From an uncultured Eubacteriales bacterium (GTDB lineage: Bacteria > Bacillota > Clostridia > Peptostreptococcales > Anaerovoracaceae): 59,268 bases of DNA. Both the position numbers and the translations under genes were made by a program. The notes below the pieces were generated by a model that was not told where the DNA came from, made no database searches, and worked only from the letters and a program-made list of their open reading frames with translations. Position 1 is the first letter of the stretch. Each line of letters opens with the position of its first letter. Location: positions 1 through 59,268 of the forward strand of contig OMXT01000078.1 of the NCBI GenBank assembly GCA_900315125.1, written 5' to 3'. Shown piece after piece: positions 1-59,268 of the stretch.

Positions 1-490
1 GAAACTATTGCTTCCCGAGACATCGCTTATAATCATCACCATATAGTGATGAACATTTTCATTCACGTCCACCCCCTGAACTGTAACGCATAATGAATAT
101 ATGCTGTCGACAGCAAATTCTGCAATTATTTCAAATTTATATTCTAACTTGAAATACTGTTCCCGGGTTTCAACTAATATTTTAAATTACAATGACGTGT
201 TCACTCGGATTTAAAGCGTCATTCTCTATCAACGTACAAATAACCAATCTTTATTTTCAACCGTCCGTTTCTCTGAATCTGCATTTCAATTGCGCACAAT
301 TGTCTGGAAATTCCCGAAAGGAGGCCGCCCGCCGCACTTTACAAACCCCGCCCGGGCAGGCCAAACCGTGCCGAACATTTTACATTCATTTACGTAATTC
401 TTGCCAAGCCGTGACTTTGTTGGAACATTCACTCGCTATACTGGACGTGGCTTTAGAAGAAAGCAGTGAAAAAAAGAAAGGAAGTTAGAA
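1..490. other. Gene-free leader upstream of the secreted phosphatase
   Basis: No convincing gene is seen; the 98-codon open frame at 192-488 has no recognisable family or ribosome site. The stretch holds small inverted repeats: TCATCAC-N6-GTGATGA at 33-52, a 12-bp palindrome GCTGTCGACAGC at 103-114, and TATTTCAA-N14-TTGAAATA at 127-156. These could be operators, but nothing identifies a regulator. A ribosome site (AAAGGAAG) precedes the gene at 491. Confidence 0.5.
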
Positions 491-2347
491 ATGAAGAGAA
501 GCTATCTTAAGCAGTTCGCTGCAGCAGGTCTCGCTACTGCAACGATCCTCACCATGTCTATCGCACCGTCCTTCGCGATGACAGAGCAGTTCAACGACGC
601 CAGCATCAATGACAAGTCTGGCGAGTGGGCGCAGTTCTGCAAGAACTGGGACGCTTACTCCAGCAACTATGAGAACGCTGTCATGACGCCGGGCGCCAAT
701 GAGACAGAAATGAACTTCGCATGGTATTCCAAGACCAAGGAAACACCTAAGGTCCGCATCGTGAAGAACAAGAAGGCAGACCTGGAGACCAAGGCAACGG
801 AATTCTCCGGAACTCAGATCACCATCGAGTCCCAGAAGGATCTGCTGGGAACAGACACTTACACACAGCAGAAGCTGGAAGGCTACAATTCCAATAAGGT
901 AACCGTTACCGGCCTGGAACCCAACACCCATTACTATTATCAGATCTTCCAGGATGGCGCATGGCAGGAGGCACAGAGCTTCAACACAAGATCCAATAAG
1001 AGCTTCAGCTTCCTCTATGTAGGCGACCCGCAGATCGGCGCTTCCACAGGACGCACCACCAATGACGGAAGCAAGATCACCAATAATATCGACGGATCCA
1101 AGAACCTGGTAGCAAGAAACGACTCCTTCAACTGGATCCAGACACTGAAGAACGCAACCAGCGCTCATCCTGATGTAAGCTTCATGATGTCCGCCGGCGA
1201 CCAGATCAACTACAACAACAAGAAGAGCGGTTCTTCTCTCGAGGCAGAATACGCTGGATACCTTGGACCGGAGCAGCTCCGCAGCCTGCCGGTAGCTACC
1301 ACCATCGGCAACCACGATTCTCTGTCCAACCAGTACACCCTGCACTTCAACAACCCGAATTCTCAGGAGAGAACCAAGGATTCCACCAAGGCAGGAACCG
1401 ACTACTTCTTCAGCCACAACAACGCTCTGTTCATCATCCTGGACACAAACGACTACAACGTTGCTGACCATGAGGCGACCATCAAGAAGGCCATCGACTC
1501 CGACAAAGACGCTAAATGGCGTATCGTAATGTTCCACCAGGACATCTACGGATCCGGTTATGACCACTCCGATTCCGACGGTATCGTACTCCGTACACAG
1601 CTGACACCGCTGTTCGACAAGTATGACATCGACGTTGCCCTCCAGGGACATGACCACACCTATTCCAGAACATATCAGCTGACAAGCGACGGCAAGGAGC
1701 ACAAAGCCTACACTGGCGCGGATTACGCAGCACTGGGCGTAAAGGCTGGAGATTCCTCCGATGCTAAGGACGCATACCTGGCTGAAAACAACGACTACAC
1801 CATCCAGAGTGACGCACAGTCCGGAACAGTAACGAACCCGAAGGGAACCGTTTACATGGAGGCGAACTCCGCTACAGGATCCAAGTTCTACAACCTGATC
1901 CCCCAGAAGCAGGATTACATCTCCGAGAGATCTCAGACATGGACTCCGTCCTACTCCGTAGTTAAGGTAAGCGGCGACGAGCTGACCATCAAGACCTATG
2001 ACGCACAGACCAACGCTGAGCTTGGCGGATCTTCCGCATACACCATCCAGAAGACTTCTAACGCTGAGAAGAAAGTCGTAAAGAAGCAGGTAATCAAGGT
2101 CAAGGCTGCTAAGAAGTCCATGAAGGTAACCGTAACCAAGTCCGCTGCAGCGACCAAGTACGAGATCAAGTACGGAACAGACAAGAAGATCACCAAGAAC
2201 GTTAAGACGGTAACCCTGAAGGCTGGTCAGACAAGCAAGACCATCAAGGGACTGAAGAAGGGCAAGACCTACTATGTAAAGGCTCGCACCATCGCAGGAA
2301 GCACCAAGGGCGCTTACAGCACAGTCAAGAAGGTAACGATCAAATAA
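491..2347 (+). CDS. Secreted purple-acid-phosphatase-like metallophosphoesterase
   Basis: A 618-residue exported phosphoesterase. Residues 1-29 form a signal peptide ending SFA-M. An Fn3-like purple acid phosphatase N-domain (about 65-165) is followed by a calcineurin-like metallophosphoesterase domain with its metal motifs in order: GDPQ at 178, GDQ at 236, GNHD at 273, H349 and GHDHTYSR at 386. A C-terminal Fn3-like domain (about 530-618) is rich in lysine and is likely a cell-surface or spacer module. The start is set by AAAGGAAG just upstream. It is a monocistron with its own terminator downstream. It probably releases phosphate from organic esters outside the cell; the substrate cannot be told from sequence. 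Confidence 0.9.
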   Translation: MKRSYLKQFAAAGLATATILTMSIAPSFAMTEQFNDASINDKSGEWAQFCKNWDAYSSNYENAVMTPGANETEMNFAWYSKTKETPKVRIVKNKKADLETKATEFSGTQITIESQKDLLGTDTYTQQKLEGYNSNKVTVTGLEPNTHYYYQIFQDGAWQEAQSFNTRSNKSFSFLYVGDPQIGASTGRTTNDGSKITNNIDGSKNLVARNDSFNWIQTLKNATSAHPDVSFMMSAGDQINYNNKKSGSSLEAEYAGYLGPEQLRSLPVATTIGNHDSLSNQYTLHFNNPNSQERTKDSTKAGTDYFFSHNNALFIILDTNDYNVADHEATIKKAIDSDKDAKWRIVMFHQDIYGSGYDHSDSDGIVLRTQLTPLFDKYDIDVALQGHDHTYSRTYQLTSDGKEHKAYTGADYAALGVKAGDSSDAKDAYLAENNDYTIQSDAQSGTVTNPKGTVYMEANSATGSKFYNLIPQKQDYISERSQTWTPSYSVVKVSGDELTIKTYDAQTNAELGGSSAYTIQKTSNAEKKVVKKQVIKVKAAKKSMKVTVTKSAAATKYEIKYGTDKKITKNVKTVTLKAGQTSKTIKGLKKGKTYYVKARTIAGSTKGAYSTVKKVTIK

Positions 2348-2432
2348 GAGTCATTCAAATAAGGATACTCTGAAACACGGATGCACGGATGCGAGCCTTG
2401 GCGGGCAGCATACCTGAAACAGAAATAAGTGG

Positions 2433-2460
2433 GCCGCCACCCGGTTTTCCGGGGGGCGGC
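2433..2460 (+). terminator. Rho-independent terminator of the phosphatase gene
   Basis: GC-rich 12-bp stem (GCCGCCACCCGG paired with CCGGGGGGCGGC, one mismatch), TTTT loop and a short T run. It lies between the phosphatase and the yibE/F gene. Confidence 0.75.
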
Positions 2461-2467
2461 TTTCGTG

Positions 2468-2485
2468 CAGACAAGGCTTTGTTAT
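2468..2485 (+). repeat. Copy of dispersed CTTTGTT motif
   Basis: CAAGGCTTTGTTAT, 24 nt before the yibE/F start. A weaker member of the motif family, described in the findings. Confidence 0.4.
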
Positions 2486-2508
2486 ATCTGAAAAAAGGAA
2501 ACGGGAAT

Positions 2509-3678
2509 ATGAATATTGAGAAAAAACAAACGATCGCGTGGATCATTCTGACGATTGCAGTGATCCTGGTGTCCATGGCAGCCTGCCGGGTGGACAAGGT
2601 GCCCCTGGTCAGTGACAAAGGCAGTCATTACGAGCGTGCCACGGTGGTGAAGATCCTGAAGGACAACGTGGCGGAGGACGGGAAGCGCTACGGCAGCCAG
2701 ACTGTGGAGGTGAAGATGCAGTCCGGGAATTTTAAGAACAAAGTCCTGACTGCCACGAGTCCCAGCAGTATGATGTTCGGCGCCAACTGCGAAGTGGGCA
2801 TGCGCGTCATCGTCATCGTCAACAATTCGGAGGGCAATACCATCGCTACGGTCTACGCCCAGAACCGGCAGCTGGCCATCTTCAGTTTTCTGCTGCTGTT
2901 CTGCATAGCAGTATGCGCCATCGGCGGCTGGAAGGGCGCCAAAGCCCTGATCGGCCTCGTGTTTACCTTCGTCAGTATTTTCTTTTTCATGTTCCCCATG
3001 ATGTACCGGGGCTTTTCGCCCATCGCCCTGGCCATCCTGGTTTCGCTGTTCTCCACGTTTGTGTCGCTGACGCTGCTTGGCGGCTTTACCCGCAAGACCC
3101 TGTCCGCGGTGATCGGCACGACCTTCGGCGTGGCCGCCGCCGGGGCGGCGGCCATGCTGTTCGGCCATGGGGCTGGCATCAGCGGCTACAATGTTTCCAA
3201 TATTGACTCTCTTCTCTATCTGGAAGCAGCCACACCCGTGAAAATCGGCCAGCTGCTGTTCGCGGGCATCATCATTTCCGCTCTGGGCGCCGTCATGGAC
3301 GTGGGCATGTCCATCTCTTCTACTATAGAAGAGATCCACGCCACCGACCCTTCCCTGGGCCGGGCCCGTCTCTTCGCTTCAGGCATCAACGTGGGCAAAG
3401 ACATGATGGGCACGATGATCAACACGCTGATCCTGGCCTTCGCGGGGGGCAGCCTGAGCACCCTCCTGCTGAACTACGCCTACGACCTGTCCTACAACCA
3501 GCTCATGAACGGCTACATCATCGGCATAGAGATCATGCAGGGCATCGCGGGCAGCCTGGGCGTGGTCCTGACCGTCCCCCTCACCGCCGCTGTCTCCAGC
3601 TTCCTGATCGCGCGGAAAGCAGAGAAGTCAGATGGGGCGAATGCTGCGGACGGACTGGCCGCGGCGGATGAGCAGTAA
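2509..3678 (+). CDS. YibE/F-like multipass membrane protein
   Basis: A 389-residue integral membrane protein of the YibE/F family. Residues 9-26 are an N-terminal membrane anchor, about 35-115 form an extracytoplasmic beta-rich domain, and from about 120 onward six or seven hydrophobic helices follow. The family is seen in Gram-positive bacteria; its biochemical role is not established. The start at MNIEKK was chosen over an upstream in-frame ATG because AAAAAAGGAAA lies directly before it and because the upstream extension would run through the preceding terminator hairpin. The C-terminal 20 residues are hydrophilic. No partner gene follows. Confidence 0.8.
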   Translation: MNIEKKQTIAWIILTIAVILVSMAACRVDKVPLVSDKGSHYERATVVKILKDNVAEDGKRYGSQTVEVKMQSGNFKNKVLTATSPSSMMFGANCEVGMRVIVIVNNSEGNTIATVYAQNRQLAIFSFLLLFCIAVCAIGGWKGAKALIGLVFTFVSIFFFMFPMMYRGFSPIALAILVSLFSTFVSLTLLGGFTRKTLSAVIGTTFGVAAAGAAAMLFGHGAGISGYNVSNIDSLLYLEAATPVKIGQLLFAGIIISALGAVMDVGMSISSTIEEIHATDPSLGRARLFASGINVGKDMMGTMINTLILAFAGGSLSTLLLNYAYDLSYNQLMNGYIIGIEIMQGIAGSLGVVLTVPLTAAVSSFLIARKAEKSDGANAADGLAAADEQ

Positions 3679-4117
3679 ACTGCCCAATCATAGGAACTGA
3701 ACCTCTATGCATCTGGGCTTTCCCGCACCTGACCCTTCCCGCACTTGGCTTCTCCGCTGGTACATATCGGATCAAATGTTATATTAGAATCCACTTTCCT
3801 GCCCGATTGATATACTTTTTGCCGTTAGAAAGCGTCTCCCTGAGAGGAATTTATATCAGATGGCCTGAAATCCGGAAATTGATATACTCCCAACAGCTTC
3901 AAAACTGGCCGAGAGTACAAAAATGTGTTCCGGATGGATTGCAAGTTATATCAATCCGGCAATAATGCACAAATTAATATACTCGATAACTGTAACACGG
4001 AAACAAAGTTATATCAGAAACGGCTTCTGATCGAAATAAATATAACTTATGATCCGATTTATGCCAGGCGCCAACTTCGCAGATCGGTGAAGGACAGTCG
4101 AATGCTGAACAGCGGGT
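3679..4117. other. Gene-free stretch holding inverted-repeat array 1
   Basis: No gene is supported here; the 87-codon frame at 3925-4188 crosses the repeat units and overlaps the end of the next gene. The first 85 bases contain a short direct repeat (TTCCCGCACCTGACCC / TTCCCGCACTTGGC). The remainder is array 1. Confidence 0.7.
3766..4058. repeat. Array 1: four inverted-repeat units with fixed 21-bp gaps
   Basis: Each unit is a 9-bp arm close to GTTATATCA, exactly 21 unrelated bases, and the inverted arm close to TGATATAAC. Arms are at 3778-3786/3808-3816, 3850-3858/3880-3888, 3945-3953/3975-3983 and 4008-4016/4038-4046. Left-arm distances are 72, 95 and 63 bp. The whole array is bounded by inverted copies of ATCGGATCA (3766-3774 and 4050-4058), which together with the outer arms give terminal inverted repeats of about 20 bp with three mismatches. 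This would suit a small non-autonomous mobile element, but no clear target-site duplication is visible. Some outer arms run on into CTTTTTGCC. Confidence 0.85.
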
Positions 4118-4903
4118 TCACCATGTCAGGTACTTGCTCCCCTCCCGGACGGTCAGGGCGTTCAGATCATCAACGTGCTCCTCAATAAAATTGCGGACCC
4201 AGTCGGGGTCCGTTTTTGAGTAGTCGCGGAGAGCCCAGCCCATGGCTTTGTTTATAAAGAATTCTTCAGTGCCCATGCAGGCTTCCAGAATCTGAGACAG
4301 CAGTGCGGTGTCGGTCTGCGCCTTCCAGCCCAGCTGGTGTTCTATGGCTGTCCGGCGCACCCAAAGATCCGGATCGGCGGCCCACCGAAGCATGAGGCCG
4401 CCGATCCGCGCGTCCAACCTGCCGATAGTCCCGATCACTTTGGTCAGTACATCGATCGTGTCCCACCACTGGCGGCTCCTCACATATTGCTCGAGCCGCG
4501 GCACGTCGTCCCATATCAGAAACCGATTCATGCGGAGCAGGTAATCACAGACGAAGTACTGCATCTCCCGTCCGGGGTCCTGCCAGCAGAGATCCAGCAG
4601 CAGCCAGTCCACCCGTTTCGCCCGCCGTTCCTGCTTCAGCAGCTCATTATAGATTGCCCGGCGAGCCGGCGTCTGGATGCCGTAAAAGGAAAAGCGGTTT
4701 TTCATGTATGCCGCCATCTGGACCGCCTTGGACGGGTCGCCGCAGCGGGTCATGGCTTGCCGAAGCTGTTCGTACCGGCCGGCGGCGCCGGCACTTTCCG
4801 CTGCCGACCCCGGCGATGCGGAATCCGAACGCGCTGCCGATCCGGGAGGCAGCGCAGACCCGGGTGCGGTCACCGGCCGGTCCGGGCTTTGTTCCCTACT
4901 CAT
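4118..4903 (-). CDS. AlkD-like DNA alkylation repair protein
   Basis: A 261-residue protein of the HEAT-repeat DNA glycosylase (AlkD/DNA_alkylation) family, expected to excise positively charged alkylated bases from DNA in the cytoplasm. The conserved part starts near YEQLRQAM and includes the tryptophan/aspartate-rich helices (WWDTIDVL, WVRRTAIEHQL, FINKAMGWALRDY) typical of the family. The first 40 or so residues are a low-complexity Pro/Ser/Ala linker. I chose the ATG that overlaps the stop of the upstream nitrilase gene (ATGAGTAG) because GGGAG precedes it; an ATG 14 codons further upstream has no such site. It is co-transcribed with the nitrilase gene. Confidence 0.85.
   Translation of the reverse strand: MSREQSPDRPVTAPGSALPPGSAARSDSASPGSAAESAGAAGRYEQLRQAMTRCGDPSKAVQMAAYMKNRFSFYGIQTPARRAIYNELLKQERRAKRVDWLLLDLCWQDPGREMQYFVCDYLLRMNRFLIWDDVPRLEQYVRSRQWWDTIDVLTKVIGTIGRLDARIGGLMLRWAADPDLWVRRTAIEHQLGWKAQTDTALLSQILEACMGTEEFFINKAMGWALRDYSKTDPDWVRNFIEEHVDDLNALTVREGSKYLTW
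4873..4896 (+). repeat. Copy of dispersed CTTTGTT motif
   Basis: CCGGTCCGGGCTTTGTTCCC lies inside the unconserved 5' end of the alkD-like gene and touches the end of the nitrilase gene. Confidence 0.55.
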
Positions 4904-5699
4904 AGAACTGCTCCCGGCGGACAGCGGACCATTGCTTTCGCTCACGGGACCGCAGCGCCTCCGAAAGGTCGATGTCGCAGGTGACCACCTGGCGGGCGTC
5001 GTCCGCCTTCACGATCAGGTCGCCCTCGGGGCCGGCCACCAGGGACTCCCCGGCGAATTCCATATCCCCTTCCGTACCCACACGGTTGCACATGGCGATG
5101 TAGACCTGGTTGTGCATGGCCTGCACCCGCACCTCCCACTCGAACAGATCCATGGGCTCCGCCTTGCAGTTGGCCGTCGGGATGATGACCAGCTGGGCGC
5201 CCCGGCGGGCGCAGGTCTGGATGCTCTCCGGAATGTGCCGGTCAAAGCAGATCACGATGCCCACCCGGCCGAACTCCGTGTCGAACACCTTAAAGCCGTC
5301 CCGGGAAGGCGTGTAATAATCCTGCTCGTAGAACCGGGGCGCCTGGAAAATGTGGACCATGTCCGCCTTGCCCCCGATGGTACCGTCGGGCCGGATCCAC
5401 AGAGACCGGTCGTAGCAGCGGCCCGCCTCTTCAATATAGAGATTGGGGGAAATATACTGACTATTGTTCTTCGCCGCCTCCTGAAGCCGCCCGATAAAGG
5501 GATGCCCCATGCTCATTTTATAGTTATCCACATCATACGGCGTGTTTCCCGCCGGGTACTGGGCGAAAAAAGGCGTGACCTGCACCTCCGGGAATATCAC
5601 CATGTCGCTATCCGCCGCCTGATCACAGATGCGGACCGCCCGGGCTTCGTTAGCCTCCACACTGGGACTGACCTCGATCTGCGCCATACTTAATCTCAT
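4896..5699 (-). CDS. Carbon-nitrogen hydrolase (nitrilase superfamily)
   Basis: A 267-residue cytoplasmic amidase of the nitrilase superfamily. The catalytic triad is readable: Glu in IFPEVQVTPF, Lys in GGKADMVH and Cys in IVICFDRHIPE. Substrates of such enzymes range from N-carbamoyl compounds to omega-amides, and the sequence alone does not decide. The start at MRLSMAQ is preferred because GGAGG sits 8 bases before it; a GTG three codons upstream overlaps that site. The alkD-like gene overlaps its stop, so the two form an operon. Confidence 0.85.
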   Translation of the reverse strand: MRLSMAQIEVSPSVEANEARAVRICDQAADSDMVIFPEVQVTPFFAQYPAGNTPYDVDNYKMSMGHPFIGRLQEAAKNNSQYISPNLYIEEAGRCYDRSLWIRPDGTIGGKADMVHIFQAPRFYEQDYYTPSRDGFKVFDTEFGRVGIVICFDRHIPESIQTCARRGAQLVIIPTANCKAEPMDLFEWEVRVQAMHNQVYIAMCNRVGTEGDMEFAGESLVAGPEGDLIVKADDARQVVTCDIDLSEALRSRERKQWSAVRREQFYE

Positions 5700-5886
5700 G
5701 TCAAACACCTCCGACGCACACTTTTGCTCGCTGCGTTCTTTTCTCTATATTGTAACACACTCCCTGCACGATCCGTTATATTTACAGAGATTTAAGTCTG
5801 TTCTGAAATTACAGGCAATTAATTCCTTTGCGCCGTTTGCGGTTCGCTTATCCGTCGATATATTTCCGTTTCTTGATATACTTTTA

Positions 5887-5907
5887 TTACAAAGCCTTGA
5901 CTGGCAA
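5887..5907 (-). repeat. Copy of dispersed CTTTGTT motif
   Basis: ACAAAGCCTTGACTGGC on the + strand. It directly follows TTGATATACTTTT (5873-5885), an arm-like sequence of arrays 1 and 2. A second arm-like string, GTTATATTT, is at 5775-5783, so a decayed repeat locus is possible. Confidence 0.45.
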
Positions 5908-5933
5908 TTATTCGGAATATGGGAGGATAGGCC

Positions 5934-6286
5934 ATGGCAGACATGCTTACCGCGGCGGAATTTGCCGCCGGATGGGGACTGACAACAAGACGGGTGACCG
6001 GGCTCTGCCGGTCCGGAAAGATTCCCGGCTGAATCACTATGGACAGAAATCAGTCCGAAGACTTCCTCTGCCTGTAGGCGTCTCAGACTACCGGAGGGCC
6101 CAGACGGAATATTATTATGTGGATAAGACGCTCCTGATCAAGGACAACCCTCACCTGTCCTTCGGCTTCACCGCCGAGGAGGTTCGTGAACAGATTGCAG
6201 ACTAAAAATACACCGCCGAGCTGTCCGCCCGCGGTGTAAAAGAGATATTGATGTTCGGCGTCGCCTTCTCCGGGAAGAAGGCATGA
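5934..6286 (+). pseudogene. Decayed HTH / AAA-ATPase-like (PF09820 type) gene
   Basis: Fragments of one known fusion type appear in order. From an ATG with GGGAGGATAG before it, 33 codons encode an excisionase-like HTH (MLTAAEFAAGWGLTTRRV...CRSGKIPG). A frameshift follows, then the diagnostic N-terminus of AAA-ATPase-like proteins (PLPVGVSDYRRAQ then YYYVDKTLLIKD). The reading jumps directly to a middle-domain piece (SFGFTAEEVREQIAD), hits a stop at 6203-6205, and continues in frame with the nuclease C-terminus (KYTAELSARGVKEILM, then FGVAFSGKK, stop). The ATP-binding loop and most of the roughly 500-residue protein have been deleted. Recognition is from memory of family motifs; a profile search would confirm it. 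Confidence 0.8.
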
Positions 6287-6315
6287 GTGGAGACGCGTTG
6301 ACATCCTGGCAGTCC

Positions 6316-6360
6316 CATAATCGAACTTTCTCGCAAAAAAGTCGATTTAGTTCGGTTATG
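6316..6360. repeat. Lone inverted-repeat unit, 12-bp arms, 21-bp gap
   Basis: CATAATCGAACT (6316-6327), 21 bases, then AGTTCGGTTATG (6349-6360). The arms match at 11 of 12 positions and differ completely from those of arrays 1-3, but the gap is identical. It starts 30 bp after the decayed AAA-ATPase-like gene. Confidence 0.75.
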
Positions 6361-6395
6361 ACGCAGAAACACCCGACAGATTCCGGACGCATACA

Positions 6396-6437
6396 AACAG
6401 GAAGCGGGATCCTCCCCTTCGGATCCCGCTTCCTGTT
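6396..6437. terminator. Strong intrinsic terminator hairpin, usable from both sides
   Basis: A perfect 17-bp stem (6396-6412 with 6421-6437) around an 8-base loop. The flanks are modestly T-rich. It separates the decayed gene (+) from the hisD-like gene (-) and could end transcripts from either. Confidence 0.6.
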
Positions 6438-6647
6438 CGTTGTTGTTATCGTCTTATGCTATTATTTGAAAGGAATGTATGAGTAGTTTGTATGTCTATG
6501 CTTTCGCAACCCCCTTTGTGATTATTATAATACCTCTCATCGGGGTGAAATAACACGGCGGGGTCGGTGAAATAGACAGTCTATTTCCGCAGGATCAGCA
6601 AACTGCAGGCAGGTAAACCGGCAGTTCACAAATATATCACCTGCGCG

Positions 6648-7907
6648 TCACATCCGCTCTTCCGCTGCACGGGCGTGGCCCATCAGGCCTTCGCCCTTGG
6701 CCATGCGGTCCACAAGGGGCGCGATGGTGCGGGAAGCCTCCGGCGTCATGCTCTGGGATGTACAGACCTTCAGGAACGTTCCAACCCAGACGCCGCCGGT
6801 ATAGCGGGACGCCTTGACGGTGGGAAGGGTGTGGTTGGTGCCGGAAGCATAATCACCGAACACCTCTGCCGTATTGCCTCCCAGGAACAGGGAACCGTAG
6901 TTTACCAGCTGGTCCAGGATCTGCTCCGGATCCTTAATGTTCACTTCCAGGTGCTCCGGCGCGTAGTCGTTGGCTGTCCGGACCGCCTCGTCCAGGTCGT
7001 CCAGAACCACGACTTCGCCATAGTCGTTCCAGGACTGGCGGGCGATGCCGGCAGTTTCCAGCTCATCCAGCTCCTCTTCTACCGCAGCGATCGTATCCAC
7101 TGCGGTCTTCTCGTTGGTCGCCAGCAGAAAAGCCTTTGCATTCGGATCGTGTTCGCACTGGGCCAGCAGGTCTGCGGCCAGGGTCTTCGGGTTGGCGTTC
7201 TCGTCTGCGATGCACAGGACTTCACTGGGTCCTGCGATGAAGTCGATGCCGATCTGCCCGTAGCACTGTCTCTTAGCCTCTGCGACGAACCGGTTGCCCG
7301 GCCCGACGATCATATCAACAGGCTTGATGGATTCCGTACCATAGGAGAAAGCTGCGATGGCCTGTGCTCCGCCGACGGCATAAATCTCATCCGCACCTGC
7401 CAGATCCATGGCGACCAGGGTTTTGTAGTGAATGGAGCCTGTGCCGTGAACCACCGGTGCCGTGGCGCATACCCTCTTCACCCCCGCAACCTTGGCGGGC
7501 GTGATGAGCATGAGGGCCGTGGAGTACAAAGGATAGCTTCCCCCGGGGACGTAGCAGCAGCAGGACTGCACCGGGATCACCCGCTGGCCCAGGAATATGC
7601 CGGGTTTGGGCTGGAAGTCCCGCAGCTCGCTCAGGGTGCCCCGCTGCGCTTCCGCAAAGGCCCGGATGTTCCCCAAAGCCTCCTTCAGATCCTCGATGTC
7701 CTGGGGGTCCATCTGCTTATATGCCGCATCGATCTCCGCCTGGCTGACCCGCAGGCTCTCCCGGACGCAGCCGTCGAACTTCTCGCTGTAGTCCCTGAGG
7801 GCAGCGTCGCCCTTCTCTATTACGGTATCGATAATGTCTTCTACAGTCTTGCGCAGCTCTCTGCGGTCTTCCGCCGTGCGCTCCTTTGCTTTCTTGATGA
7901 TCTTCAT
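6648..7907 (-). CDS. Histidinol-dehydrogenase-family protein (HisD/HpsN-like)
   Basis: A 419-residue NAD-dependent alcohol dehydrogenase of the HisD family. Family landmarks are intact: [19 protein letters not shown], the catalytic Glu-His pair in [15 protein letters not shown], and a C-terminal His ([10 protein letters not shown]). HisD oxidises L-histidinol to histidine, but no other his gene is nearby, and the C-terminal stretch [15 protein letters not shown] resembles my recollection of HpsN-like sulfopropanediol dehydrogenases more than of classical HisD. I therefore leave the symbol blank. The start (MKIIKKAK) has AAAGGAGAA just before it. It is a single-gene unit ending near the hairpin at 6396. 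Confidence 0.8.
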
Positions 7908-8022
7908 TATTCTGTTCTCCTTTGGCTGATGGGCCGGTTGCATTTTCCGGTTGTGTCGTTTGCCGGATTTCCTGTTTACCGGATGTATGTTCGAACTTTC
8001 TCTTTCCGCAATCTGTATTTCC

Positions 8023-8053
8023 ATTGTATTCCATGGGGACCGCTCCATGTCAA
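8023..8053 (-). promoter_or_regulatory. Possible promoter of the hisD-like gene
   Basis: On the minus strand TTGACA (8048-8053), 19-bp spacer, TACAAT (8023-8028). The spacer is long, so strength is uncertain. Confidence 0.4.
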
Positions 8054-8121
8054 GGAGTGTATTTAATATTTTTGCTCAAAAACATGGTGCTTACTCCATA
8101 TTTTTAGCAGTGGCGCACTTT

Positions 8122-8203
8122 CTACTGGACAATTTTTCAAAAACCGAAATTTTGTCCAGTAGTACTGGACAAAAAGGTCATCCTCACATAAAATGTCCAC
8201 TAG
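8122..8203. repeat. Two inverted half-site pairs upstream of the DUF4143 gene
   Basis: CTACTGGACA (8122-8131), 21 bases, TGTCCAGTAG (8153-8162) form a perfect inverted pair. It is followed at once by TACTGGACA (8163-8171), 22 bases and TGTCCACTAG (8194-8203). The first pair has the same gap as arrays 1-3. The location 35 bp before the ATPase start suggests an operator. Confidence 0.7.
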
Positions 8204-8237
8204 AAGCATTTGCAAACATAAACGGAGGACTCACAGT

Positions 8238-9419
8238 ATGATCAAGCGGGAAAAATATATTGAACCGATCCGTGAATTTTACAGCAGCGATTTAATAAAG
8301 ATCATTACCGGTATCAGACGCTGCGGTAAATCTGTAATTCTTGGGGAAATCTACGATGAAATCCGATCTCAGTCAGATAATATCATTTATCTGGATTTTG
8401 AGGATACCTCCGCTCTTTCCTCCATTCCAGACGGATTATCTCTGCTGCAATACGTTGACGCCCACCGCGGAGACTCTCTGTGTTATGTTTTCCTCGACGA
8501 AGTGCAGCGAGTGAACGGATGGGCGGATGCATGCAAAACCCTTCGCATTCGAAACTGCTCCGTCTTTATCAGCGGTTCTAACTCCAAATTGCTCTCCAGG
8601 GAATTTACGAAGGAGCTGTCCGGACGTTATGTCTCATTCCGTATCAGGCCTTTTGTATATAAAGAACTTCTTGCCTATGGTGAAGAGCTTGATCGGGAAA
8701 TTACCCTTACAGACTATATAGTCTGGGGTGGATTTCCAAAGAGAATTGAATTCGAGAGCGAGCGGGCTCAGCGGATATATTTGAACGAACTGAACGAAAC
8801 CATTATCCTGAATGATATTATTAACCGCTACGCAATTCGCAAAACAGAAGTATTTAAACGACTGGCCAATTTCATTTTTCTCTCAAACGGAAGGATTCTC
8901 TCCGCACGGTCAATAGAGAAGTATCTCCGAGGTGCCGGTCTCCCATGCTCTGTTACCACAATTACCAAGTACATAGGCTATCTGGAGGAAGCATATGCAA
9001 TCGCTACTGTACGGAAATATTCTGCAAAAACTAAGCGAGAGCTAGAATATTATCTAAAAGTATATGACGAGGATGTTTCTCTGAATTCTATCCGGATAGC
9101 GAATAATCGTTATGACCTGACACATAACTTTGAGAATATCATATATAATGAACTAATTTACATGGGTTACAGCCTTCAGGTCTATCATGACGGCGCCCAC
9201 GAAATAGACTTTGTTGCCGTAAAAGGCAATAAACAGTATTTTATCCAGGTCGCTTATTCCATCGCAGAAGACAAAGCGTATAATCGTGAAATGGATGCTT
9301 TCTCCAATCTCGACAATTCAAATCAGAAAATAATTATCACGAATGATGATATTGACTATAGTACAAGTACAGTACGTCATATCCGGTTCCGGGACTTCGT
9401 ATTGATGCATGAACTTTAG
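8238..9419 (+). CDS. AAA ATPase with C-terminal DUF4143 domain
   Basis: A 393-residue protein of the AAA_14/DUF4143 type. The P-loop is GIRRCGKS near residue 28 and the Walker B region is CYVFLDEVQRV. A winged-helix-like middle part (RILSARSIEKYLRGAG) and a C-terminal nuclease-like DUF4143 region (EIDFVAVKGNKQYFIQVAYS) follow; the D...E/Q-x-K-like pattern seems partly altered (QVA rather than EVK). The family is abundant in gut anaerobes and has no settled function. GGAGG precedes MIKREKY. The gene is AT-richer than its neighbours, which suits horizontal transfer. Confidence 0.85.
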   Translation: MIKREKYIEPIREFYSSDLIKIITGIRRCGKSVILGEIYDEIRSQSDNIIYLDFEDTSALSSIPDGLSLLQYVDAHRGDSLCYVFLDEVQRVNGWADACKTLRIRNCSVFISGSNSKLLSREFTKELSGRYVSFRIRPFVYKELLAYGEELDREITLTDYIVWGGFPKRIEFESERAQRIYLNELNETIILNDIINRYAIRKTEVFKRLANFIFLSNGRILSARSIEKYLRGAGLPCSVTTITKYIGYLEEAYAIATVRKYSAKTKRELEYYLKVYDEDVSLNSIRIANNRYDLTHNFENIIYNELIYMGYSLQVYHDGAHEIDFVAVKGNKQYFIQVAYSIAEDKAYNREMDAFSNLDNSNQKIIITNDDIDYSTSTVRHIRFRDFVLMHEL

Positions 9420-9439
9420 CTGGCAAGAGGAACGAAACC

Positions 9440-10780
9440 ATGAAGATCGGACAGGTCGCCCGCAAGTACGGGCTTTCTAAGGACAATATATATTACTACA
9501 TCAACTACGGACTGCTGGTTCCGCCCCGGGGCGGGACAGCGGGGAGCCAGTATGATTTCGACCAGGAAACGCTGAGGGATCTGGAAATGATCCTGAAGCT
9601 GAAAGAGCTGGACTATTCCCTGTCCGACATCCACCGGATGCTGTCCTTGCGGCGCATCTCCGGCCTGGACAATCCGGAGGACCGGCGGGAGCTGCTGGGC
9701 ATGTACACCAGCCAGCGGCAGCGGTGCGTTCAGAAGCTGCATCACTACGAATCCGTGATCCACCGCCTGGACGAGCGCATTCTGAACCTGACCAGCCGGG
9801 CGGAAGCGGACGAGACCCGGTGCACCGGCGTTCCTCTGTCCATGCTGGGCCTGCTCTGCTGCCCTTACTGCGGCAGGCCTCTTCAGATCGCCAACGTAAA
9901 CATGGACATGGAGTACATTTATGACGCGGATCTGCACTGCAGCTGCGGGGGCGACTGCGGAAACGGCGCGGACAGCCAAGACATAACCGGCGACGGCTCC
10001 AGCAAGTCCGGCTGCTCCGGCAAGTCCTGCGGTCCCGGCTACCGCGCCCGCATAGAAGAGGGCATCCTCATCACGCCGAACGGCTACGCCGGCGAGGTGG
10101 ACAAGCCGGATGTGGGCCGGGAGCTCTACAAGGACCTGCCCCCCTCGCTGATCAGCCTGTTCCAGCGCTCCTACAACTACATGACCGAAGACCTGCGCGC
10201 CCTGGATCTGTCCGGCCGCGTGGTGATGGAGACCTACGTGAACGCCTGGTTCTTCCTCCACAACCACCAGCAGTTTTTCACACCCGGGGGCTACTATATT
10301 GTCGTGGATAAATTCCCCGAGACCCTCGCAATGTACAAAGACCTGATCGACCGTGAATCCTATCATCTGCCCATTCTATACCTGGCAGACAGCTCCCGGA
10401 ACTACCCGCTGAAGCAGGGATCCGTCGATCTGAATATCGACTTCTTCGCCGTAAACGAGCACAACTTCTATTCGGACACATTCCTGCTGGACGAACTGGC
10501 GCCATACATGAAAAAAGGCGCCCATGTCCTGGGCACCTATTTCTGCTTCGATAACGGAGCGCGATCCATGAAGAACCTGCTGGACACCTATCCTCAGGCC
10601 AGCACAAACAACTTCTCCCTGCCCTGGTTCCGGCAGCAGATCGACCAGTCCGGCATCCGCCTGGACCACGAACGGCTCTGCGGCAGCACCACCGATTCCG
10701 GCAACAATCTGGGATTCGGTTTCCATCAGACCGGCGAGAAGCTCAGTCTGGTGGAGTACTTCGGCCGGATGCCGGAATGA
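9440..10780 (+). CDS. MerR-type regulator fused to a methyltransferase-like domain
   Basis: A 446-residue fusion. Residues 1-70 are a MerR winged helix (MKIGQVARKYGLSKDNIYYY) with a coiled dimerisation helix to about 118. A zinc-ribbon-like segment follows (CCPYCG at 140, HCSCGG at 166). After a Gly/Ser/Cys-rich linker, residues 225-446 resemble a class I SAM-dependent methyltransferase of the RlmA/UbiE type, although the glycine-rich SAM motif is degenerate (GRVVMETYVNAWFF). The zinc ribbon before a methyltransferase fold recalls RlmA. It starts 21 bp after the DUF4143 gene, so both may be co-transcribed. Whether it methylates anything or merely senses a ligand is unknown. Confidence 0.7.
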   Translation: MKIGQVARKYGLSKDNIYYYINYGLLVPPRGGTAGSQYDFDQETLRDLEMILKLKELDYSLSDIHRMLSLRRISGLDNPEDRRELLGMYTSQRQRCVQKLHHYESVIHRLDERILNLTSRAEADETRCTGVPLSMLGLLCCPYCGRPLQIANVNMDMEYIYDADLHCSCGGDCGNGADSQDITGDGSSKSGCSGKSCGPGYRARIEEGILITPNGYAGEVDKPDVGRELYKDLPPSLISLFQRSYNYMTEDLRALDLSGRVVMETYVNAWFFLHNHQQFFTPGGYYIVVDKFPETLAMYKDLIDRESYHLPILYLADSSRNYPLKQGSVDLNIDFFAVNEHNFYSDTFLLDELAPYMKKGAHVLGTYFCFDNGARSMKNLLDTYPQASTNNFSLPWFRQQIDQSGIRLDHERLCGSTTDSGNNLGFGFHQTGEKLSLVEYFGRMPE

Positions 10781-10811
10781 GTTTCCGGGAAGTGACTTCC
10801 GGACAGGGATT

Positions 10812-10829
10812 CCCGTCTTTCCTGACGGG
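10812..10829 (+). terminator. Possible short terminator hairpin
   Basis: CCCGTC-N6-GACGGG after the MerR fusion gene; no clear T run. It lies between convergent genes. Confidence 0.35.
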
Positions 10830-10840
10830 CGTTCCGCTCC

Positions 10841-11794
10841 CTACTTCCAGAGCTGATCGGGGTACAGGCCTTGGTCCTTCATAGCCTGAAGCGCGGCCAT
10901 CACCCCGGGCTTATCCTCACGGTATGTGACGCCGAACCATCGGTCCTGAGACCGCAGGACCCGCACGTCTGCTTTGTCATCGTTTATCAGCGATTCCACA
11001 ACCCCCGGCAGGAAATATTCCCCTTTCAGCGGGTTGTCCGCCAGCGCCCGGTCCAGGAACGCCGGAAACCCCGCTTCCATCGCGTCCAGGATCGAAGGCG
11101 TAAATCCCCACAGGTTCATGGACACTGTGGACTCGGGATCCAGGTAAAGCCAGCCGTCGCCGGCGTCGCCCGGCTCTCCGGGATCCGCCGCGCAGACCGC
11201 CCCGCCGTCCCGCCACTGGATCTGGAGCCGCTCGTGGACGCCCGACAGCTCACCCTTCTCTGTCACCTGGCAGACCCCACGGGCCACGCCGCCGTTCTCC
11301 GTCATCGTATTCGCCAGCCGGTATCCCACCATGGCGTAATGGTAACGGCCGCCTGCCGCGGGATCACCGTCCTTCACGTTCTCCAGAAAGTCATAAAGCG
11401 TCCCGAAAGCGCCGGGCCCGTAGTAATCGTCCGCATTGATCACCGCAAAAGGCTGGTCGACATACTTCCGCGCACTGTAAACCGCGTGGGCTGTGCCCCA
11501 GGGCTTGACCCGTCCCTCCGGCACCTGATATCCCGGCGGCAGATCGTCCAGCTTCTGGAACGCGTAGCAAAGCTCCATGTGCTTTCCTGCCCGGCCGTCC
11601 ATGAGCTCCCGGAACGCCTCTTCATTCTCTTCCTTTATTACAAAGACTACCTTACTGAACCCCGCGATCATCGCGTCGTACAGCGAAAAGTCCAGAATAA
11701 TCTCACCCTTATCGGTCACGGGATCGATCTGCTTCAGCCCGCCGTACCGCGAACCCATTCCCGCTGCCATAACTACAAGTATCGGTTTGTTCAT
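10841..11794 (-). CDS. Sugar-nucleotide-type nucleotidyltransferase
   Basis: A 317-residue protein of the NTP_transferase family. The N-terminal nucleotide-binding signature reads VMAAGMGSRYGGLKQ and the metal-binding Asp lies in AVINADDYYGPGAF. Such proteins join an NTP to a sugar phosphate or phospho-alcohol for polysaccharide or teichoic acid synthesis; the sugar cannot be inferred and no pathway genes are adjacent. The start MNKPILVV is chosen because GGAGG lies 5-6 bases before it; the ATG four codons upstream lies at the edge of that site. Confidence 0.8.
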   Translation of the reverse strand: MNKPILVVMAAGMGSRYGGLKQIDPVTDKGEIILDFSLYDAMIAGFSKVVFVIKEENEEAFRELMDGRAGKHMELCYAFQKLDDLPPGYQVPEGRVKPWGTAHAVYSARKYVDQPFAVINADDYYGPGAFGTLYDFLENVKDGDPAAGGRYHYAMVGYRLANTMTENGGVARGVCQVTEKGELSGVHERLQIQWRDGGAVCAADPGEPGDAGDGWLYLDPESTVSMNLWGFTPSILDAMEAGFPAFLDRALADNPLKGEYFLPGVVESLINDDKADVRVLRSQDRWFGVTYREDKPGVMAALQAMKDQGLYPDQLWK

Positions 11795-11895
11795 TTCTTC
11801 CTCCATGTTATTTGTTTGCCTGATTGACGACCGATTGATCGTCAGCGTCTCGATTACCGGCCGCTCGATTGCCAGTCGAGCTGCGCCTTAGTACG

Positions 11896-12237
11896 AATCG
11901 GATCAAAAGTTATATCATTCTGACCCGAAACGGGTATTTGATAGAACTCTTAGCCTCCGCTGCAGTACCAAATTATATCAAATCGCATGTTCAAGCTCGA
12001 TTGATAGAACTTCAGCCCCAGCCGGGCCTTTGTTCCGCCCTGCTCCGCCTCCAAAATTCTATCATTTTACGCTCTCAGAACCGTGTGATATAACTTCTTC
12101 TATAAACTGGGCTACGTGCTCGTGAAAAGTTCTATTTTATTGCAGCTCTGGGCGCATTTGATATAACTTATGCCTCAGCCCGCCCCAGAAAGTTCTATCA
12201 AATTGAGCTTCGCAGCGCAGATGATATACTTTTTGCC
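11896..12237. repeat. Array 2: five inverted-repeat units with fixed 21-bp gaps
   Basis: Arms are at 11909-11917/11939-11947, 11972-11980/12002-12010, 12056-12064/12086-12094, 12129-12137/12159-12167 and 12192-12200/12222-12230. Every gap is 21 bp and the gap sequences are unrelated. Left-arm spacing is 63, 84, 73 and 63 bp. The arms are the same family as array 1. The first two units pair a TATATCA arm with a TGATAGA arm; the last three have TCTATCA with TGATATA, which is the reverse complement, so orientation flips between units 2 and 3. The array opens with ATCGGATCAAAAGTTATAT, nearly identical to the left end of array 1, and ends with CTTTTTGCC like unit 1 of array 1. Confidence 0.9.
12018..12037 (+). 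repeat. Copy of dispersed CTTTGTT motif
   Basis: CCAGCCGGGCCTTTGTTCCG, between units 2 and 3 of array 2, at the point where unit orientation changes. Confidence 0.5.
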
Positions 12238-12315
12238 TTTCGGCAGCGGTAAAGCGCCGATCAAAGCGCTCCCGACCGACTACTAAGGAAGTCCAGGCGC
12301 AAGACGCCCGGAAAT

Positions 12316-12591
12316 CTACTCCTGGAACTCCACCGTCAGCGCCGGATTCTCTCTGCAGGCGTCGCCAAGCATCCTGCGCAGCCGGTCCATGTATTCCGGC
12401 CCGGCTTCCTTCGCCCCGGCCCAGTTCTGAAATACCAGCTCCGCCGGCCCGTTCCATTCCGTGAGCACGTCATATAAGCTGTCCAGGTTATCGCCGTACC
12501 ACTGCGGCAGAGGCAGAGCCTGCCGGAGCCGCTGGTGGATCTCCTGCCGGCTCCTCACGCCAGACAGATCGATAAAATACTGACTATTCAT
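12316..12591 (-). CDS. Barstar-family ribonuclease inhibitor
   Basis: A 91-residue cytoplasmic protein matching the barstar fold: an N-terminal strand (YFIDLSGVRSRQEIHQRL), the acidic interface helix containing WYGDNLDSLYDVL that blocks the barnase active site, and a C-terminal strand (ALTVEFQE). Its gene lies 28 bp downstream of the barnase-type gene on the same strand, so the pair forms a toxin-immunity operon in the order toxin then inhibitor. Length is normal for the family. Confidence 0.9.
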   Translation of the reverse strand: MNSQYFIDLSGVRSRQEIHQRLRQALPLPQWYGDNLDSLYDVLTEWNGPAELVFQNWAGAKEAGPEYMDRLRRMLGDACRENPALTVEFQE

Positions 12592-12619
12592 GGGTCCCCC
12601 CTTTTATATCCTGCTGCTC

Positions 12620-13180
12620 CTACTGACTCACCGGCCCGTCCGCATCGTAAAGCTGCTGAAAATGCTCGTAATGGTCGCCGGTATAGTAAATATCCCCGTC
12701 ATCGGAAAATATGATTCGCTTCGCGCCGCGGCTGCTTTTGCCCAGGGTGTCGATATCGCACTCCCGGTAGGAATCGTCCTCGGGCAGCGTGCCCTCATAA
12801 TTGCCGAAGCGGTCGCCGCCGATGCATTTCCCCTCGGCATACTCCTCCACGGATCCGCCGGACCAGCCCAGAGCGCGGGCCTCCTTCTTGGTGATATAGT
12901 TATCCGGAAGATGCCCATAGCGGTGAAGATACAAAGCCACTTCTGCCCGCCCATCGTAGGTACCGGATTCTTTCACCTGTACGCCCGATTCCGACTGCGC
13001 ATCCGAGCCCGACGAAGACGCTGACGAGGATGCGGACGATGCCGCGCTCTGGCTTATACTCTGTCCGGCGCTGCTGCCCGATCCGTCTCCGGACATGCAG
13101 CCGGTCAGGCCCATCATTCCGACAGCCAGTACTGCCGACAGCAGCAGGGCAAATATCTTACTTCTTCTATTGTTTCTCAT
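12620..13180 (-). CDS. Barnase-family ribonuclease anchored as a lipoprotein
   Basis: A 186-residue exported ribonuclease. Residues 1-28 are a lipoprotein signal with lipobox LTGC, followed by a Ser/Ala-rich linker to about residue 65, then a full barnase domain. The known catalytic residues are all present by motif: Lys in DNYITKKEA, Glu in YRECDID, Arg in RGAKRI and His in GDHYEHF. It should cleave RNA after guanosine outside the cell or in a competitor. The cognate barstar gene follows directly. Lipid anchoring of barnase is unusual; most characterised members are freely secreted or are tips of larger toxins. Confidence 0.9.
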   Translation of the reverse strand: MRNNRRSKIFALLLSAVLAVGMMGLTGCMSGDGSGSSAGQSISQSAASSASSSASSSGSDAQSESGVQVKESGTYDGRAEVALYLHRYGHLPDNYITKKEARALGWSGGSVEEYAEGKCIGGDRFGNYEGTLPEDDSYRECDIDTLGKSSRGAKRIIFSDDGDIYYTGDHYEHFQQLYDADGPVSQ

Positions 13181-13193
13181 TATTTACAACCTT

Positions 13194-13217
13194 CCCGGCC
13201 GGTCAGGCCTTTGTTTA
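13194..13217 (+). repeat. Copy of dispersed CTTTGTT motif
   Basis: CCGGTCAGGCCTTTGTTTAT, 14 bp before the barnase start. One of the best copies. Confidence 0.6.
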
Positions 13218-13298
13218 TTAAAGCGTAGCAGACTGTGAAAGGTAAAGCAACAGAAAACATATGCCGAGTTCAGGAACTATGGCGCCTGCTGCACCTTT

Positions 13299-14669
13299 TT
13301 ACTTCCAGTTTGCACCCGTCTGGTTGACCTTATTTTCACTTTTGCTTCTCAGAAATCTTTTCAGAAGAAAGCTGCAGTAATGCGGGAACGTATAAATATT
13401 GTTTTCGTATCCGATATTCCCCCGCTTGATCTTGATGCCCCATTCAATTTCAGGATATGATCTGCTATTGATCATTGTCTTAAGCGATCTGGCGTGTGCA
13501 TCACCCGCTTTAACTTCGATTGGCACCAGATTTTTTATGGTTCTGCCGAAGAAATCCATCTCGAGAGTCGAGTTTTCTTTCTTATAGTAGAGGAGCGGCA
13601 TATCTGCCTTGACCATCGCCTCCGAAACGATACTCTCGTAAATAGCACCTTTATATGTTCCAAGGTTCTTGTTTGCTCTCAAATCGTATTGGACTTCATC
13701 ATCGAGCTGGGCGATCAGGAGTCCCGTGTCCCTGAAGTAGATCTTGTATTTTTTCTCGTCATAATTACCCTTAAGGGGCAGCTCCGGCGAAGCCATGCAA
13801 TAGCATACGCTGGTGATTCCGGCTCTGTTCAGCCAGTCTATACAACCCCAGTAATCTTTGAACCTTGCTCCGCGAGCAACTTTGGAAATCTGGAATTTCT
13901 TATTATCCTTCCCCAGCTGAACCGGTATGTGATTGAAAACATTAAGGATCCTTGCCTGTTCAAGTCCCTTGGTATACTTGACAATATCTTCTTTGTAGTC
14001 CTCAATGATCTGCCTTTGGATTTCCAGTGTACCGCCGAAATTGCCCGTTTCAACGAACTGTTTCACCACGGCGGGCATTCCTCCGAGAATAACATAGTCA
14101 AGAAATCTGCTGTACATCAGTTCGTGGAATGAATTGGACAAAGGTTCCACAGACTGCATATGCGAAAAAATATCTTCAACCAATTCATCATCATACCCCA
14201 ACGCCCAAAGGTACTCATGGAAATCCATGGAATCCATTTCATAATCCGATTTATATCCCACACTGTTGCTCTCGATCTGCCGATAGCTTACTCCGAGCAG
14301 CGAACCGCTGCAGATCACGTCGTATCTCCCGTCCGTCTTGAAGAACTTGAGCGACGTCGCGATGTCCGGATTCGCCTGGATCTCGTCAAAGAAAATCAAT
14401 GTTTTTCCAGGAACGAAAGTCAGGGAAGGATCGATCCTTGTAATACTCTTAATAACAGATTCCGCGCTATATCCGTCTTCTGTAATACCGAGAAACTTTT
14501 TATCTCTGACAAAATTTATTTCGATGCAATGATCATAATTCGCGTCAGCAAAATGCAGAATGCTCTCCGTTTTACCGACCTGTCTGGCGCCCTTGACGAT
14601 CAAAGGCCTTCGATTGCTGTCATTTTTCCAGTCTCTCAGATAGTCATCTATATGGCGCTTCAAATACAT
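13299..14669 (-). CDS. AAA ATPase with C-terminal DUF4143 domain
   Basis: A 456-residue second member of the AAA_14/DUF4143 family, only distantly similar to the one at 8238. The P-loop is VKGARQVGKTESI, Walker B is LIFFDEIQANPD, and the C-terminal nuclease-like region reads TLEMDFFGRTIKNLVPIEVKAG, with the D-x(n)-E-V-K pattern intact here. The start MYLKRH is preferred because GGAGGAAAG lies before it, inside the in-frame ATG upstream. Three direct repeats upstream (14700-14773) may be its operator. The function of the family is unknown. Confidence 0.85.
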   Translation of the reverse strand: MYLKRHIDDYLRDWKNDSNRRPLIVKGARQVGKTESILHFADANYDHCIEINFVRDKKFLGITEDGYSAESVIKSITRIDPSLTFVPGKTLIFFDEIQANPDIATSLKFFKTDGRYDVICSGSLLGVSYRQIESNSVGYKSDYEMDSMDFHEYLWALGYDDELVEDIFSHMQSVEPLSNSFHELMYSRFLDYVILGGMPAVVKQFVETGNFGGTLEIQRQIIEDYKEDIVKYTKGLEQARILNVFNHIPVQLGKDNKKFQISKVARGARFKDYWGCIDWLNRAGITSVCYCMASPELPLKGNYDEKKYKIYFRDTGLLIAQLDDEVQYDLRANKNLGTYKGAIYESIVSEAMVKADMPLLYYKKENSTLEMDFFGRTIKNLVPIEVKAGDAHARSLKTMINSRSYPEIEWGIKIKRGNIGYENNIYTFPHYCSFLLKRFLRSKSENKVNQTGANWK

Positions 14670-14699
14670 TTTTCTTTCCTCCATAAATAAATGTTACTA

Positions 14700-14773
14700 T
14701 TTTATGAGTCATATTTCAATATATTTTACATTTTTATGAGGCATCATCCTTCACTTTTTCACGATTTTATGAG
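14700..14773. repeat. Three direct repeats upstream of the DUF4143 gene
   Basis: TTTTATGAG at 14700, 14732 and 14765, spaced 32 and 33 bp (about three helical turns). Likely regulator binding sites for the leftward gene. Confidence 0.55.
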
Positions 14774-14961
14774 TATTGACTGACTATTGTATGATTACTG
14801 CTGGGCCTGGACGGGACGAACCAGGGACAGGACCCTGTTATTTTACACAGCCCGTACAAAGTCTTTCTGGGGATTTTTCCATCATATGAGATAATACAAT
14901 TGTATATTGTAACCATATTACAGGGCCGATATCAAAGCCCCATACAGAAAGAAGGAAAGTT

Positions 14962-15987
14962 ATGAAGAGAAAGTTTATGACCCTGCTGCTCACTGCCGCG
15001 GTCAGCGCCACCATGCTTCTGGGCGGCGCCGGATCAGCCTTTGCAGCAGACGGAAGCAGCGCAGCTTCCGCGCCCGGGGCGAAAACCGCCGCCGCATCGC
15101 AGACCAGCGCCGACATGTCCTCGTCTGTCGCCAGCGCTGCCGCAAAATTTGCCGCTGCCGCCGAGCAGAATACTCTTACAAGCCGCACCGGTCATGTTAT
15201 GGAAATGACAGAAGACGACATTTACTACAACCCCGCTTCCGGCACGGTGATCGATCTGGAAGACACGGGCGATGTGGACAACATTGATATGAAAGGGATC
15301 GTGCTCTCCAGTCAGCCTGCAAAGGGATACTACGTTCTGTACCGCTTCGTGCCGAAGCATTCCGGGATCCTGGCATTCAGCCTGACCAGCGGCGGATACT
15401 CCCAGCTGCTGAATTCGAAAAAAGAGGCTTTGTCCTCCCGCGACATTATCTCCAACAACCCAAACACTACGTCCACTTCGACGACCCTCAACCACACCAG
15501 CTACGGCGTGACGAAGGGCAAGACCTATTATATCAAAGCCCAGTACACATCCGCGACCTACAGCAGCGAAACCAAATATTACATCGCTACCGGCGGCGCT
15601 GTCAGCGCTTCCTGCACCGGCGCCTACGGCAAGAAGGCATCCAAAGCGTCCACGCTGAAGAAGGGCAAGAGCCGGGACGGTTACATCGAGCCGAAGGGCG
15701 CTGCCAAGTACTATAAGCTGTCAACAAAGGCTAAAAATGTGAAGATCTACATCAATGGTGATTCCAACAGCGACGAAGGTCTGAAAGTCACTGTCACTTA
15801 CAAGATCAATAAGAACAAAGCGAAGAAATACACCATGCGGATGACCCGCTACAAGACCAGCAATGGATGCAAAATCTACACCGTGCCCGCCCGCAAAGCC
15901 CGGATCCGCGCGACCATTAAGGTTGCTCCAGCCAAGTCCGGCGCTTCCGGCGCATACACGCTGAAATGGAACAACTGGTCTTTTTAA
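14962..15987 (+). CDS. Secreted protein of unknown function with beta-sandwich-like repeats
   Basis: A 341-residue exported protein. Residues 1-29 are a signal peptide (TMLLGGAGSAFAA), followed by a low-complexity Ala/Ser region to about residue 70. Two or more beta-rich segments follow, with repeated phrases such as YYVLYRFVPKHSGILAF, TKGKTYYIKAQY and GAAKYYKLSTKAKNVKIYI, reminiscent of pre-peptidase C-terminal or bacterial Ig-like domains. No catalytic motif is seen. AAGGAAAG precedes the ATG. A broken paralogue lies directly downstream. Confidence 0.7.
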   Translation: MKRKFMTLLLTAAVSATMLLGGAGSAFAADGSSAASAPGAKTAAASQTSADMSSSVASAAAKFAAAAEQNTLTSRTGHVMEMTEDDIYYNPASGTVIDLEDTGDVDNIDMKGIVLSSQPAKGYYVLYRFVPKHSGILAFSLTSGGYSQLLNSKKEALSSRDIISNNPNTTSTSTTLNHTSYGVTKGKTYYIKAQYTSATYSSETKYYIATGGAVSASCTGAYGKKASKASTLKKGKSRDGYIEPKGAAKYYKLSTKAKNVKIYINGDSNSDEGLKVTVTYKINKNKAKKYTMRMTRYKTSNGCKIYTVPARKARIRATIKVAPAKSGASGAYTLKWNNWSF

Positions 15988-15988
15988 A

Positions 15989-16599
15989 ATGCCTGCAAGC
16001 GGAAAGTTATACGTAAGAAACAACCTATCTGCTTCCCTCTATGTTAAGATCTATAAATCAGACGGCAAGACCTGCATATCTGCTCCTTCCACTGATAGCA
16101 CCGGGACATCGCTGAGCAGCAGTAATAATTATTTGCTCAACGGATATGGTCTGAAAGCCGGGACATATTATCTCGCAGTCAAGACGTATTCTTCGTCATA
16201 TTCATTTGATATTAAATATGCTCCAGTAAGCTCGCCGAAAAACACCTCCAAGAGCAAGGCTAAGACGATGAAGACTAAGAAAACGTATAAAACTCTCGTC
16301 ACTGCCGCGCCAAGCATACTCAGTGGTTTAAGTATAAACAACCTAAGACAAAGGCCCTAAAAGTTAAAATCAGTGCAGCAGGCATACCTCGCACTACTAC
16401 ATCCAATCAAGGAATTAAAATCACCGCTTATTGTGGGAGCAAGAAACTGGGAACGACAACCTTCTATCCTGGTAATACAAACACCTTGACTGTGACTTAC
16501 AGCACTAAGTACGGCAAGGCCAAGAAAGGCACCTATTACTTCAAGATCACCAGCCTGTCCAAGTACACCGGCGGAACCTACACGATCAAGAAGCTGTAA
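15989..16599 (+). pseudogene. Frameshifted remnant of a paralogue of the upstream secreted protein
   Basis: An open frame at 15989-16360 (ASGKLYVRNNLSASLYVKIY ... GLKAGTYYLAVKTY) lacks a signal peptide and ribosome site. The reading shifts at about 16310 to another frame (SKHTQWFKYKQPKTKALKVK ... KKGTYYFKITSLSKYTGG) and ends at 16599. The same beta-sandwich phrases occur in the upstream gene, so this is the 3' half of a tandem duplicate with a lost 5' end and one frameshift. Codon use is AT-richer than in the intact copy up to about 16450. Confidence 0.7.
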
Positions 16600-16644
16600 T
16601 CATCTGCAGTAATCAAGAATATCTGAACAAAACGCACATTAAAC

Positions 16645-16682
16645 AACCGGCCAGGGGTCATCACCCGAGGCCGGTTACTTTT
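16645..16682 (+). terminator. Rho-independent terminator
   Basis: AACCGGCC (16645-16652) pairs with GGCCGGTT (16669-16676), followed by ACTTTTT. It ends the secreted-protein locus. Confidence 0.75.
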
Positions 16683-16732
16683 TGTCTGTTTTACTGGACG
16701 TTTCGGTGTTCCACTGCCGAACAGGTACAGCT

Positions 16733-17332
16733 TTACAGCTTCTCAAACACGTCGGTGCCGTGTTTACAGATGGGGCAGACGAAATCGTCAGGCAGCTCCT
16801 CGCCTTCGTAAACGTAGCCGCAGATGGTGCAGACCCAGCCGGTCTTCTTCTCCGCGGGCTTGCGGGAGGGCTTGATGTTGTCGAAGTAATACTGGTAGGT
16901 GCAGGAAGGTGCATCGGAGATGTCGATCTGCTCCGTTACTTCGCCGATGAAGATCGTGTGAGTGCCCACATCGATGGTCTGGACGACCTTGCAGCAGATC
17001 GCCGCGTTGGCAGTGCCCTTAATATAGTAGATGCCGTTGGCTGCCCGCTCCATATCCGTGAAGCCGTCGAACTTGTCCACTTCCCGGCCGGTCTGCATGC
17101 CGAACCGCTGGAACAGAGAGAAGGGCGTCTCCTGGGACAGGCTGGAAACATTGAATTCCCCGGTCTTCATGATCATGTCATGGGTATAATTGGCTTTGTT
17201 CACGGCGATGCTCAGCTGCAGCGGATCCGATGTCACCTGGAGCGCTGTGTTGATGATGCAGCCGTTGTCTTTGTCCCCGTCTTTCGCTGTGAGAACGAAC
17301 AGACCGTAAGTAAGTTTGTGAATTGCACTCAT
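16733..17332 (-). CDS. hrb: High-molecular-weight rubredoxin (flavin reductase-rubredoxin fusion)
   Basis: A 199-residue fusion. Residues 1-150 form a flavin-reductase-like FMN-binding domain ([20 protein letters not shown] ...), and about 160-199 form a rubredoxin domain with its two iron-binding knuckles (CTICG and CPICK). In Clostridia Hrb passes electrons from NADH to flavodiiron proteins to remove O2 or NO. The start overlaps the stop of the upstream rubredoxin gene by one base (TAATG) with GAGGAG before it, so the two are translationally coupled. Confidence 0.9.
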
Positions 17333-17493
17333 TATTTCTTCTCCTCAAAAACCGCCTTGCGCATTCCGCATACAGGGCACTCATAAGTTTCCGGCAGATC
17401 CTCAAAGGGTGTGCCGGGCGCGATTCCGTTGTCCGGATCGCCTTTGGCCGGGTCGTATTCCCATCCGCAGGCGCCGCATACATAAACTGCCAT
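17332..17493 (-). CDS. Rubredoxin
   Basis: A 53-residue one-iron electron carrier with both Cys pairs (CGACG and CPVCG) and the usual glycine/proline loop ([14 protein letters not shown]). The start MAVYVCG is chosen by length and by AAAGGAC upstream. It is the first gene of a two-gene redox operon with hrb. Confidence 0.92.
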
Positions 17494-17494
17494 A

Positions 17495-18145
17495 TTATTG
17501 TCCTTTCCGGAGGGCTCTCCCTCCATCGCTGTGGTCACGGCTGTCTCGGAACATTACGCGGTCCCAGACCACTGTAGCCGTCATTAGTAAACAAAGCCCC
17601 ATGCTCCAGCCTCCGATCACATCGCTGGCGTAATGCACTCCGACGAAGATCCTGCTGAGGCCGATGGCCAGGATCAGGATGACCAGGCAGACCGTCACGA
17701 TGCGGGCTGCCTTTCTGTCCTTTTCCTCCCGGCAAAGCCGCCAGATCAGGTAGATGAGCATCCCGTAGAGGACCAGGTTATTCATGGAATGTCCGCTGGG
17801 GAAGCTGTATCCGCCCTGGGTGATCAGGCGCAAAGCCTCGTCTGGCCGGGGCCTGGCGAATATGGTCTTCAGCACCTTGAAAAGTACAGCTGAAACGATC
17901 ACTGCCGCTGTCGTCGGAAGACCGACCGTCTTTCGCGTCCGGGGCAGGATCACAAGGACTAAGAGTATTGCTACCACAGTTACCGTGTTCCCCCAGTCCG
18001 TGATCGCGATCAGGACGGGCACCGTCACTGTGTTCCGCAGCCCGTAAAACCAGTAGTCCACGGCATGATCGAAGGATTCCGTCATGCCTCCTGCCACAAG
18101 CCAGGCGTCTGCGCAGAATACAGCGAGCCCGAGGACGGCGATCAC
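17495..18145 (-). CDS. PAP2-family membrane phosphatase
   Basis: A membrane phosphatase of about 216 residues with five or six hydrophobic helices and the three acid phosphatase motifs: [20 protein letters not shown] and [13 protein letters not shown]. It likely dephosphorylates undecaprenyl pyrophosphate or phosphatidylglycerol phosphate at the outer membrane face. The start is uncertain. The first canonical codon is GTG at 18143-18145, which lacks a ribosome site, while a perfect GGAGG at 18196-18200 sits 8 bases before an in-frame ATA at 18185-18187. An ATA start would add 14 plausible residues. Confidence 0.85.
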
Positions 18146-18359
18146 CAGCCGGATCCGGCAGCTGCAGCTGTCTGTTATCTTCTCTATCTCCTTAACCTCC
18201 TTTCGCTTTTACCATAATTATATCAGCGGAAGGAGTCCGGTTCTACCCATTTAATGACATTTTGGAAAGGAAAATATGAAATATCTGTGAATTGAGGCGG
18301 CAGGAGAATTGTCTGTCTGTTGATTGACGGGATTCTGCGCCGGATCCTGCGGCTCCAGC

Positions 18360-19142
18360 TTACTCCGCTTCTGATTCCTCTGCGCCGATCTCTACCGTCT
18401 TCATAGATGCGATCCGGACATTGCCCTTCTTGTTCTTATGAACGGTGACAATGTCGATCTCCGGCTCGGCATCAGGAACCGCAGCAGTTACGCGGTAAAG
18501 GGCGATATAATCCGTGCCCTTATGTGCCTTCTTCCCGAGATAGGCGATGGGGGTATAATCGCATCCGATCATGCTGCGGAACGCCTTGCGGAATGCCCGG
18601 TTCGCGGACTTATTACGGCTGAGAGCGATCTTCCCCTTATTCACTTTGATTCCTTTGGTCAGCTCCTGGGTGCCGATGATCTCCGCATTTCCTTCCAGAT
18701 CTTTATATACATATACAAGCTCCATGACTGGCGCGGCGCCGGGTACGACTGCCTCATCTCTGCAGAGCAGGCAGTAATTGGTTCCTGCCACAGTCTGGGA
18801 TCCGATATAGGCCAGGGGCTTATAGGAATATCCCAGCAGATCCGCCGAAGCCTTCTGGAGCGCCCTGACCGCATCCTTGTGTTTCTTCAGGGAGAATGAT
18901 CCTTGAGTGATCTCCCACCCGCCGTCGATTACGCTGTCTTCCTGTGATTCCTCCGCAGCTGCCGCTGTGCCCGCTGCCAGCGCGGCTGCAGCGCTCTGTG
19001 CAGAAACCGCGCTCCCCGCGCTGGCCGTTCCTCCTGCGCTTCCGCTCCCCTGGGGACTTGCGGCGAAGGCTGCGCAGGGGATCATCATGGCTCCTGCCAC
19101 GGCGACAACGATTGCTTTCTTTCTTATGTCATGTTTCTTCAT
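18360..19142 (-). CDS. Secreted protein with two internal repeats, unknown function
   Basis: A 260-residue exported protein with signal peptide (AMMIPCAAFAAS) and an Ala/Ser/Gly-rich linker to about residue 70. Two copies of a domain of about 70 residues follow; each reads roughly A-L/F-x-K-A...GYxYxPLAYIG...GTNYxLLCR or the equivalent GCDYTPIAYLG...GTDYIALYR, then a strand VYVYKDLEGNAEI / IVTVHKNKKGNVRI. No family is recognised with confidence. The Ala/Ser linker style matches the other exported proteins of this window. Confidence 0.7.
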   Translation of the reverse strand: MKKHDIRKKAIVVAVAGAMMIPCAAFAASPQGSGSAGGTASAGSAVSAQSAAAALAAGTAAAAEESQEDSVIDGGWEITQGSFSLKKHKDAVRALQKASADLLGYSYKPLAYIGSQTVAGTNYCLLCRDEAVVPGAAPVMELVYVYKDLEGNAEIIGTQELTKGIKVNKGKIALSRNKSANRAFRKAFRSMIGCDYTPIAYLGKKAHKGTDYIALYRVTAAVPDAEPEIDIVTVHKNKKGNVRIASMKTVEIGAEESEAE

Positions 19143-19338
19143 GGTATACCTCTCTTGCTTTAGCTGTATTTTATCATCTTCTGCTATATATACAGTTCAG
19201 CGCCGCAAAATGCTGCAATAGTTTTAAAAAAATTTCTGCTGTCCGACCGGCAAGGGGGTCCCAAACGAAAACCGTGACTTTTTGCCCTCTACCGTCTATA
19301 ATTATAAGTGTATTCTGACTGAAACAAAGGAGAATTTT

Positions 19339-20115
19339 ATGGGTAAACTCAAGAATCTTCCCGATGGGATCCGCCTGCTGAATTCCATCCGCGTATTCAA
19401 CCGCAGCATCCCTGAAATAGACAAGGCACGGGCGTCGGGCAATCCTCAGCTGGAGCGCCAGACCATCGCTCACTACACAGAGCTCTGGGCCAGGAACGTG
19501 GCCGACATGTTCCATATGGACATCATCGTCGAAGGGACTGAAAATATCCCTGCAGAAGACGGGTTTGTGTTTATTTCCAATCATCAGGGGTATGCAGATA
19601 TTATAGCACTGCTGATTGCAGCGCCGGGACGCCAGATAGGCTTTGTTGCCAAGGATTCCCTTGCAAAAGTTCCCTACATCGGGCAGTGGATCAGCCGCAT
19701 CCGCGGCATGTTCATCTCCCGGGGAGACGCCAAGGCAGCGCTCCGGACGATTCAGGAAGGAGCCAAGACCGTAAAGAACGGCTTCAACCTGATCATATTC
19801 CCGGAGGGCACCCGGAGCCGGGGACCCCAGATGGGAGCGTTCAAGCCCGGCAGCTTCAAACTGGCAACCAAGGCCAAGGCGCCTATCGTGCCTGTGGCGA
19901 TCAGCGGTTCCTATCACGTATATGAGGAGAAGGGATACGCTCAGCCGGCGACGATCCGCGTTTCTATTCTTCCACCGGTCAACACGGCGGAGCTGAGCAG
20001 ACACGAGATCACAGAGGCGGAGAAGAGCGTGGAGCAGTCCATCCGGCAGGAACTGGTACGACTGACCCGAATGGATGAACAGGAGAAGAACGATGTTAAC
20101 GATCACGACAAGTAA
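19339..20115 (+). CDS. plsC: 1-acyl-sn-glycerol-3-phosphate acyltransferase
   Basis: A 258-residue membrane-associated acyltransferase making phosphatidate from lysophosphatidate. Motif I is NHQGYAD (HX4D), motif III is FPEGTRS, and VPVAISGSY is the usual motif IV. AAAGGAG precedes MGKLKN; an in-frame ATG 19 codons upstream has none. The thioredoxin gene begins inside its 3' end (23-bp overlap), which points to one operon. Confidence 0.85.
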   Translation: MGKLKNLPDGIRLLNSIRVFNRSIPEIDKARASGNPQLERQTIAHYTELWARNVADMFHMDIIVEGTENIPAEDGFVFISNHQGYADIIALLIAAPGRQIGFVAKDSLAKVPYIGQWISRIRGMFISRGDAKAALRTIQEGAKTVKNGFNLIIFPEGTRSRGPQMGAFKPGSFKLATKAKAPIVPVAISGSYHVYEEKGYAQPATIRVSILPPVNTAELSRHEITEAEKSVEQSIRQELVRLTRMDEQEKNDVNDHDK

Positions 20116-20401
20116 TTTTGAGGAAAAGGTCCTTAAGTCAGATAAGCCCGTATTTCTGGATTTCTGGGCTACATGGTGCGGTTTCTGCACCCAGCTGGCT
20201 CCCACGGTTGATGAACTGGAACAGGAGCTGGGCGATAAGTATGTTTTCGGAAAGGTAAACGTAGACGAGGAGCCCCAGCTGGCGGCTCAGTTCGGGATCA
20301 TGAGCATCCCTGTCACCATGGTCATCGAGAACGGCGAGCTTCGCAGCAAGGTCATGGGCGCTTACCCCAAGGAGGAGCTGAAGAAGCAGCATAATCTGTA
20401 G
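20093..20401 (+). CDS. Thioredoxin-like protein with WCGFC active site
   Basis: A 102-residue thioredoxin fold with active site FWATWCGFC and the cis-proline (SIPVTMVIENGE). The usual WCGPC has Phe in place of Pro, which normally shifts the redox potential. The start MLTITTS follows GGAGAAG. It is translationally coupled to plsC. Confidence 0.88.
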   Translation: MLTITTSNFEEKVLKSDKPVFLDFWATWCGFCTQLAPTVDELEQELGDKYVFGKVNVDEEPQLAAQFGIMSIPVTMVIENGELRSKVMGAYPKEELKKQHNL

Positions 20402-20428
20402 AAAAATTGCCCGGGCTGACCCGGCAGG

Positions 20429-20470
20429 CTGGTTCAGAAAGACGAATTGCCTTTTCGGACCAGTCTTTTT
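20429..20470 (+). terminator. Rho-independent terminator after thioredoxin
   Basis: CTGGTTC (20429-20435) pairs with GGACCAG (20457-20463), with further A/T pairing inside, followed by TCTTTTT. Confidence 0.65.
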
Positions 20471-20601
20471 CATTGTCGCGTTTCTAGGCGGGCGAGTCAG
20501 CGACATGTTTGCCGTCAATATTGACGCGCATATAGCCAGCGCATAAATGTACGCAGCCATACACGCCGGAACAGATTCCTTTTCGCTGTTTTCTCTTGAG
20601 T

Positions 20602-20966
20602 TTTCGGTGTTAACTGTAGTTTTCCACTTTTCCAACGAATGGCTTCCGGAGATATTTCGGTGAAATTCCAAGATTCTGCGATTACCACCAAAACAATCAT
20701 TCCATTGCCGGCAGCTGAGCTGAGTAATAACCGCGAAACTGTATAATATTAGAAGGGTGTGCACGGAGCAACTAGAAGGAGCCGCCCTGAACAAAGCATT
20801 ATTTGACATTTTCACAAAATATCAGGCGAATAAATATTCCCGTTCCCGAATATCGTAGAATTGGTGATGCAGGCTTTCGGTGGAAAACCGGAAAAAGAAC
20901 GATACCACCGAAAACGGTCACGAACTGTTTCGGTGGTATTTTGATATATCGGCAATATCACCCAAA
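20602..20966. repeat. Array 3: four inverted-repeat units, new arms, 21-bp gaps
   Basis: Arms follow TTTCGGTGG and its inverse CCACCGAAA: 20602-20610/20632-20640, 20655-20663/20685-20693, 20875-20883/20905-20913 and 20928-20936/20958-20966. All four gaps are exactly 21 bp although the arms are unrelated to arrays 1 and 2. Unit 3 has perfect arms; the others have two to three arm mismatches. Left-arm spacing is 53, 220 and 53 bp. Units 3 and 4 also create a 12-bp perfect inverted repeat between them (20902-20913 with 20928-20939). Confidence 0.88.
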
Positions 20967-21090
20967 TCTGCTTTCATTATTGCACCGGAATAAGCGAATA
21001 TGGTGTTTGGATACTCACTTATTTTTATACACCCTCCCCTGACCTTTCTGAACAGCGCAATGATGCAGCTATATTCCGCACACTAAAATA

Positions 21091-21118
21091 CCGCCCGAGC
21101 CTGTGTTTACTCGGGCGG
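21091..21118 (-). terminator. Terminator of aroB
   Basis: CCGCCCGAG and CTCGGGCGG with a 10-base loop; on the minus strand a TATTTTA run follows. Confidence 0.7.
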
Positions 21119-21150
21119 CAGATCAGGATCTTCCAATGTGCAGTCAGGCA

Positions 21151-21170
21151 GCCGGTCGAGCCTTTGTTCC
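21151..21170 (+). repeat. Copy of dispersed CTTTGTT motif
   Basis: GCCGGTCGAGCCTTTGTTCC, ending directly at the stop of aroB. Confidence 0.6.
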
Positions 21171-22217
21171 TCAGGCCTCATTCCCCAGCTCGATGAACCG
21201 GTGCAGATCGTCGAGAGAGATCTTCTGGAGCACGCAGCGTCCCGGCTTCTCCGGGATCACCATGGCGATGTGATCGCCTTTTATCTTCTTATCATTGAGC
21301 GCATATTTATAAAGCTCGTCAGTGGTGTAGGGGACCCGCAGATCGAAGCCGAAGGGCTCCAGCGCCGCCGTCAGGGTCTCTGTGGCGTCGAAGGACGTCA
21401 GGCCCATGCGGTATGCGGCCCGGGACTCGAATACCATGCCCTTCGCCACAGCCAGGCCGTGGGAGATCCGGTAGGAACTGAGCTTCTCTATGCTGTGGCC
21501 GATGGTATGGCCGAAGTTCAGCAGCTGGCGGATGCCCGTGTCGCGCTCGTCCGCCTCAACGATGGACTTCTTGATGGACACGCAGCGCTCTATGACCCGC
21601 TCATAATCCCTCGCCCGGATGTACTGGAGCAGGGACGCTTCCATGAGCATGGCGCACTTGGACGCCTCGGCAACGCCGTCCAGCATCTCTTCCGCCGGAA
21701 GTGTTTCAAACGTCTTATAATCACAGAGAACGAAAGAGGGCTGCCAGAACGCGCCTGCCAGGTTCTTCCCGTACAGGAGGTTCAGCCCTGTCTTGCCGCC
21801 CACAGAGGAATCCACGGCAGCAAGATATGTCGTCGGGATCTGGACGTAGCGCACGCCCCGCAGATAGGTGGCCGCGGCGAATCCGGAAAGATCGCCCACG
21901 ACGCCGCCTCCCAGAGCGACGATCACATCGCTGCGGGACAGGCCCTCTTCAGCCAGTGATTCCAGTATATTGGTATAGGTGGACATGGTCTTGCTCTGCT
22001 CCCCGGCGGGGAATACGATCCTGGTAACGTCGTACCCGCTTTCTGCCAGGGAACGGTGCACGGTCTGCTCATAGATGCCGTTTACGGTGCTGTCTGTGAT
22101 GATGCTGATTTTGCAGGGATCGATGCATTCCCGGAGATAAGATCCTGCATTTCCCAGGATGCTCTCGCCGATCAGAATGTCATAAGGCCTGCTGGTCGTT
22201 ACGGTGTATCTCTTCAT
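21171..22217 (-). CDS. aroB: 3-dehydroquinate synthase
   Basis: A 348-residue cytoplasmic enzyme that cyclises DAHP to 3-dehydroquinate, the second step of the shikimate pathway. NAD-binding and metal-site motifs are clear: VALGGGVVGDLSGFAAATYLRG split as GGGVVGD and GFAAATYLRG, then PTTYLAAVDSSVGGKTGLN-type core, LPAEEMLDG and NFGHTIGHSIE with metal-binding His. Length is normal. It stands alone here without other aro genes. Confidence 0.95.
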   Translation of the reverse strand: MKRYTVTTSRPYDILIGESILGNAGSYLRECIDPCKISIITDSTVNGIYEQTVHRSLAESGYDVTRIVFPAGEQSKTMSTYTNILESLAEEGLSRSDVIVALGGGVVGDLSGFAAATYLRGVRYVQIPTTYLAAVDSSVGGKTGLNLLYGKNLAGAFWQPSFVLCDYKTFETLPAEEMLDGVAEASKCAMLMEASLLQYIRARDYERVIERCVSIKKSIVEADERDTGIRQLLNFGHTIGHSIEKLSSYRISHGLAVAKGMVFESRAAYRMGLTSFDATETLTAALEPFGFDLRVPYTTDELYKYALNDKKIKGDHIAMVIPEKPGRCVLQKISLDDLHRFIELGNEA

Positions 22218-22593
22218 TCCATTCTCACTTCCTGTACTCTCGTCAGTTCTTAACTCAATGTTCTCGCCTGGCCGGTCTATTCGGGAAAGGGGTCGTCACG
22301 CCCCCTGGGGTCCTTCCCTGAGTCCGCAGGTTCCGAACGGGTCCTTCTCCCATGGGCTCAGCCTCTGAAACCCGAAATCCCCGGAGATCAGCCTGTACTT
22401 TCTAAATACGCTGTCCTGTGCTATAATAAACTAGTCTGCGCGATCCGCAGACAGGGAACCCGATGGCTCTCCGCATGCAATCCGGTGCGGGAAACCTGTA
22501 AAAACCCACAAGTATGTCCAATCCGACCCGCGCCCGATATCATTTAATTTTATCATATTTCACGCGTCATTGCAAAGAAGGTATAGAATAGTT
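22218..22593. other. Gene-free, GC-rich, apparently structured divergent region
   Basis: No gene is seen. At 22434-22500 a compact fold is possible on the + strand: GTCTGCG-N5-CGCAGAC, then ACAGG...CCTGT enclosing CCGCA...TGCGG. A TATAAT sits just before it at about 22421. On the minus strand the GC-rich 22260-22400 part would form the aroB leader. I could not match either to a known RNA family. Confidence 0.4.
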
Positions 22594-23313
22594 ATGAAAC
22601 TTATCAGGAAAATCATTATTGGTTTTTTTGTTACAATAATTGTCGCCGCCGTCATCGTTGGATTCGGCGCCATGATGATAAACAGCCATGTCCAAAATGC
22701 GGAAAAAGACCACATCGTCTGCAAGATCACCTCTGCCGGCCAGACGCTGACTGCTGATCAGGCGAAGCAGCTGAAAGACCAGAAACCCCAGTGCATTCTC
22801 GTCCTGGGCTGCGGCATCATCGATTCAGAGACGCCCACGGCCATGCTGCGGGACCGCATGGATACTGCGATCATGCTTTACAAAGCCGGGATCGCCCCCA
22901 AGCTCCTCGTGTCGGGTGACAACGGCACCGTCAGCCACAACGAGGTGCACGTCATGCTGAAATACGCGGTGGACCACGGCGTGCCCTCAGAGGACGTCTT
23001 CTGCGACCACGCGGGGTTCTCCACCTACGATTCCATGTACCGGGCCAATTCCATATTTCAGGTGAAGCGCATGGTCGTGGTCACCCAGACCTATCACATG
23101 TACCGTTCCCTCTATATCGCCCGCAAACTGGGACTCTCCGCTGCGGGAGTCTCCGCGGACCAGAAGACATATCACGGTCAGCCTGCCAGAGAGATGCGGG
23201 AGGTCCTCGCCAGGAACAAAGACTTCTTAAAGGTGATCCGCAAACCTGAGCCGACGCTGGGAGGCGAAGTGATCCCCATCACAGGCAGCGGAGAAGCCAG
23301 CCACGGGGAATAG
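22594..23313 (+). CDS. SanA/YdcF-family (DUF218) membrane-anchored protein
   Basis: A 239-residue protein with one N-terminal membrane helix (residues 6-30) and a DUF218 domain outside the membrane. Family motifs are ILVLGCGI, LLVSGDNG, EDVFCDHAGFSTYDSMYRA and VVVTQTYHMYRSLYIA. Members such as SanA are linked to cell-envelope barrier function, but the reaction is unknown. The start MKLIRK follows AAGGTATAG; an ATG eight codons upstream lacks a site. Confidence 0.85.
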   Translation: MKLIRKIIIGFFVTIIVAAVIVGFGAMMINSHVQNAEKDHIVCKITSAGQTLTADQAKQLKDQKPQCILVLGCGIIDSETPTAMLRDRMDTAIMLYKAGIAPKLLVSGDNGTVSHNEVHVMLKYAVDHGVPSEDVFCDHAGFSTYDSMYRANSIFQVKRMVVVTQTYHMYRSLYIARKLGLSAAGVSADQKTYHGQPAREMREVLARNKDFLKVIRKPEPTLGGEVIPITGSGEASHGE

Positions 23314-23344
23314 GACACCGCGCCCGGGCATTTCTGGCTGAGCT

Positions 23345-23370
23345 GCGGGCGAACCAGCCTTTGTTGAATC
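23345..23370 (+). repeat. Copy of dispersed CTTTGTT motif
   Basis: GCGAACCAGCCTTTGTTGAA, about 25 bp before the next start codon. Confidence 0.5.
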
Positions 23371-23388
23371 AGTAAACGGAGAGTAATT

Positions 23389-24129
23389 ATGATCTACGGA
23401 TATCAGCTTTATGAGCTTATGTTTCTGTTTGCCTTTTATTCCTTTGCCGGAAGGATGGTGGAACAGATTTTGTATTATCTCAGCAGGAATGGCGCAAGGC
23501 GGGGTGTGCTGAAAGGGATCGCAAGCCCCATGTACGGCATTGGCGCCGTTATTATCATCGTTTTCGTCACGCCGAAAATCACAGACTTTTATCAGGCGAT
23601 GGTCATACTGTCCCTCGTCTGTGCACTGCTGGATTTCCTGTGCGTCCATTTCGTCCGCCTCCTGTCGGGCACGGTGCTGTGGAAATATTCCACGACGTTT
23701 TCTGTGCTGGCCGCGCTGATCAGCTTCATCGTGCTGGACTTGTCTCTTCAGACCGGCGTCATGAAGGTCATTGAGGCGATCCCTGCGCTGCCGGCTATGA
23801 TCCTGCTCCTTGTCATTTTTATTCCCTATGTTTTATTCCAGCTGGACGGACTGGCCCGGCTCATCGCCCTGCCCCGCACGCTGAAAATGGTGAAAAGTCA
23901 ACATGACATGGGAAATACGGACCTGCACGTCTATGTCCGCATGCTGTCTAAATACGGCACATGGCTCCGGGGCTATCCGGCGTTCTTTGATTATCTGGCG
24001 GGAAAGCTGCAGTCTGTCCTGGGCCGGGGCGCGGCAATCGCTGTGATCCGGGGCGTTCTGGCCAAGCCGGAGAAGGCGGGCAGGCTGTACGGCCGACGGG
24101 GGAACCGCCGCGGGAAGAAGAATAAATAA
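23389..24129 (+). CDS. Putative ABC-transporter type IV (CmpB-like) membrane protein
   Basis: A 246-residue membrane protein of the PF06541 type. The signature is FAFYSFAGRMVEQILYY followed by RRGVLKGIASPMYGIGAV; four to six hydrophobic helices extend to about residue 165 and a basic cytoplasmic tail ends RRGNRRGKKNK. Despite the family name, no ATPase partner is present, and its true role is unknown. GGAGAG precedes the ATG. Confidence 0.75.
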   Translation: MIYGYQLYELMFLFAFYSFAGRMVEQILYYLSRNGARRGVLKGIASPMYGIGAVIIIVFVTPKITDFYQAMVILSLVCALLDFLCVHFVRLLSGTVLWKYSTTFSVLAALISFIVLDLSLQTGVMKVIEAIPALPAMILLLVIFIPYVLFQLDGLARLIALPRTLKMVKSQHDMGNTDLHVYVRMLSKYGTWLRGYPAFFDYLAGKLQSVLGRGAAIAVIRGVLAKPEKAGRLYGRRGNRRGKKNK

Positions 24130-24163
24130 TGACTGTCTTAAAAGGAATCGCCTCAAAAGTAAA

Positions 24164-24190
24164 AGGCCGCCTCTTGTTTTGAGACAGCCT
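24164..24190 (-). terminator. Terminator between convergent genes
   Basis: AGGCCGCCTC and GAGACAGCCT pair around a 7-base loop with two mismatches. The T-rich side is on the minus strand. Confidence 0.5.
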
Positions 24191-24266
24191 CATTTGGTCT
24201 GATTCACCTGGTGCAATAGTCAGAATTTACCCTTATATGTTTACTGCATCGTCATTTTTCCGAAAT

Positions 24267-24812
24267 TCAATCGGCCTTTTGCTGCAGAGCTTCCCACTCT
24301 TCTTTCAGAAGCGAATAGCAGCGGGAATCGCGGCACTCTCCCGTATACTGATGATAGGAATGGCGAATCGTTCCTTCATAAACGAATCCGCATTTTTTTA
24401 TGACTCCCTGGGACCGGCTGTTTTCCGGCGATGTACATATGGCGATCTGGGCCAGACCCAGTTCCTGAAAGCCAAAGCGCAGCACTTCCTGGCAAGCCTC
24501 TGTCATCAGACCTTTTCCCCATTCATCTTCTGCGAGGGAATAGCCGATTTCCTTAGAATTTTCATCTCTGTGCCGGTCCGGCTCCAGACCAATGGTGCCG
24601 ATGACCCGGTCCGAACCTTTGCGACGGATCGCCCAGGACTCATTGGGCGCGAAGATTTCTTCTATTATTTTCCGTGATTCTTCCACACTTTCGTGAGGTT
24701 TCCATCCTGCTCTCGGTCCCACGTTCGGGTTCTTCGCATACGCGTACAGACCTTCTGCGTCTGCTTCGGTATACATCCGCAGTACCAGGCGCTCTGTTTC
24801 CAATGTTCTCAT
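24267..24812 (-). CDS. GNAT-family N-acetyltransferase (RimJ/RimL-like)
   Basis: A 181-residue acetyltransferase. Typical RimJ/RimL opening (MRTLETERLVLRMYTEADAE), beta strands VIGTIGLEPD and EIGYSLAEDEWGKGLMTEA with the acetyl-CoA loop, then ENSRSQGVIKKCGFVYEG. It may acetylate a protein N-terminus or a small amine. The long open frame upstream of the ATG is not used; AGAGAGG lies before MRTLE. Confidence 0.87.
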   Translation of the reverse strand: MRTLETERLVLRMYTEADAEGLYAYAKNPNVGPRAGWKPHESVEESRKIIEEIFAPNESWAIRRKGSDRVIGTIGLEPDRHRDENSKEIGYSLAEDEWGKGLMTEACQEVLRFGFQELGLAQIAICTSPENSRSQGVIKKCGFVYEGTIRHSYHQYTGECRDSRCYSLLKEEWEALQQKAD

Positions 24813-24988
24813 GTTTCGTCCTCTCTCTATTTCGCTGTCGCTTTCCGTGGTGATTCTGGCAGTAGATCGGTGAAAACCGACCTTCTCGCGATTTGGCCGT
24901 CTGCGTCGCCACCGGACCTGCCAGCTGCCGGAGACAGCCACGGACATGCCGGTCCGCCGCCACCAGCCCGCATCAGCCAGCCCGCGTT

Positions 24989-25011
24989 GGCCGGGCTGAT
25001 TCGACCCGGCC
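24989..25011. terminator. Possible terminator of the LTA-synthase-like gene
   Basis: GGCCGGG-N9-CCCGGCC directly after the stop of the leftward gene; no T run. Confidence 0.35.
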
Positions 25012-25020
25012 AGCAATACC

Positions 25021-27120
25021 TTACTCCGTCGTACTGATGATCGTATCGTTGCTCTTATCGATCTGGCTGACCTTCATCTTCGGCACGTCGCTCTGGTCCA
25101 CCTTCTGGTTCAGACCCAGCAGGCTCGGGCTCAGGTACGTGGTCTTCAGGGTCTTGCCGTCCAGCGTTACCTTACTCTGCTCCGTAAAGTTCTGGCCTTT
25201 GATGTAGAACTTGCCTCCTACATTGACCACACTGTCGATCTTAATGGTCTTGACGCCCATCTTCATGCCCGCCTTGTGGAACGGGTTTGTTCCGCCGTAG
25301 ATGTAATCCTGGCCGTAGAGCATGTCATATCCCAGCATTTTCAGGTTCGGCAGGTAGGACGACGAACTGTGATCCGTATTCTGGTGATATTTAAATATCG
25401 TTCCCGTGTGCATGCCGATGCGGTCCATCACATCTGCGGTGAGCTGATAGGCGGTCTGGTCTTTGTCCTTCTTAGGAAGATCATAGTTGCTCCAGATGAC
25501 GTACTGGGTCTGGTAGAGATCCTTGGCTCCGTAGCTCTCCTCAGTGATGTCCAGCGCCGGGATGTGGTCGCCGTACATGACGAGGACCACCGGCTCGTCG
25601 AACTTCGATAAAGTATCTGTCAGCTGTTTTACGAACTGGTCCATCTCATATACCTGGTTCACGTAGTATTCAAAGGCGTTCTTATCCTCTTCATTCGGCG
25701 CTTTGGTCACCTTGATCTTCGGGTTCTTTATCATCGGCTCCGTCGGATATTTTCCGTGTCCCTGGACGGAGATCGTATAGATATAATCCCTGCCCTTGCT
25801 GCTCTTCAGCGCGTCCATAATCTGACCGGTCAGGACCTCGTCCTTCGCCCAGTTTCTCGGCGTGTATGTCACACCGCTCATGTATTCTACAGATGTGAAC
25901 GTGTCGAAGCCGATATTGTCGAATACGATATTCCGGTTGTAGAACATGGCCCGGTGATCGTGGATCGCGTGGGTGGAGTATCCGATATCCTTCAGGTCGG
26001 AAGCCACACTCTCCGCCGTCCGCTCAGAAAGCACGGACTTGAATGGATACTCGCCGGGGCCGAAGAACTTGACGGAAATGCCCGTCATAGCCTCGAACTC
26101 CGTGTTTGCCGTACCGGCGCCGCATGCAGGCACCGTCAGGCTTCCGGACGAATAATTCTTCATCAGCGTGCGGTAATATGGAATCGGATCCTGGCTGTAA
26201 GATACATTCTTGAACAACGTCGGGTCCACGAAGGACTCCAGCTGCAGGAACAGGATATTCGGTTCCTTCTGCTGGTTGGCGGAATCGTTCCTGGTGATTT
26301 TGACGGTTCCCGTCTTGCTGATCCCGGCTTTCTTTATAATCTTCTCCACCTTCTCCTGTGAATAATCCATAGGCTTCTTTATTCCCGTGTTCATCCACGT
26401 GTTGATGAAGCAGTAGGGAACGCCGTAATCCCGGTAGGCGTAAGCCAGATTGCCGAAGAACGTGTTCAGCACGTTGGCCTTGATCAGACCGCCGGTGGCG
26501 CCGAATGTTGCCGCAATGATCAGAATCACCACAAGCAGGCTCTTCTTAAAGGAGCCCTTCCCTGTGTTTTTCTGCGCCTTGGGGCCCTTGATAAACAGGA
26601 TGACGAAGAACAGGACGCCGAAAACACCGGTGCCGAAAATCAGGACCATCTCCACAATGGAGAAATAGCTGGTCATAATGGAGAGCCCGTCCACCCACGT
26701 GCTCAGATCCTTTACAGTAAAGGGCGTCATGCGCTGGGTCAGAATGATGCCGTTCGTCACACCGATGGCGCCCCACAAGGCGATGCCGATGGACATGACG
26801 AAAGCCCGCCGTTTGAACAGGCGGCTGACAGAAAGCGTGGCGAATATGATCAGCGCGTTATAGAAGAATACGACAGGATGCTGGAACAGGAAGAGGAATC
26901 CGCCCACGCCCGGGGTAGCCTGCCGTCCCAGTGTCTCAAGGAGCAGCTCCAGGAACAAAGCCCAGATGACGCAGATCCAGATCGTATCCCTGATATGAGC
27001 ATCCCAGAATGTTCCAAATTTCCCCTTCTGCCGGTTAGCCTTCGCAATGGCCTTCGCCTGCTTCCTCTTATTCCGTTCTTCGTTCCTTCTCTTAACCTTC
27101 TGTACGAACTTAGATTCCAT
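25021..27120 (-). CDS. LTA-synthase-family sulfatase-fold membrane enzyme
   Basis: A 699-residue membrane enzyme. A basic N-terminus (1-35) leads into about five membrane helices (40-215), followed by an extracellular sulfatase-like domain with PNILFLQLESF, the nucleophile threonine in GAGTANTEFEAMTG, a metal-binding QGHGKYP and VMYGDHIPALD. A C-terminal IPT-like beta domain (about 615-680) is an extra. Family members polymerise glycerol phosphate into lipoteichoic acid or transfer phosphoglycerol to surface glycans. It is probably co-transcribed with ksgA, which ends 6 bp upstream of its start. Confidence 0.88.
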   Translation of the reverse strand: MESKFVQKVKRRNEERNKRKQAKAIAKANRQKGKFGTFWDAHIRDTIWICVIWALFLELLLETLGRQATPGVGGFLFLFQHPVVFFYNALIIFATLSVSRLFKRRAFVMSIGIALWGAIGVTNGIILTQRMTPFTVKDLSTWVDGLSIMTSYFSIVEMVLIFGTGVFGVLFFVILFIKGPKAQKNTGKGSFKKSLLVVILIIAATFGATGGLIKANVLNTFFGNLAYAYRDYGVPYCFINTWMNTGIKKPMDYSQEKVEKIIKKAGISKTGTVKITRNDSANQQKEPNILFLQLESFVDPTLFKNVSYSQDPIPYYRTLMKNYSSGSLTVPACGAGTANTEFEAMTGISVKFFGPGEYPFKSVLSERTAESVASDLKDIGYSTHAIHDHRAMFYNRNIVFDNIGFDTFTSVEYMSGVTYTPRNWAKDEVLTGQIMDALKSSKGRDYIYTISVQGHGKYPTEPMIKNPKIKVTKAPNEEDKNAFEYYVNQVYEMDQFVKQLTDTLSKFDEPVVLVMYGDHIPALDITEESYGAKDLYQTQYVIWSNYDLPKKDKDQTAYQLTADVMDRIGMHTGTIFKYHQNTDHSSSSYLPNLKMLGYDMLYGQDYIYGGTNPFHKAGMKMGVKTIKIDSVVNVGGKFYIKGQNFTEQSKVTLDGKTLKTTYLSPSLLGLNQKVDQSDVPKMKVSQIDKSNDTIISTTE

Positions 27121-27126
27121 AATCTG

Positions 27127-27987
27127 TTAATCGTCCCCTTTTGAAAAATCATTCGCGATGTCTGCAAACTCCTGAAGCGACAGTGTTTCTGCCCGGCGCG
27201 CGGGATCGATGCCCGCATGCTCCAGAGCCCGGCGGATCCGGTCTTTGTCGTAGCCCGAAGCCCCCAGGGAATTCAGCAGTGTCTTTCGCCGCTGGCCGAA
27301 CCCGGCTTTCACTACCCGGAAGAACATCTTCTCCGAGATCAGGTCTACGGGCGGCTCCTCCCGAAGATCCAGGCGCAGCACCGCGGAATCCACCTTCGGC
27401 ATGGGCATGAACTTCTCCTTCGGCACGTCCATGACCTCCGATACGACGGAGTAATACTGAACCGCCACGGAAAGCGCCCCGTAGATCCGGTTTCCGGGCC
27501 CGGAGCATATGCGCTCCGCCACTTCCCTCTGCATCATGATCGTGATGCTCTTACAGGGCACATGGTCCTCCAGGAGCTTCATGATGATCGCGGTTGTAAT
27601 ATAATAAGGGAGATTGCCGATGACTTTTACACTCTCGTACTCTCCCGGTTCTTCCTCTATCAGTTTTTTCAGGTCGGTCTTCAGCACATTCTGGTTCACC
27701 ACCTGGACGTTGTCATACGCTGCCAGTGTGTCGCCCAGGATCTGGATCAGGTTCTTATCGATCTCTATGGCGATGACCTTCTTCGCCGCTTCTGCCGCAG
27801 CCTGGGTCAGCACGCCGATGCCGGGACCGATCTCGATCACCAAGTCATTCGGTCCGATATCCGCTCCCTCTATGATCCCGTTTATCACTCCGGGATCCGT
27901 CAGGAAATTCTGTCCCAGACTTTTGGAAAACTGAAATCCGTATTTGCTGCGGATCGCCTTAATCACTAATGGATTGTAAAGCTCCAT
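27127..27987 (-). CDS. rsmA: 16S rRNA dimethyladenosine transferase
   Basis: A 286-residue enzyme (KsgA) that dimethylates two adjacent adenines in helix 45 of 16S rRNA late in 30S assembly. It shows the opening KYGFQFSKSLGQNFL, SAM motif IEIGPGIGVLT and catalytic NLPYYITT. AGAGAGGAAT precedes the ATG. Its start overlaps the rnmV end by 29 bp, the usual Bacillota arrangement rnmV-ksgA. Confidence 0.95.
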   Translation of the reverse strand: MELYNPLVIKAIRSKYGFQFSKSLGQNFLTDPGVINGIIEGADIGPNDLVIEIGPGIGVLTQAAAEAAKKVIAIEIDKNLIQILGDTLAAYDNVQVVNQNVLKTDLKKLIEEEPGEYESVKVIGNLPYYITTAIIMKLLEDHVPCKSITIMMQREVAERICSGPGNRIYGALSVAVQYYSVVSEVMDVPKEKFMPMPKVDSAVLRLDLREEPPVDLISEKMFFRVVKAGFGQRRKTLLNSLGASGYDKDRIRRALEHAGIDPARRAETLSLQEFADIANDFSKGDD

Positions 27988-28498
27988 AAAATTCCTCTCT
28001 CGTTATGCCATAACCGTTCAGCCGGGACAGCATGGTTCGGGCATTGCCGTAGCCGATGCCCAGTGCCTCGCCCAGGAGAGCACGCCGATGCCGGCTGCCG
28101 GAACCGCCGGTCAGTCCGTTTTCCGTCATATCCTGCATGGTAAATTCCTTCCGCACCTCCGCCTCGGTGCAGTGGGCGGCGGAAAGGGCTTCCTGTATGG
28201 CCTCCGGTGAAGCGTTCTCCACGCCGATATCCCCCTTCTTCAGAGCAAGGCGGCGGGGAAGATATGCCTGTGCCGCCTCGGGGAAACGCTGGGTGATCTT
28301 GCGGCGGATCATTTCTCCTGCGTGATCCGGGTCGGTAAGGATGATGATGCCCGGCCCTTCCGCTGCCCTGGCGATCCGCTCCCACGTCTCCTCTGTTATG
28401 CCGAATCCGTGGGTCTCTATGGTCTCCGCCTGGACTGCCCGTCCTACGGCAGCCGTATCATCCCGGCCCTCCACCACGATTATCTCGTTAATTGTCAT
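27959..28498 (-). CDS. rnmV: Ribonuclease M5
   Basis: A 179-residue Toprim-domain nuclease that matures 5S rRNA. Toprim motifs are IIVVEGRDD, IILTDPDHAGE and the basic patch RRKI. The C-terminal region (GSGSRHRRALLGEALGIGYGNA) matches the family. The chosen ATG overlaps the end of the septum gene by 11 bp; an ATG eight codons upstream is possible. It is coupled to ksgA. Confidence 0.9.
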   Translation of the reverse strand: MTINEIIVVEGRDDTAAVGRAVQAETIETHGFGITEETWERIARAAEGPGIIILTDPDHAGEMIRRKITQRFPEAAQAYLPRRLALKKGDIGVENASPEAIQEALSAAHCTEAEVRKEFTMQDMTENGLTGGSGSRHRRALLGEALGIGYGNARTMLSRLNGYGITREEFYGALQSISD

Positions 28499-28922
28499 CT
28501 TTGCTGCTGTCATCGCTGTCATCCACTATGTATAATTTCTCTCCGGGCATGATCATGTTGAGCTGGGTTCTGGCCTGCTCCTCAATATAATTGGAGTCGT
28601 TTATGTGCTTCAGCTCGTTATTCAGCTCCGCTTTCTGCTCTTTCAGATCCTTATTCGTTTTCAGGAGTTCCTTCTGCTCTATGTGCAGGTCCACGATATT
28701 CTTTATGGAAAATACTGCGCCCAGAGCAAGAAGAACCACCACCACGGTCACCGACATCCGCAGAACGTTGATCTTCGTCTTTTTCTTTTTCCTGCGGGTC
28801 CGTCTCTCCGCAGGCGCAGCGGGCTCTGCGGACGCCGAAGCCGGCGGTGCCGCCGCTGACGTCACCGTATTTCGGCGGTTCGCCGCTCCCTTCCGTTTTC
28901 TTCGCTTATTCTTTTTCCCCAT
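28488..28922 (-). CDS. Septum formation initiator (DivIC/FtsL-like)
   Basis: A 144-residue single-pass membrane protein. A long basic cytoplasmic N-terminus (Arg/Lys/Ala-rich, residues 1-58) is followed by one helix (about 62-80), a coiled coil (QKELLKTNKDLKEQKAELNN) and a conserved EEQARTQLNMIMPGE ending typical of DivIC. It helps build the divisome. The start MGKKNKRR follows AGGCGAAGG and overlaps the end of the dnaD-like gene by 17 bp. Confidence 0.8.
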   Translation of the reverse strand: MGKKNKRRKRKGAANRRNTVTSAAAPPASASAEPAAPAERRTRRKKKKTKINVLRMSVTVVVVLLALGAVFSIKNIVDLHIEQKELLKTNKDLKEQKAELNNELKHINDSNYIEEQARTQLNMIMPGEKLYIVDDSDDSSKDDN

Positions 28923-30204
28923 AATCCTTCGCCTCTGACTGATGAATCCAGATCTCCGCTTCCTCCATGCGCTCCGGCACGCAGGTACAGCGTTCCCCTG
29001 AATCTGTGATCCCTGTGTCATGACATTTTTCACAGTAATAATGGATATCGGTATAATCCATCTCGTAATTATTATCGGTCAGCAGGACCGCCCGCTCTTC
29101 CTCGAGCTCTTCCATCTGCTCCCGGATCTCCGGTCCTCTGCCTCCGTCTGTCCCTTTCAGGAACGCCCGGGAAAGACTGGCGCCCAGCTCTGTGCTGAGC
29201 CGGTCGATCTCTTTGATCCGGGGGATCTTCCGGTACACCTCCTGGAGCCGGCGGTCCGCTTCCCTGCCTGCCCGCTCCCGGAGATAATCGTAATATTTCC
29301 GCAGCTGAGCCTGGGTGACAGTCTGCTTATTCACATCGCCTGAGCCCCGGCGGTGCGCCTCGTCCTTCCAGTTCTCCAGAACTTTATTCACATAGTTAAA
29401 ATTAGGGCTCGAGATCCCCGCGGTCCTTCCGCAGGCCTCCAGCACCCGGTCCATGCTGTATCCGTATTCGTCAAACCAGCGGTCCATCATCTGCTTCTCT
29501 GCTTCTGTGGCATTCCTGGTGAAGCCCAGTGCCTGGAGCACCCGCCGGTACTGGTAGTATCTCTGGTCTGTCTCTGCGATCATCTGCTGGGCATCCGCGG
29601 CTGTAATGACGCCACGTTCCGACCAGCTGCGCAGGACGCTGTTTATATACCGGATGCTCGTCTTTCCCCGCTCTTTGCAGTATTCCGCGCAGAACAAAAC
29701 CAGCTCCGGCTGTATTTTATCATCGGCGACCCAGCTTAGGATGCGCCGGATCTCCGTGGAACTCAGGCTGCGTCCGACGGTCTGTTCCACATCGGTGAAG
29801 AGTTTCTTTACCTCTTCATTGCCGAAGACGGTGACCTCACCCTGGTCCCCCGCATTTGCTCCGGACTGCACGGGCGTATCGCTCTTGCCGTACATCTGCT
29901 CCTTCAGGTTGATGAATTCCACGCTGAAATCCACCCTGCCGTTCTCATCAAAGTACAGTTTGCGTATGGCGCCCATCTGCTCCCAGTAATTCCAGGCGTC
30001 CATGACCTTCCGGACAGAGATGCCCAGCTGCTTCGCCATGAGCTCATTAGTCATATCCAGACCGAACTCGGCGTACATGGCGCCGTAAATGAACACCTTG
30101 ACATAATCTCCCGGCGCTGCCGGCAGATACTCGTTGATGAATATATTCTCTATCTGGGAATCCCGCAGGTAGAAGTCTCTTATTTTTTCCTTAACAAAAT
30201 TCAT
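28906..30204 (-). CDS. DnaD-domain replication protein
   Basis: A 432-residue protein with a winged-helix N-terminus (EYLPAAPGDYVKVFIYGAMY) and two DnaD_2-like helical domains (about 135-205 and 215-280), which in Bacillota remodel DNA during helicase loading. A C-terminal Cys cluster, YYCEKCHDTGI then GERCTCVPE, forms a zinc-finger-like knuckle. It precedes no dnaI in this window, so loader functions may be combined. dnaB lies directly upstream in the same operon. Confidence 0.85.
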   Translation of the reverse strand: MNFVKEKIRDFYLRDSQIENIFINEYLPAAPGDYVKVFIYGAMYAEFGLDMTNELMAKQLGISVRKVMDAWNYWEQMGAIRKLYFDENGRVDFSVEFINLKEQMYGKSDTPVQSGANAGDQGEVTVFGNEEVKKLFTDVEQTVGRSLSSTEIRRILSWVADDKIQPELVLFCAEYCKERGKTSIRYINSVLRSWSERGVITAADAQQMIAETDQRYYQYRRVLQALGFTRNATEAEKQMMDRWFDEYGYSMDRVLEACGRTAGISSPNFNYVNKVLENWKDEAHRRGSGDVNKQTVTQAQLRKYYDYLRERAGREADRRLQEVYRKIPRIKEIDRLSTELGASLSRAFLKGTDGGRGPEIREQMEELEEERAVLLTDNNYEMDYTDIHYYCEKCHDTGITDSGERCTCVPERMEEAEIWIHQSEAKDYGEKE

Positions 30205-30244
30205 AAATCTGCACTTCCCAAATGAGGCTCGGCGTCCGGAAAAC

Positions 30245-30267
30245 GGGCGGTCAGGGCTTTGTTCCCC
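30245..30267 (+). repeat. Copy of dispersed CTTTGTT motif
   Basis: GGCGGTCAGGGCTTTGTTCC in the 69-bp gap between dnaB and the dnaD-like gene. One of the best copies. Confidence 0.6.
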
Positions 30268-30273
30268 AAAGAA

Positions 30274-31587
30274 CTAAGCCTTGTCGCTGAACCTGGTGTA
30301 TCTCGCCACCCAGGTCAGGTCTATGGTGCCTGTGGGACCGCTCCTGTGTTTAGCGAGGTTGACCTCGCAGACCCCGGGCTTCTCGGAATCCTCATTGTAA
30401 TAGTCGTCCCTGTACAGGAAAATGACGATGTCCGCGTCCTGCTCTATGGCTCCCGACTCTCTCAGGTCGGACAGAATCGGCCGGTGGTTGGGCCGCTGCT
30501 CCGGCATACGGGAAAGCTGGGACAGAACCAGGACCGGGCAGTCGATCTCCCTGGCCAGCAGTTTCAGGTAACGGGACATATTGCTGATCTCCTGCTGCCT
30601 GCTGTCTGCCTTGCCCTCGGACTTCATGAGCTGCAGGTAGTCCAGGACCACCAGGTCCAGACCCTTCTCCGCCTTCATCCGGCGGCACTTGTTGCGGATC
30701 TCAAAAACACCCATATCCGCGGAATCATCGATGTTGATGTCCGCCCGGGACAGTGTGTCCGCCGCTAGCATGATCCGGTCCCAGTCGTCCCGGGTCAGCT
30801 TGCCCTTCTTGATATTTTCCATATCCACCCGGGATTCCATGGCCAGGAGCCGCTGCCCCAGCTGCTCCTTGGACATCTCCAGGCTGAAGATCAGCACGTG
30901 GGCGCCGCCCTTGACCGCCGCGTTCTGGGCGATATTCAGGGCAAAGGCTGTCTTGCCCATGGCCGGTCTCGCCGCCACGATGATCAGGTCGGACTTCTGG
31001 AGACCGTAGGTGATATTATCCAGCTGCCGGAACCCGGTGGTCACGCCGGTGATGTGGCCCTGATTGCGCACCGCCTCATCCAGCATGTCGATGTCGCTGA
31101 CCAGCACGTCCTTCAGGGGCGTGTAATCCGTACGCTGCCGCTGCTGGGAAATAGCGAATATCTCCGACTCCGCGAAATTCAGGATCTCCGAGGCGTCCTC
31201 TTCCTGGCTGAAGCTCCGTTCCCGGATCTGCTCCGCGGTGCGGATCAGCGTGCGCATGGAGGATTTCTCCGCGACGATCTTTGCGTATTCTGAAGCGTTG
31301 GTGGCCGAGGGCACTTCCCCGGACAAAGACCCAACGTATGCCCTTCCTCCGACCATGTCCAGCAGCTTGCGGGACTTCAGCTCGTCGCAGACCGTGACGA
31401 TGTCCACAGGCTGGTTCTCCCGGAACATGTCCATCATAACATTGAATATTTCCTTATTGGAACCGTCATAGAAGTCATCAGGCCGGACGATCTCTGCCAC
31501 GTCCGCCATGGCGTCCCGGGACAGAAGGCCCGCCCCGATGACCGAGCGCTCCGCCTCCAGGTTATGGGGAGGGATCTTCTCCGCCAT
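30274..31587 (-). CDS. dnaB: Replicative DNA helicase
   Basis: A 437-residue hexameric helicase. The N-terminal domain opens PPHNLEAERSVIGAGLLS, the linker helix follows, and the RecA-like C-domain has Walker A AARPAMGKTAFAL, Walker B LDLVVLDYLQLM, and the arginine-finger region KHRSGPTG. The start overlaps the rplI stop by one base (TAATG). The order rplI-dnaB is standard in Bacillota. Confidence 0.96.
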   Translation of the reverse strand: MAEKIPPHNLEAERSVIGAGLLSRDAMADVAEIVRPDDFYDGSNKEIFNVMMDMFRENQPVDIVTVCDELKSRKLLDMVGGRAYVGSLSGEVPSATNASEYAKIVAEKSSMRTLIRTAEQIRERSFSQEEDASEILNFAESEIFAISQQRQRTDYTPLKDVLVSDIDMLDEAVRNQGHITGVTTGFRQLDNITYGLQKSDLIIVAARPAMGKTAFALNIAQNAAVKGGAHVLIFSLEMSKEQLGQRLLAMESRVDMENIKKGKLTRDDWDRIMLAADTLSRADINIDDSADMGVFEIRNKCRRMKAEKGLDLVVLDYLQLMKSEGKADSRQQEISNMSRYLKLLAREIDCPVLVLSQLSRMPEQRPNHRPILSDLRESGAIEQDADIVIFLYRDDYYNEDSEKPGVCEVNLAKHRSGPTGTIDLTWVARYTRFSDKA

Positions 31588-32030
31588 TATTCCGTAACCT
31601 CAACGGTCAGGTCTGCGCTGACCTCTGTGTATAACTTGATCGTTACGTTAAAACGTCCCAGGGACTTGATGGGCTGGGCCAGCTGGATCTTTCTCTTATC
31701 GATCTTCACGTCCTTCTGCTTCTCCAGCGCGTCCGCGATATCCTTGGATGTGATGGATCCGAAGAGTCTGCCGCCCTCGCCGCACTTGGTCTTGATCGTT
31801 ACGGTCATATCGCTGATCTTCTTCGCCTGCTCTTCTGCGTGAGCCTTGCGGGCTGCTTCCTCTTCCGCCTGCTTTTCCTTCGCCTTCTCCAGGGTGTGAA
31901 TGTTTCCCTTGGTCGCCTCTATGGCATATCCCTTGGGGATCAGCATGTTCCGGGCATAGCCGTCGCTTACCTTAACCACATCGCCGGCCTTGCCGCTGCC
32001 CTTAACGTCTCTTTTCAGTATTACAATCAT
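31587..32030 (-). CDS. rplI: 50S ribosomal protein L9
   Basis: A 147-residue protein with the L9 opening MIVILKRDVKGSGKAGDVVKV split by the conserved glycine-rich loop GYARNMLIPKGYA, the long connecting helix and the C-terminal domain (KCGEGGRLFGSITSKDI). Normal length. Coupled to dnaB. Confidence 0.96.
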   Translation of the reverse strand: MIVILKRDVKGSGKAGDVVKVSDGYARNMLIPKGYAIEATKGNIHTLEKAKEKQAEEEAARKAHAEEQAKKISDMTVTIKTKCGEGGRLFGSITSKDIADALEKQKDVKIDKRKIQLAQPIKSLGRFNVTIKLYTEVSADLTVEVTE

Positions 32031-32093
32031 ATCGATATATCCTTTCTTATATATTCTGAATGTGTTCTCTTCTGTATCTGTTCCGTTTCCATC

Positions 32094-32141
32094 ACGCAGC
32101 TTTTGCGCATCACGTACCAGTAACGTGCCGCGTTTCTGCGT
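32094..32141. other. Long imperfect hairpin between the gdpP-like gene and rplI
   Basis: ACGCAG...CTGCGT enclosing CACGT-N7-ACGTG. No T run follows on either strand, so this may be an attenuator, an RNA processing site or an RNA stability element rather than a terminator. Confidence 0.4.
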
Positions 32142-32150
32142 CTTTTGTCT

Positions 32151-33941
32151 CTATTTCTGCTTCTTTTCCTCGTCAGCCATGGAATCCCTGAGAATCTGCT
32201 CTATGGTCTCCAGCACTTCTTCCGGGCTGGAATCGACCTGGGCGCCGGCGGTCGTCAGATGACCACCGCCTCCCAGCTTCTCCATGATCACCTGGACATT
32301 TAGTGCGCCCAGGGACCGGGCGCTGACCGTGGTCTTACCGCGATCATTCCTGCCTGCAACGAAACTGGCCTTGATGCCCTTAATATTTAACAGCTCGTCC
32401 GCGACCTGGGAATGGATGATCTGTGCCTCCCTGTTAAAGCCCTCGCATATGGACATGGCGATGCCATTATCGTGGATCTGGGCATGGGCAATGCACTTGG
32501 CACGCACCCGGAACGATTCGATATCTGTCTGGAAGAAACGCTTGACCTCTGTGGTATCCGCCCCGGAGCGGCGCAGCCAGGCAGCCGCCTCAAACGTCCG
32601 GACCCCTGTCTTGACCGCAAACCGGTTGGTGTCGATGGTCATGCCCCCGAGGAGAGCTTCTGCTTCCAGTTTATTCAGCACCCGTTTCTTCCCGGAGTAC
32701 TGCAGGATCTCTGATACCAGTTCCGCTGCGGAAGAAGCGTAGGACTCTATGTAGCTGAGCCTTGCGTTCTTGATGGAATCCGTGGCCCGCCTGTGGTGAT
32801 CAATAATAGCGATCTCCCCTACCTTGTCCAGCAGCTCCGGGCATTCCAGATAGCTGGACCGATGAGTGTCTACGATAATAAGAAGTGTTTTGTCATTGGC
32901 ATATTCCAGCGCCTTGGCGTTGTTCATAAAGGAATAATTCCCGGAATCTTTCGCCTGGCGGTATATCACGCTGAGAGATTCATTCACCTCGTCGAGGACA
33001 ATGCTCGCCTCGTGGCCCTGCATCTTGCAGACCCGGTACATGCCCAGAGAAGAACCGAAGCTGTCCATATCCGGATTGGAATGCCCCATGATCAGGATGC
33101 GGTCCGATGCCTCAATCATCTGTTTCAGCATATGGGCGATGACCCTGGACTTTCCTTTATTCGTCTTTTCCACCGTCTGCAGCTTGCCGCCGTAATAAGT
33201 GACCTGATTGTCAAATTTTACGACTGCCTGGTCTCCTCCTCTGGCCAGCGCCTGGTCTATAGCCTGAGTGGCAAATTCTTCCGTCTCCTCCAGAGACGCG
33301 CCGCCGATGCCTACGCCGATCGAAAGGCTAAGGGGGAAATCCGCCTCTGTCTCGATCTGACGCACTTCATCCAGAATGGCGAACTTGTTTTCCATGAGTT
33401 TCTTCATATATATATATTCCATATATAGAACGTACTCATTCTGTTTATTATTGACGATGGAAGCGCGGTTATCCGCTGCCCACTTTCTTATCGTCTTGTC
33501 CACCTGGGAGGAAATCGCCATTCTCATATCCGGGGGCGTGATGGCGATCAGCTCATCATAATTATCGATCTGCGCAATACACACACAGGATCTTTCATCC
33601 TCATACTTCTTTTTCAGTTCTTCATAACAGGAGATGTCGTAGAAGAATACCAGAATATTTCCGCTGTCACTGCCTGGTTCCTTCGTGGCGTATAGATGGA
33701 ATGTCTTATCATTGCGGACAATCATCTTATAGGGATTGTCTTCCATTAACTTCGCACATTCCAGCAGGTCACCGATCTTAACACCGGTCAGTGCGAAAAA
33801 ATCGCTGCCGACGATCTCATCATACAGAAACACCTCTCCGATATGATGATTGGATCCAACGACCTTACCGTTAGGATCCACCACGCAGACCGGCAGAGGG
33901 ATCGTCTCTGCAAATGCCTTTTCAAAACAGCTCTCTAACAT
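32151..33941 (-). CDS. GdpP-like DHH phosphodiesterase without membrane helices
   Basis: A 596-residue protein with PAS-like domain (1-105), degenerate GGDEF domain (about 110-245, SIGVGIGGASLEETEEFA), DHH domain (MGHSNPDMDSFG at 285; IIDHHRR) and DHHA1 domain with GGGGHLTTAGAQ near the end. GdpP hydrolyses cyclic di-AMP. Classical GdpP has two N-terminal membrane helices; this one starts directly in the PAS domain, and AGAGGTG supports the start as given, so it appears to be cytoplasmic. In most Bacillota gdpP stands directly before rplI, as here. Confidence 0.9.
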   Translation of the reverse strand: MLESCFEKAFAETIPLPVCVVDPNGKVVGSNHHIGEVFLYDEIVGSDFFALTGVKIGDLLECAKLMEDNPYKMIVRNDKTFHLYATKEPGSDSGNILVFFYDISCYEELKKKYEDERSCVCIAQIDNYDELIAITPPDMRMAISSQVDKTIRKWAADNRASIVNNKQNEYVLYMEYIYMKKLMENKFAILDEVRQIETEADFPLSLSIGVGIGGASLEETEEFATQAIDQALARGGDQAVVKFDNQVTYYGGKLQTVEKTNKGKSRVIAHMLKQMIEASDRILIMGHSNPDMDSFGSSLGMYRVCKMQGHEASIVLDEVNESLSVIYRQAKDSGNYSFMNNAKALEYANDKTLLIIVDTHRSSYLECPELLDKVGEIAIIDHHRRATDSIKNARLSYIESYASSAAELVSEILQYSGKKRVLNKLEAEALLGGMTIDTNRFAVKTGVRTFEAAAWLRRSGADTTEVKRFFQTDIESFRVRAKCIAHAQIHDNGIAMSICEGFNREAQIIHSQVADELLNIKGIKASFVAGRNDRGKTTVSARSLGALNVQVIMEKLGGGGHLTTAGAQVDSSPEEVLETIEQILRDSMADEEKKQK

Positions 33942-34108
33942 AATTACACCTCTGGACCACAGACTCTCATATTCTCACCTGCCTGTGCATCCTATAATAT
34001 GCCTGCCAGGGCGGATCCCGGGATGCACCCGCATTTTTGACCCCACTGGCTTCAGTCCATTTGGCATATATTATATCACCCTTATGTGTCGAATTAAAGG
34101 ATTTCCTG

Positions 34109-34129
34109 CAGAACGGGCCTTTGTTTACC
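34109..34129 (+). repeat. Copy of dispersed CTTTGTT motif
   Basis: CAGAACGGGCCTTTGTTTAC, upstream of the gdpP-like gene. Confidence 0.45.
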
Positions 34130-34182
34130 ATATAATTACATCAATATTTGTGAGTGCCTCACAAGTTTTCCACATGTTTTTT

Positions 34183-34205
34183 GCACAAAGCCCTGACCGG
34201 CTGTT
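34183..34205 (-). repeat. Copy of dispersed CTTTGTT motif
   Basis: ACAAAGCCCTGACCGGCTGTT on the + strand was trimmed here to its core ACAAAGCCCTGACCGGC; inverted relative to most copies and among the best matches. Confidence 0.6.
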
Positions 34206-34306
34206 ATCTGTACAGTTTGTCCACACCTATGGAAAAATCTATGGATAAGTTGATATCAGCGGTGCTCCCCGATTTTTTGCGGTCATATTCGTCCGTTCAG
34301 TACGTC

Positions 34307-35083
34307 TCAGTACGTCTGATCCATGCTCCCAAACAGCGACAGCTGCTCATAGGGTGTGCTTGTCTCAAGCGCTGCAGGCACCTGTTTCAGAATCTCTCTG
34401 GCAGCTTCCCAGTCAAAGATCCATTTCCTTATCTGCTCTTTTTCAAGTATAAGGGGCATTCGGCTGTGGATATTTTTCATAGAACGGTTGGCTTCCGTTG
34501 TAAGGATGACGAAGCAGCTCTCTGTTTCATCTTTTTTCGCGCCGCCCGCTTCCATGCCTGCTGCTTCGCTGTTCACATCTTTTCCGCCTGCAGCCATCTG
34601 AAACTCATCAGCGAAGCCCGCCATAAACATAAGCTCCCCGTCTTCTCTTCTGCACTCGTATTTTTCTTTACGGCTGTTCCATTCGTAAAAGCCGCTGGCC
34701 GGAACCACGACCCGACCGCCCAGGATTCCCCGGCGGAACATCCCCTTCTCCGCTGCCGTTTCCGCTCTCGCGTTAAAAATCCGTGCACCCTGCCGAAACC
34801 CTGGATAACCCCAGCGCAGGTTCTTTAATTCAATCCGGCCGTTCCCCGCCGCGGCGATGCCTACCCTTGCCGCTGGCGATCTGAAATCAGGTCCCTGGTC
34901 ATGTATTCCTGATCTTTCCGCTGACATGATCACGCTCCCGCTGCCGCCGGGTACATGATCGGACCGTTCGGACTGTTCCCTTGCCGGACCGGTTCCGGAA
35001 TCAAATTTCAGATAATCTCCGATCTCCTTGATCGATCTGAGGCTTTCCTCCAGATCATCATCGGTATAATATCTGCCGCACAT
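34307..35083 (-). CDS. SRAP protein (YedK/HMCES family)
   Basis: A 258-residue SOS-response-associated peptidase-type protein that crosslinks to abasic sites in single-stranded DNA and shields them. The catalytic Cys follows the initiator Met (MCGRYY), and the family motifs NARAETAAEKGMFR, RVVVPASGFYEWN and the histidine-equivalent region RMPLIL are visible. Here the usual His of the H-x-R-M-P motif appears as HSRMP. A strong AAGGAG precedes the ATG. It lies directly downstream of parB. Confidence 0.9.
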   Translation of the reverse strand: MCGRYYTDDDLEESLRSIKEIGDYLKFDSGTGPAREQSERSDHVPGGSGSVIMSAERSGIHDQGPDFRSPAARVGIAAAGNGRIELKNLRWGYPGFRQGARIFNARAETAAEKGMFRRGILGGRVVVPASGFYEWNSRKEKYECRREDGELMFMAGFADEFQMAAGGKDVNSEAAGMEAGGAKKDETESCFVILTTEANRSMKNIHSRMPLILEKEQIRKWIFDWEAAREILKQVPAALETSTPYEQLSLFGSMDQTY

Positions 35084-35127
35084 TTTCCTTTACTCCTTTT
35101 TCATCTCCTAGCTCACGGGGAGCAAAA

Positions 35128-35153
35128 CGCCAGAGCCTTGTCCGGCTCCGGCG
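35128..35153 (-). terminator. Terminator of the parA-parB operon
   Basis: CGCCAGAGCC pairs with GGCTCCGGCG (one mismatch) around TTGTCC; on the minus strand TTTT follows. Confidence 0.75.
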
Positions 35154-35167
35154 TTTCACGTGGAACA
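35152..35167. promoter_or_regulatory. parS-like site downstream of parB
   Basis: CGTTTCACGTGGAACA matches 14 of 16 bases of the Spo0J/ParB consensus TGTTTCACGTGAAACA. It abuts the parB terminator stem. Confidence 0.85.
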
Positions 35168-35239
35168 TTTCCTGTACTGCTGTATTTTTCAATACCTACA
35201 GCCTGAGCATGTAATGATTTTAGTCAACCGTTTCTGCAT

Positions 35240-36181
35240 TCATTCCATCAGACCATGACTGTCTGATCCGGTCATTCTCAGCAGATCGATCAGTCGGTTC
35301 AGTTCATCCATACTGTAGAACTCCAGCTCTATGGTACCCTTCTTTCCCTTATGATTGATAGACACCCGCGTACCATAGATGTCTTTCAGTTCCCTCTCCA
35401 CATTCAGCGTATCCGGACTCTTTTTCTTCTTTGCTGGTTTTTTCTTCGGTTTGCTCTCTGCGTTTGCAAGCTTTTCCGTTTCTCTGACAGAAAGACCTTC
35501 CGCGATCACGCGGCGGCAGATCAGCATCTGCTTTTCTTCGTCATTCATTCCGGCAAGAGCCCTGGCATGGCCTGCGGTGATCTGTTCTTCACTGAGACAT
35601 TTCTGTATCTCCGGAGGAAGTTTGAGGAGCCGCAGCGCGTTGCTGATATAGGGACGGCTCTTGCTGACGCTTTTGGATACCTCTTCCTGGGTCATGCCGT
35701 AGGTGCGGATCATCTGGCTCAGACCCTCTGCTTCTTCTATGGGATTCAGATCCTCCCGCTGCATATTCTCTATAATGGTGATGAGCATATTCTGCTCTTC
35801 GGTAAATTCCCTTATAATGCATGGTACCGACGACAGACCAGCTTCTCTGGCAGCCCGCCATCTTCGTTCACCGGCTACGATCTCATAGATCCCGCTGCTC
35901 TGTCTTACCACAAGGGGCTGGATGATCCCATGTTCCAAAATAGAGTTCGCCAGTTCAGTTATTTTTCCGCTGTCAAAATTCTTTCGCGGCTGATTCTTAT
36001 TTGGGCGGATGTCGTTGATATCCAGATAGACGATTCTGTTTTCTCCACCTTCGGATTCTGCAGACTCCGAGCCGGCGTCAGTAACAGATTCCGGCTCACT
36101 CTCAACGATCGGCGCCTGGTCCGCGAACAGGGCGTCAAGGCCTCTGCCTAGACCTCTTCCCTTCACTTTTCTGGAACTCAT
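35240..36181 (-). CDS. parB: Chromosome partitioning protein ParB (Spo0J)
   Basis: A 313-residue CTPase clamp that loads at parS and spreads. It has the usual opening (GRGLGRGLDALFAD), the CTP-binding motif GERRWRAAREAG, the HTH (TQEEVSKSVSKSRPYISNALRL) abbreviated here as TQEEVSKSVSKSRPYI, and a C-terminal dimer domain. Its start overlaps the parA stop (ATGA). Two parS sites lie within 1 kb on each side of the operon. Confidence 0.95.
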   Translation of the reverse strand: MSSRKVKGRGLGRGLDALFADQAPIVESEPESVTDAGSESAESEGGENRIVYLDINDIRPNKNQPRKNFDSGKITELANSILEHGIIQPLVVRQSSGIYEIVAGERRWRAAREAGLSSVPCIIREFTEEQNMLITIIENMQREDLNPIEEAEGLSQMIRTYGMTQEEVSKSVSKSRPYISNALRLLKLPPEIQKCLSEEQITAGHARALAGMNDEEKQMLICRRVIAEGLSVRETEKLANAESKPKKKPAKKKKSPDTLNVERELKDIYGTRVSINHKGKKGTIELEFYSMDELNRLIDLLRMTGSDSHGLME

Positions 36182-36954
36182 CGGCTCTCCCTTTCTCTTT
36201 CGAGGAACTCCTCTGCGAAATCCGTATAAGCCTGGGCACCCTTGGACCGGGGATCATATTCAACGATCGGCATTCCATAACTGGGCGCTTCCGCCAGCCG
36301 TATATTTCTCGGTATCACTGTTTTATATACCTTAGCGCCGAAATACTTCTTCACTTCCTGAACCACCTGGATCGAAAGATTGGTCCTGCCGTCAAACATG
36401 CTGAGAACAACGCCCTCGATCTGGAGCTTCTTATTCATATTCTTCCGGACAAGATCCACGGTGCTCATGAGCTGGCTGACGCCTTCCAGTGCATAGAACT
36501 CGCACTGGATCGGGATCAGTACACTCTCCACTGCCGTCAGTGAGTTGATCGTCAGCAGGCCAAGAGATGGCGGACAATCGATGAATATATAATCGTAATC
36601 ATCTCTTATTTTATCAATCGCCTTGCGCAGCCTCTTCTCTCTGCCCTCAAGTTCTACCAGCTCTATTTCCGCTCCCGCGAGGTCTGTATTTGCCGGGATC
36701 AAATCCAGATTCTCTACGTTTGTATGAAGTATGGCCCTTCTCGGATCGAAATCGCTTTCTATAAGAACATCGTAAACCGTATAGTCCAGATCCTTCTTGG
36801 AAATGCCGATGCCGCTGGTCGTATTTCCCTGCGGATCGATATCAAGGATCAGGACCTTCTTGTCAAGACGCGCCAGACATGCCCCCAGATTGATATTCGT
36901 CGTAGTCTTACCTACGCCCCCCTTTTGATTAAAGATAGCAATTGCCTTACCCAA
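36178..36954 (-). CDS. parA: Chromosome partitioning ATPase ParA (Soj)
   Basis: A 258-residue deviant-Walker ATPase with FNQKGGVGKTTTNINLG and LILDIDPQGNTTSG. It works with ParB in origin segregation and, in B. subtilis, regulates DnaA. The start codon is TTG (36952-36954), supported by GGAGG six bases before it and by the universal MGKAIAIFNQKGG opening. Confidence 0.95.
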   Translation of the reverse strand: MGKAIAIFNQKGGVGKTTTNINLGACLARLDKKVLILDIDPQGNTTSGIGISKKDLDYTVYDVLIESDFDPRRAILHTNVENLDLIPANTDLAGAEIELVELEGREKRLRKAIDKIRDDYDYIFIDCPPSLGLLTINSLTAVESVLIPIQCEFYALEGVSQLMSTVDLVRKNMNKKLQIEGVVLSMFDGRTNLSIQVVQEVKKYFGAKVYKTVIPRNIRLAEAPSYGMPIVEYDPRSKGAQAYTDFAEEFLERERESR

Positions 36955-37042
36955 TTCAATCCTCCTAAGTACTAACGCTAACTTTTCTGTTTAACTATTT
37001 TACATCACATTTGTGATGATTACTACCCTCATTAAGAAAAAA

Positions 37043-37070
37043 CGCTGGTGTTTCACGTGAAACACCAGCG
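37043..37070 (-). terminator. Terminator of rsmG whose stem contains parS
   Basis: A perfect 28-bp palindrome. On the minus strand it is followed immediately by TTTTTT, so a transcript leaving rsmG would form an intrinsic terminator. The central 16 bp are the consensus parS. Confidence 0.8.
37049..37064. promoter_or_regulatory. Perfect parS site
   Basis: TGTTTCACGTGAAACA, identical to the ParB/Spo0J consensus, between rsmG and parA. Confidence 0.97.
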
Positions 37071-37141
37071 ACAAACCCACTGATTTCAATATCCTCGTCG
37101 GTAAATCATTTTTTTGTATCCGTTATTTCTGCTAGCTTCTT

Positions 37142-37849
37142 CTACCGGATCGGCGTTTTGCCAGGGACGCCTGCCCTCCTGGGATACTTCCCCGGCGTAA
37201 ATCCCGTCTTCTTCACTACAACGATACTGTGATCCAGTTCGTCATACTGGAAGTTCACGACCCGGTCTGTCTTTCCGCCCAGGGTCTTGATCGCTTTCTT
37301 TCCTTCCGCCAGTTCCTCCTCAATATCATTTCCCTTATAAGATATAAAGTATCCGTTCATCCTCACAAGGGGCAGACAGTACTCTGCAAGAACCGACATG
37401 CGGGACACTGCCCGGGAAACGCAGAGATCGAACTGCTGCCGGTACCTCTTATCCTGACCCAGATCCTCCGCCCTGCCGTGAATCGTCATCACATTCGTTA
37501 TTCCCAGCTTGCTGGTAAATTCATTGATCACGAGAAGCCGCTTATTCATGGAATCCGCCAGAACAAAGTCTTTGTCCGGCGAGAGTACAGCCAGAGGAAC
37601 ACCCGGGAAACCCGCGCCTGTACCGAGATCCATGACCAGAGACGCTTGCTTATATTCCTCCATATTGCATATGGCAAAGGAATCTACGTAGTGCCGAATC
37701 AGAAATTCCTTCGGATCCTTCACAGCTGTCAGGTTGATGTGTTCGTTGCGTTCCAGGATCAACTCCATATAGGAGATCAAAACATTGACCTGCTCTTCCG
37801 TATACTCCAGTTTCAAATCATCAAGATATTTCTTCAGCAGTTCCTTCAT
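37142..37849 (-). CDS. rsmG: 16S rRNA (guanine-527-N7)-methyltransferase
   Basis: A 235-residue methyltransferase (GidB) acting on G527 in the 530 loop of 16S rRNA. The SAM motif is VMDLGTGAGFPGVPLA, followed by DSMNKRLLVINEF and SRAVSRMSVL. The start overlaps the mnmG stop by one base (TAATG) with GGAGAGGG before it; the longer open frame upstream is not needed. Confidence 0.95.
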   Translation of the reverse strand: MKELLKKYLDDLKLEYTEEQVNVLISYMELILERNEHINLTAVKDPKEFLIRHYVDSFAICNMEEYKQASLVMDLGTGAGFPGVPLAVLSPDKDFVLADSMNKRLLVINEFTSKLGITNVMTIHGRAEDLGQDKRYRQQFDLCVSRAVSRMSVLAEYCLPLVRMNGYFISYKGNDIEEELAEGKKAIKTLGGKTDRVVNFQYDELDHSIVVVKKTGFTPGKYPRRAGVPGKTPIR

Positions 37850-39738
37850 TACCCTCTCCGTTCCTTTTCTCTCCCCGTTTTCTCCAGCCATACCATAAGT
37901 ACACCGATATCCGCCGGCGAAACGCCGCTGATCCGGGATGCCTGACCGACGGACAGAGGTTTCACCTGGTCCAGCTTCTGCCTGGCTTCAAGGCGGAGAC
38001 CCTGTATGCCGCTGTAGTCAATATCCGCAGGCAGCCTGCGGCCCTCCAGCTTTTTGAATTTTTCCACCTGGGCCATTTGCTTGCGGATGTACCCTTCGTA
38101 CTTGATCTGGACCTGGACCTGATCCTCGGCATGGGAAGAAAGAAGCGGCCGATCACCGTCCAGTTCCGCCAGGTCCTCATAGCTGATCTCCGGGCGCTTC
38201 AATAATTCATAGAGGGAGATCCGGTTCTGCAGCGGGTGACTTCTATGTTTTTCCAGGAAAGCATTTGCATCCTTCGGTCCGACAGTAGTCCGGCGCAGCC
38301 GTTCGATCTCATCTGAAACCTGTTTTTTCTTTTCCAGATATTTCCTGTATCGTTCTTCTGTAGCCAGTCCGATGCGATATCCGATCTCTGTCAAACGTTC
38401 GTCAGCGTTGTCCTGCCGCAGAAGCAGCCTATATTCCGCTCTGCTCGTCATAATTCTGTAAGGTTCATTAGTACCTTTGGTCACGAGATCGTCGATGAGA
38501 ACGCCAATATAAGCCTCGTTTCTGTGGAGGATCAGCGGTTCTTTTCCATTTATTTCCAAAGAAGCGTTGATTCCCGCCATCAGTCCCTGGGCTGCTGCCT
38601 CCTCATACCCGGAGCTCCCGTTGAACTGTCCGGCACAGAACAGCCCGTCTATATAACGATAAGATAAGTTCGGCCGAAGATCCAGGGGATCGATACAATC
38701 ATATTCTATGGCGTAAGCCGGTCTCGTGATCGTGATATGCTCCAGTCCCGCGATCGTATGATAGAAATCTCTTTGTACATCCAGGGGCAGACTGGAAGAC
38801 ATGCCCTGGATATACATTTCTTCTGTATCCAGGCCTTCCGGCTCAACAAACAGCTGATGCCTCTTCTTATCCGCAAACCGATGGACCTTGTCCTCTATGG
38901 ATGGACAGTATCTGGGTCCGATCCCTTCGATCTCTCCGCCGAAAAGCGCGCTGCGGGAAAAATTCTCCCGGATCACGCGATGGGTCTCTTCATTAGTATA
39001 GGTAAGCCAGCAGGGAACCTGCTCACGCTCCAGACTGTCATTCATAAAAGAGAATGGAACGATCCGTTCATCTCCGTCCTGACGCTGCATTTTTTCATAG
39101 TTGAATGTAGAGGCAAGAGCCCTGGCAGGCGTGCCCGTCTTGAACCTGCGGAGTCTCATGCCGTGTTTTTTCAGATTCTCAGAAAGCTGCACCGAGGGAG
39201 CAAGGCCGTTAGGTCCGCTGCTGTAATTGCTGTCCCCGATAAAAATCTTTCCCCGGAGAAACGTTCCGGTAGCCAGTACCGCTGCCTTACATTTATATAA
39301 TGCGTGGTTCCGGGTCAGCACTCCTGTGACCCTCCCGTCCGTCACCTCAAGATCCACGACCTCGTCCTGCATCATGTCGAGATTCGGCTGCTTCTCTATT
39401 GTCTTCTTCATCTCTGTATGATATCTGTGTTTATCCGCCTGAGCACGGAGTGAGTGGACAGCCGGTCCCTTGGCTGTATTCAGCATGCGGCTCTGGATGA
39501 ATGTCTTGTCGATATTCACCCCCATCTCTCCTCCAAGCGCGTCGATCTCCCGGACGAGGTGTCCCTTCCCTGTTCCGCCAACCGACGGGTTGCAGGGCAT
39601 CATGGCGATGGCCTCCAGATTGATAGAAAACATCAGTGTCCGGTTTCCCATCCGCGCCGAAGCAAGGGCTGCCTCGCATCCGGCATGTCCCGCTCCGATC
39701 ACAATGATATCATAGGTTCCCATGAGAACTTGTTCCAT
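37849..39738 (-). CDS. mnmG: tRNA uridine 5-carboxymethylaminomethyl modification enzyme MnmG
   Basis: A 629-residue FAD enzyme (GidA) that with MnmE modifies U34 of several tRNAs. The FAD site is [20 protein letters not shown] trimmed as [11 protein letters not shown]; further landmarks are [21 protein letters not shown] and the C-terminal [20 protein letters not shown] precedes the ATG; an in-frame ATG five codons later is an alternative. The order mnmE-mnmG-rsmG is standard. Confidence 0.96.
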
Positions 39739-39779
39739 AGTATTTCCTTACTTCTTCAAATGATCAATATGATAAAAAA

Positions 39780-41291
39780 TTACTTTCCAAGGCAGAATCG
39801 CTTGAACACTTCATCCAGTATATCTTCTGTGGCAGATTCTCCGGTGATCTCCCCCAGATTTTCATAAGCGCTGTTCACATCGATCTCTATGATCTCCAGC
39901 GGTTCCCTTATCTGGACGAGCTTCAGTGCGTCGCTTACTGACTGAGACGCCCGGTCAAGCAACGCCTTGTGCCTGGCGTCCGTAACGAGCACCCGGTCGG
40001 GAGCACCACTGATTCCAAGGGTGCTCCCGGTTTTTGCTCCGTCAGAAATCGACTCATCAGAAGTAAAAGAGCCGGTGCTCCCGTCTTCGCTTGGTCCCAT
40101 GACCCGACGGATTATCGCTTCTTCCACTGCACTTCTGTCCCCGGATCCCTCAGCCAGAGACGTACAGAGAATTTCAACCCCGTCTTTCTCCGTTTCGGGC
40201 AGATGCTGCCGAACGTCCGAAACTTCTGTAACATGGGCAAGGTCGCCTTTGTTTATAAGGATCAGTGTCCGGGGTGCAGAAGCCGCCCCGAGGATCTCTA
40301 TATCCTCTTCGCTTAGCTCCCTGCTCCCATCGATCATAATGATCACGAGATCCGCCTGGTTAAAAGACGCCCTGGAACGCTGGATCCCCATTGCCTCGAT
40401 CTGATCCGTTGTCTCCCGAATGCCTGCTGTATCCGTCAGGACCACAGGGATGCCGCGGATGCTCATACTTTCCTCTATTGTATCCCTCGTCGTTCCCGGT
40501 ATGTCCGTAACTATGGCTCGTGACTCCCTGAGCATGGCATTCATGAGAGAGGATTTTCCTACATTGGGCTTGCCTACAATAGCTACCCGCAGACCGTCAC
40601 GCAGAATCCGTCCCGTTTCCGCGCTGTCCCGAAGCTCGTCGATCTCCTCCCGTACATCCATCAGCTCCTGCTCCAGCTTCTCGTAGGTCATGACTTCGAT
40701 ATCCTCATCGGGATAATCGATATTCACCGTAAGATTTACCAGAATATCCACGAAGTGGTCACGGATCTGGCCTACTGCCGCCGACTCGGATCCTTCCAGC
40801 TGCTCCATCGCCACATCGAATGTCCGGTCCGCCTTCGCTGAGATCAGGTCCATCACTGCTTCCGCCTGTGAGAGGTCGATCCGTCCGCCCAGGAAGGCTC
40901 GCTTGGTAAACTCACCCCGGTCCGCTGGCCGTGCTCCCGCCCGCAGAATCAGCTCCAGCGTCCGGCGCAGGGGTACTGTCCCGCCATGACAGTCGATTTC
41001 CACCATGTCCTCCGTGGTATAAGTCCGGGGACCCTTCAGGAAAACGCACATGACCTCGTCTATGACCTTTGGCTTTTGCTGCGATCCTTCTTCACCATCC
41101 GCGGCAGCTGAGTCCCGGTCCACGATGTGTCCATAAGTCATGTACCGGTCCTGGGGTTCTTTTCCGTTTCCTGGAACAAAGACCTGTCTGCCGATCTTCC
41201 AGCTGTCGGGACCGCTGATCCGGATCACGCCGATGCCTCCCTGCCCGGGCGGTGTGGAGATCGCTGTTATTGTATCGTCTATATTTATCAT
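39780..41291 (-). CDS. mnmE: tRNA modification GTPase MnmE
   Basis: A 503-residue partner of MnmG. An N-terminal formyl-THF-binding domain (ISTPPGQGGIGVIRISGP) is followed by a helical domain and an inserted G domain (G1 GKPNVGKSS, G2/G3 DTAGIRETTD, G4 INKGD), and the C-terminal CxGK motif reads FCLGK. Two family-atypical Ser/Gly/Asp-rich insertions are present (about 70-85 and near residue 400-425). Confidence 0.96.
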   Translation of the reverse strand: MINIDDTITAISTPPGQGGIGVIRISGPDSWKIGRQVFVPGNGKEPQDRYMTYGHIVDRDSAAADGEEGSQQKPKVIDEVMCVFLKGPRTYTTEDMVEIDCHGGTVPLRRTLELILRAGARPADRGEFTKRAFLGGRIDLSQAEAVMDLISAKADRTFDVAMEQLEGSESAAVGQIRDHFVDILVNLTVNIDYPDEDIEVMTYEKLEQELMDVREEIDELRDSAETGRILRDGLRVAIVGKPNVGKSSLMNAMLRESRAIVTDIPGTTRDTIEESMSIRGIPVVLTDTAGIRETTDQIEAMGIQRSRASFNQADLVIIMIDGSRELSEEDIEILGAASAPRTLILINKGDLAHVTEVSDVRQHLPETEKDGVEILCTSLAEGSGDRSAVEEAIIRRVMGPSEDGSTGSFTSDESISDGAKTGSTLGISGAPDRVLVTDARHKALLDRASQSVSDALKLVQIREPLEIIEIDVNSAYENLGEITGESATEDILDEVFKRFCLGK

Positions 41292-41342
41292 ATTCTGTAC
41301 CTGTACTGCAATAAATGATAAACAGTATTATACCATAGTAAA

Positions 41343-41363
41343 AGGCCCGCCTGCAGCGGGCCT
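41343..41363 (-). terminator. Terminator between jag and mnmE
   Basis: AGGCCCGC-N5-GCGGGCCT, followed on the minus strand by TTTTA. It separates the rpmH-jag operon from mnmE. Confidence 0.75.
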
Positions 41364-41375
41364 AAAGAATAATTC

Positions 41376-42317
41376 TTATTTTAACTCAATGATCACCCTG
41401 CGGTAAGGATCCTGTCCCTCACTTCTCGTGGTGACGCGGTCGTCATCCTGCAGTGTAGCGTGGATGACTTTTCTTTCGTAGGGATTCATGGGCTCCAGGC
41501 GGACCGGTCTTCTGGTGCGGGCAACCTTCCCTGCCAGCTTGCGGGCCAGCTGCTCCAGCGTTCTTTCGCGCTTGGAACGGTAATTCTCCGCATCCACAAC
41601 GACCTTCACATATCCTTCGTGCTCTTTATTCACAACGAGGGATGTCAGATACTGGATCGCGTCCAGGGTCGCTCCCCTCTTGCCGATGATCGTACCGGAG
41701 TCTTCTCCTTCAATGTCAACATAGACATTCTTCTCATCGGCTCGAACGGTCATATCCAGTTTAAGACCCATCTGGTCCGTTACTTCTTTCAGGAACTGGG
41801 CTGCCGGATGGTCTTCACAGACCGGAAGATGATCCATGGTCTTGTGGAAATCCAGTTCTTCCAGCCGCGGGTTCCGTTCCTTTGGTTCCCGGTCCTGGTT
41901 TCTGTTTCTGTTATTCTTCTTCCTGGGTTTCCGTTCTCTGGAATCCCTGCGGTCGCGGCGATCGCGGCGTTCTCTGGGCATGAGATTTTCCTGAGCTTCC
42001 GCTTCTTCCAGGGTCTCCGGAAAATCGATCTCATCGAGACCAGGCGCCTGCTTCATCGGCTGATCTTCTGCCGGTTCCGCCTTTGCTGCCTGATCCTCCC
42101 CTTCCGCAGCTGCCTCAGAGGCATCTGGTACCTCAGGCTCTGCTGTCTTTTTTCTGGAAACGCGCACCAGGGCAAGCTTGGAACCGATGCCGAAGAAACC
42201 TCTGATGGGCTGTTCCAGTACTTCTACGTCAACTTCGTCTCTGGTAAGCTTCAGGTCAGATAATGCAAGCTCTACCGCCGATTCGACGTCGTCGCCCCAT
42301 TTTTCTGTTACATCCAT
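41376..42317 (-). CDS. khpB: Jag/KhpB (EloR) RNA-binding protein
   Basis: A 313-residue protein: Jag_N domain (1-50, IRGFFGIGSKLALV), a long acidic then arginine-rich linker (about 50-170, with repeated RRDRRDSRERK-type runs), a type II KH domain (about 180-245, GTIIGKRGATLDAIQYL) and R3H domain (PYERKVIHATL ... RVII). In Gram-positives it binds RNA with KhpA and controls cell elongation. The linker is longer and more basic than I remember for most orthologues. Start overlaps the yidC stop by one base (TAATG). Confidence 0.93.
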   Translation of the reverse strand: MDVTEKWGDDVESAVELALSDLKLTRDEVDVEVLEQPIRGFFGIGSKLALVRVSRKKTAEPEVPDASEAAAEGEDQAAKAEPAEDQPMKQAPGLDEIDFPETLEEAEAQENLMPRERRDRRDRRDSRERKPRKKNNRNRNQDREPKERNPRLEELDFHKTMDHLPVCEDHPAAQFLKEVTDQMGLKLDMTVRADEKNVYVDIEGEDSGTIIGKRGATLDAIQYLTSLVVNKEHEGYVKVVVDAENYRSKRERTLEQLARKLAGKVARTRRPVRLEPMNPYERKVIHATLQDDDRVTTRSEGQDPYRRVIIELK

Positions 42318-43075
42318 TATTTATATACCTCTCTGACGGTATGCGTAATTTTCTTTTTCTTCTTGTTTTTCTTGATTTTCTCTGCTTCCTTCTCTTCTCT
42401 CATCTTCTTGCGCAGCTGATTGAAGCGGATATTATAGAAAATCTGGATAAACTGGCTGATGAACCAGTACCATGCAAGTCCTGCCGGGTATGTCTTGGCC
42501 AGCCATACGATCATGATCGGAAATCCGTACTTCATCACTGCCATCATGGCGTTGCTCTGGTTCTGAGCTCCGGGCATTCCGCCGTTGTTAGAAGTCATCC
42601 AGAAAGAAACGAATGTGGCTACGCCTGCAAGCAGCGGCAGGATCCATGGATCCGGCTGAGCCAGGTCATTGATCCAGAAGAAGCTCTCGTGAACCGCGAA
42701 GGACATCTGCTCCGAAGCCAGATATGTCAGAGGATAGCGCAGGAGCTGGAACAGTCCCATGATGATGATCATCTGGATGACCATAGGCAGGCAGCCTGCC
42801 ATAGGGTTTGCTCCCTCGCTCTTATAGAGCTCCGTCATTTTCTGGTTCATCATTTCCTTATCGTTGGCATACTGCTGCTGAATCTGCTGCAGCTTGGGCC
42901 CCATTTCCGCCATGGCGGATGTGGAAAGGATCTGCTTCTTGTAGAACGGATACAGGAATAACTTAACGATGACCGTCAGTACGATCAGCGCTACACCGTA
43001 ATTACCGAACAAATTATACAGTCCCGTCAGCGCATATCCCAGCGGACGGGCCAGTAAACCTAAAAATGCATTCAT
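42317..43075 (-). CDS. yidC: Membrane protein insertase YidC
   Basis: A 252-residue short Gram-positive-type insertase with five membrane segments and the family core YGVALIVLTVIVKLFLYPF, KLQQIQQQYANDKEMMNQKM and NPMAGCLPMVIQ. It lacks the large periplasmic domain of proteobacterial forms. The lysine-rich cytoplasmic tail can bind ribosomes. GGAGG precedes the ATG. In operon with yidD, rnpA and rpmH. Confidence 0.95.
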   Translation of the reverse strand: MNAFLGLLARPLGYALTGLYNLFGNYGVALIVLTVIVKLFLYPFYKKQILSTSAMAEMGPKLQQIQQQYANDKEMMNQKMTELYKSEGANPMAGCLPMVIQMIIIMGLFQLLRYPLTYLASEQMSFAVHESFFWINDLAQPDPWILPLLAGVATFVSFWMTSNNGGMPGAQNQSNAMMAVMKYGFPIMIVWLAKTYPAGLAWYWFISQFIQIFYNIRFNQLRKKMREEKEAEKIKKNKKKKKITHTVREVYK

Positions 43076-43093
43076 TAATTAATTTCCTCCAGT

Positions 43094-43324
43094 TCAGGGT
43101 ACGGGATCATACCCTCCGGGATTTCCGGGATGACATCTGAGAATCCTGCGGACGCCGAGATAGGTTCCCTTGACGGGACCGTACTTCTCCACCGCCTGGA
43201 TAAAATATGTCGAACACGTGGGATAGAAACGACAGGTCGGCGGAAAGAACGGCGATATACACATCTGATAGAATCGTACCGCCAGGATCAGCATTTTCTT
43301 TAAAATCCAGCTGACATATCTCAT
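43094..43324 (-). CDS. yidD: YidD membrane protein insertion efficiency factor
   Basis: A 76-residue membrane-associated protein with the family signature [20 protein letters not shown] split as [16 protein letters not shown] and [12 protein letters not shown]. It improves YidC-dependent insertion. The ATG overlaps the rnpA stop (ATGA), which fixes the start; the longer open frame would run inside rnpA. Confidence 0.95.
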
Positions 43325-43662
43325 TTTCTTCTTTTTACTCCGGTCTTTCTGAGCGCTGACAATATGGATCGCTGCACCTGGGGACATTTCGTGTCCTTTA
43401 TGGTGTTCCTCGCGATGAAGACATAGTCATATCCGGGAACAAAGTCATAACCGGCCAGCCGTACGGACTCTTTCATGAGCCGCCGGGCCCGGTTCCTGGT
43501 GACGCTGTTTCCCACCTTCTTGCTCGCAAGGTATCCGACACGGTAATAAGGAAGACCATTTCTCCGTGTAAACACAACAACGTAACGGTCCCCCACTGAC
43601 TTTCCCTTTCGGTAGATCAGATCGAAATCCTTCTGGGTACGCATCACATGCTTATCCCTCAT
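43321..43662 (-). CDS. rnpA: Ribonuclease P protein component
   Basis: A 113-residue basic protein of RNase P, which matures tRNA 5' ends. The opening [13 protein letters not shown] and the RNR motif [15 protein letters not shown] are typical. The frame remains open upstream for about 85 codons, into the 3' part of rpmH, but contains no ATG, GTG or TTG; the first ATG is at 43662. No clear ribosome site precedes it. Confidence 0.93.
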
Positions 43663-43831
43663 TTTCCCGGACCGTTCTGTATCTTTCTCTTTCTCTTTCT
43701 TTGCCTTTTCCTTATTACTATTACTGTTTTTCGTATGGTTTCCGCGCTCTTTCGAATTCTGTTCTGATTTCAGTTTCTCAGACTCCCTGTCTCCGAGACT
43801 GTTCTCTTCAGAGATCCCGCTTTCCCTAAGG

Positions 43832-43966
43832 TTATGCGGACAGTCTCTTTCTGCCCTTGGCTCTTCTTGCCTTGAGGACTCTTCTTCCGTTCTTAGTTGA
43901 CATTCTCTTGCGAAATCCGTGTTCCTTCATTCTCTGCCTTTTTTTCGGCTGGTAAGTCTGTTTCAT
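43832..43966 (-). CDS. rpmH: 50S ribosomal protein L34
   Basis: A 44-residue ribosomal protein read directly from the minus strand: [44 protein letters not shown], stop. GGAGG lies 8-9 bases before the ATG. It is the first gene of the leftward operon beside oriC, as in nearly all bacteria. Confidence 0.98.
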
Positions 43967-44339
43967 TTTGTGAACCTCCATTTTCTAAAATGAATATAAA
44001 ATTTTTGCACAATCTAAATTACAAATGTGCACGCATACCTTAGTATTATACTTTTTGTACCCGGTAATGTCAAGAAAATTAGCCCCTTCCCGGCCTTCTT
44101 TCGGCGTCCAAAAATTTTTGAGGATAAAACACTGAGTTGTTGACAGAGTTATCCACATCCTGTGCATAACTCTATAGTAAAAGTCGCATTTTATGTCAAA
44201 AAACACGATTTCATCAAATTTTGAATAACCTCTTGTATATGGATAACTTATTGTTTAAAATATGAATTAGTCATTTTGCTCCAAAAATTTTTGGAGCAAA
44301 AATAGATTTCCACAGCAGTCAGAATTTAGAAAGAAGCCT
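43967..44339. other. oriC, left part (rpmH-dnaA intergenic region)
   Basis: AT-rich region with DnaA boxes TTATCCACA (44151-44159), TGTGCATAA (44163-44171, inverted) and TATGGATAA (44238-44246, one mismatch). A 20-bp palindrome GCTCCAAAAATTTTTGGAGC is at 44278-44297, and its core CAAAAATTTTTG also occurs at 44111-44122. This corresponds to the upstream half of the bipartite B. subtilis origin. Confidence 0.85.
44045..44073 (-). promoter_or_regulatory. Consensus sigma-A promoter of rpmH
   Basis: On the minus strand TTGACA (44068-44073), 17-bp spacer, TATAAT (44045-44050). Both hexamers are perfect. It should drive the rpmH-jag operon. Confidence 0.9.
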
Positions 44340-45707
44340 ATGGCAGCATTAAACTACAAGAAAATATGGAACCAGGTCCTGGAAATTATTAAGAAGGATA
44401 CTACACCCATCAGCTATAAGACATGGTTTCTGCCTACGCAGATCCGATCCGTCGATACGGGCGTGCGCATCGTCTATCTTCAGTCCGAAGAAGACTTTGT
44501 CGTAAAGATCCTCCGCAGCCGCTATCTTCCAATGATAGAGAACAGCTTTCGGGAGGTCCTCGGCGGTGATTATAAAGTAGTAATAAAAAATACATCAGAG
44601 TACGGAGCAGATGAGCCAGTCCTGGAGCAGCATAAGGAAAAGGTACGGAATATCACAGAAGGTCTCAACGAGCAGAAGATCTTCATTCCAAAATACAATT
44701 TTGATGAATTTGTTGTAGGCAATGGAAACAAGTACGCCCATGCCGCGGCGCTGGCTGTTGCAGAGGCGCCCTCCCAGGCTTATAACCCCCTGTATCTCTA
44801 CGGCGGATCCGGACTGGGCAAGACACACCTGATGCACGCCATCGGCATCTACATCATGGAACATCATCCAGAGCTGAACGTGCTTTATGTTTCCTCCGAG
44901 ATGTTCACCAACGAGTTCATCAAATCCATCAAGGAGAACAAGAGCAACGAATTTAAAAATAAATACCGCCAGGTCGACGTCCTTCTGATCGACGACATTC
45001 AATTCCTGGAAGGCAAAGAAACGTCCCAGCAGGAGTTTTTCTATACATTTAATACGCTGTTCGACCTGAATAAGCAGATCGTCATCAGCAGCGACCGCCC
45101 GCCCAACAAACTGAATATGATGAGCGACAGGCTCAGGTCCCGGTTTGCCTGGAATATGATCGCCGATATCATCCCGCCGGACTACGAGACCCGGGTCGCT
45201 ATTCTGAATAAGAAGGCGGAAGTGGCAGGCATGGAAATGACCGATGATCTGTACGAGGTCATCTGCCTGATCTCCGAGAAGATCACAGATAACATCCGGG
45301 AACTGGAAGGCGCCCTGACCAGGATCCGTTCATTTTCCAAACTGATGAACGAGAAGATCGACGTAGACTTCGCCCGGAGGATCCTGAAGGATATCCTGGT
45401 AAACGGAGGCGACAGCCCGACGCCGGAAAAGATCAAGACGGTCGTTGCCCGTTATTTCAATATTAAAGTCAGCGAGATGGAATCATCCAAACGCACAAGT
45501 CAGATCGCCCTTCCCCGGCAGATCGCCATGTATCTCTGCCGGAATATGACGGATTATTCCCTTCCAAAGATCGGCAACCTGTTCGGCGGACGCCATTATA
45601 CAACGGTCATGCACGCCTGTGATAAAATACAGAAAGCCATCAGTACCGACGATAATATGGCTGAGATCATACAGAAGCTGAAGGACGAGATAAAAGATGT
45701 CAACTGA
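44340..45707 (+). CDS. dnaA: Chromosomal replication initiator DnaA
   Basis: A 455-residue AAA+ initiator. Domain I is 1-80, a short linker follows, the AAA+ domain begins near residue 115 (Walker A GGSGLGKTH, Walker B LLIDDIQF) and the domain IV helix-turn-helix carries the DnaA-box signature GGRHYTTVMHACDKI. Boxes on both sides of the gene imply autoregulation. Ribosome site AGAAAG is modest. Confidence 0.98.
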   Translation: MAALNYKKIWNQVLEIIKKDTTPISYKTWFLPTQIRSVDTGVRIVYLQSEEDFVVKILRSRYLPMIENSFREVLGGDYKVVIKNTSEYGADEPVLEQHKEKVRNITEGLNEQKIFIPKYNFDEFVVGNGNKYAHAAALAVAEAPSQAYNPLYLYGGSGLGKTHLMHAIGIYIMEHHPELNVLYVSSEMFTNEFIKSIKENKSNEFKNKYRQVDVLLIDDIQFLEGKETSQQEFFYTFNTLFDLNKQIVISSDRPPNKLNMMSDRLRSRFAWNMIADIIPPDYETRVAILNKKAEVAGMEMTDDLYEVICLISEKITDNIRELEGALTRIRSFSKLMNEKIDVDFARRILKDILVNGGDSPTPEKIKTVVARYFNIKVSEMESSKRTSQIALPRQIAMYLCRNMTDYSLPKIGNLFGGRHYTTVMHACDKIQKAISTDDNMAEIIQKLKDEIKDVN

Positions 45708-45875
45708 CGGTTCTGTGGACAAAAAATAATAAAATTAACGTTTTATCCACAGGTTTCAAACAAAAATTTTTGACGCATTTTCAGATGGTCTGGGGGTTTT
45801 CCACGGAATCCACAGGCCCTACTACTACTAATACTAAATATATATATAAATCTATATGGAATTTGGAGGACCGAT
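45708..45875. other. oriC, right part with DnaA-trio unwinding element
   Basis: Between dnaA and dnaN: TGTGGACAA (45714-45722), TTATCCACA (45743-45751), TTTTCCACG (45797-45805) and ATCCACAGG (45809-45817). After a short GC patch come repeated trinucleotides CTACTACTACTAATACTAAA (45819-45838), i.e. 3'-GAT triplets, then an AT-rich TATATATATAAA tract. This matches the DnaA box, GC cluster and DnaA-trio order of the basal unwinding system described in B. subtilis. A third CAAAAATTTTTG copy lies at about 45760-45772. Confidence 0.88.
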
Positions 45876-46988
45876 ATGAGATTTTCATGTGAGCAGCAAA
45901 AATTATCCAGTGCACTCAATATTGTGTCTAAAGCAGTTACATCAAGAACGACGATGCCCATCCTCAAGGGAATCCTGCTCGAGGTTACCGCTGACGGAAA
46001 GCTCACGCTGTCTGCCTCTGACATGGATATCTCCATAAAGAACACCATAGATGTAGACGTTCAGGAGGCGGGTTCCATCGTTGTCATGGCTAAACTTTTC
46101 GGCGATATTATCCGTAAACTTCCATCTACTGATATATATATGGAATCTGACAGTGAACTGAACATCACCATACGATGCAGAAACTCAGAATTCAAGATCG
46201 CAGGCATGTCACCGGAAGAGTTCCCAAATATCATACAGATCGATGACAACACACGGAAGATCACATTCCACAGAAGTTTCCTGAAGACAATGATTGACCG
46301 GACAGCTTTCGCAGCGTCTTCTGATGAAGCCAGGGGCATTATTACTGGTATGCTCATCGAGGCTTCGCCAGATACGCTGAACATGGTAGCCATAGACGGC
46401 TACCGCATGTCCATCAACCATGCAGCTTTTGTTCCTGATGAACCCTTCCATTTCGTCGTATCGGCCAAGGTCATCACGGAGATCAGCCGTATCATCAGCG
46501 AAATAGGAGACGACGAAAGCACCGGTGAACTCTTTATGGGTGACAGAAAAGTCATATTCCGATTTGGTGATATCGATGCGGAACTGAAGCTTATGGAAGG
46601 CGAATTCATCCGCTATAAGGATATCCTTCCCAGAGATAGCAGTGTAGAACTGCGCATAAATCGAAAAATGCTCATGGAAAGTATCGAACGGGCTTCCCTT
46701 CTCTCCCGGGCTGGCAAGAACAACCTGATCCGGATGAGTATCCAGGATACGGTGGTTACGATCACATCCACATCGGAAGAAGGAAACGTTAAGGAAGAGA
46801 TTCCAGTCGTCAAGGAAGGCAATGATCTGGAGATCGGATTCAACTCCCAGTATGTACTGGATATCCTGAAGGCCGTGGATGATGAAGAGGTTCTGATGCT
46901 GCTGAATACACCGATCACGCCCTGCCTTGTCCGTCCGACAGAAGGCAGCAGCTATGAATATCTCGTTCTTCCGGTCCGGATCAACTGA
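45876..46988 (+). CDS. dnaN: DNA polymerase III beta subunit (sliding clamp)
   Basis: A 370-residue sliding clamp with the three-fold repeat of the beta clamp. Landmarks are MRFSCEQQKLSSALNIV, MPILKGILLE, YRMSINHA and the C-terminal PVRIN in place of the common M-P-M/V-R-L. GGAGG precedes the ATG. It encircles DNA and tethers the polymerase. recF starts five bases after its stop. Confidence 0.97.
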   Translation: MRFSCEQQKLSSALNIVSKAVTSRTTMPILKGILLEVTADGKLTLSASDMDISIKNTIDVDVQEAGSIVVMAKLFGDIIRKLPSTDIYMESDSELNITIRCRNSEFKIAGMSPEEFPNIIQIDDNTRKITFHRSFLKTMIDRTAFAASSDEARGIITGMLIEASPDTLNMVAIDGYRMSINHAAFVPDEPFHFVVSAKVITEISRIISEIGDDESTGELFMGDRKVIFRFGDIDAELKLMEGEFIRYKDILPRDSSVELRINRKMLMESIERASLLSRAGKNNLIRMSIQDTVVTITSTSEEGNVKEEIPVVKEGNDLEIGFNSQYVLDILKAVDDEEVLMLLNTPITPCLVRPTEGSSYEYLVLPVRIN

Positions 46989-46993
46989 TCATC

Positions 46994-48103
46994 ATGTATA
47001 TAAGAACAGTTGAACTGAAAAATTTCAGAAACTATGAAGATCTTTCGATGGAATTTGACCCGCAGGTCAACCTGATCGTCGGCCGCAATGCCCAGGGTAA
47101 GACGAATCTGCTGGAGGCTGTGTGTCTTTCGTCTATCGGAAGATCTTTTCGTACGGCAAGAGACAGTGAGATGATCCGCTTTGGATCGGATTTTGCCCGT
47201 GTCCGGGTCAGCGCGGAGAAAAGGTATATTGATACCAAAGTAGAAGTTTCTATTCACAGGATGGGACGCTCCTCCAGAAAACAGATTCGCAAGGACGGAT
47301 CTCTGATTCAGAGAACATCGGAACTTATAGAGAACATCATCATTGTCGTCTTTTCTCCGGAAGACCTGAAGATCGTAAAAGACGAGCCGGAGAAACGCAG
47401 GAAATTCATCGACCGGGAGCTCTCTCAGATCAAGCCGGCTTATTTTGCTGCTCTTTCCGGGTACAAAAAAGCCCTGGCACAGCGCAACGCCTTTCTGAAG
47501 CAGGAAAACATCGATATTTCCATGCTGGATCTGTGGGACCAGCAGCTCGTGCAGTACGGATCGGAGATCATACGTCTCAGAAAAGAATTTATCGATAAAA
47601 TAAGCGTATTTTCAGGCCGTATCCACAGGAGTATAACGAACGGGACGGAAGAACTCCGGCTGGCATATGAACCGAACATTCAGTGGTTCCCGGATCGATC
47701 GGACCAACGGATGAAATTTATGGACGTTCTTATGGAGTCTAGGGAGAAGGATCTGCGGCTGAGGACCACCACCCGAGGTCCTCATAAAGATGATCTGCTG
47801 TTTTTTATAGGTGATATCAATGTGAGGAATTTTGGTTCCCAGGGCCAGCAGAGGACCTGCGCCCTTTCTCTGAAGCTGGCAGAGCTTGATTTCATCCGTG
47901 AGGAAACGGGAGAAGAAGGAATTCTCCTCCTGGATGACGTCATGTCGGAGCTTGATGAACAGCGCCGGATGTATCTCGTGAAGACCCTGGATAAAAACCA
48001 GCTTTTTATTACCATGACAGACATCGACCAGAGCATACTTGACGCCTATCCGGACGCAGAGATCATAAGAGTGACGGATGGCTGCGCAGAAGTTAAGGTA
48101 TAA
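46994..48103 (+). CDS. recF: DNA replication and repair protein RecF
   Basis: A 369-residue SMC-like ATPase that helps load RecA at gaps. Walker A GRNAQGKTNLLEA, the family core TTRGPHKDDLLFF, and the signature/Walker B GSQGQQRTCALSLKLAE then LLLDDVMSELDEQRR are clear. The S4-domain gene (yaaA) usually found between dnaN and recF is absent, and recF appears coupled to dnaN. Confidence 0.97.
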   Translation: MYIRTVELKNFRNYEDLSMEFDPQVNLIVGRNAQGKTNLLEAVCLSSIGRSFRTARDSEMIRFGSDFARVRVSAEKRYIDTKVEVSIHRMGRSSRKQIRKDGSLIQRTSELIENIIIVVFSPEDLKIVKDEPEKRRKFIDRELSQIKPAYFAALSGYKKALAQRNAFLKQENIDISMLDLWDQQLVQYGSEIIRLRKEFIDKISVFSGRIHRSITNGTEELRLAYEPNIQWFPDRSDQRMKFMDVLMESREKDLRLRTTTRGPHKDDLLFFIGDINVRNFGSQGQQRTCALSLKLAELDFIREETGEEGILLLDDVMSELDEQRRMYLVKTLDKNQLFITMTDIDQSILDAYPDAEIIRVTDGCAEVKV

Positions 48104-48199
48104 CCTGAAAAATAAAAAAGCATTATTACACAGTTATTTTTAGATTTGAGCGATTTTTATCGCAGATAATGGTAAAAATGTCAGAATGGCGGTTTGCAG

Positions 48200-48228
48200 T
48201 TGTCAAATCGCCTGTTTTATTGTATAAT
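48200..48228 (+). promoter_or_regulatory. Sigma-A promoter of gyrB-gyrA
   Basis: TTGTCA (48200-48205), 17-bp spacer, TATAAT (48223-48228), about 80 bp before gyrB. It allows gyrase expression apart from dnaA-dnaN-recF. Confidence 0.85.
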
Positions 48229-48308
48229 TTAAGGGATTGAAAACAGACGAAAATAACAGATAAACTGGATCAGATAAACATCTGATTTTTTGGAAAAGGT
48301 GGGATTAA

Positions 48309-50228
<1,920 letters not shown>

Positions 50229-50251
50229 GCTGAAGAAAGAAAGGACCAGAC

Positions 50252-52735
50252 TTGGATAAAGATAATTTCAACGAAGATACACATATCATCAGTCATGAGA
50301 TCCATGACGAGATGAAGAATTCCTATATCGATTACGCCATGAGCGTTATCGTCGGAAGAGCCCTTCCGGACGTCCGGGACGGGATGAAGCCGGTCCACCG
50401 CCGGATCCTGTACGGCATGTCCCAGCTGGGTGTGACCCCCGATAAGCCCTACAAGAAGTCGGCGCGTATCGTGGGCGAAGTCATGGGTAAATATCACCCT
50501 CACGGCGATTCGTCTATTTACGATGCGATGGTTCGTATGGCTCAGGATTTCTCTATGAGATATCCTCTGGTGGATGGCCACGGCAACTTTGGTTCCATCG
50601 ACGGAGACAGCGCTGCTGCCCAGCGTTATACTGAAGCAAGGATGAGCCAGTTCTCCCTGCAGATGCTGCGGGATATCGAGAAAGATACCGTAGATTTTAT
50701 GTCGAACTTCGACGGCGAGGAAAAGGAACCGGTGGTCCTCCCCTCCCGCTATCCGAACCTGCTGGTCAACGGTTCCAACGGTATCGCCGTAGGTATGGCT
50801 ACGTCCATTCCGCCCCATAACCTGGGAGAGGTCATCGATGCGACGGTCAAGATCATAGAGGATCCGGATGTGACCATAGACGAGTTGATGAAATACGTCA
50901 AGGGACCGGACTTTCCCACTGGCGCACAGATCCTCGGTAAATCAGGAATCCGGGAGGCTTACCGCACAGGTACGGGCAAGATCAAGGTCCGCGCTATATG
51001 CAACATAGAAGAGACGTCCCGGGGACGGATGCAGATCATCGTCACTGAGATTCCCTACGCCGTGAACAAAGCCCGGCTCATCGCCAAGATCGCCGAACTG
51101 ATCAAGGAAAAGAAGATCGAGGGCATTTCCGATATCCGTGATGAATCCAGCCGTGAGGGCATGCGGATCGTCATAGAACTGAAGAGAGACGCCAATCCCC
51201 AGGTCACGCTGAACCAGCTGTACAAGCACACCCAGCTGCAGGATAATTTCAGCTGCATCATGCTGGCTCTGGTCAACGGCGAGCCGAAGGTCCTGAACCT
51301 CTATCAGATTCTGGACGAATATATCAAGTTCCAGAAAGAGGTCGTGACTCGCCGGACCCGGTTCGACCTGGCCAAGGCAGAAGCGCGGGCTCACATCCTG
51401 GAAGGACTGCGGATCGCCCTGGACAACATCGATGAGATCATCCATATCATAAGAAATTCCTATAACGACGCCAGACAGCGGCTGATGGACCGCTTCGGTC
51501 TTTCTGAGATCCAGGCCCAGGCTATCCTCGACATGAGGCTTGCCCGCCTGCAGGGACTGGAACGGGAGAAGATCGAGAACGAGTACAAGGAACTCATGGA
51601 GCGCATCGCTTACTACAAGACGATACTGGCAGACGAGAGCGTCCTGATGAACGTCATCAAGACAGAGCTTCTCGAGATAAAGGAAAAATGGTCCGATCCC
51701 AGAAGGACCAAGCTGGCCGCCGACGCGGACGAGCTGGAGGATGAAGACCTGATCGAAGAAGAGCAGGTCGCCATCACCCTGACTCATCTGGGGTATATCA
51801 AGCGCGTACCGGCAGACACCTATAAAGCGCAGCGCCGCGGGGGCAAGGGCATAACCGGCATAACAACCAGAGATAATGATTTTGTAAAAGACCTCATCAT
51901 CACATCGACCCACGATCAGATGATGTTCTTCACAAACACAGGCAAGGCACACAGACTGCGGGCCTTTGAGATCCCCGAGGCATCGAGGACTGCCCGGGGA
52001 ACGCCGGCAGTCAACTTCCTGAACCTCCTCCAGGGCGAGCGGATCACTGCCCTCATTCCGGTGAGGAACTTTGAGGAAGACAAGTATCTTGTCATGGTTA
52101 CAAGGGACGGAACGATAAAGAAGACGCCCATCGCAGAATACAATACCAGCCGTTCCACAGGTATTATTGCCATCAAGCTGAAGGAAGAGGATCAGCTTAT
52201 CGACGTTCTGCAGACAAACGGCCACGATCACCTGCTGATCGTGACCAAAAGAGGAAAATGCATCTGCTTCTCCGAAGAAGATGTGCGGCCCATGGGCCGG
52301 ATCGCCGGCGGTGTTCGGGCTATCACCCTCGACGAAGATGACGAGGTCGTATCCATGTGCCTTGTGGAAGATGACCGGAAGCTCCTGGTCGTAACAGAAA
52401 ACGGATTCGGCAAGAGAACGGATCTCAGTGAATACAAGGTACAGGCAAGAGGCGGCAAGGGTCTTCTGACCTATGATAAGACAAGGTTCGACAAGACAGG
52501 TCTTCTGATCGGCGCGCTGACGGTGAAAGAAGATGATGAGATCCTGCTGATCAATTCCGACGGCATCATAATACGCATACGGGCAGACGAGGTCTCGGAG
52601 CTGGGCCGGTCGACTCAGGGCGTAAGGATCATGAAGGTGGAAGACGACAGCAAGATCGTCTCCATGGCCCGGGTCATAAATGAAGAAGATGAAGAGGATA
52701 ATGAGGAGGAAGAAGCTCCTTCTGAATCAGAATAA
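50252..52735 (+). CDS. gyrA: DNA gyrase subunit A
   Basis: An 827-residue catalytic subunit. The active-site Tyr lies in [11 protein letters not shown]. The quinolone region reads [17 protein letters not shown], with Ser and Asp at the positions equivalent to E. coli Ser83 and Asp87 (wild-type pattern). The GyrA box QRRGGKG marks the DNA-wrapping C-domain, which ends in an acidic tail. The start codon is TTG, supported by AAAGGA before it. Confidence 0.97.
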
Positions 52736-52788
52736 CAGAAGAAATGAAAGTTAGTCAGTGATATTTTAAGTTCGGGAAATCAGGGTAT

Positions 52789-52821
52789 AAGTCATCTGTG
52801 CACAGAAAGCACAGATGACTT
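52789..52821 (+). terminator. Hairpin between gyrA and the anti-sigma gene
   Basis: A perfect 13-bp stem (52789-52801 with 52809-52821) with a 7-base loop, ending 18 bases before the next start. There is no T run, so it may be a partial terminator or a translation-control hairpin. Confidence 0.45.
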
Positions 52822-52839
52822 ATTGATAAGGAGAAAAGA

Positions 52840-53238
52840 ATGGATAATCTGAAATTCATCATTCCCGGCAAACCGGAATACCTGACTATGGTGCGGCTGG
52901 CGATCAGCTCTATTGCAGCGACTGCGGGATTCGACCTGGAAGCGGTAGAGGATATGAAGACCTCGGTATGCGAGGCATGCAAGAATATTTCCTGCCACGG
53001 TTACAAGGGTTTCAGCGATAAATATGAGGTAGAATGCAATGTGGCTCCGGGCTATATAGAGATCCGCGTCAAGGATGACTGCGACCAGCACACCCTTGCC
53101 AAAACATGCGCTCCGTGTCATAATTGTCCAAGTGAAGGAGATCTGGGCATCTATGTGATAGAATCACTGATGAGCGATGTTGAGTTTGGCAGAGCAGAGG
53201 ACGGCCGCAAGCAGATCAAGATGGTAAAGAGAAAATGA
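52840..53238 (+). CDS. RsbW-like anti-sigma factor, cysteine-rich
   Basis: A 132-residue HATPase_c protein of the RsbW/SpoIIAB type. The N-box helix is TSVCEACKNISCHGY, and the G2 region is EGDLGIYVIESLMSDVEF. It should bind and silence the sigma factor encoded next and switch partner on an anti-anti-sigma factor, whose gene is not in the window. Unusually it has eight Cys (44, 47, 52, 66, 81, 90, 93, 96); the last four form C-x8-C-x2-C-x2-C in the ATP-lid region, and the usual D-x-G-x-G motif is replaced by DDCDQ. AAGGAG precedes the ATG. Confidence 0.87.
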   Translation: MDNLKFIIPGKPEYLTMVRLAISSIAATAGFDLEAVEDMKTSVCEACKNISCHGYKGFSDKYEVECNVAPGYIEIRVKDDCDQHTLAKTCAPCHNCPSEGDLGIYVIESLMSDVEFGRAEDGRKQIKMVKRK

Positions 53239-53975
53239 CAGATTTGGATCAGTTCCGGGAATACAAGGAGCATCCTACAATTGAAAAGAGAAATAAACTG
53301 GTAGAAGATCACCTGTACATGGTAGATATTCTGATCCGCAAGTACCTGAATAAGGGTGTGGATTATGACGATCTTTACCAGGTCGGCGCTCTGGCCCTCG
53401 TTCAGGCAGTGGAACGGTTCGACCCGTCCAAGGGATACGAGTTCAGTTCCTTTGCCACGCCCACCATTCTCGGCGAGATCAAGAAGTATTTCCGGGACAA
53501 GCAGTGGAGCCTCAAGGTGCCCCGCCGTCTTAAGGAGATCTCCCAGAAGGTCACAGCGGCGAGAGATGAGCTTTATCTCAGAAATCACCGGAACCCTACC
53601 GTGGAAGAAATCGCCAAGGAGACCGATCTTCCGGAAGAGCAGATCATCGAGGCGCTGGAGAGTTCTCAGGCATACGGGACCTATTCCCTCGACAAGACAT
53701 TCGAGGATGCGGGAGAAGACGGAGAGAGCGCCTTTCTCGAGCGGTATACCGGGTTCGATGACAAGGGATTTGAAGGTGTAGAGATCGGTGAGATCATCGA
53801 TAAGGTCATGGATGAGCTCAGTGAGCAGAACCGGTATATCTTCAGAGAGCGTTTTATCTATAACCGTTCCCAGTCAGATATTGCGAAGACCCTTGGCGTT
53901 TCCCAGATGACCATCAGCCGGGCAGAGAGGAACATCGTAAAGAAGTTCCGGGAGGAACTGCACCGGTCAGAATAA
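53235..53975 (+). CDS. SigB/SigF-family RNA polymerase sigma factor
   Basis: A 246-residue group 3 sigma factor. Region 2 reads DDLYQVGALALVQAVERFDP and GYEFSSFATPTILGEIKKYF, region 3 includes NPTVEEIAKETDLPEEQI, and region 4 has SQSDIAKTLGVSQMTISRAE. Its start overlaps the anti-sigma stop (ATGA), the classic rsbW-sigB coupling. It may control general stress or a sporulation-like programme; no spo gene lies in the window. Confidence 0.92.
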   Translation: MTDLDQFREYKEHPTIEKRNKLVEDHLYMVDILIRKYLNKGVDYDDLYQVGALALVQAVERFDPSKGYEFSSFATPTILGEIKKYFRDKQWSLKVPRRLKEISQKVTAARDELYLRNHRNPTVEEIAKETDLPEEQIIEALESSQAYGTYSLDKTFEDAGEDGESAFLERYTGFDDKGFEGVEIGEIIDKVMDELSEQNRYIFRERFIYNRSQSDIAKTLGVSQMTISRAERNIVKKFREELHRSE

Positions 53976-54404
53976 CCGGCGGTGCCGGCGTCTTTATGAT
54001 TCTGCGTCAGAGTTTTGGGGACAGGAACATAAAATACTCGTTTTTTGTGGGATAATATACGAAGAATTCAGAGAAATTGAATGTACCTAAAAAAATCCTG
54101 AATTGGGCTGTATCTTAAGCATTGTTGAAATTTCAACGTTTATAAATCTCAACCTTTTGGTTGAGTTATTTTTTTGTGATAAATAGAACTTTTTGCCTAT
54201 TGTGGAATTATCGAAATTTTGATATTATTAATCTATATTTCAGCATGCGAACAGCCTGAAATGATTTGGGCATTTCTGCAGCAGATCTCCGAAAGGTGAG
54301 CGCACACCGGGAGATACGTATGCAGAAGAAACAGAAACAGATCCTGCTGTGGGGACAGCGCGATCTGTTCACAATTTAATCATCTATTATGTAAGGAGTT
54401 AATT
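53976..54404. other. Gene-free stretch with terminator and structured nhaC leader
   Basis: About 430 bp without a gene. It has the palindrome TTGAAATTTCAA (54125-54136), a terminator (54148-54175), an orphan array-like arm AATAGAACTTTTTGCC (54182-54197) and two strong hairpins in front of nhaC: about 54286-54315 (ATCTCC...GGGAGAT enclosing GGTG...CACC) and 54338-54367 (CAGATC...GATCTG). Confidence 0.5.
54148..54175 (+). terminator. Rho-independent terminator
   Basis: CTCAACC-TTTT-GGTTGAG followed by TTATTTTTTT. It ends the sigma-factor operon or works as an early attenuator upstream of nhaC. Confidence 0.75.
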
Positions 54405-55904
54405 ATGGGTAGAAAAATTCCTTTGTGGCAGGCATTCTTGTCAATTTTATTTACAATAATTGCCCTGATGTACTGCCTCGGCGTGTTCGGCATGATTTTT
54501 GGCAAGGCCTGGGCATGCGATTACGGCGAAGTACATATCGCACTTATCTGTTCGGCAATCTTTGCTTCAATCATTGCTATTCTCAACGGCTATAAATGGT
54601 CCTTCCTTGAGGCAGGTATCCTGGCATCCATCAACAGATCCATGCAGGCGATCCTGATCCTCGCAGTTGTAGGATGTCTGATCGGTTCCTGGATCGCTGC
54701 AGGTGTAGTACCCGCAATGATCTATTATGGACTGATGATCCTGAAACCGAGCATTTTCCTGTTCGCAGGATGTATCCTCTGTATGATCGTAGCCCTTGCT
54801 ACCGGTTCTTCCTGGACCACAGCAGGTACTATCGGAATCGCTCTGATCGGTGTAGGCGCCGGCCTGGGCGTCAATCCGGCTATGACAGCAGGCGCTGTTG
54901 TATCCGGCGCTTATTTTGGAGACAAGATGTCACCGCTGTCTGATACTACGAACCTGGCTCCTGCTATGGCAGGTTCCACCCTGTTCGATCACATCAGACA
55001 CATGGTCTTTACTGTAACACCGTCCATCTGTATCGCCCTCGTTATTTACCTGATCCTCGGATTCAAGGTAAACAACAAGGAAGTAGATATGAGTGCTGTA
55101 ACAGAGATGCAGAAGGCTCTGACAGACAACTTCAACATCAACCTCTGGCTGCTGATCCCGCCCTGCGTCGTAATCGCGATCGTAGCGCTGAAGACACCGG
55201 CTATTCCGGGACTGATCGGCGGTACTGCACTGGGATGCATCTTCGGATCCATCTTCAACGGCGTAACCCTCGCAGAATGGCCCAATTACCTGCACTATGG
55301 ATTTGAGTTCAGCGATCCGGACAGCGTAATGCCTCAGATCGTAGACCTTCTTACCAGAGGCGGAATGAACTCCATGATGTGGACCATCAACCTGATCCTC
55401 TGCGCGATGTGTTTCGGAGGCGTCATGGATGCTTCCGGACAGCTGGGAGCGATCGCTGAGGCCATGCTGAAGATCGCCAAGGGAACCGGCGGACTGGTTA
55501 CCGCAACGATCCTGACCTGCATCTTCATGAACATCATCGCAGGAGACCAGTATCTGTCCATCGTACTTCCGGGAAGAATGTACAAGACAGCGTTCGAGGA
55601 CCGCAAGCTTGCACCGAAGAACCTGTCCAGATGCCTGGAGGACGCAGGAACGATCACATCCTGCCTGGTACCGTGGAATACATGCGGCGCTACCATGCAG
55701 ACATTCCTGACAGTCAAGACCTGGGGCGGCCCGGGCGGAGGCTATGGACGCTGGGCATTCCTGAACTGGATCAACCCGCTGGTATCCATCTTCTACGGAT
55801 TCACAGGAATCACCATGGAGAAGATGACCGACGAGCAGTATGCTAAGATCCTGGAAGAGCGCAAGAGAGAGCAGGAAGAGGCTCTGGAAGCAGCTCAGGC
55901 ATAA
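54405..55904 (+). CDS. nhaC: NhaC-family sodium/proton antiporter
   Basis: A 499-residue membrane transporter with 11-13 hydrophobic helices. The family core is SGAYFGDKMSPLSDTTNLAPA with the sodium-binding Asp residues, plus GNTxA-like MNIIAGDQYLSIVLPGRMY and VPWNTCGATM. It exchanges Na+ for H+; some family members exchange malate/lactate or amines instead. The tail is acidic and basic coiled. GTAAGGAG precedes the ATG. A long structured leader suggests RNA-level control. Confidence 0.88.
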   Translation: MGRKIPLWQAFLSILFTIIALMYCLGVFGMIFGKAWACDYGEVHIALICSAIFASIIAILNGYKWSFLEAGILASINRSMQAILILAVVGCLIGSWIAAGVVPAMIYYGLMILKPSIFLFAGCILCMIVALATGSSWTTAGTIGIALIGVGAGLGVNPAMTAGAVVSGAYFGDKMSPLSDTTNLAPAMAGSTLFDHIRHMVFTVTPSICIALVIYLILGFKVNNKEVDMSAVTEMQKALTDNFNINLWLLIPPCVVIAIVALKTPAIPGLIGGTALGCIFGSIFNGVTLAEWPNYLHYGFEFSDPDSVMPQIVDLLTRGGMNSMMWTINLILCAMCFGGVMDASGQLGAIAEAMLKIAKGTGGLVTATILTCIFMNIIAGDQYLSIVLPGRMYKTAFEDRKLAPKNLSRCLEDAGTITSCLVPWNTCGATMQTFLTVKTWGGPGGGYGRWAFLNWINPLVSIFYGFTGITMEKMTDEQYAKILEERKREQEEALEAAQA

Positions 55905-55971
55905 GCCAGAAATCCATACAGCATATTGATACTGCGCACGAGTATGATCAATCAAATCACATGCTGAAAGA

Positions 55972-56016
55972 GAACTGTTCTGTGTTCCGCCAGCCGGCGG
56001 AACGCAGTTCTTTTTT
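55972..56016 (+). terminator. Rho-independent terminator of nhaC
   Basis: GTTCCGCC-AGCC-GGCGGAAC core extended by GAACTG...CAGTTC, followed by TTTTTT. Confidence 0.9.
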
Positions 56017-56090
56017 GGAGTTTTTTTTAATACCAGAATATGTTAAAATAATCGAGACGATGAAATACTTAAGGAAAGAGTAACTGTTCT

Positions 56091-57101
56091 ATGAGCATTT
56101 TTATACTTGTTCTTTATTCTGTCGCCCTGGCTCTGGTCATGGCGACGGCTGTGCTGTATGCTGTCTGGCAGAAAGGGCTGCCGGAGACGTACAGGGACGT
56201 GATTTATTTCCTGTCAGGATCCCGGAACCGTTATTACGGCGCATTTCTGGTTATCGGTTCACTGGACGCTGTGTACAGCATCGTGATCTATAATTCTGAG
56301 ATGATGTCGGAAGAACTTCTGCCGGAGCGGGTCTATTCGGCTGGTTATGTGTTCCCTGCCAGCGAGATCATCCTGTCCATCTGCTGCATCATGCTTTTCT
56401 GCCGGAATCTGCAGACCGCGGAAACAGACAGCTGGCGGAGGAATCTCATGCGGACGCTGTCTGTTCTCTGTCTTATTATCTTCGTTTTTATCATGATAAG
56501 AGGAGCGGAATATGTCTGGCAGATGTGGGGGGTGCTCCTGTTGAGCGGGGCTTTGCTCCTGGAAGAAAACATGCGGTATATCCGCCTTCTGCGTTCTGAA
56601 GAAGGACAGAATACAGATCCAGATATCGTAAAAAGGCGGCGCAGGCTTTGTAACGGCTTCTCCGCAATCTCTGTTCTCCTTGTCCTACGGGTGCTGCTGC
56701 GGATCATGGAGGATAATGGGATGGGTCTTCTCATGATCTATCTCAGCAATGCGGCGGGCCTGGCCATTCTGTTTATCAATTTCCATATTGTTTATAATCT
56801 GATCCGAGGCAGCATGTATGAACCGCGGGCTGCAGAAGACAGCGGAGAAATGATGCGCGGCAATCTGGACCGGATGGCAGAGGACTGCGGGCTGACGCCA
56901 AGAGAAAAACAGATCGCCCTTCTGCTCTGCGAGGGAAGGAATAATGCTCAGATCGCAGAGGAACTGGATATCAGCGAGAGCACGGTCAAGACTCATATCC
57001 ATAATGTCCTTCGGAAGATGAATATGGCGAGCCGGACCGAGGTGGTCGTCGCTGTGAGAGACGGGAAACTGGGAACCAGCGCAGATAACAGAATATCATA
57101 A
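56091..57101 (+). CDS. Membrane-bound LuxR-type transcription regulator
   Basis: A 336-residue protein with about seven hydrophobic helices in residues 1-245 and a C-terminal LuxR HTH (about 268-325: LTPREKQIALLLCEGRNNAQ, then IAEELDISESTVKTHIHNVL). Membrane LuxR proteins of this design sense envelope or small-molecule signals in Clostridia and Actinobacteria, and targets are usually local; nhaC upstream is a candidate. AAGGAAAG precedes the ATG. Confidence 0.82.
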   Translation: MSIFILVLYSVALALVMATAVLYAVWQKGLPETYRDVIYFLSGSRNRYYGAFLVIGSLDAVYSIVIYNSEMMSEELLPERVYSAGYVFPASEIILSICCIMLFCRNLQTAETDSWRRNLMRTLSVLCLIIFVFIMIRGAEYVWQMWGVLLLSGALLLEENMRYIRLLRSEEGQNTDPDIVKRRRRLCNGFSAISVLLVLRVLLRIMEDNGMGLLMIYLSNAAGLAILFINFHIVYNLIRGSMYEPRAAEDSGEMMRGNLDRMAEDCGLTPREKQIALLLCEGRNNAQIAEELDISESTVKTHIHNVLRKMNMASRTEVVVAVRDGKLGTSADNRIS

Positions 57102-57117
57102 ATCGCCTTACGGCAGT

Positions 57118-57744
57118 TTATTTAATGGACTTGATCTTCAGGTCGCTGAGCCGGTCTGCGGCTTTTCCAATCTTATCGGCAAGGGAATCCAGGTCCCTGC
57201 TGAATTCCCTCGTGACGATGATGTTCCGCAAGTCATCCTCTTCGGTAATTTTCTTAATATTTTCCCAGTAGAGCCGCCGCACCAGGTTCTCATTCTTTTT
57301 GGCGATGCGGACGCTGCGCCAGAAATCTTCTTCATCCTCATCCCAGACCTGCACCGCGTCATAGATGCGGTAAATGGAGTCACGGCAGAGACCGATCATT
57401 TCCCTGTCCGTATCCCCTGCCCTATAGTCAAAATACAGAATAAAGTCCTTGATATCATTAATCTTATCGGTCACATCGTCGATGACCCGGGAAAGATTAA
57501 AAAGATAATGCCGGGACACCGGTGTAATAAAGGACTCCTCCAAATAGGCGATCAGTTTGCGCTGTTTTTCATCTCCCAGATGTTCCGTACCCCGGATCTG
57601 GTCCGCCAGCGCGCGGTCATCGGGCGCGTCCATAAATTCCATCAGCAGCGAGACCGCATCCTCCGCTTCCTCACACTGATTCAGCAGCATAGAGTGGAAA
57701 TTCGGCTTTTCCTCTTTCTTAAAAAACGATTTCTTCTTATCCAT
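57118..57744 (-). CDS. DUF47 (PhoU-like) phosphate transport regulator
   Basis: A 208-residue all-helical protein of the DUF47/PhoU_div family, opening KKSFFKKEEKPNFHSMLLNQ. In many bacteria it is paired with a Pit-type transporter, modulating its activity. It lies 12 bp downstream of the PiT gene in the same operon. It converges on the LuxR gene with only 16 bp between stops. Confidence 0.88.
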   Translation of the reverse strand: MDKKKSFFKKEEKPNFHSMLLNQCEEAEDAVSLLMEFMDAPDDRALADQIRGTEHLGDEKQRKLIAYLEESFITPVSRHYLFNLSRVIDDVTDKINDIKDFILYFDYRAGDTDREMIGLCRDSIYRIYDAVQVWDEDEEDFWRSVRIAKKNENLVRRLYWENIKKITEEDDLRNIIVTREFSRDLDSLADKIGKAADRLSDLKIKSIK

Positions 57745-57756
57745 AGGAATCTCCTT

Positions 57757-57781
57757 TTACAACAAAGCCCTGCTCAGCCCG
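57757..57781 (-). repeat. Copy of dispersed CTTTGTT motif
   Basis: AACAAAGCCCTGCTCAGCCC on the + strand, covering the PiT stop codon, 15 bp before the DUF47 start. Confidence 0.5.
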
Positions 57782-58755
57782 AAATACACCAGATAGCCCA
57801 TGAGCCCGGATGCGGGCAGCATCAGGATCCAGGACGCAGCGATATTTTTCAGTATGCCCCAGTTCACTGATCTTGGACGGTCTTCTGTGCCTACGCCGAT
57901 GACCGTGCCGGTCAGAACCTGGGTGGAACTGACGGGCAGGCCAAGTACGTTGGCAATCTCCATGACTGCAGCTGCCGAAAGATGGGATGTGAAAGAACGG
58001 TCCACGTTCATCTTGACGATTCCCCTGCCCAGAGTCCCGATCATGTTGAACCCGCCGGTCATGGTCCCCAGAGCGATGCCGGCGCTCATCATGATGATGA
58101 GCCAGAGGTCCATGGAAAGGCCGGTGCCTCTGGCGGCGCAGATTCCGATAGCGGTCAGGCCGATGACCTTCTGGGCGTCGTTGCTGCCGTGGGTCAGGGA
58201 GACGAACATGGTCGTTACGATATCCAGGATGCGGATCCGGCGATCCCATACCATGGTAGCCCGGCGAAGGAGCCTTTGTTCCAGCTTCTGCAGCACCCAG
58301 CCGAACACAAAGCCCAGGACCGGTGAAAGCACCATGGCAGCCACGACCTTGATCATAAACGCATTCCAGTGGACAGCGCCGGCGCCGCAGGCGCAGACCA
58401 TGCAGCCCACCAGAGAGCCCATGAGGGAATGGGAGGCGCTGGAAGGGAGTTTGACGATCCATGTCACGATGTTCCAGGCCATGCTGCCGAGGAATGCGGC
58501 GATGATGAAGAGACAGGCGGCTCTCTCCCCTGCTCCCAGGATCCGGTCCGCGTCGATCATGTCCGCTCCGACAGTATAAGCCACTGCCGTGCCCAGCGTC
58601 ACGCCGCCGATGAAGTTGCAGATGCCGGACCAGACCACAGCTGCCCGGGGCGCCATGATCCGGGCGGTGACGCTGGTTGCCACCACCGTGCCTCCGTCGT
58701 GCATGCCGTTGATGTATGCAGTTACAAAGCCAATAGCGATCATTACGTAAATCAT
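57757..58755 (-). CDS. PiT-family inorganic phosphate transporter
   Basis: A 332-residue membrane carrier with about ten helices. Both halves carry the PiT duplicated signature: the N-half ends INGMHDGGTVVATSVTAR (an unusual G in place of N-A-A-N-x) and the C-half has LTHGSNDAQKVIGLTAIGI. It imports phosphate with a cation. Its gene starts one base after the stop of an XRE regulator gene and is followed by DUF47, making a phosphate operon. Confidence 0.88.
   Translation of the reverse strand: MIYVMIAIGFVTAYINGMHDGGTVVATSVTARIMAPRAAVVWSGICNFIGGVTLGTAVAYTVGADMIDADRILGAGERAACLFIIAAFLGSMAWNIVTWIVKLPSSASHSLMGSLVGCMVCACGAGAVHWNAFMIKVVAAMVLSPVLGFVFGWVLQKLEQRLLRRATMVWDRRIRILDIVTTMFVSLTHGSNDAQKVIGLTAIGICAARGTGLSMDLWLIIMMSAGIALGTMTGGFNMIGTLGRGIVKMNVDRSFTSHLSAAAVMEIANVLGLPVSSTQVLTGTVIGVGTEDRPRSVNWGILKNIAASWILMLPASGLMGYLVYFGLSRALL
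58264..58282 (+). repeat. Possible copy of dispersed CTTTGTT motif inside PiT
   Basis: GCGAAGGAGCCTTTGTTCC within coding sequence; could be chance. Confidence 0.3.
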
Positions 58756-58756
58756 A

Positions 58757-58966
58757 TTATCTTTCTTTTATTATTATATCCAGGCCAAGCAGGTTGGCGA
58801 GGAAAATAGCTTTTCCCAGTTCACAGGTCTTCTTCCCCCGCTCCAGGTCGGAAATGAAACTGACGCTGAATCCGGTGTTTTCTGCGATGAAAGCCTGGGT
58901 GTAATTCAGTTCCTTCCGGCGTTTCCTTAAAGCCTGGCCAAAGGATTTCGAATCGGTGATTTTCAT
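58757..58966 (-). CDS. XRE-family regulator (HipB/y4mF antitoxin-like)
   Basis: A 69-residue Cro/C1-type HTH protein (QALRKRRKELNYTQAFIAEN, then TGFSVSFISDLERGKKTCEL). Proteins of this size and opening (SFGQALRKRRKE) usually are HipB-type antitoxins paired with HipA kinases. No hipA is present; a phosphate transporter gene follows with a one-base gap. AAAAGGAAA precedes the ATG. Two palindromes upstream are probable binding sites, suggesting autoregulation of the whole operon. Confidence 0.85.
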   Translation of the reverse strand: MKITDSKSFGQALRKRRKELNYTQAFIAENTGFSVSFISDLERGKKTCELGKAIFLANLLGLDIIIKER

Positions 58967-59027
58967 TTTAGGTTTCCTTTTGCTGCTTTTTGTGTTAATT
59001 GATTTGGCACTAAATGATGCTGCGTTA

Positions 59028-59047
59028 ATATAGCCGAACGGCTATAT
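59028..59047. promoter_or_regulatory. Palindromic operator 1
   Basis: ATATAGCCGAACGGCTATAT, a perfect 20-bp palindrome downstream of the predicted transcription start of the XRE operon. Confidence 0.75.
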
Positions 59048-59064
59048 TTGTATCCGTTTTTATA

Positions 59065-59093
59065 ATAATAAGCCGTACGGCTAAATAATGCAA
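59065..59093 (-). promoter_or_regulatory. XRE operon promoter with operator 2 in its spacer
   Basis: On the minus strand TTGCAT (59088-59093), 17-bp spacer, TATTAT (59065-59070). The palindrome AGCCGTACGGCT (59071-59082) fills most of the spacer, so a bound repressor would block RNA polymerase. It shares AGCCG-N2-CGGCT with operator 1, 39 bp away. Confidence 0.75.
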
Positions 59094-59268
59094 GATAATA
59101 TAGTGAATTCTCTGGTGATTTGTGGAGAGGGTGTATAACGTACTGGTGAATCTGGTGGCAGTTAATCTCCTTTTACAGAGAGATCGGGTCAAGTCCTTTT
59201 TTGTGTGTAAATTAGAATTCAAGCAATTCTGATAATTTGGTTCTTCTGAGTGATTCCGTTGTCTACGA

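Follow-up and report, generated by a model that had tools for sequence, protein, structure and literature searches.

Hairpins or remnants of transposons are the usual explanation for many of the repeats dispersed in bacterial genomes. Pneumococcal BOX repeats are modular in make-up, and the ends of Tn7 and Mu carry several ordered binding sites from which one complex is assembled. Together with RUP and SPRITE, BOX is described in PMC3049150 as a small interspersed repeat that has proliferated in one lineage and has extensive secondary structures. BIME/REP clusters bind proteins such as IHF and gyrase according to PMC2817692, among whose references is a title on REP as an insertion-sequence target, and compensatory changes are called common in REPINs in PMC3116915. 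A limited literature search found no paper on bacterial intergenic arrays of helically phased inverted half-sites, nor on dispersed intergenic repeats of such a pattern in Firmicutes.

The window, that is, the whole stretch of 59,268 nt analysed here, contains three arrays of inverted half-site units. We consider it probable (roughly 0.6) that they are dispersed intergenic repeats, the units of which are putative double-stranded sites of a dimeric protein that would stack on one face of the helix. Array 1 begins with the end motif GTACATATCGGATCA (3760..3777, forward strand), and a similar motif is found at one end of other copies. Its four units with 9-bp arms and a gap of 21 bp lie at 3778..4046 (starts 3778, 3850, 3945, and 4008; 72/95/63 bp between left arms), and the ATCGGATCA end motif, inverted, closes the array (4047..4065, reverse strand). 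Array 2 consists of a left end motif, TAGTACGAATCGGATCAAAA (11889..11908, forward strand), five units with a gap of 21 bp (11909..12230; starts 11909, 11972, 12056, 12129, and 12192; spacings 63/84/73/63 bp), and a right end of the TTTTTGCC type (12231..12240, unstranded). Array 3 has TTTCGGTGG arms and a gap of 21 bp (20602..20966; units at 20602, 20655, 20875, and 20928; spacings 53/220/53 bp). The unit arrays themselves are unstranded. All 13 units were found at the positions given by an earlier, sequence-only reading of this DNA, and its left-arm distances were exact on re-measurement. It was mistaken in assigning different specificities to arrays 1 and 2, which belong to one family (family 1). 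Two single unstranded inverted repeats that it had counted as members, CATAATCGAACT-N21-AGTTCGGTTATG (6316..6360) and CTACTGGACA-N21-TGTCCAGTAG (8122..8162, just upstream of an AAA_14/DUF4143 gene at 8193-9419), have one genome match each and fold as strong hairpins (z of -6.4 and -8.4, respectively). The arms of the latter can be extended inward, which leaves a gap of 19. Membership is not supported for either repeat.

A family-1 unit is made of two half-sites of 9 to 16 bp, roughly GGCAAAAGTTATATCA, which stand face to face around 21 bp of nearly free sequence. In the whole genome, with up to 3 mismatches, GTTATATCA-N21-TGATATAAC has 53 forward matches compared with 1 for the reversed control, and family-1 arrays were found on many contigs. 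Around the fetched arrays, 87 half-site pairs occur at gap 21, whereas none of the 37 other gaps between 8 and 45 has more than 3 (range 0-3). The comparison with the genome-wide control is cleaner, since these loci were picked by gap-21 matches and the arm list was derived from units of this kind. The excess is confined to particular arm families. The general peak at gap 21 that had been expected did not appear in sequence-blind scans of two samples, either for 9-mers with at most 1 mismatch in the window (19 at gap 21, 9-22 at gaps 15-26) or for exact 8-mers in 377 kb of fetched DNA of the genome (37 versus 18-41). On these samples the check proposed by the earlier reading fails in the form it was given.

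Array 3 represents a second dispersed family, with TTTCGGTGG-N21-CCACCGAAA at 17 places in the whole genome and at 0 in the control. Pair gaps in family 2 are 21 bp in 16 cases, 22 bp in 11, and 16 bp in one; the claim of an invariant 21-bp gap thus holds for family 1, whereas family 2 has 21 or 22. A sister species has TTTATATCA units with a gap of 21, and in a further species, G006, GTTCCATGC pairs occur 18 times at gap 21, 9 times at gap 22, and 0 times at other gaps from 8 to 45, with a period of 53. (A first k-mer scan of G006, with 310 clusters versus 71 in one shuffle, was superseded by a stricter scan.) Four arm types, GTTATATCA, TTTCGGTGG, TTTATATCA, and GTTCCATGC, therefore share the 21-22 bp gap across this genome (G000), G001, and G006, and the proposal of equal gaps with differing arms gains from the two families here and those of the sister and the further species. 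Against our reading count a genome with no clear array in 400 kb (G007) and arrays of other geometry, both in G009 and in a third family of this genome. Among viral contigs, one had a single unit of the family-1 pattern, none had the family-2 pattern, and four had GTTCCATGC, two of which (L234 and L236) each held two units 149 bp apart. Ten GTDB contigs from scattered taxa contained one exact place each; these were read as chance matches in a scan that may omit near relatives.

Unit spacings in family 1 fall into classes of 62/63, 72-74, 83/84, and 94/95 bp, with a period of about 10.5 bp. The phasing score is R=0.96 at 10.5 bp for 63 spacings, which are not independent since copies share descent, and was reached by 0 of 20,000 random sets. 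Phasing at 10.5 bp as originally proposed is therefore borne out in family 1 but not in family 2 alone, where R is 0.72 at 10.5 and 0.83 at both 12.0 and 10.4. The linkers of family 1 (23-24, 34-35, 44-45, or 55 bp) differ in sequence as well as in length, and the whole-turn changes consequently look selected. The ten copies with five units are all polar, and each follows the spacing plan 63-(73..94)-(73..94)-63, with outer spacings of 62-63 and inner ones of 73-94; their units cover 310-342 bp, plus short ends. One end of family-1 copies is ATCGGATCA-like and the other mostly GGCAAAA-like. The GGATC-kind end occurs exactly once in each of the ten, as ATCGGATC in eight and with one change each in C23b and C97, and the two ends are unlike each other. 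In array 1, both ends are of one kind. The 72/95/63 spacing of this array breaks the 63-x-y-63 plan, which counts against our reading. Defined ends and a varying number of internal modules, with 4 units in some copies, give family 1 a BOX-like modularity.

These ends, together with dispersal and one lineage-specific insertion, strengthen the earlier idea of a mobile element. The insertion is apparent for one array copy: walJ and rlmH are 483 bp apart here, whereas 12 of 14 relatives have 2-148 bp between them. This gene pair was the only one found together in fetched stretches of relatives, among 14 arrays with two flanks, and no close empty site was found there from which to read a target-site duplication. 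There is an appreciable minority chance that the arrays are simply selfish miniature elements (MITE- or BOX-like), the half-sites being only transposase sites and the phasing a product of the transposase complex and shared ancestry. Polar ends, dispersal, best copy pairs about 82-89% alike, the lineage-specific insertion, and the lack of a consistent gene partner all speak for this. Nevertheless, the flanking ORFs examined yielded no transposase with matching ends, and spacings of whole turns persist even in diverged copies with an identity of about 66-70%. Failure to identify a transposase or a target-site duplication counts against our preferred reading, too. Local operator arrays that govern adjacent genes are an unlikely account. 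The half-sites are dimer-like and 2 of 3 arrays seen in G006 adjoin malQ-like genes, recognised by eye, but most genes next to arrays are unrelated to one another, and the three arrays of the window have promoter-like matches at a level near chance. Of 24 arrays examined, 13 had both flanks called; these lie between convergent (5) or co-directional (8) genes and never divergent ones (0). Any one Pfam family was seen in at most 3 of the 105 flanking proteins (from 140 flanking ORFs), as would be expected if the factor acts in trans. AAA_14 was present in 3 of the 105. AAA ATPases were considered as binders and rejected: 32 fetched AAA_14 or AAA-ATPase_like loci mostly had no gap-21 sites, the exceptions being the window's own gene (L040) and L057, in which 9-bp arms match exactly at gap 21.

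A role in chromosome partition, one of the earlier suggestions, is scarcely credible. The dnaA/parAB origin region lies within the window, yet the arrays are spread over many contigs, and the parS consensus, TGTTTCACGTGAAACA, is found in the window as a perfect site at 37049 and with 2 mismatches at 35152, never inside the arrays. Repeats of the REP/REPIN type, which a RAYT (Y1) transposase moves via single-stranded hairpins, are a very unlikely source, even with extragenic inverted doublets in many copies, clusters, and frequent insertion sequences. No match to Y1_Tnp (PF01797) was found in this assembly (about 98% complete); the family is present in 2 of 17 genus genomes, G006 and G010. The arms of family 1 do not covary (0.097 versus 0.134 in shuffles, 500 of 500 shuffles being as high or higher, for 64 of 85 units aligned), and 78.5% of cells pair compared with 80.4% in shuffles, so hairpins are unlikely. 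Three of four folded units had z above -1, one being below -2. Family 1 accordingly shows neither the hairpin with compensatory changes of REP/REPIN nor the RNA secondary structure of BOX-like repeats, and a RAYT/REPIN origin is contradicted for it in this assembly. No Rfam match was present in the window at gathering scores. Two observations weigh against our double-stranded reading: family-1 arms pair at 78.5% in register and at 24-44% when slid by 1-3 columns, with changes on both sides in 3 of 9 arm pairs (17 cells), as may happen in any inverted repeat, and the sole family-2 unit folded gave a more stable hairpin than its shuffles did (z -2.9), a point in favor of REP/REPIN. The view of half-sites as double-stranded DNA rather than RNA stems is upheld for family 1, in which left and right profiles are alike.

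The preferred reading, a dimeric protein on double-stranded sites, draws on features of the DNA sequence, namely the half-sites with their gap and phasing, the polarity and dispersal of copies, one insertion specific to a lineage, and absent covariation. The two half-sites of a unit, whose centres are about 30 bp apart, would most likely be gripped by one DNA-binding protein, dimeric or two-headed and with its gene elsewhere. Because the distance between units is a whole number of helical turns, several of these complexes could share one DNA face and form a joint nucleoprotein structure. The elements may have dispersed between genes as mobile DNA and stayed functional where they landed. No array-binding protein was found, which counts against this reading. 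The arm sequence differs between families and species while the 21-22 bp gap recurs, and the proteins may be paralogues of differing specificity. More tentatively, and with a minority chance, there might be a genus-wide class of phased dyad arrays in which fast-changing paralogous proteins retain a single dimer geometry, with 21-22 bp between half-sites, and perhaps a GTT(A/C) core in common, swap about five other bp of specificity, and co-evolve with one-face arrays at many intergenic places. In these arrays, the sequence by itself indicates that a protein geometry is fixed on double-stranded DNA, with one gap of 21-22 bp for four arm types in three species and, in family 1, whole-turn spacing that is kept while sequence decays. 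The arrays suggest a new DNA-binding system that carries its own test, in which linkers are altered by 5 versus 10 bp, and raise the question of how specificity can shift while geometry stays.

REP, BIME, and BOX repeats are the nearest known systems, yet they are different. The arrays resemble BIME, REP, and REPIN as extragenic inverted doublets with a spacer, in spaced clusters. They differ in that the gap of family 1 is fixed at 21 bp and its spacings follow the helix, its half-sites do not covary and mostly form no stable hairpin, and no Y1/RAYT gene was found in this genome. With BOX, RUP, and SPRITE, the arrays share the character of small interspersed modular repeats that have multiplied in one lineage, whereas family-1 units do not covary as stems. 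The ends of Tn7 and Mu are similar in their ordered multi-site arrangement and in assembly into one complex, which is proposed for the arrays; unlike those ends, the arrays have no visible transposase or cargo, and gap-21 dyad units fill the whole element.

Family 1, to which arrays 1 (3778..4046) and 2 (11909..12230) of the window belong, has a fixed gap, a helical phase, a polarity and arms that vary independently. All 13 array units of the sequence-only reading, including those of array 3 (20602..20966; family 2), were found in place on inspection of the sequence. The same reading expected a peak at gap 21 in sequence-blind inverted-repeat counts, which appeared neither in the window nor in 377 kb of fetched DNA from its genome (G000); these counts are flat at gap 21, and a generic histogram therefore misses the signal. 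Across the 2.3-Mb genome, the family-1 pattern GTTATATCA-N21-TGATATAAC occurs at 53 forward places versus 1 for the reversed control (up to 3 mismatches) and at 29 versus 0 with up to 2 mismatches, and the family-2 pattern TTTCGGTGG-N21-CCACCGAAA at 17 versus 0. The window and 18 fetched stretches hold 87 family-1 half-site pairs at gap 21 versus 0-3 for every other gap between 8 and 45, a count biased by taking both loci and arm list from gap-21 matches. The inverted repeats at 6316-6360 and 8122-8162, previously regarded as single units, each occur once in the genome, fold into strong hairpins and were set aside.

The family-1 pairs form 22 arrays of at least two units, with 63 left-arm spacings: 62/63 bp (33), 72-74 (18), 83-84 (5), 94-95 (4), and 137, 156 and 167 (one each). 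At 10.5 bp the phasing score R reaches 0.96 (best period 10.4), and 0.91 for the 12 distinct values only; 0 of 20,000 random sets equalled either score, although array copies share ancestry and these statistics overstate independence. Spacings of 62/63, 73-94, 73-94 and 62/63 recur in all ten five-unit copies. One end of each is TAGTACGAATCGGATCA-like (ATCGGATC in eight; one base off in C23b and C97), and at the opposite end five copies have GGCAAAA and four a near form of it; that of C66b is dissimilar. Array 1, with four units spaced 72/95/63, carries a ATCGGATCA end at both sides.

The proposal that proteins read these arms as DNA half-sites, rather than the arms forming RNA stems, held for family 1. 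Its left and right half-site profiles match, with core positions partly fixed by the unit-picking arm list, and 21 of 85 units carry a mismatch at arm position 4 (A or C). After 21 units from six arrays had been dropped as near-copies or truncated, 64 of the 85 remained; in these, 78.5% of cells pair (shuffles, 80.4%) and covariation is 0.097 (shuffles, 0.134), with 500/500 shuffles equal or higher. Sliding one arm by 1-3 columns leaves 24-44% paired, as expected for any inverted repeat. The z-score for folding as RNA fell below -2 in one of four family-1 units. Judged from these sequence comparisons, the family-1 half-sites read as DNA, not RNA, elements. The proposal is less secure for family 2, where the one unit folded has a z of -2.9 and a hairpin is possible.

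The favoured interpretation is that a dimeric protein stacks on phased half-sites. The putative dimer would grip two half-sites 30 bp apart, and several such complexes would stack along one helix face; we infer both the binding protein and a function of the arrays. Whole-turn spacing is retained in copies only about 66-70% alike; this suggests that they continue to function once inserted, and it speaks against dead miniature elements.

In family 2, gaps at eight loci are 21 (16), 22 (11) and 16 (1), with zero at the remaining values between 8 and 45. For its 20 spacings R is 0.72 at 10.5 and 0.83 at both 12.0 and 10.4, so phasing is unproven. Among the 17 genomes of the genus, the sister species G001 has TTTATATCA units at 7 places versus 0 in the control; a count of half-site pairs by gap gave eight at gap 21 and one each at 20 and 22. 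In G006, arrays with GTTCCATGC arms have a period of 53, with 18 pairs at gap 21 and 9 at gap 22; an apparent IS21-type element interrupts one of them. The loose pattern GTTNNAT-N25-ATNNAAC gave 24 versus 1 in G000, 12 versus 0 in G006 and 0-4 versus 0-5 in the other 15 members. A de novo array scan, which counts overlapping registers repeatedly and uses one shuffle per genome, gave 358 matches versus 2 in evenly spaced G006 samples (at least 218 in the single locus L168), 419 versus 2 in G009 (one of 20 stretches picked for a known array), 60 versus 2 in G012 (the largest clusters resembling, by eye, repeated insertion-sequence DNA) and 40 versus 4, scattered, in G007. Several G009 arrays have other gaps, so gap 21 is not universal. 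At L212, L216, L218 and L230 of G009, large arrays with CTGTAGAC/TGTAGAAA arms lie between genes and differ from those of the window.

Among 105 proteins (of 140 listed ORFs) within 3.5 kb of arrays, no Pfam family was present more than three times. Both flanks carry mechanically called ORFs in 13 of the 24 arrays examined: 5 pairs are convergent, 8 co-directional and 0 divergent. One array lies between genes that we take to be walJ and rlmH, spaced 483 bp in G000. Fourteen relatives have an rlmH match: in 12 of them the spacing is 2-148 bp, and in the remaining two walJ is not upstream; one of these two, G009, has a different array of 64-bp period upstream of rlmH. One insertion sequence (ends GGTTATGCC...GTGTAAATTAG and GGTCAAGTC...GTGTAAATTAG) has its two end motifs at 29 places (15 + 14; L092-L120). 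A family 1, 2 or 3 array lies within 450 bp of 15 of these by thresholds chosen after seeing the data, and near two more (L095, L097) by eye. The same thresholds were satisfied by 3%, 1.3% and 0.5% of 600 random windows of fetched DNA, which span more than intergenic DNA, so that array tolerance and targeting by the insertion sequence are indistinguishable. Family 3, dispersed arrays with CGTGGCGATGC-like arms seen beside an insertion-sequence end at L094, L095 and L096, differs in geometry: its arms pair across gaps of 13-17 and roughly 50-52.

The window also holds the replication-origin region (35240-50228), with dnaA (44340-45707), dnaN and gyrB on the plus strand, parB/parA, rsmG, mnmE, jag and yidC-type genes on the minus strand and a perfect parS-like site at 37049. 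Two AAA_14/DUF4143 ATPases (8193-9419 and 13299-14684) match the PADLOC candidate system PDC-S01. At E<=0.001, AAA_14 matches 21 times in the genome, dnaA included and several below cut-off, and AAA-ATPase_like 11 times; by eye, 5828-6300 resembles the remnant of an AAA-ATPase_like gene.

A repeat, GTGTGTCAAAGGGGACGGTTCTTTTTGACACAC, was seen at L165, L166 and L167 of G006, which has two Y1_Tnp matches; the two are perhaps a REP/RAYT pair. The nearest parallels to family 1 are BIME/REP clusters (PMC2817692) and REPINs (PMC3116915), which, unlike family 1, have hairpins and RAYT genes, and BOX repeats (PMC3049150), which differ from it in their RNA structure.
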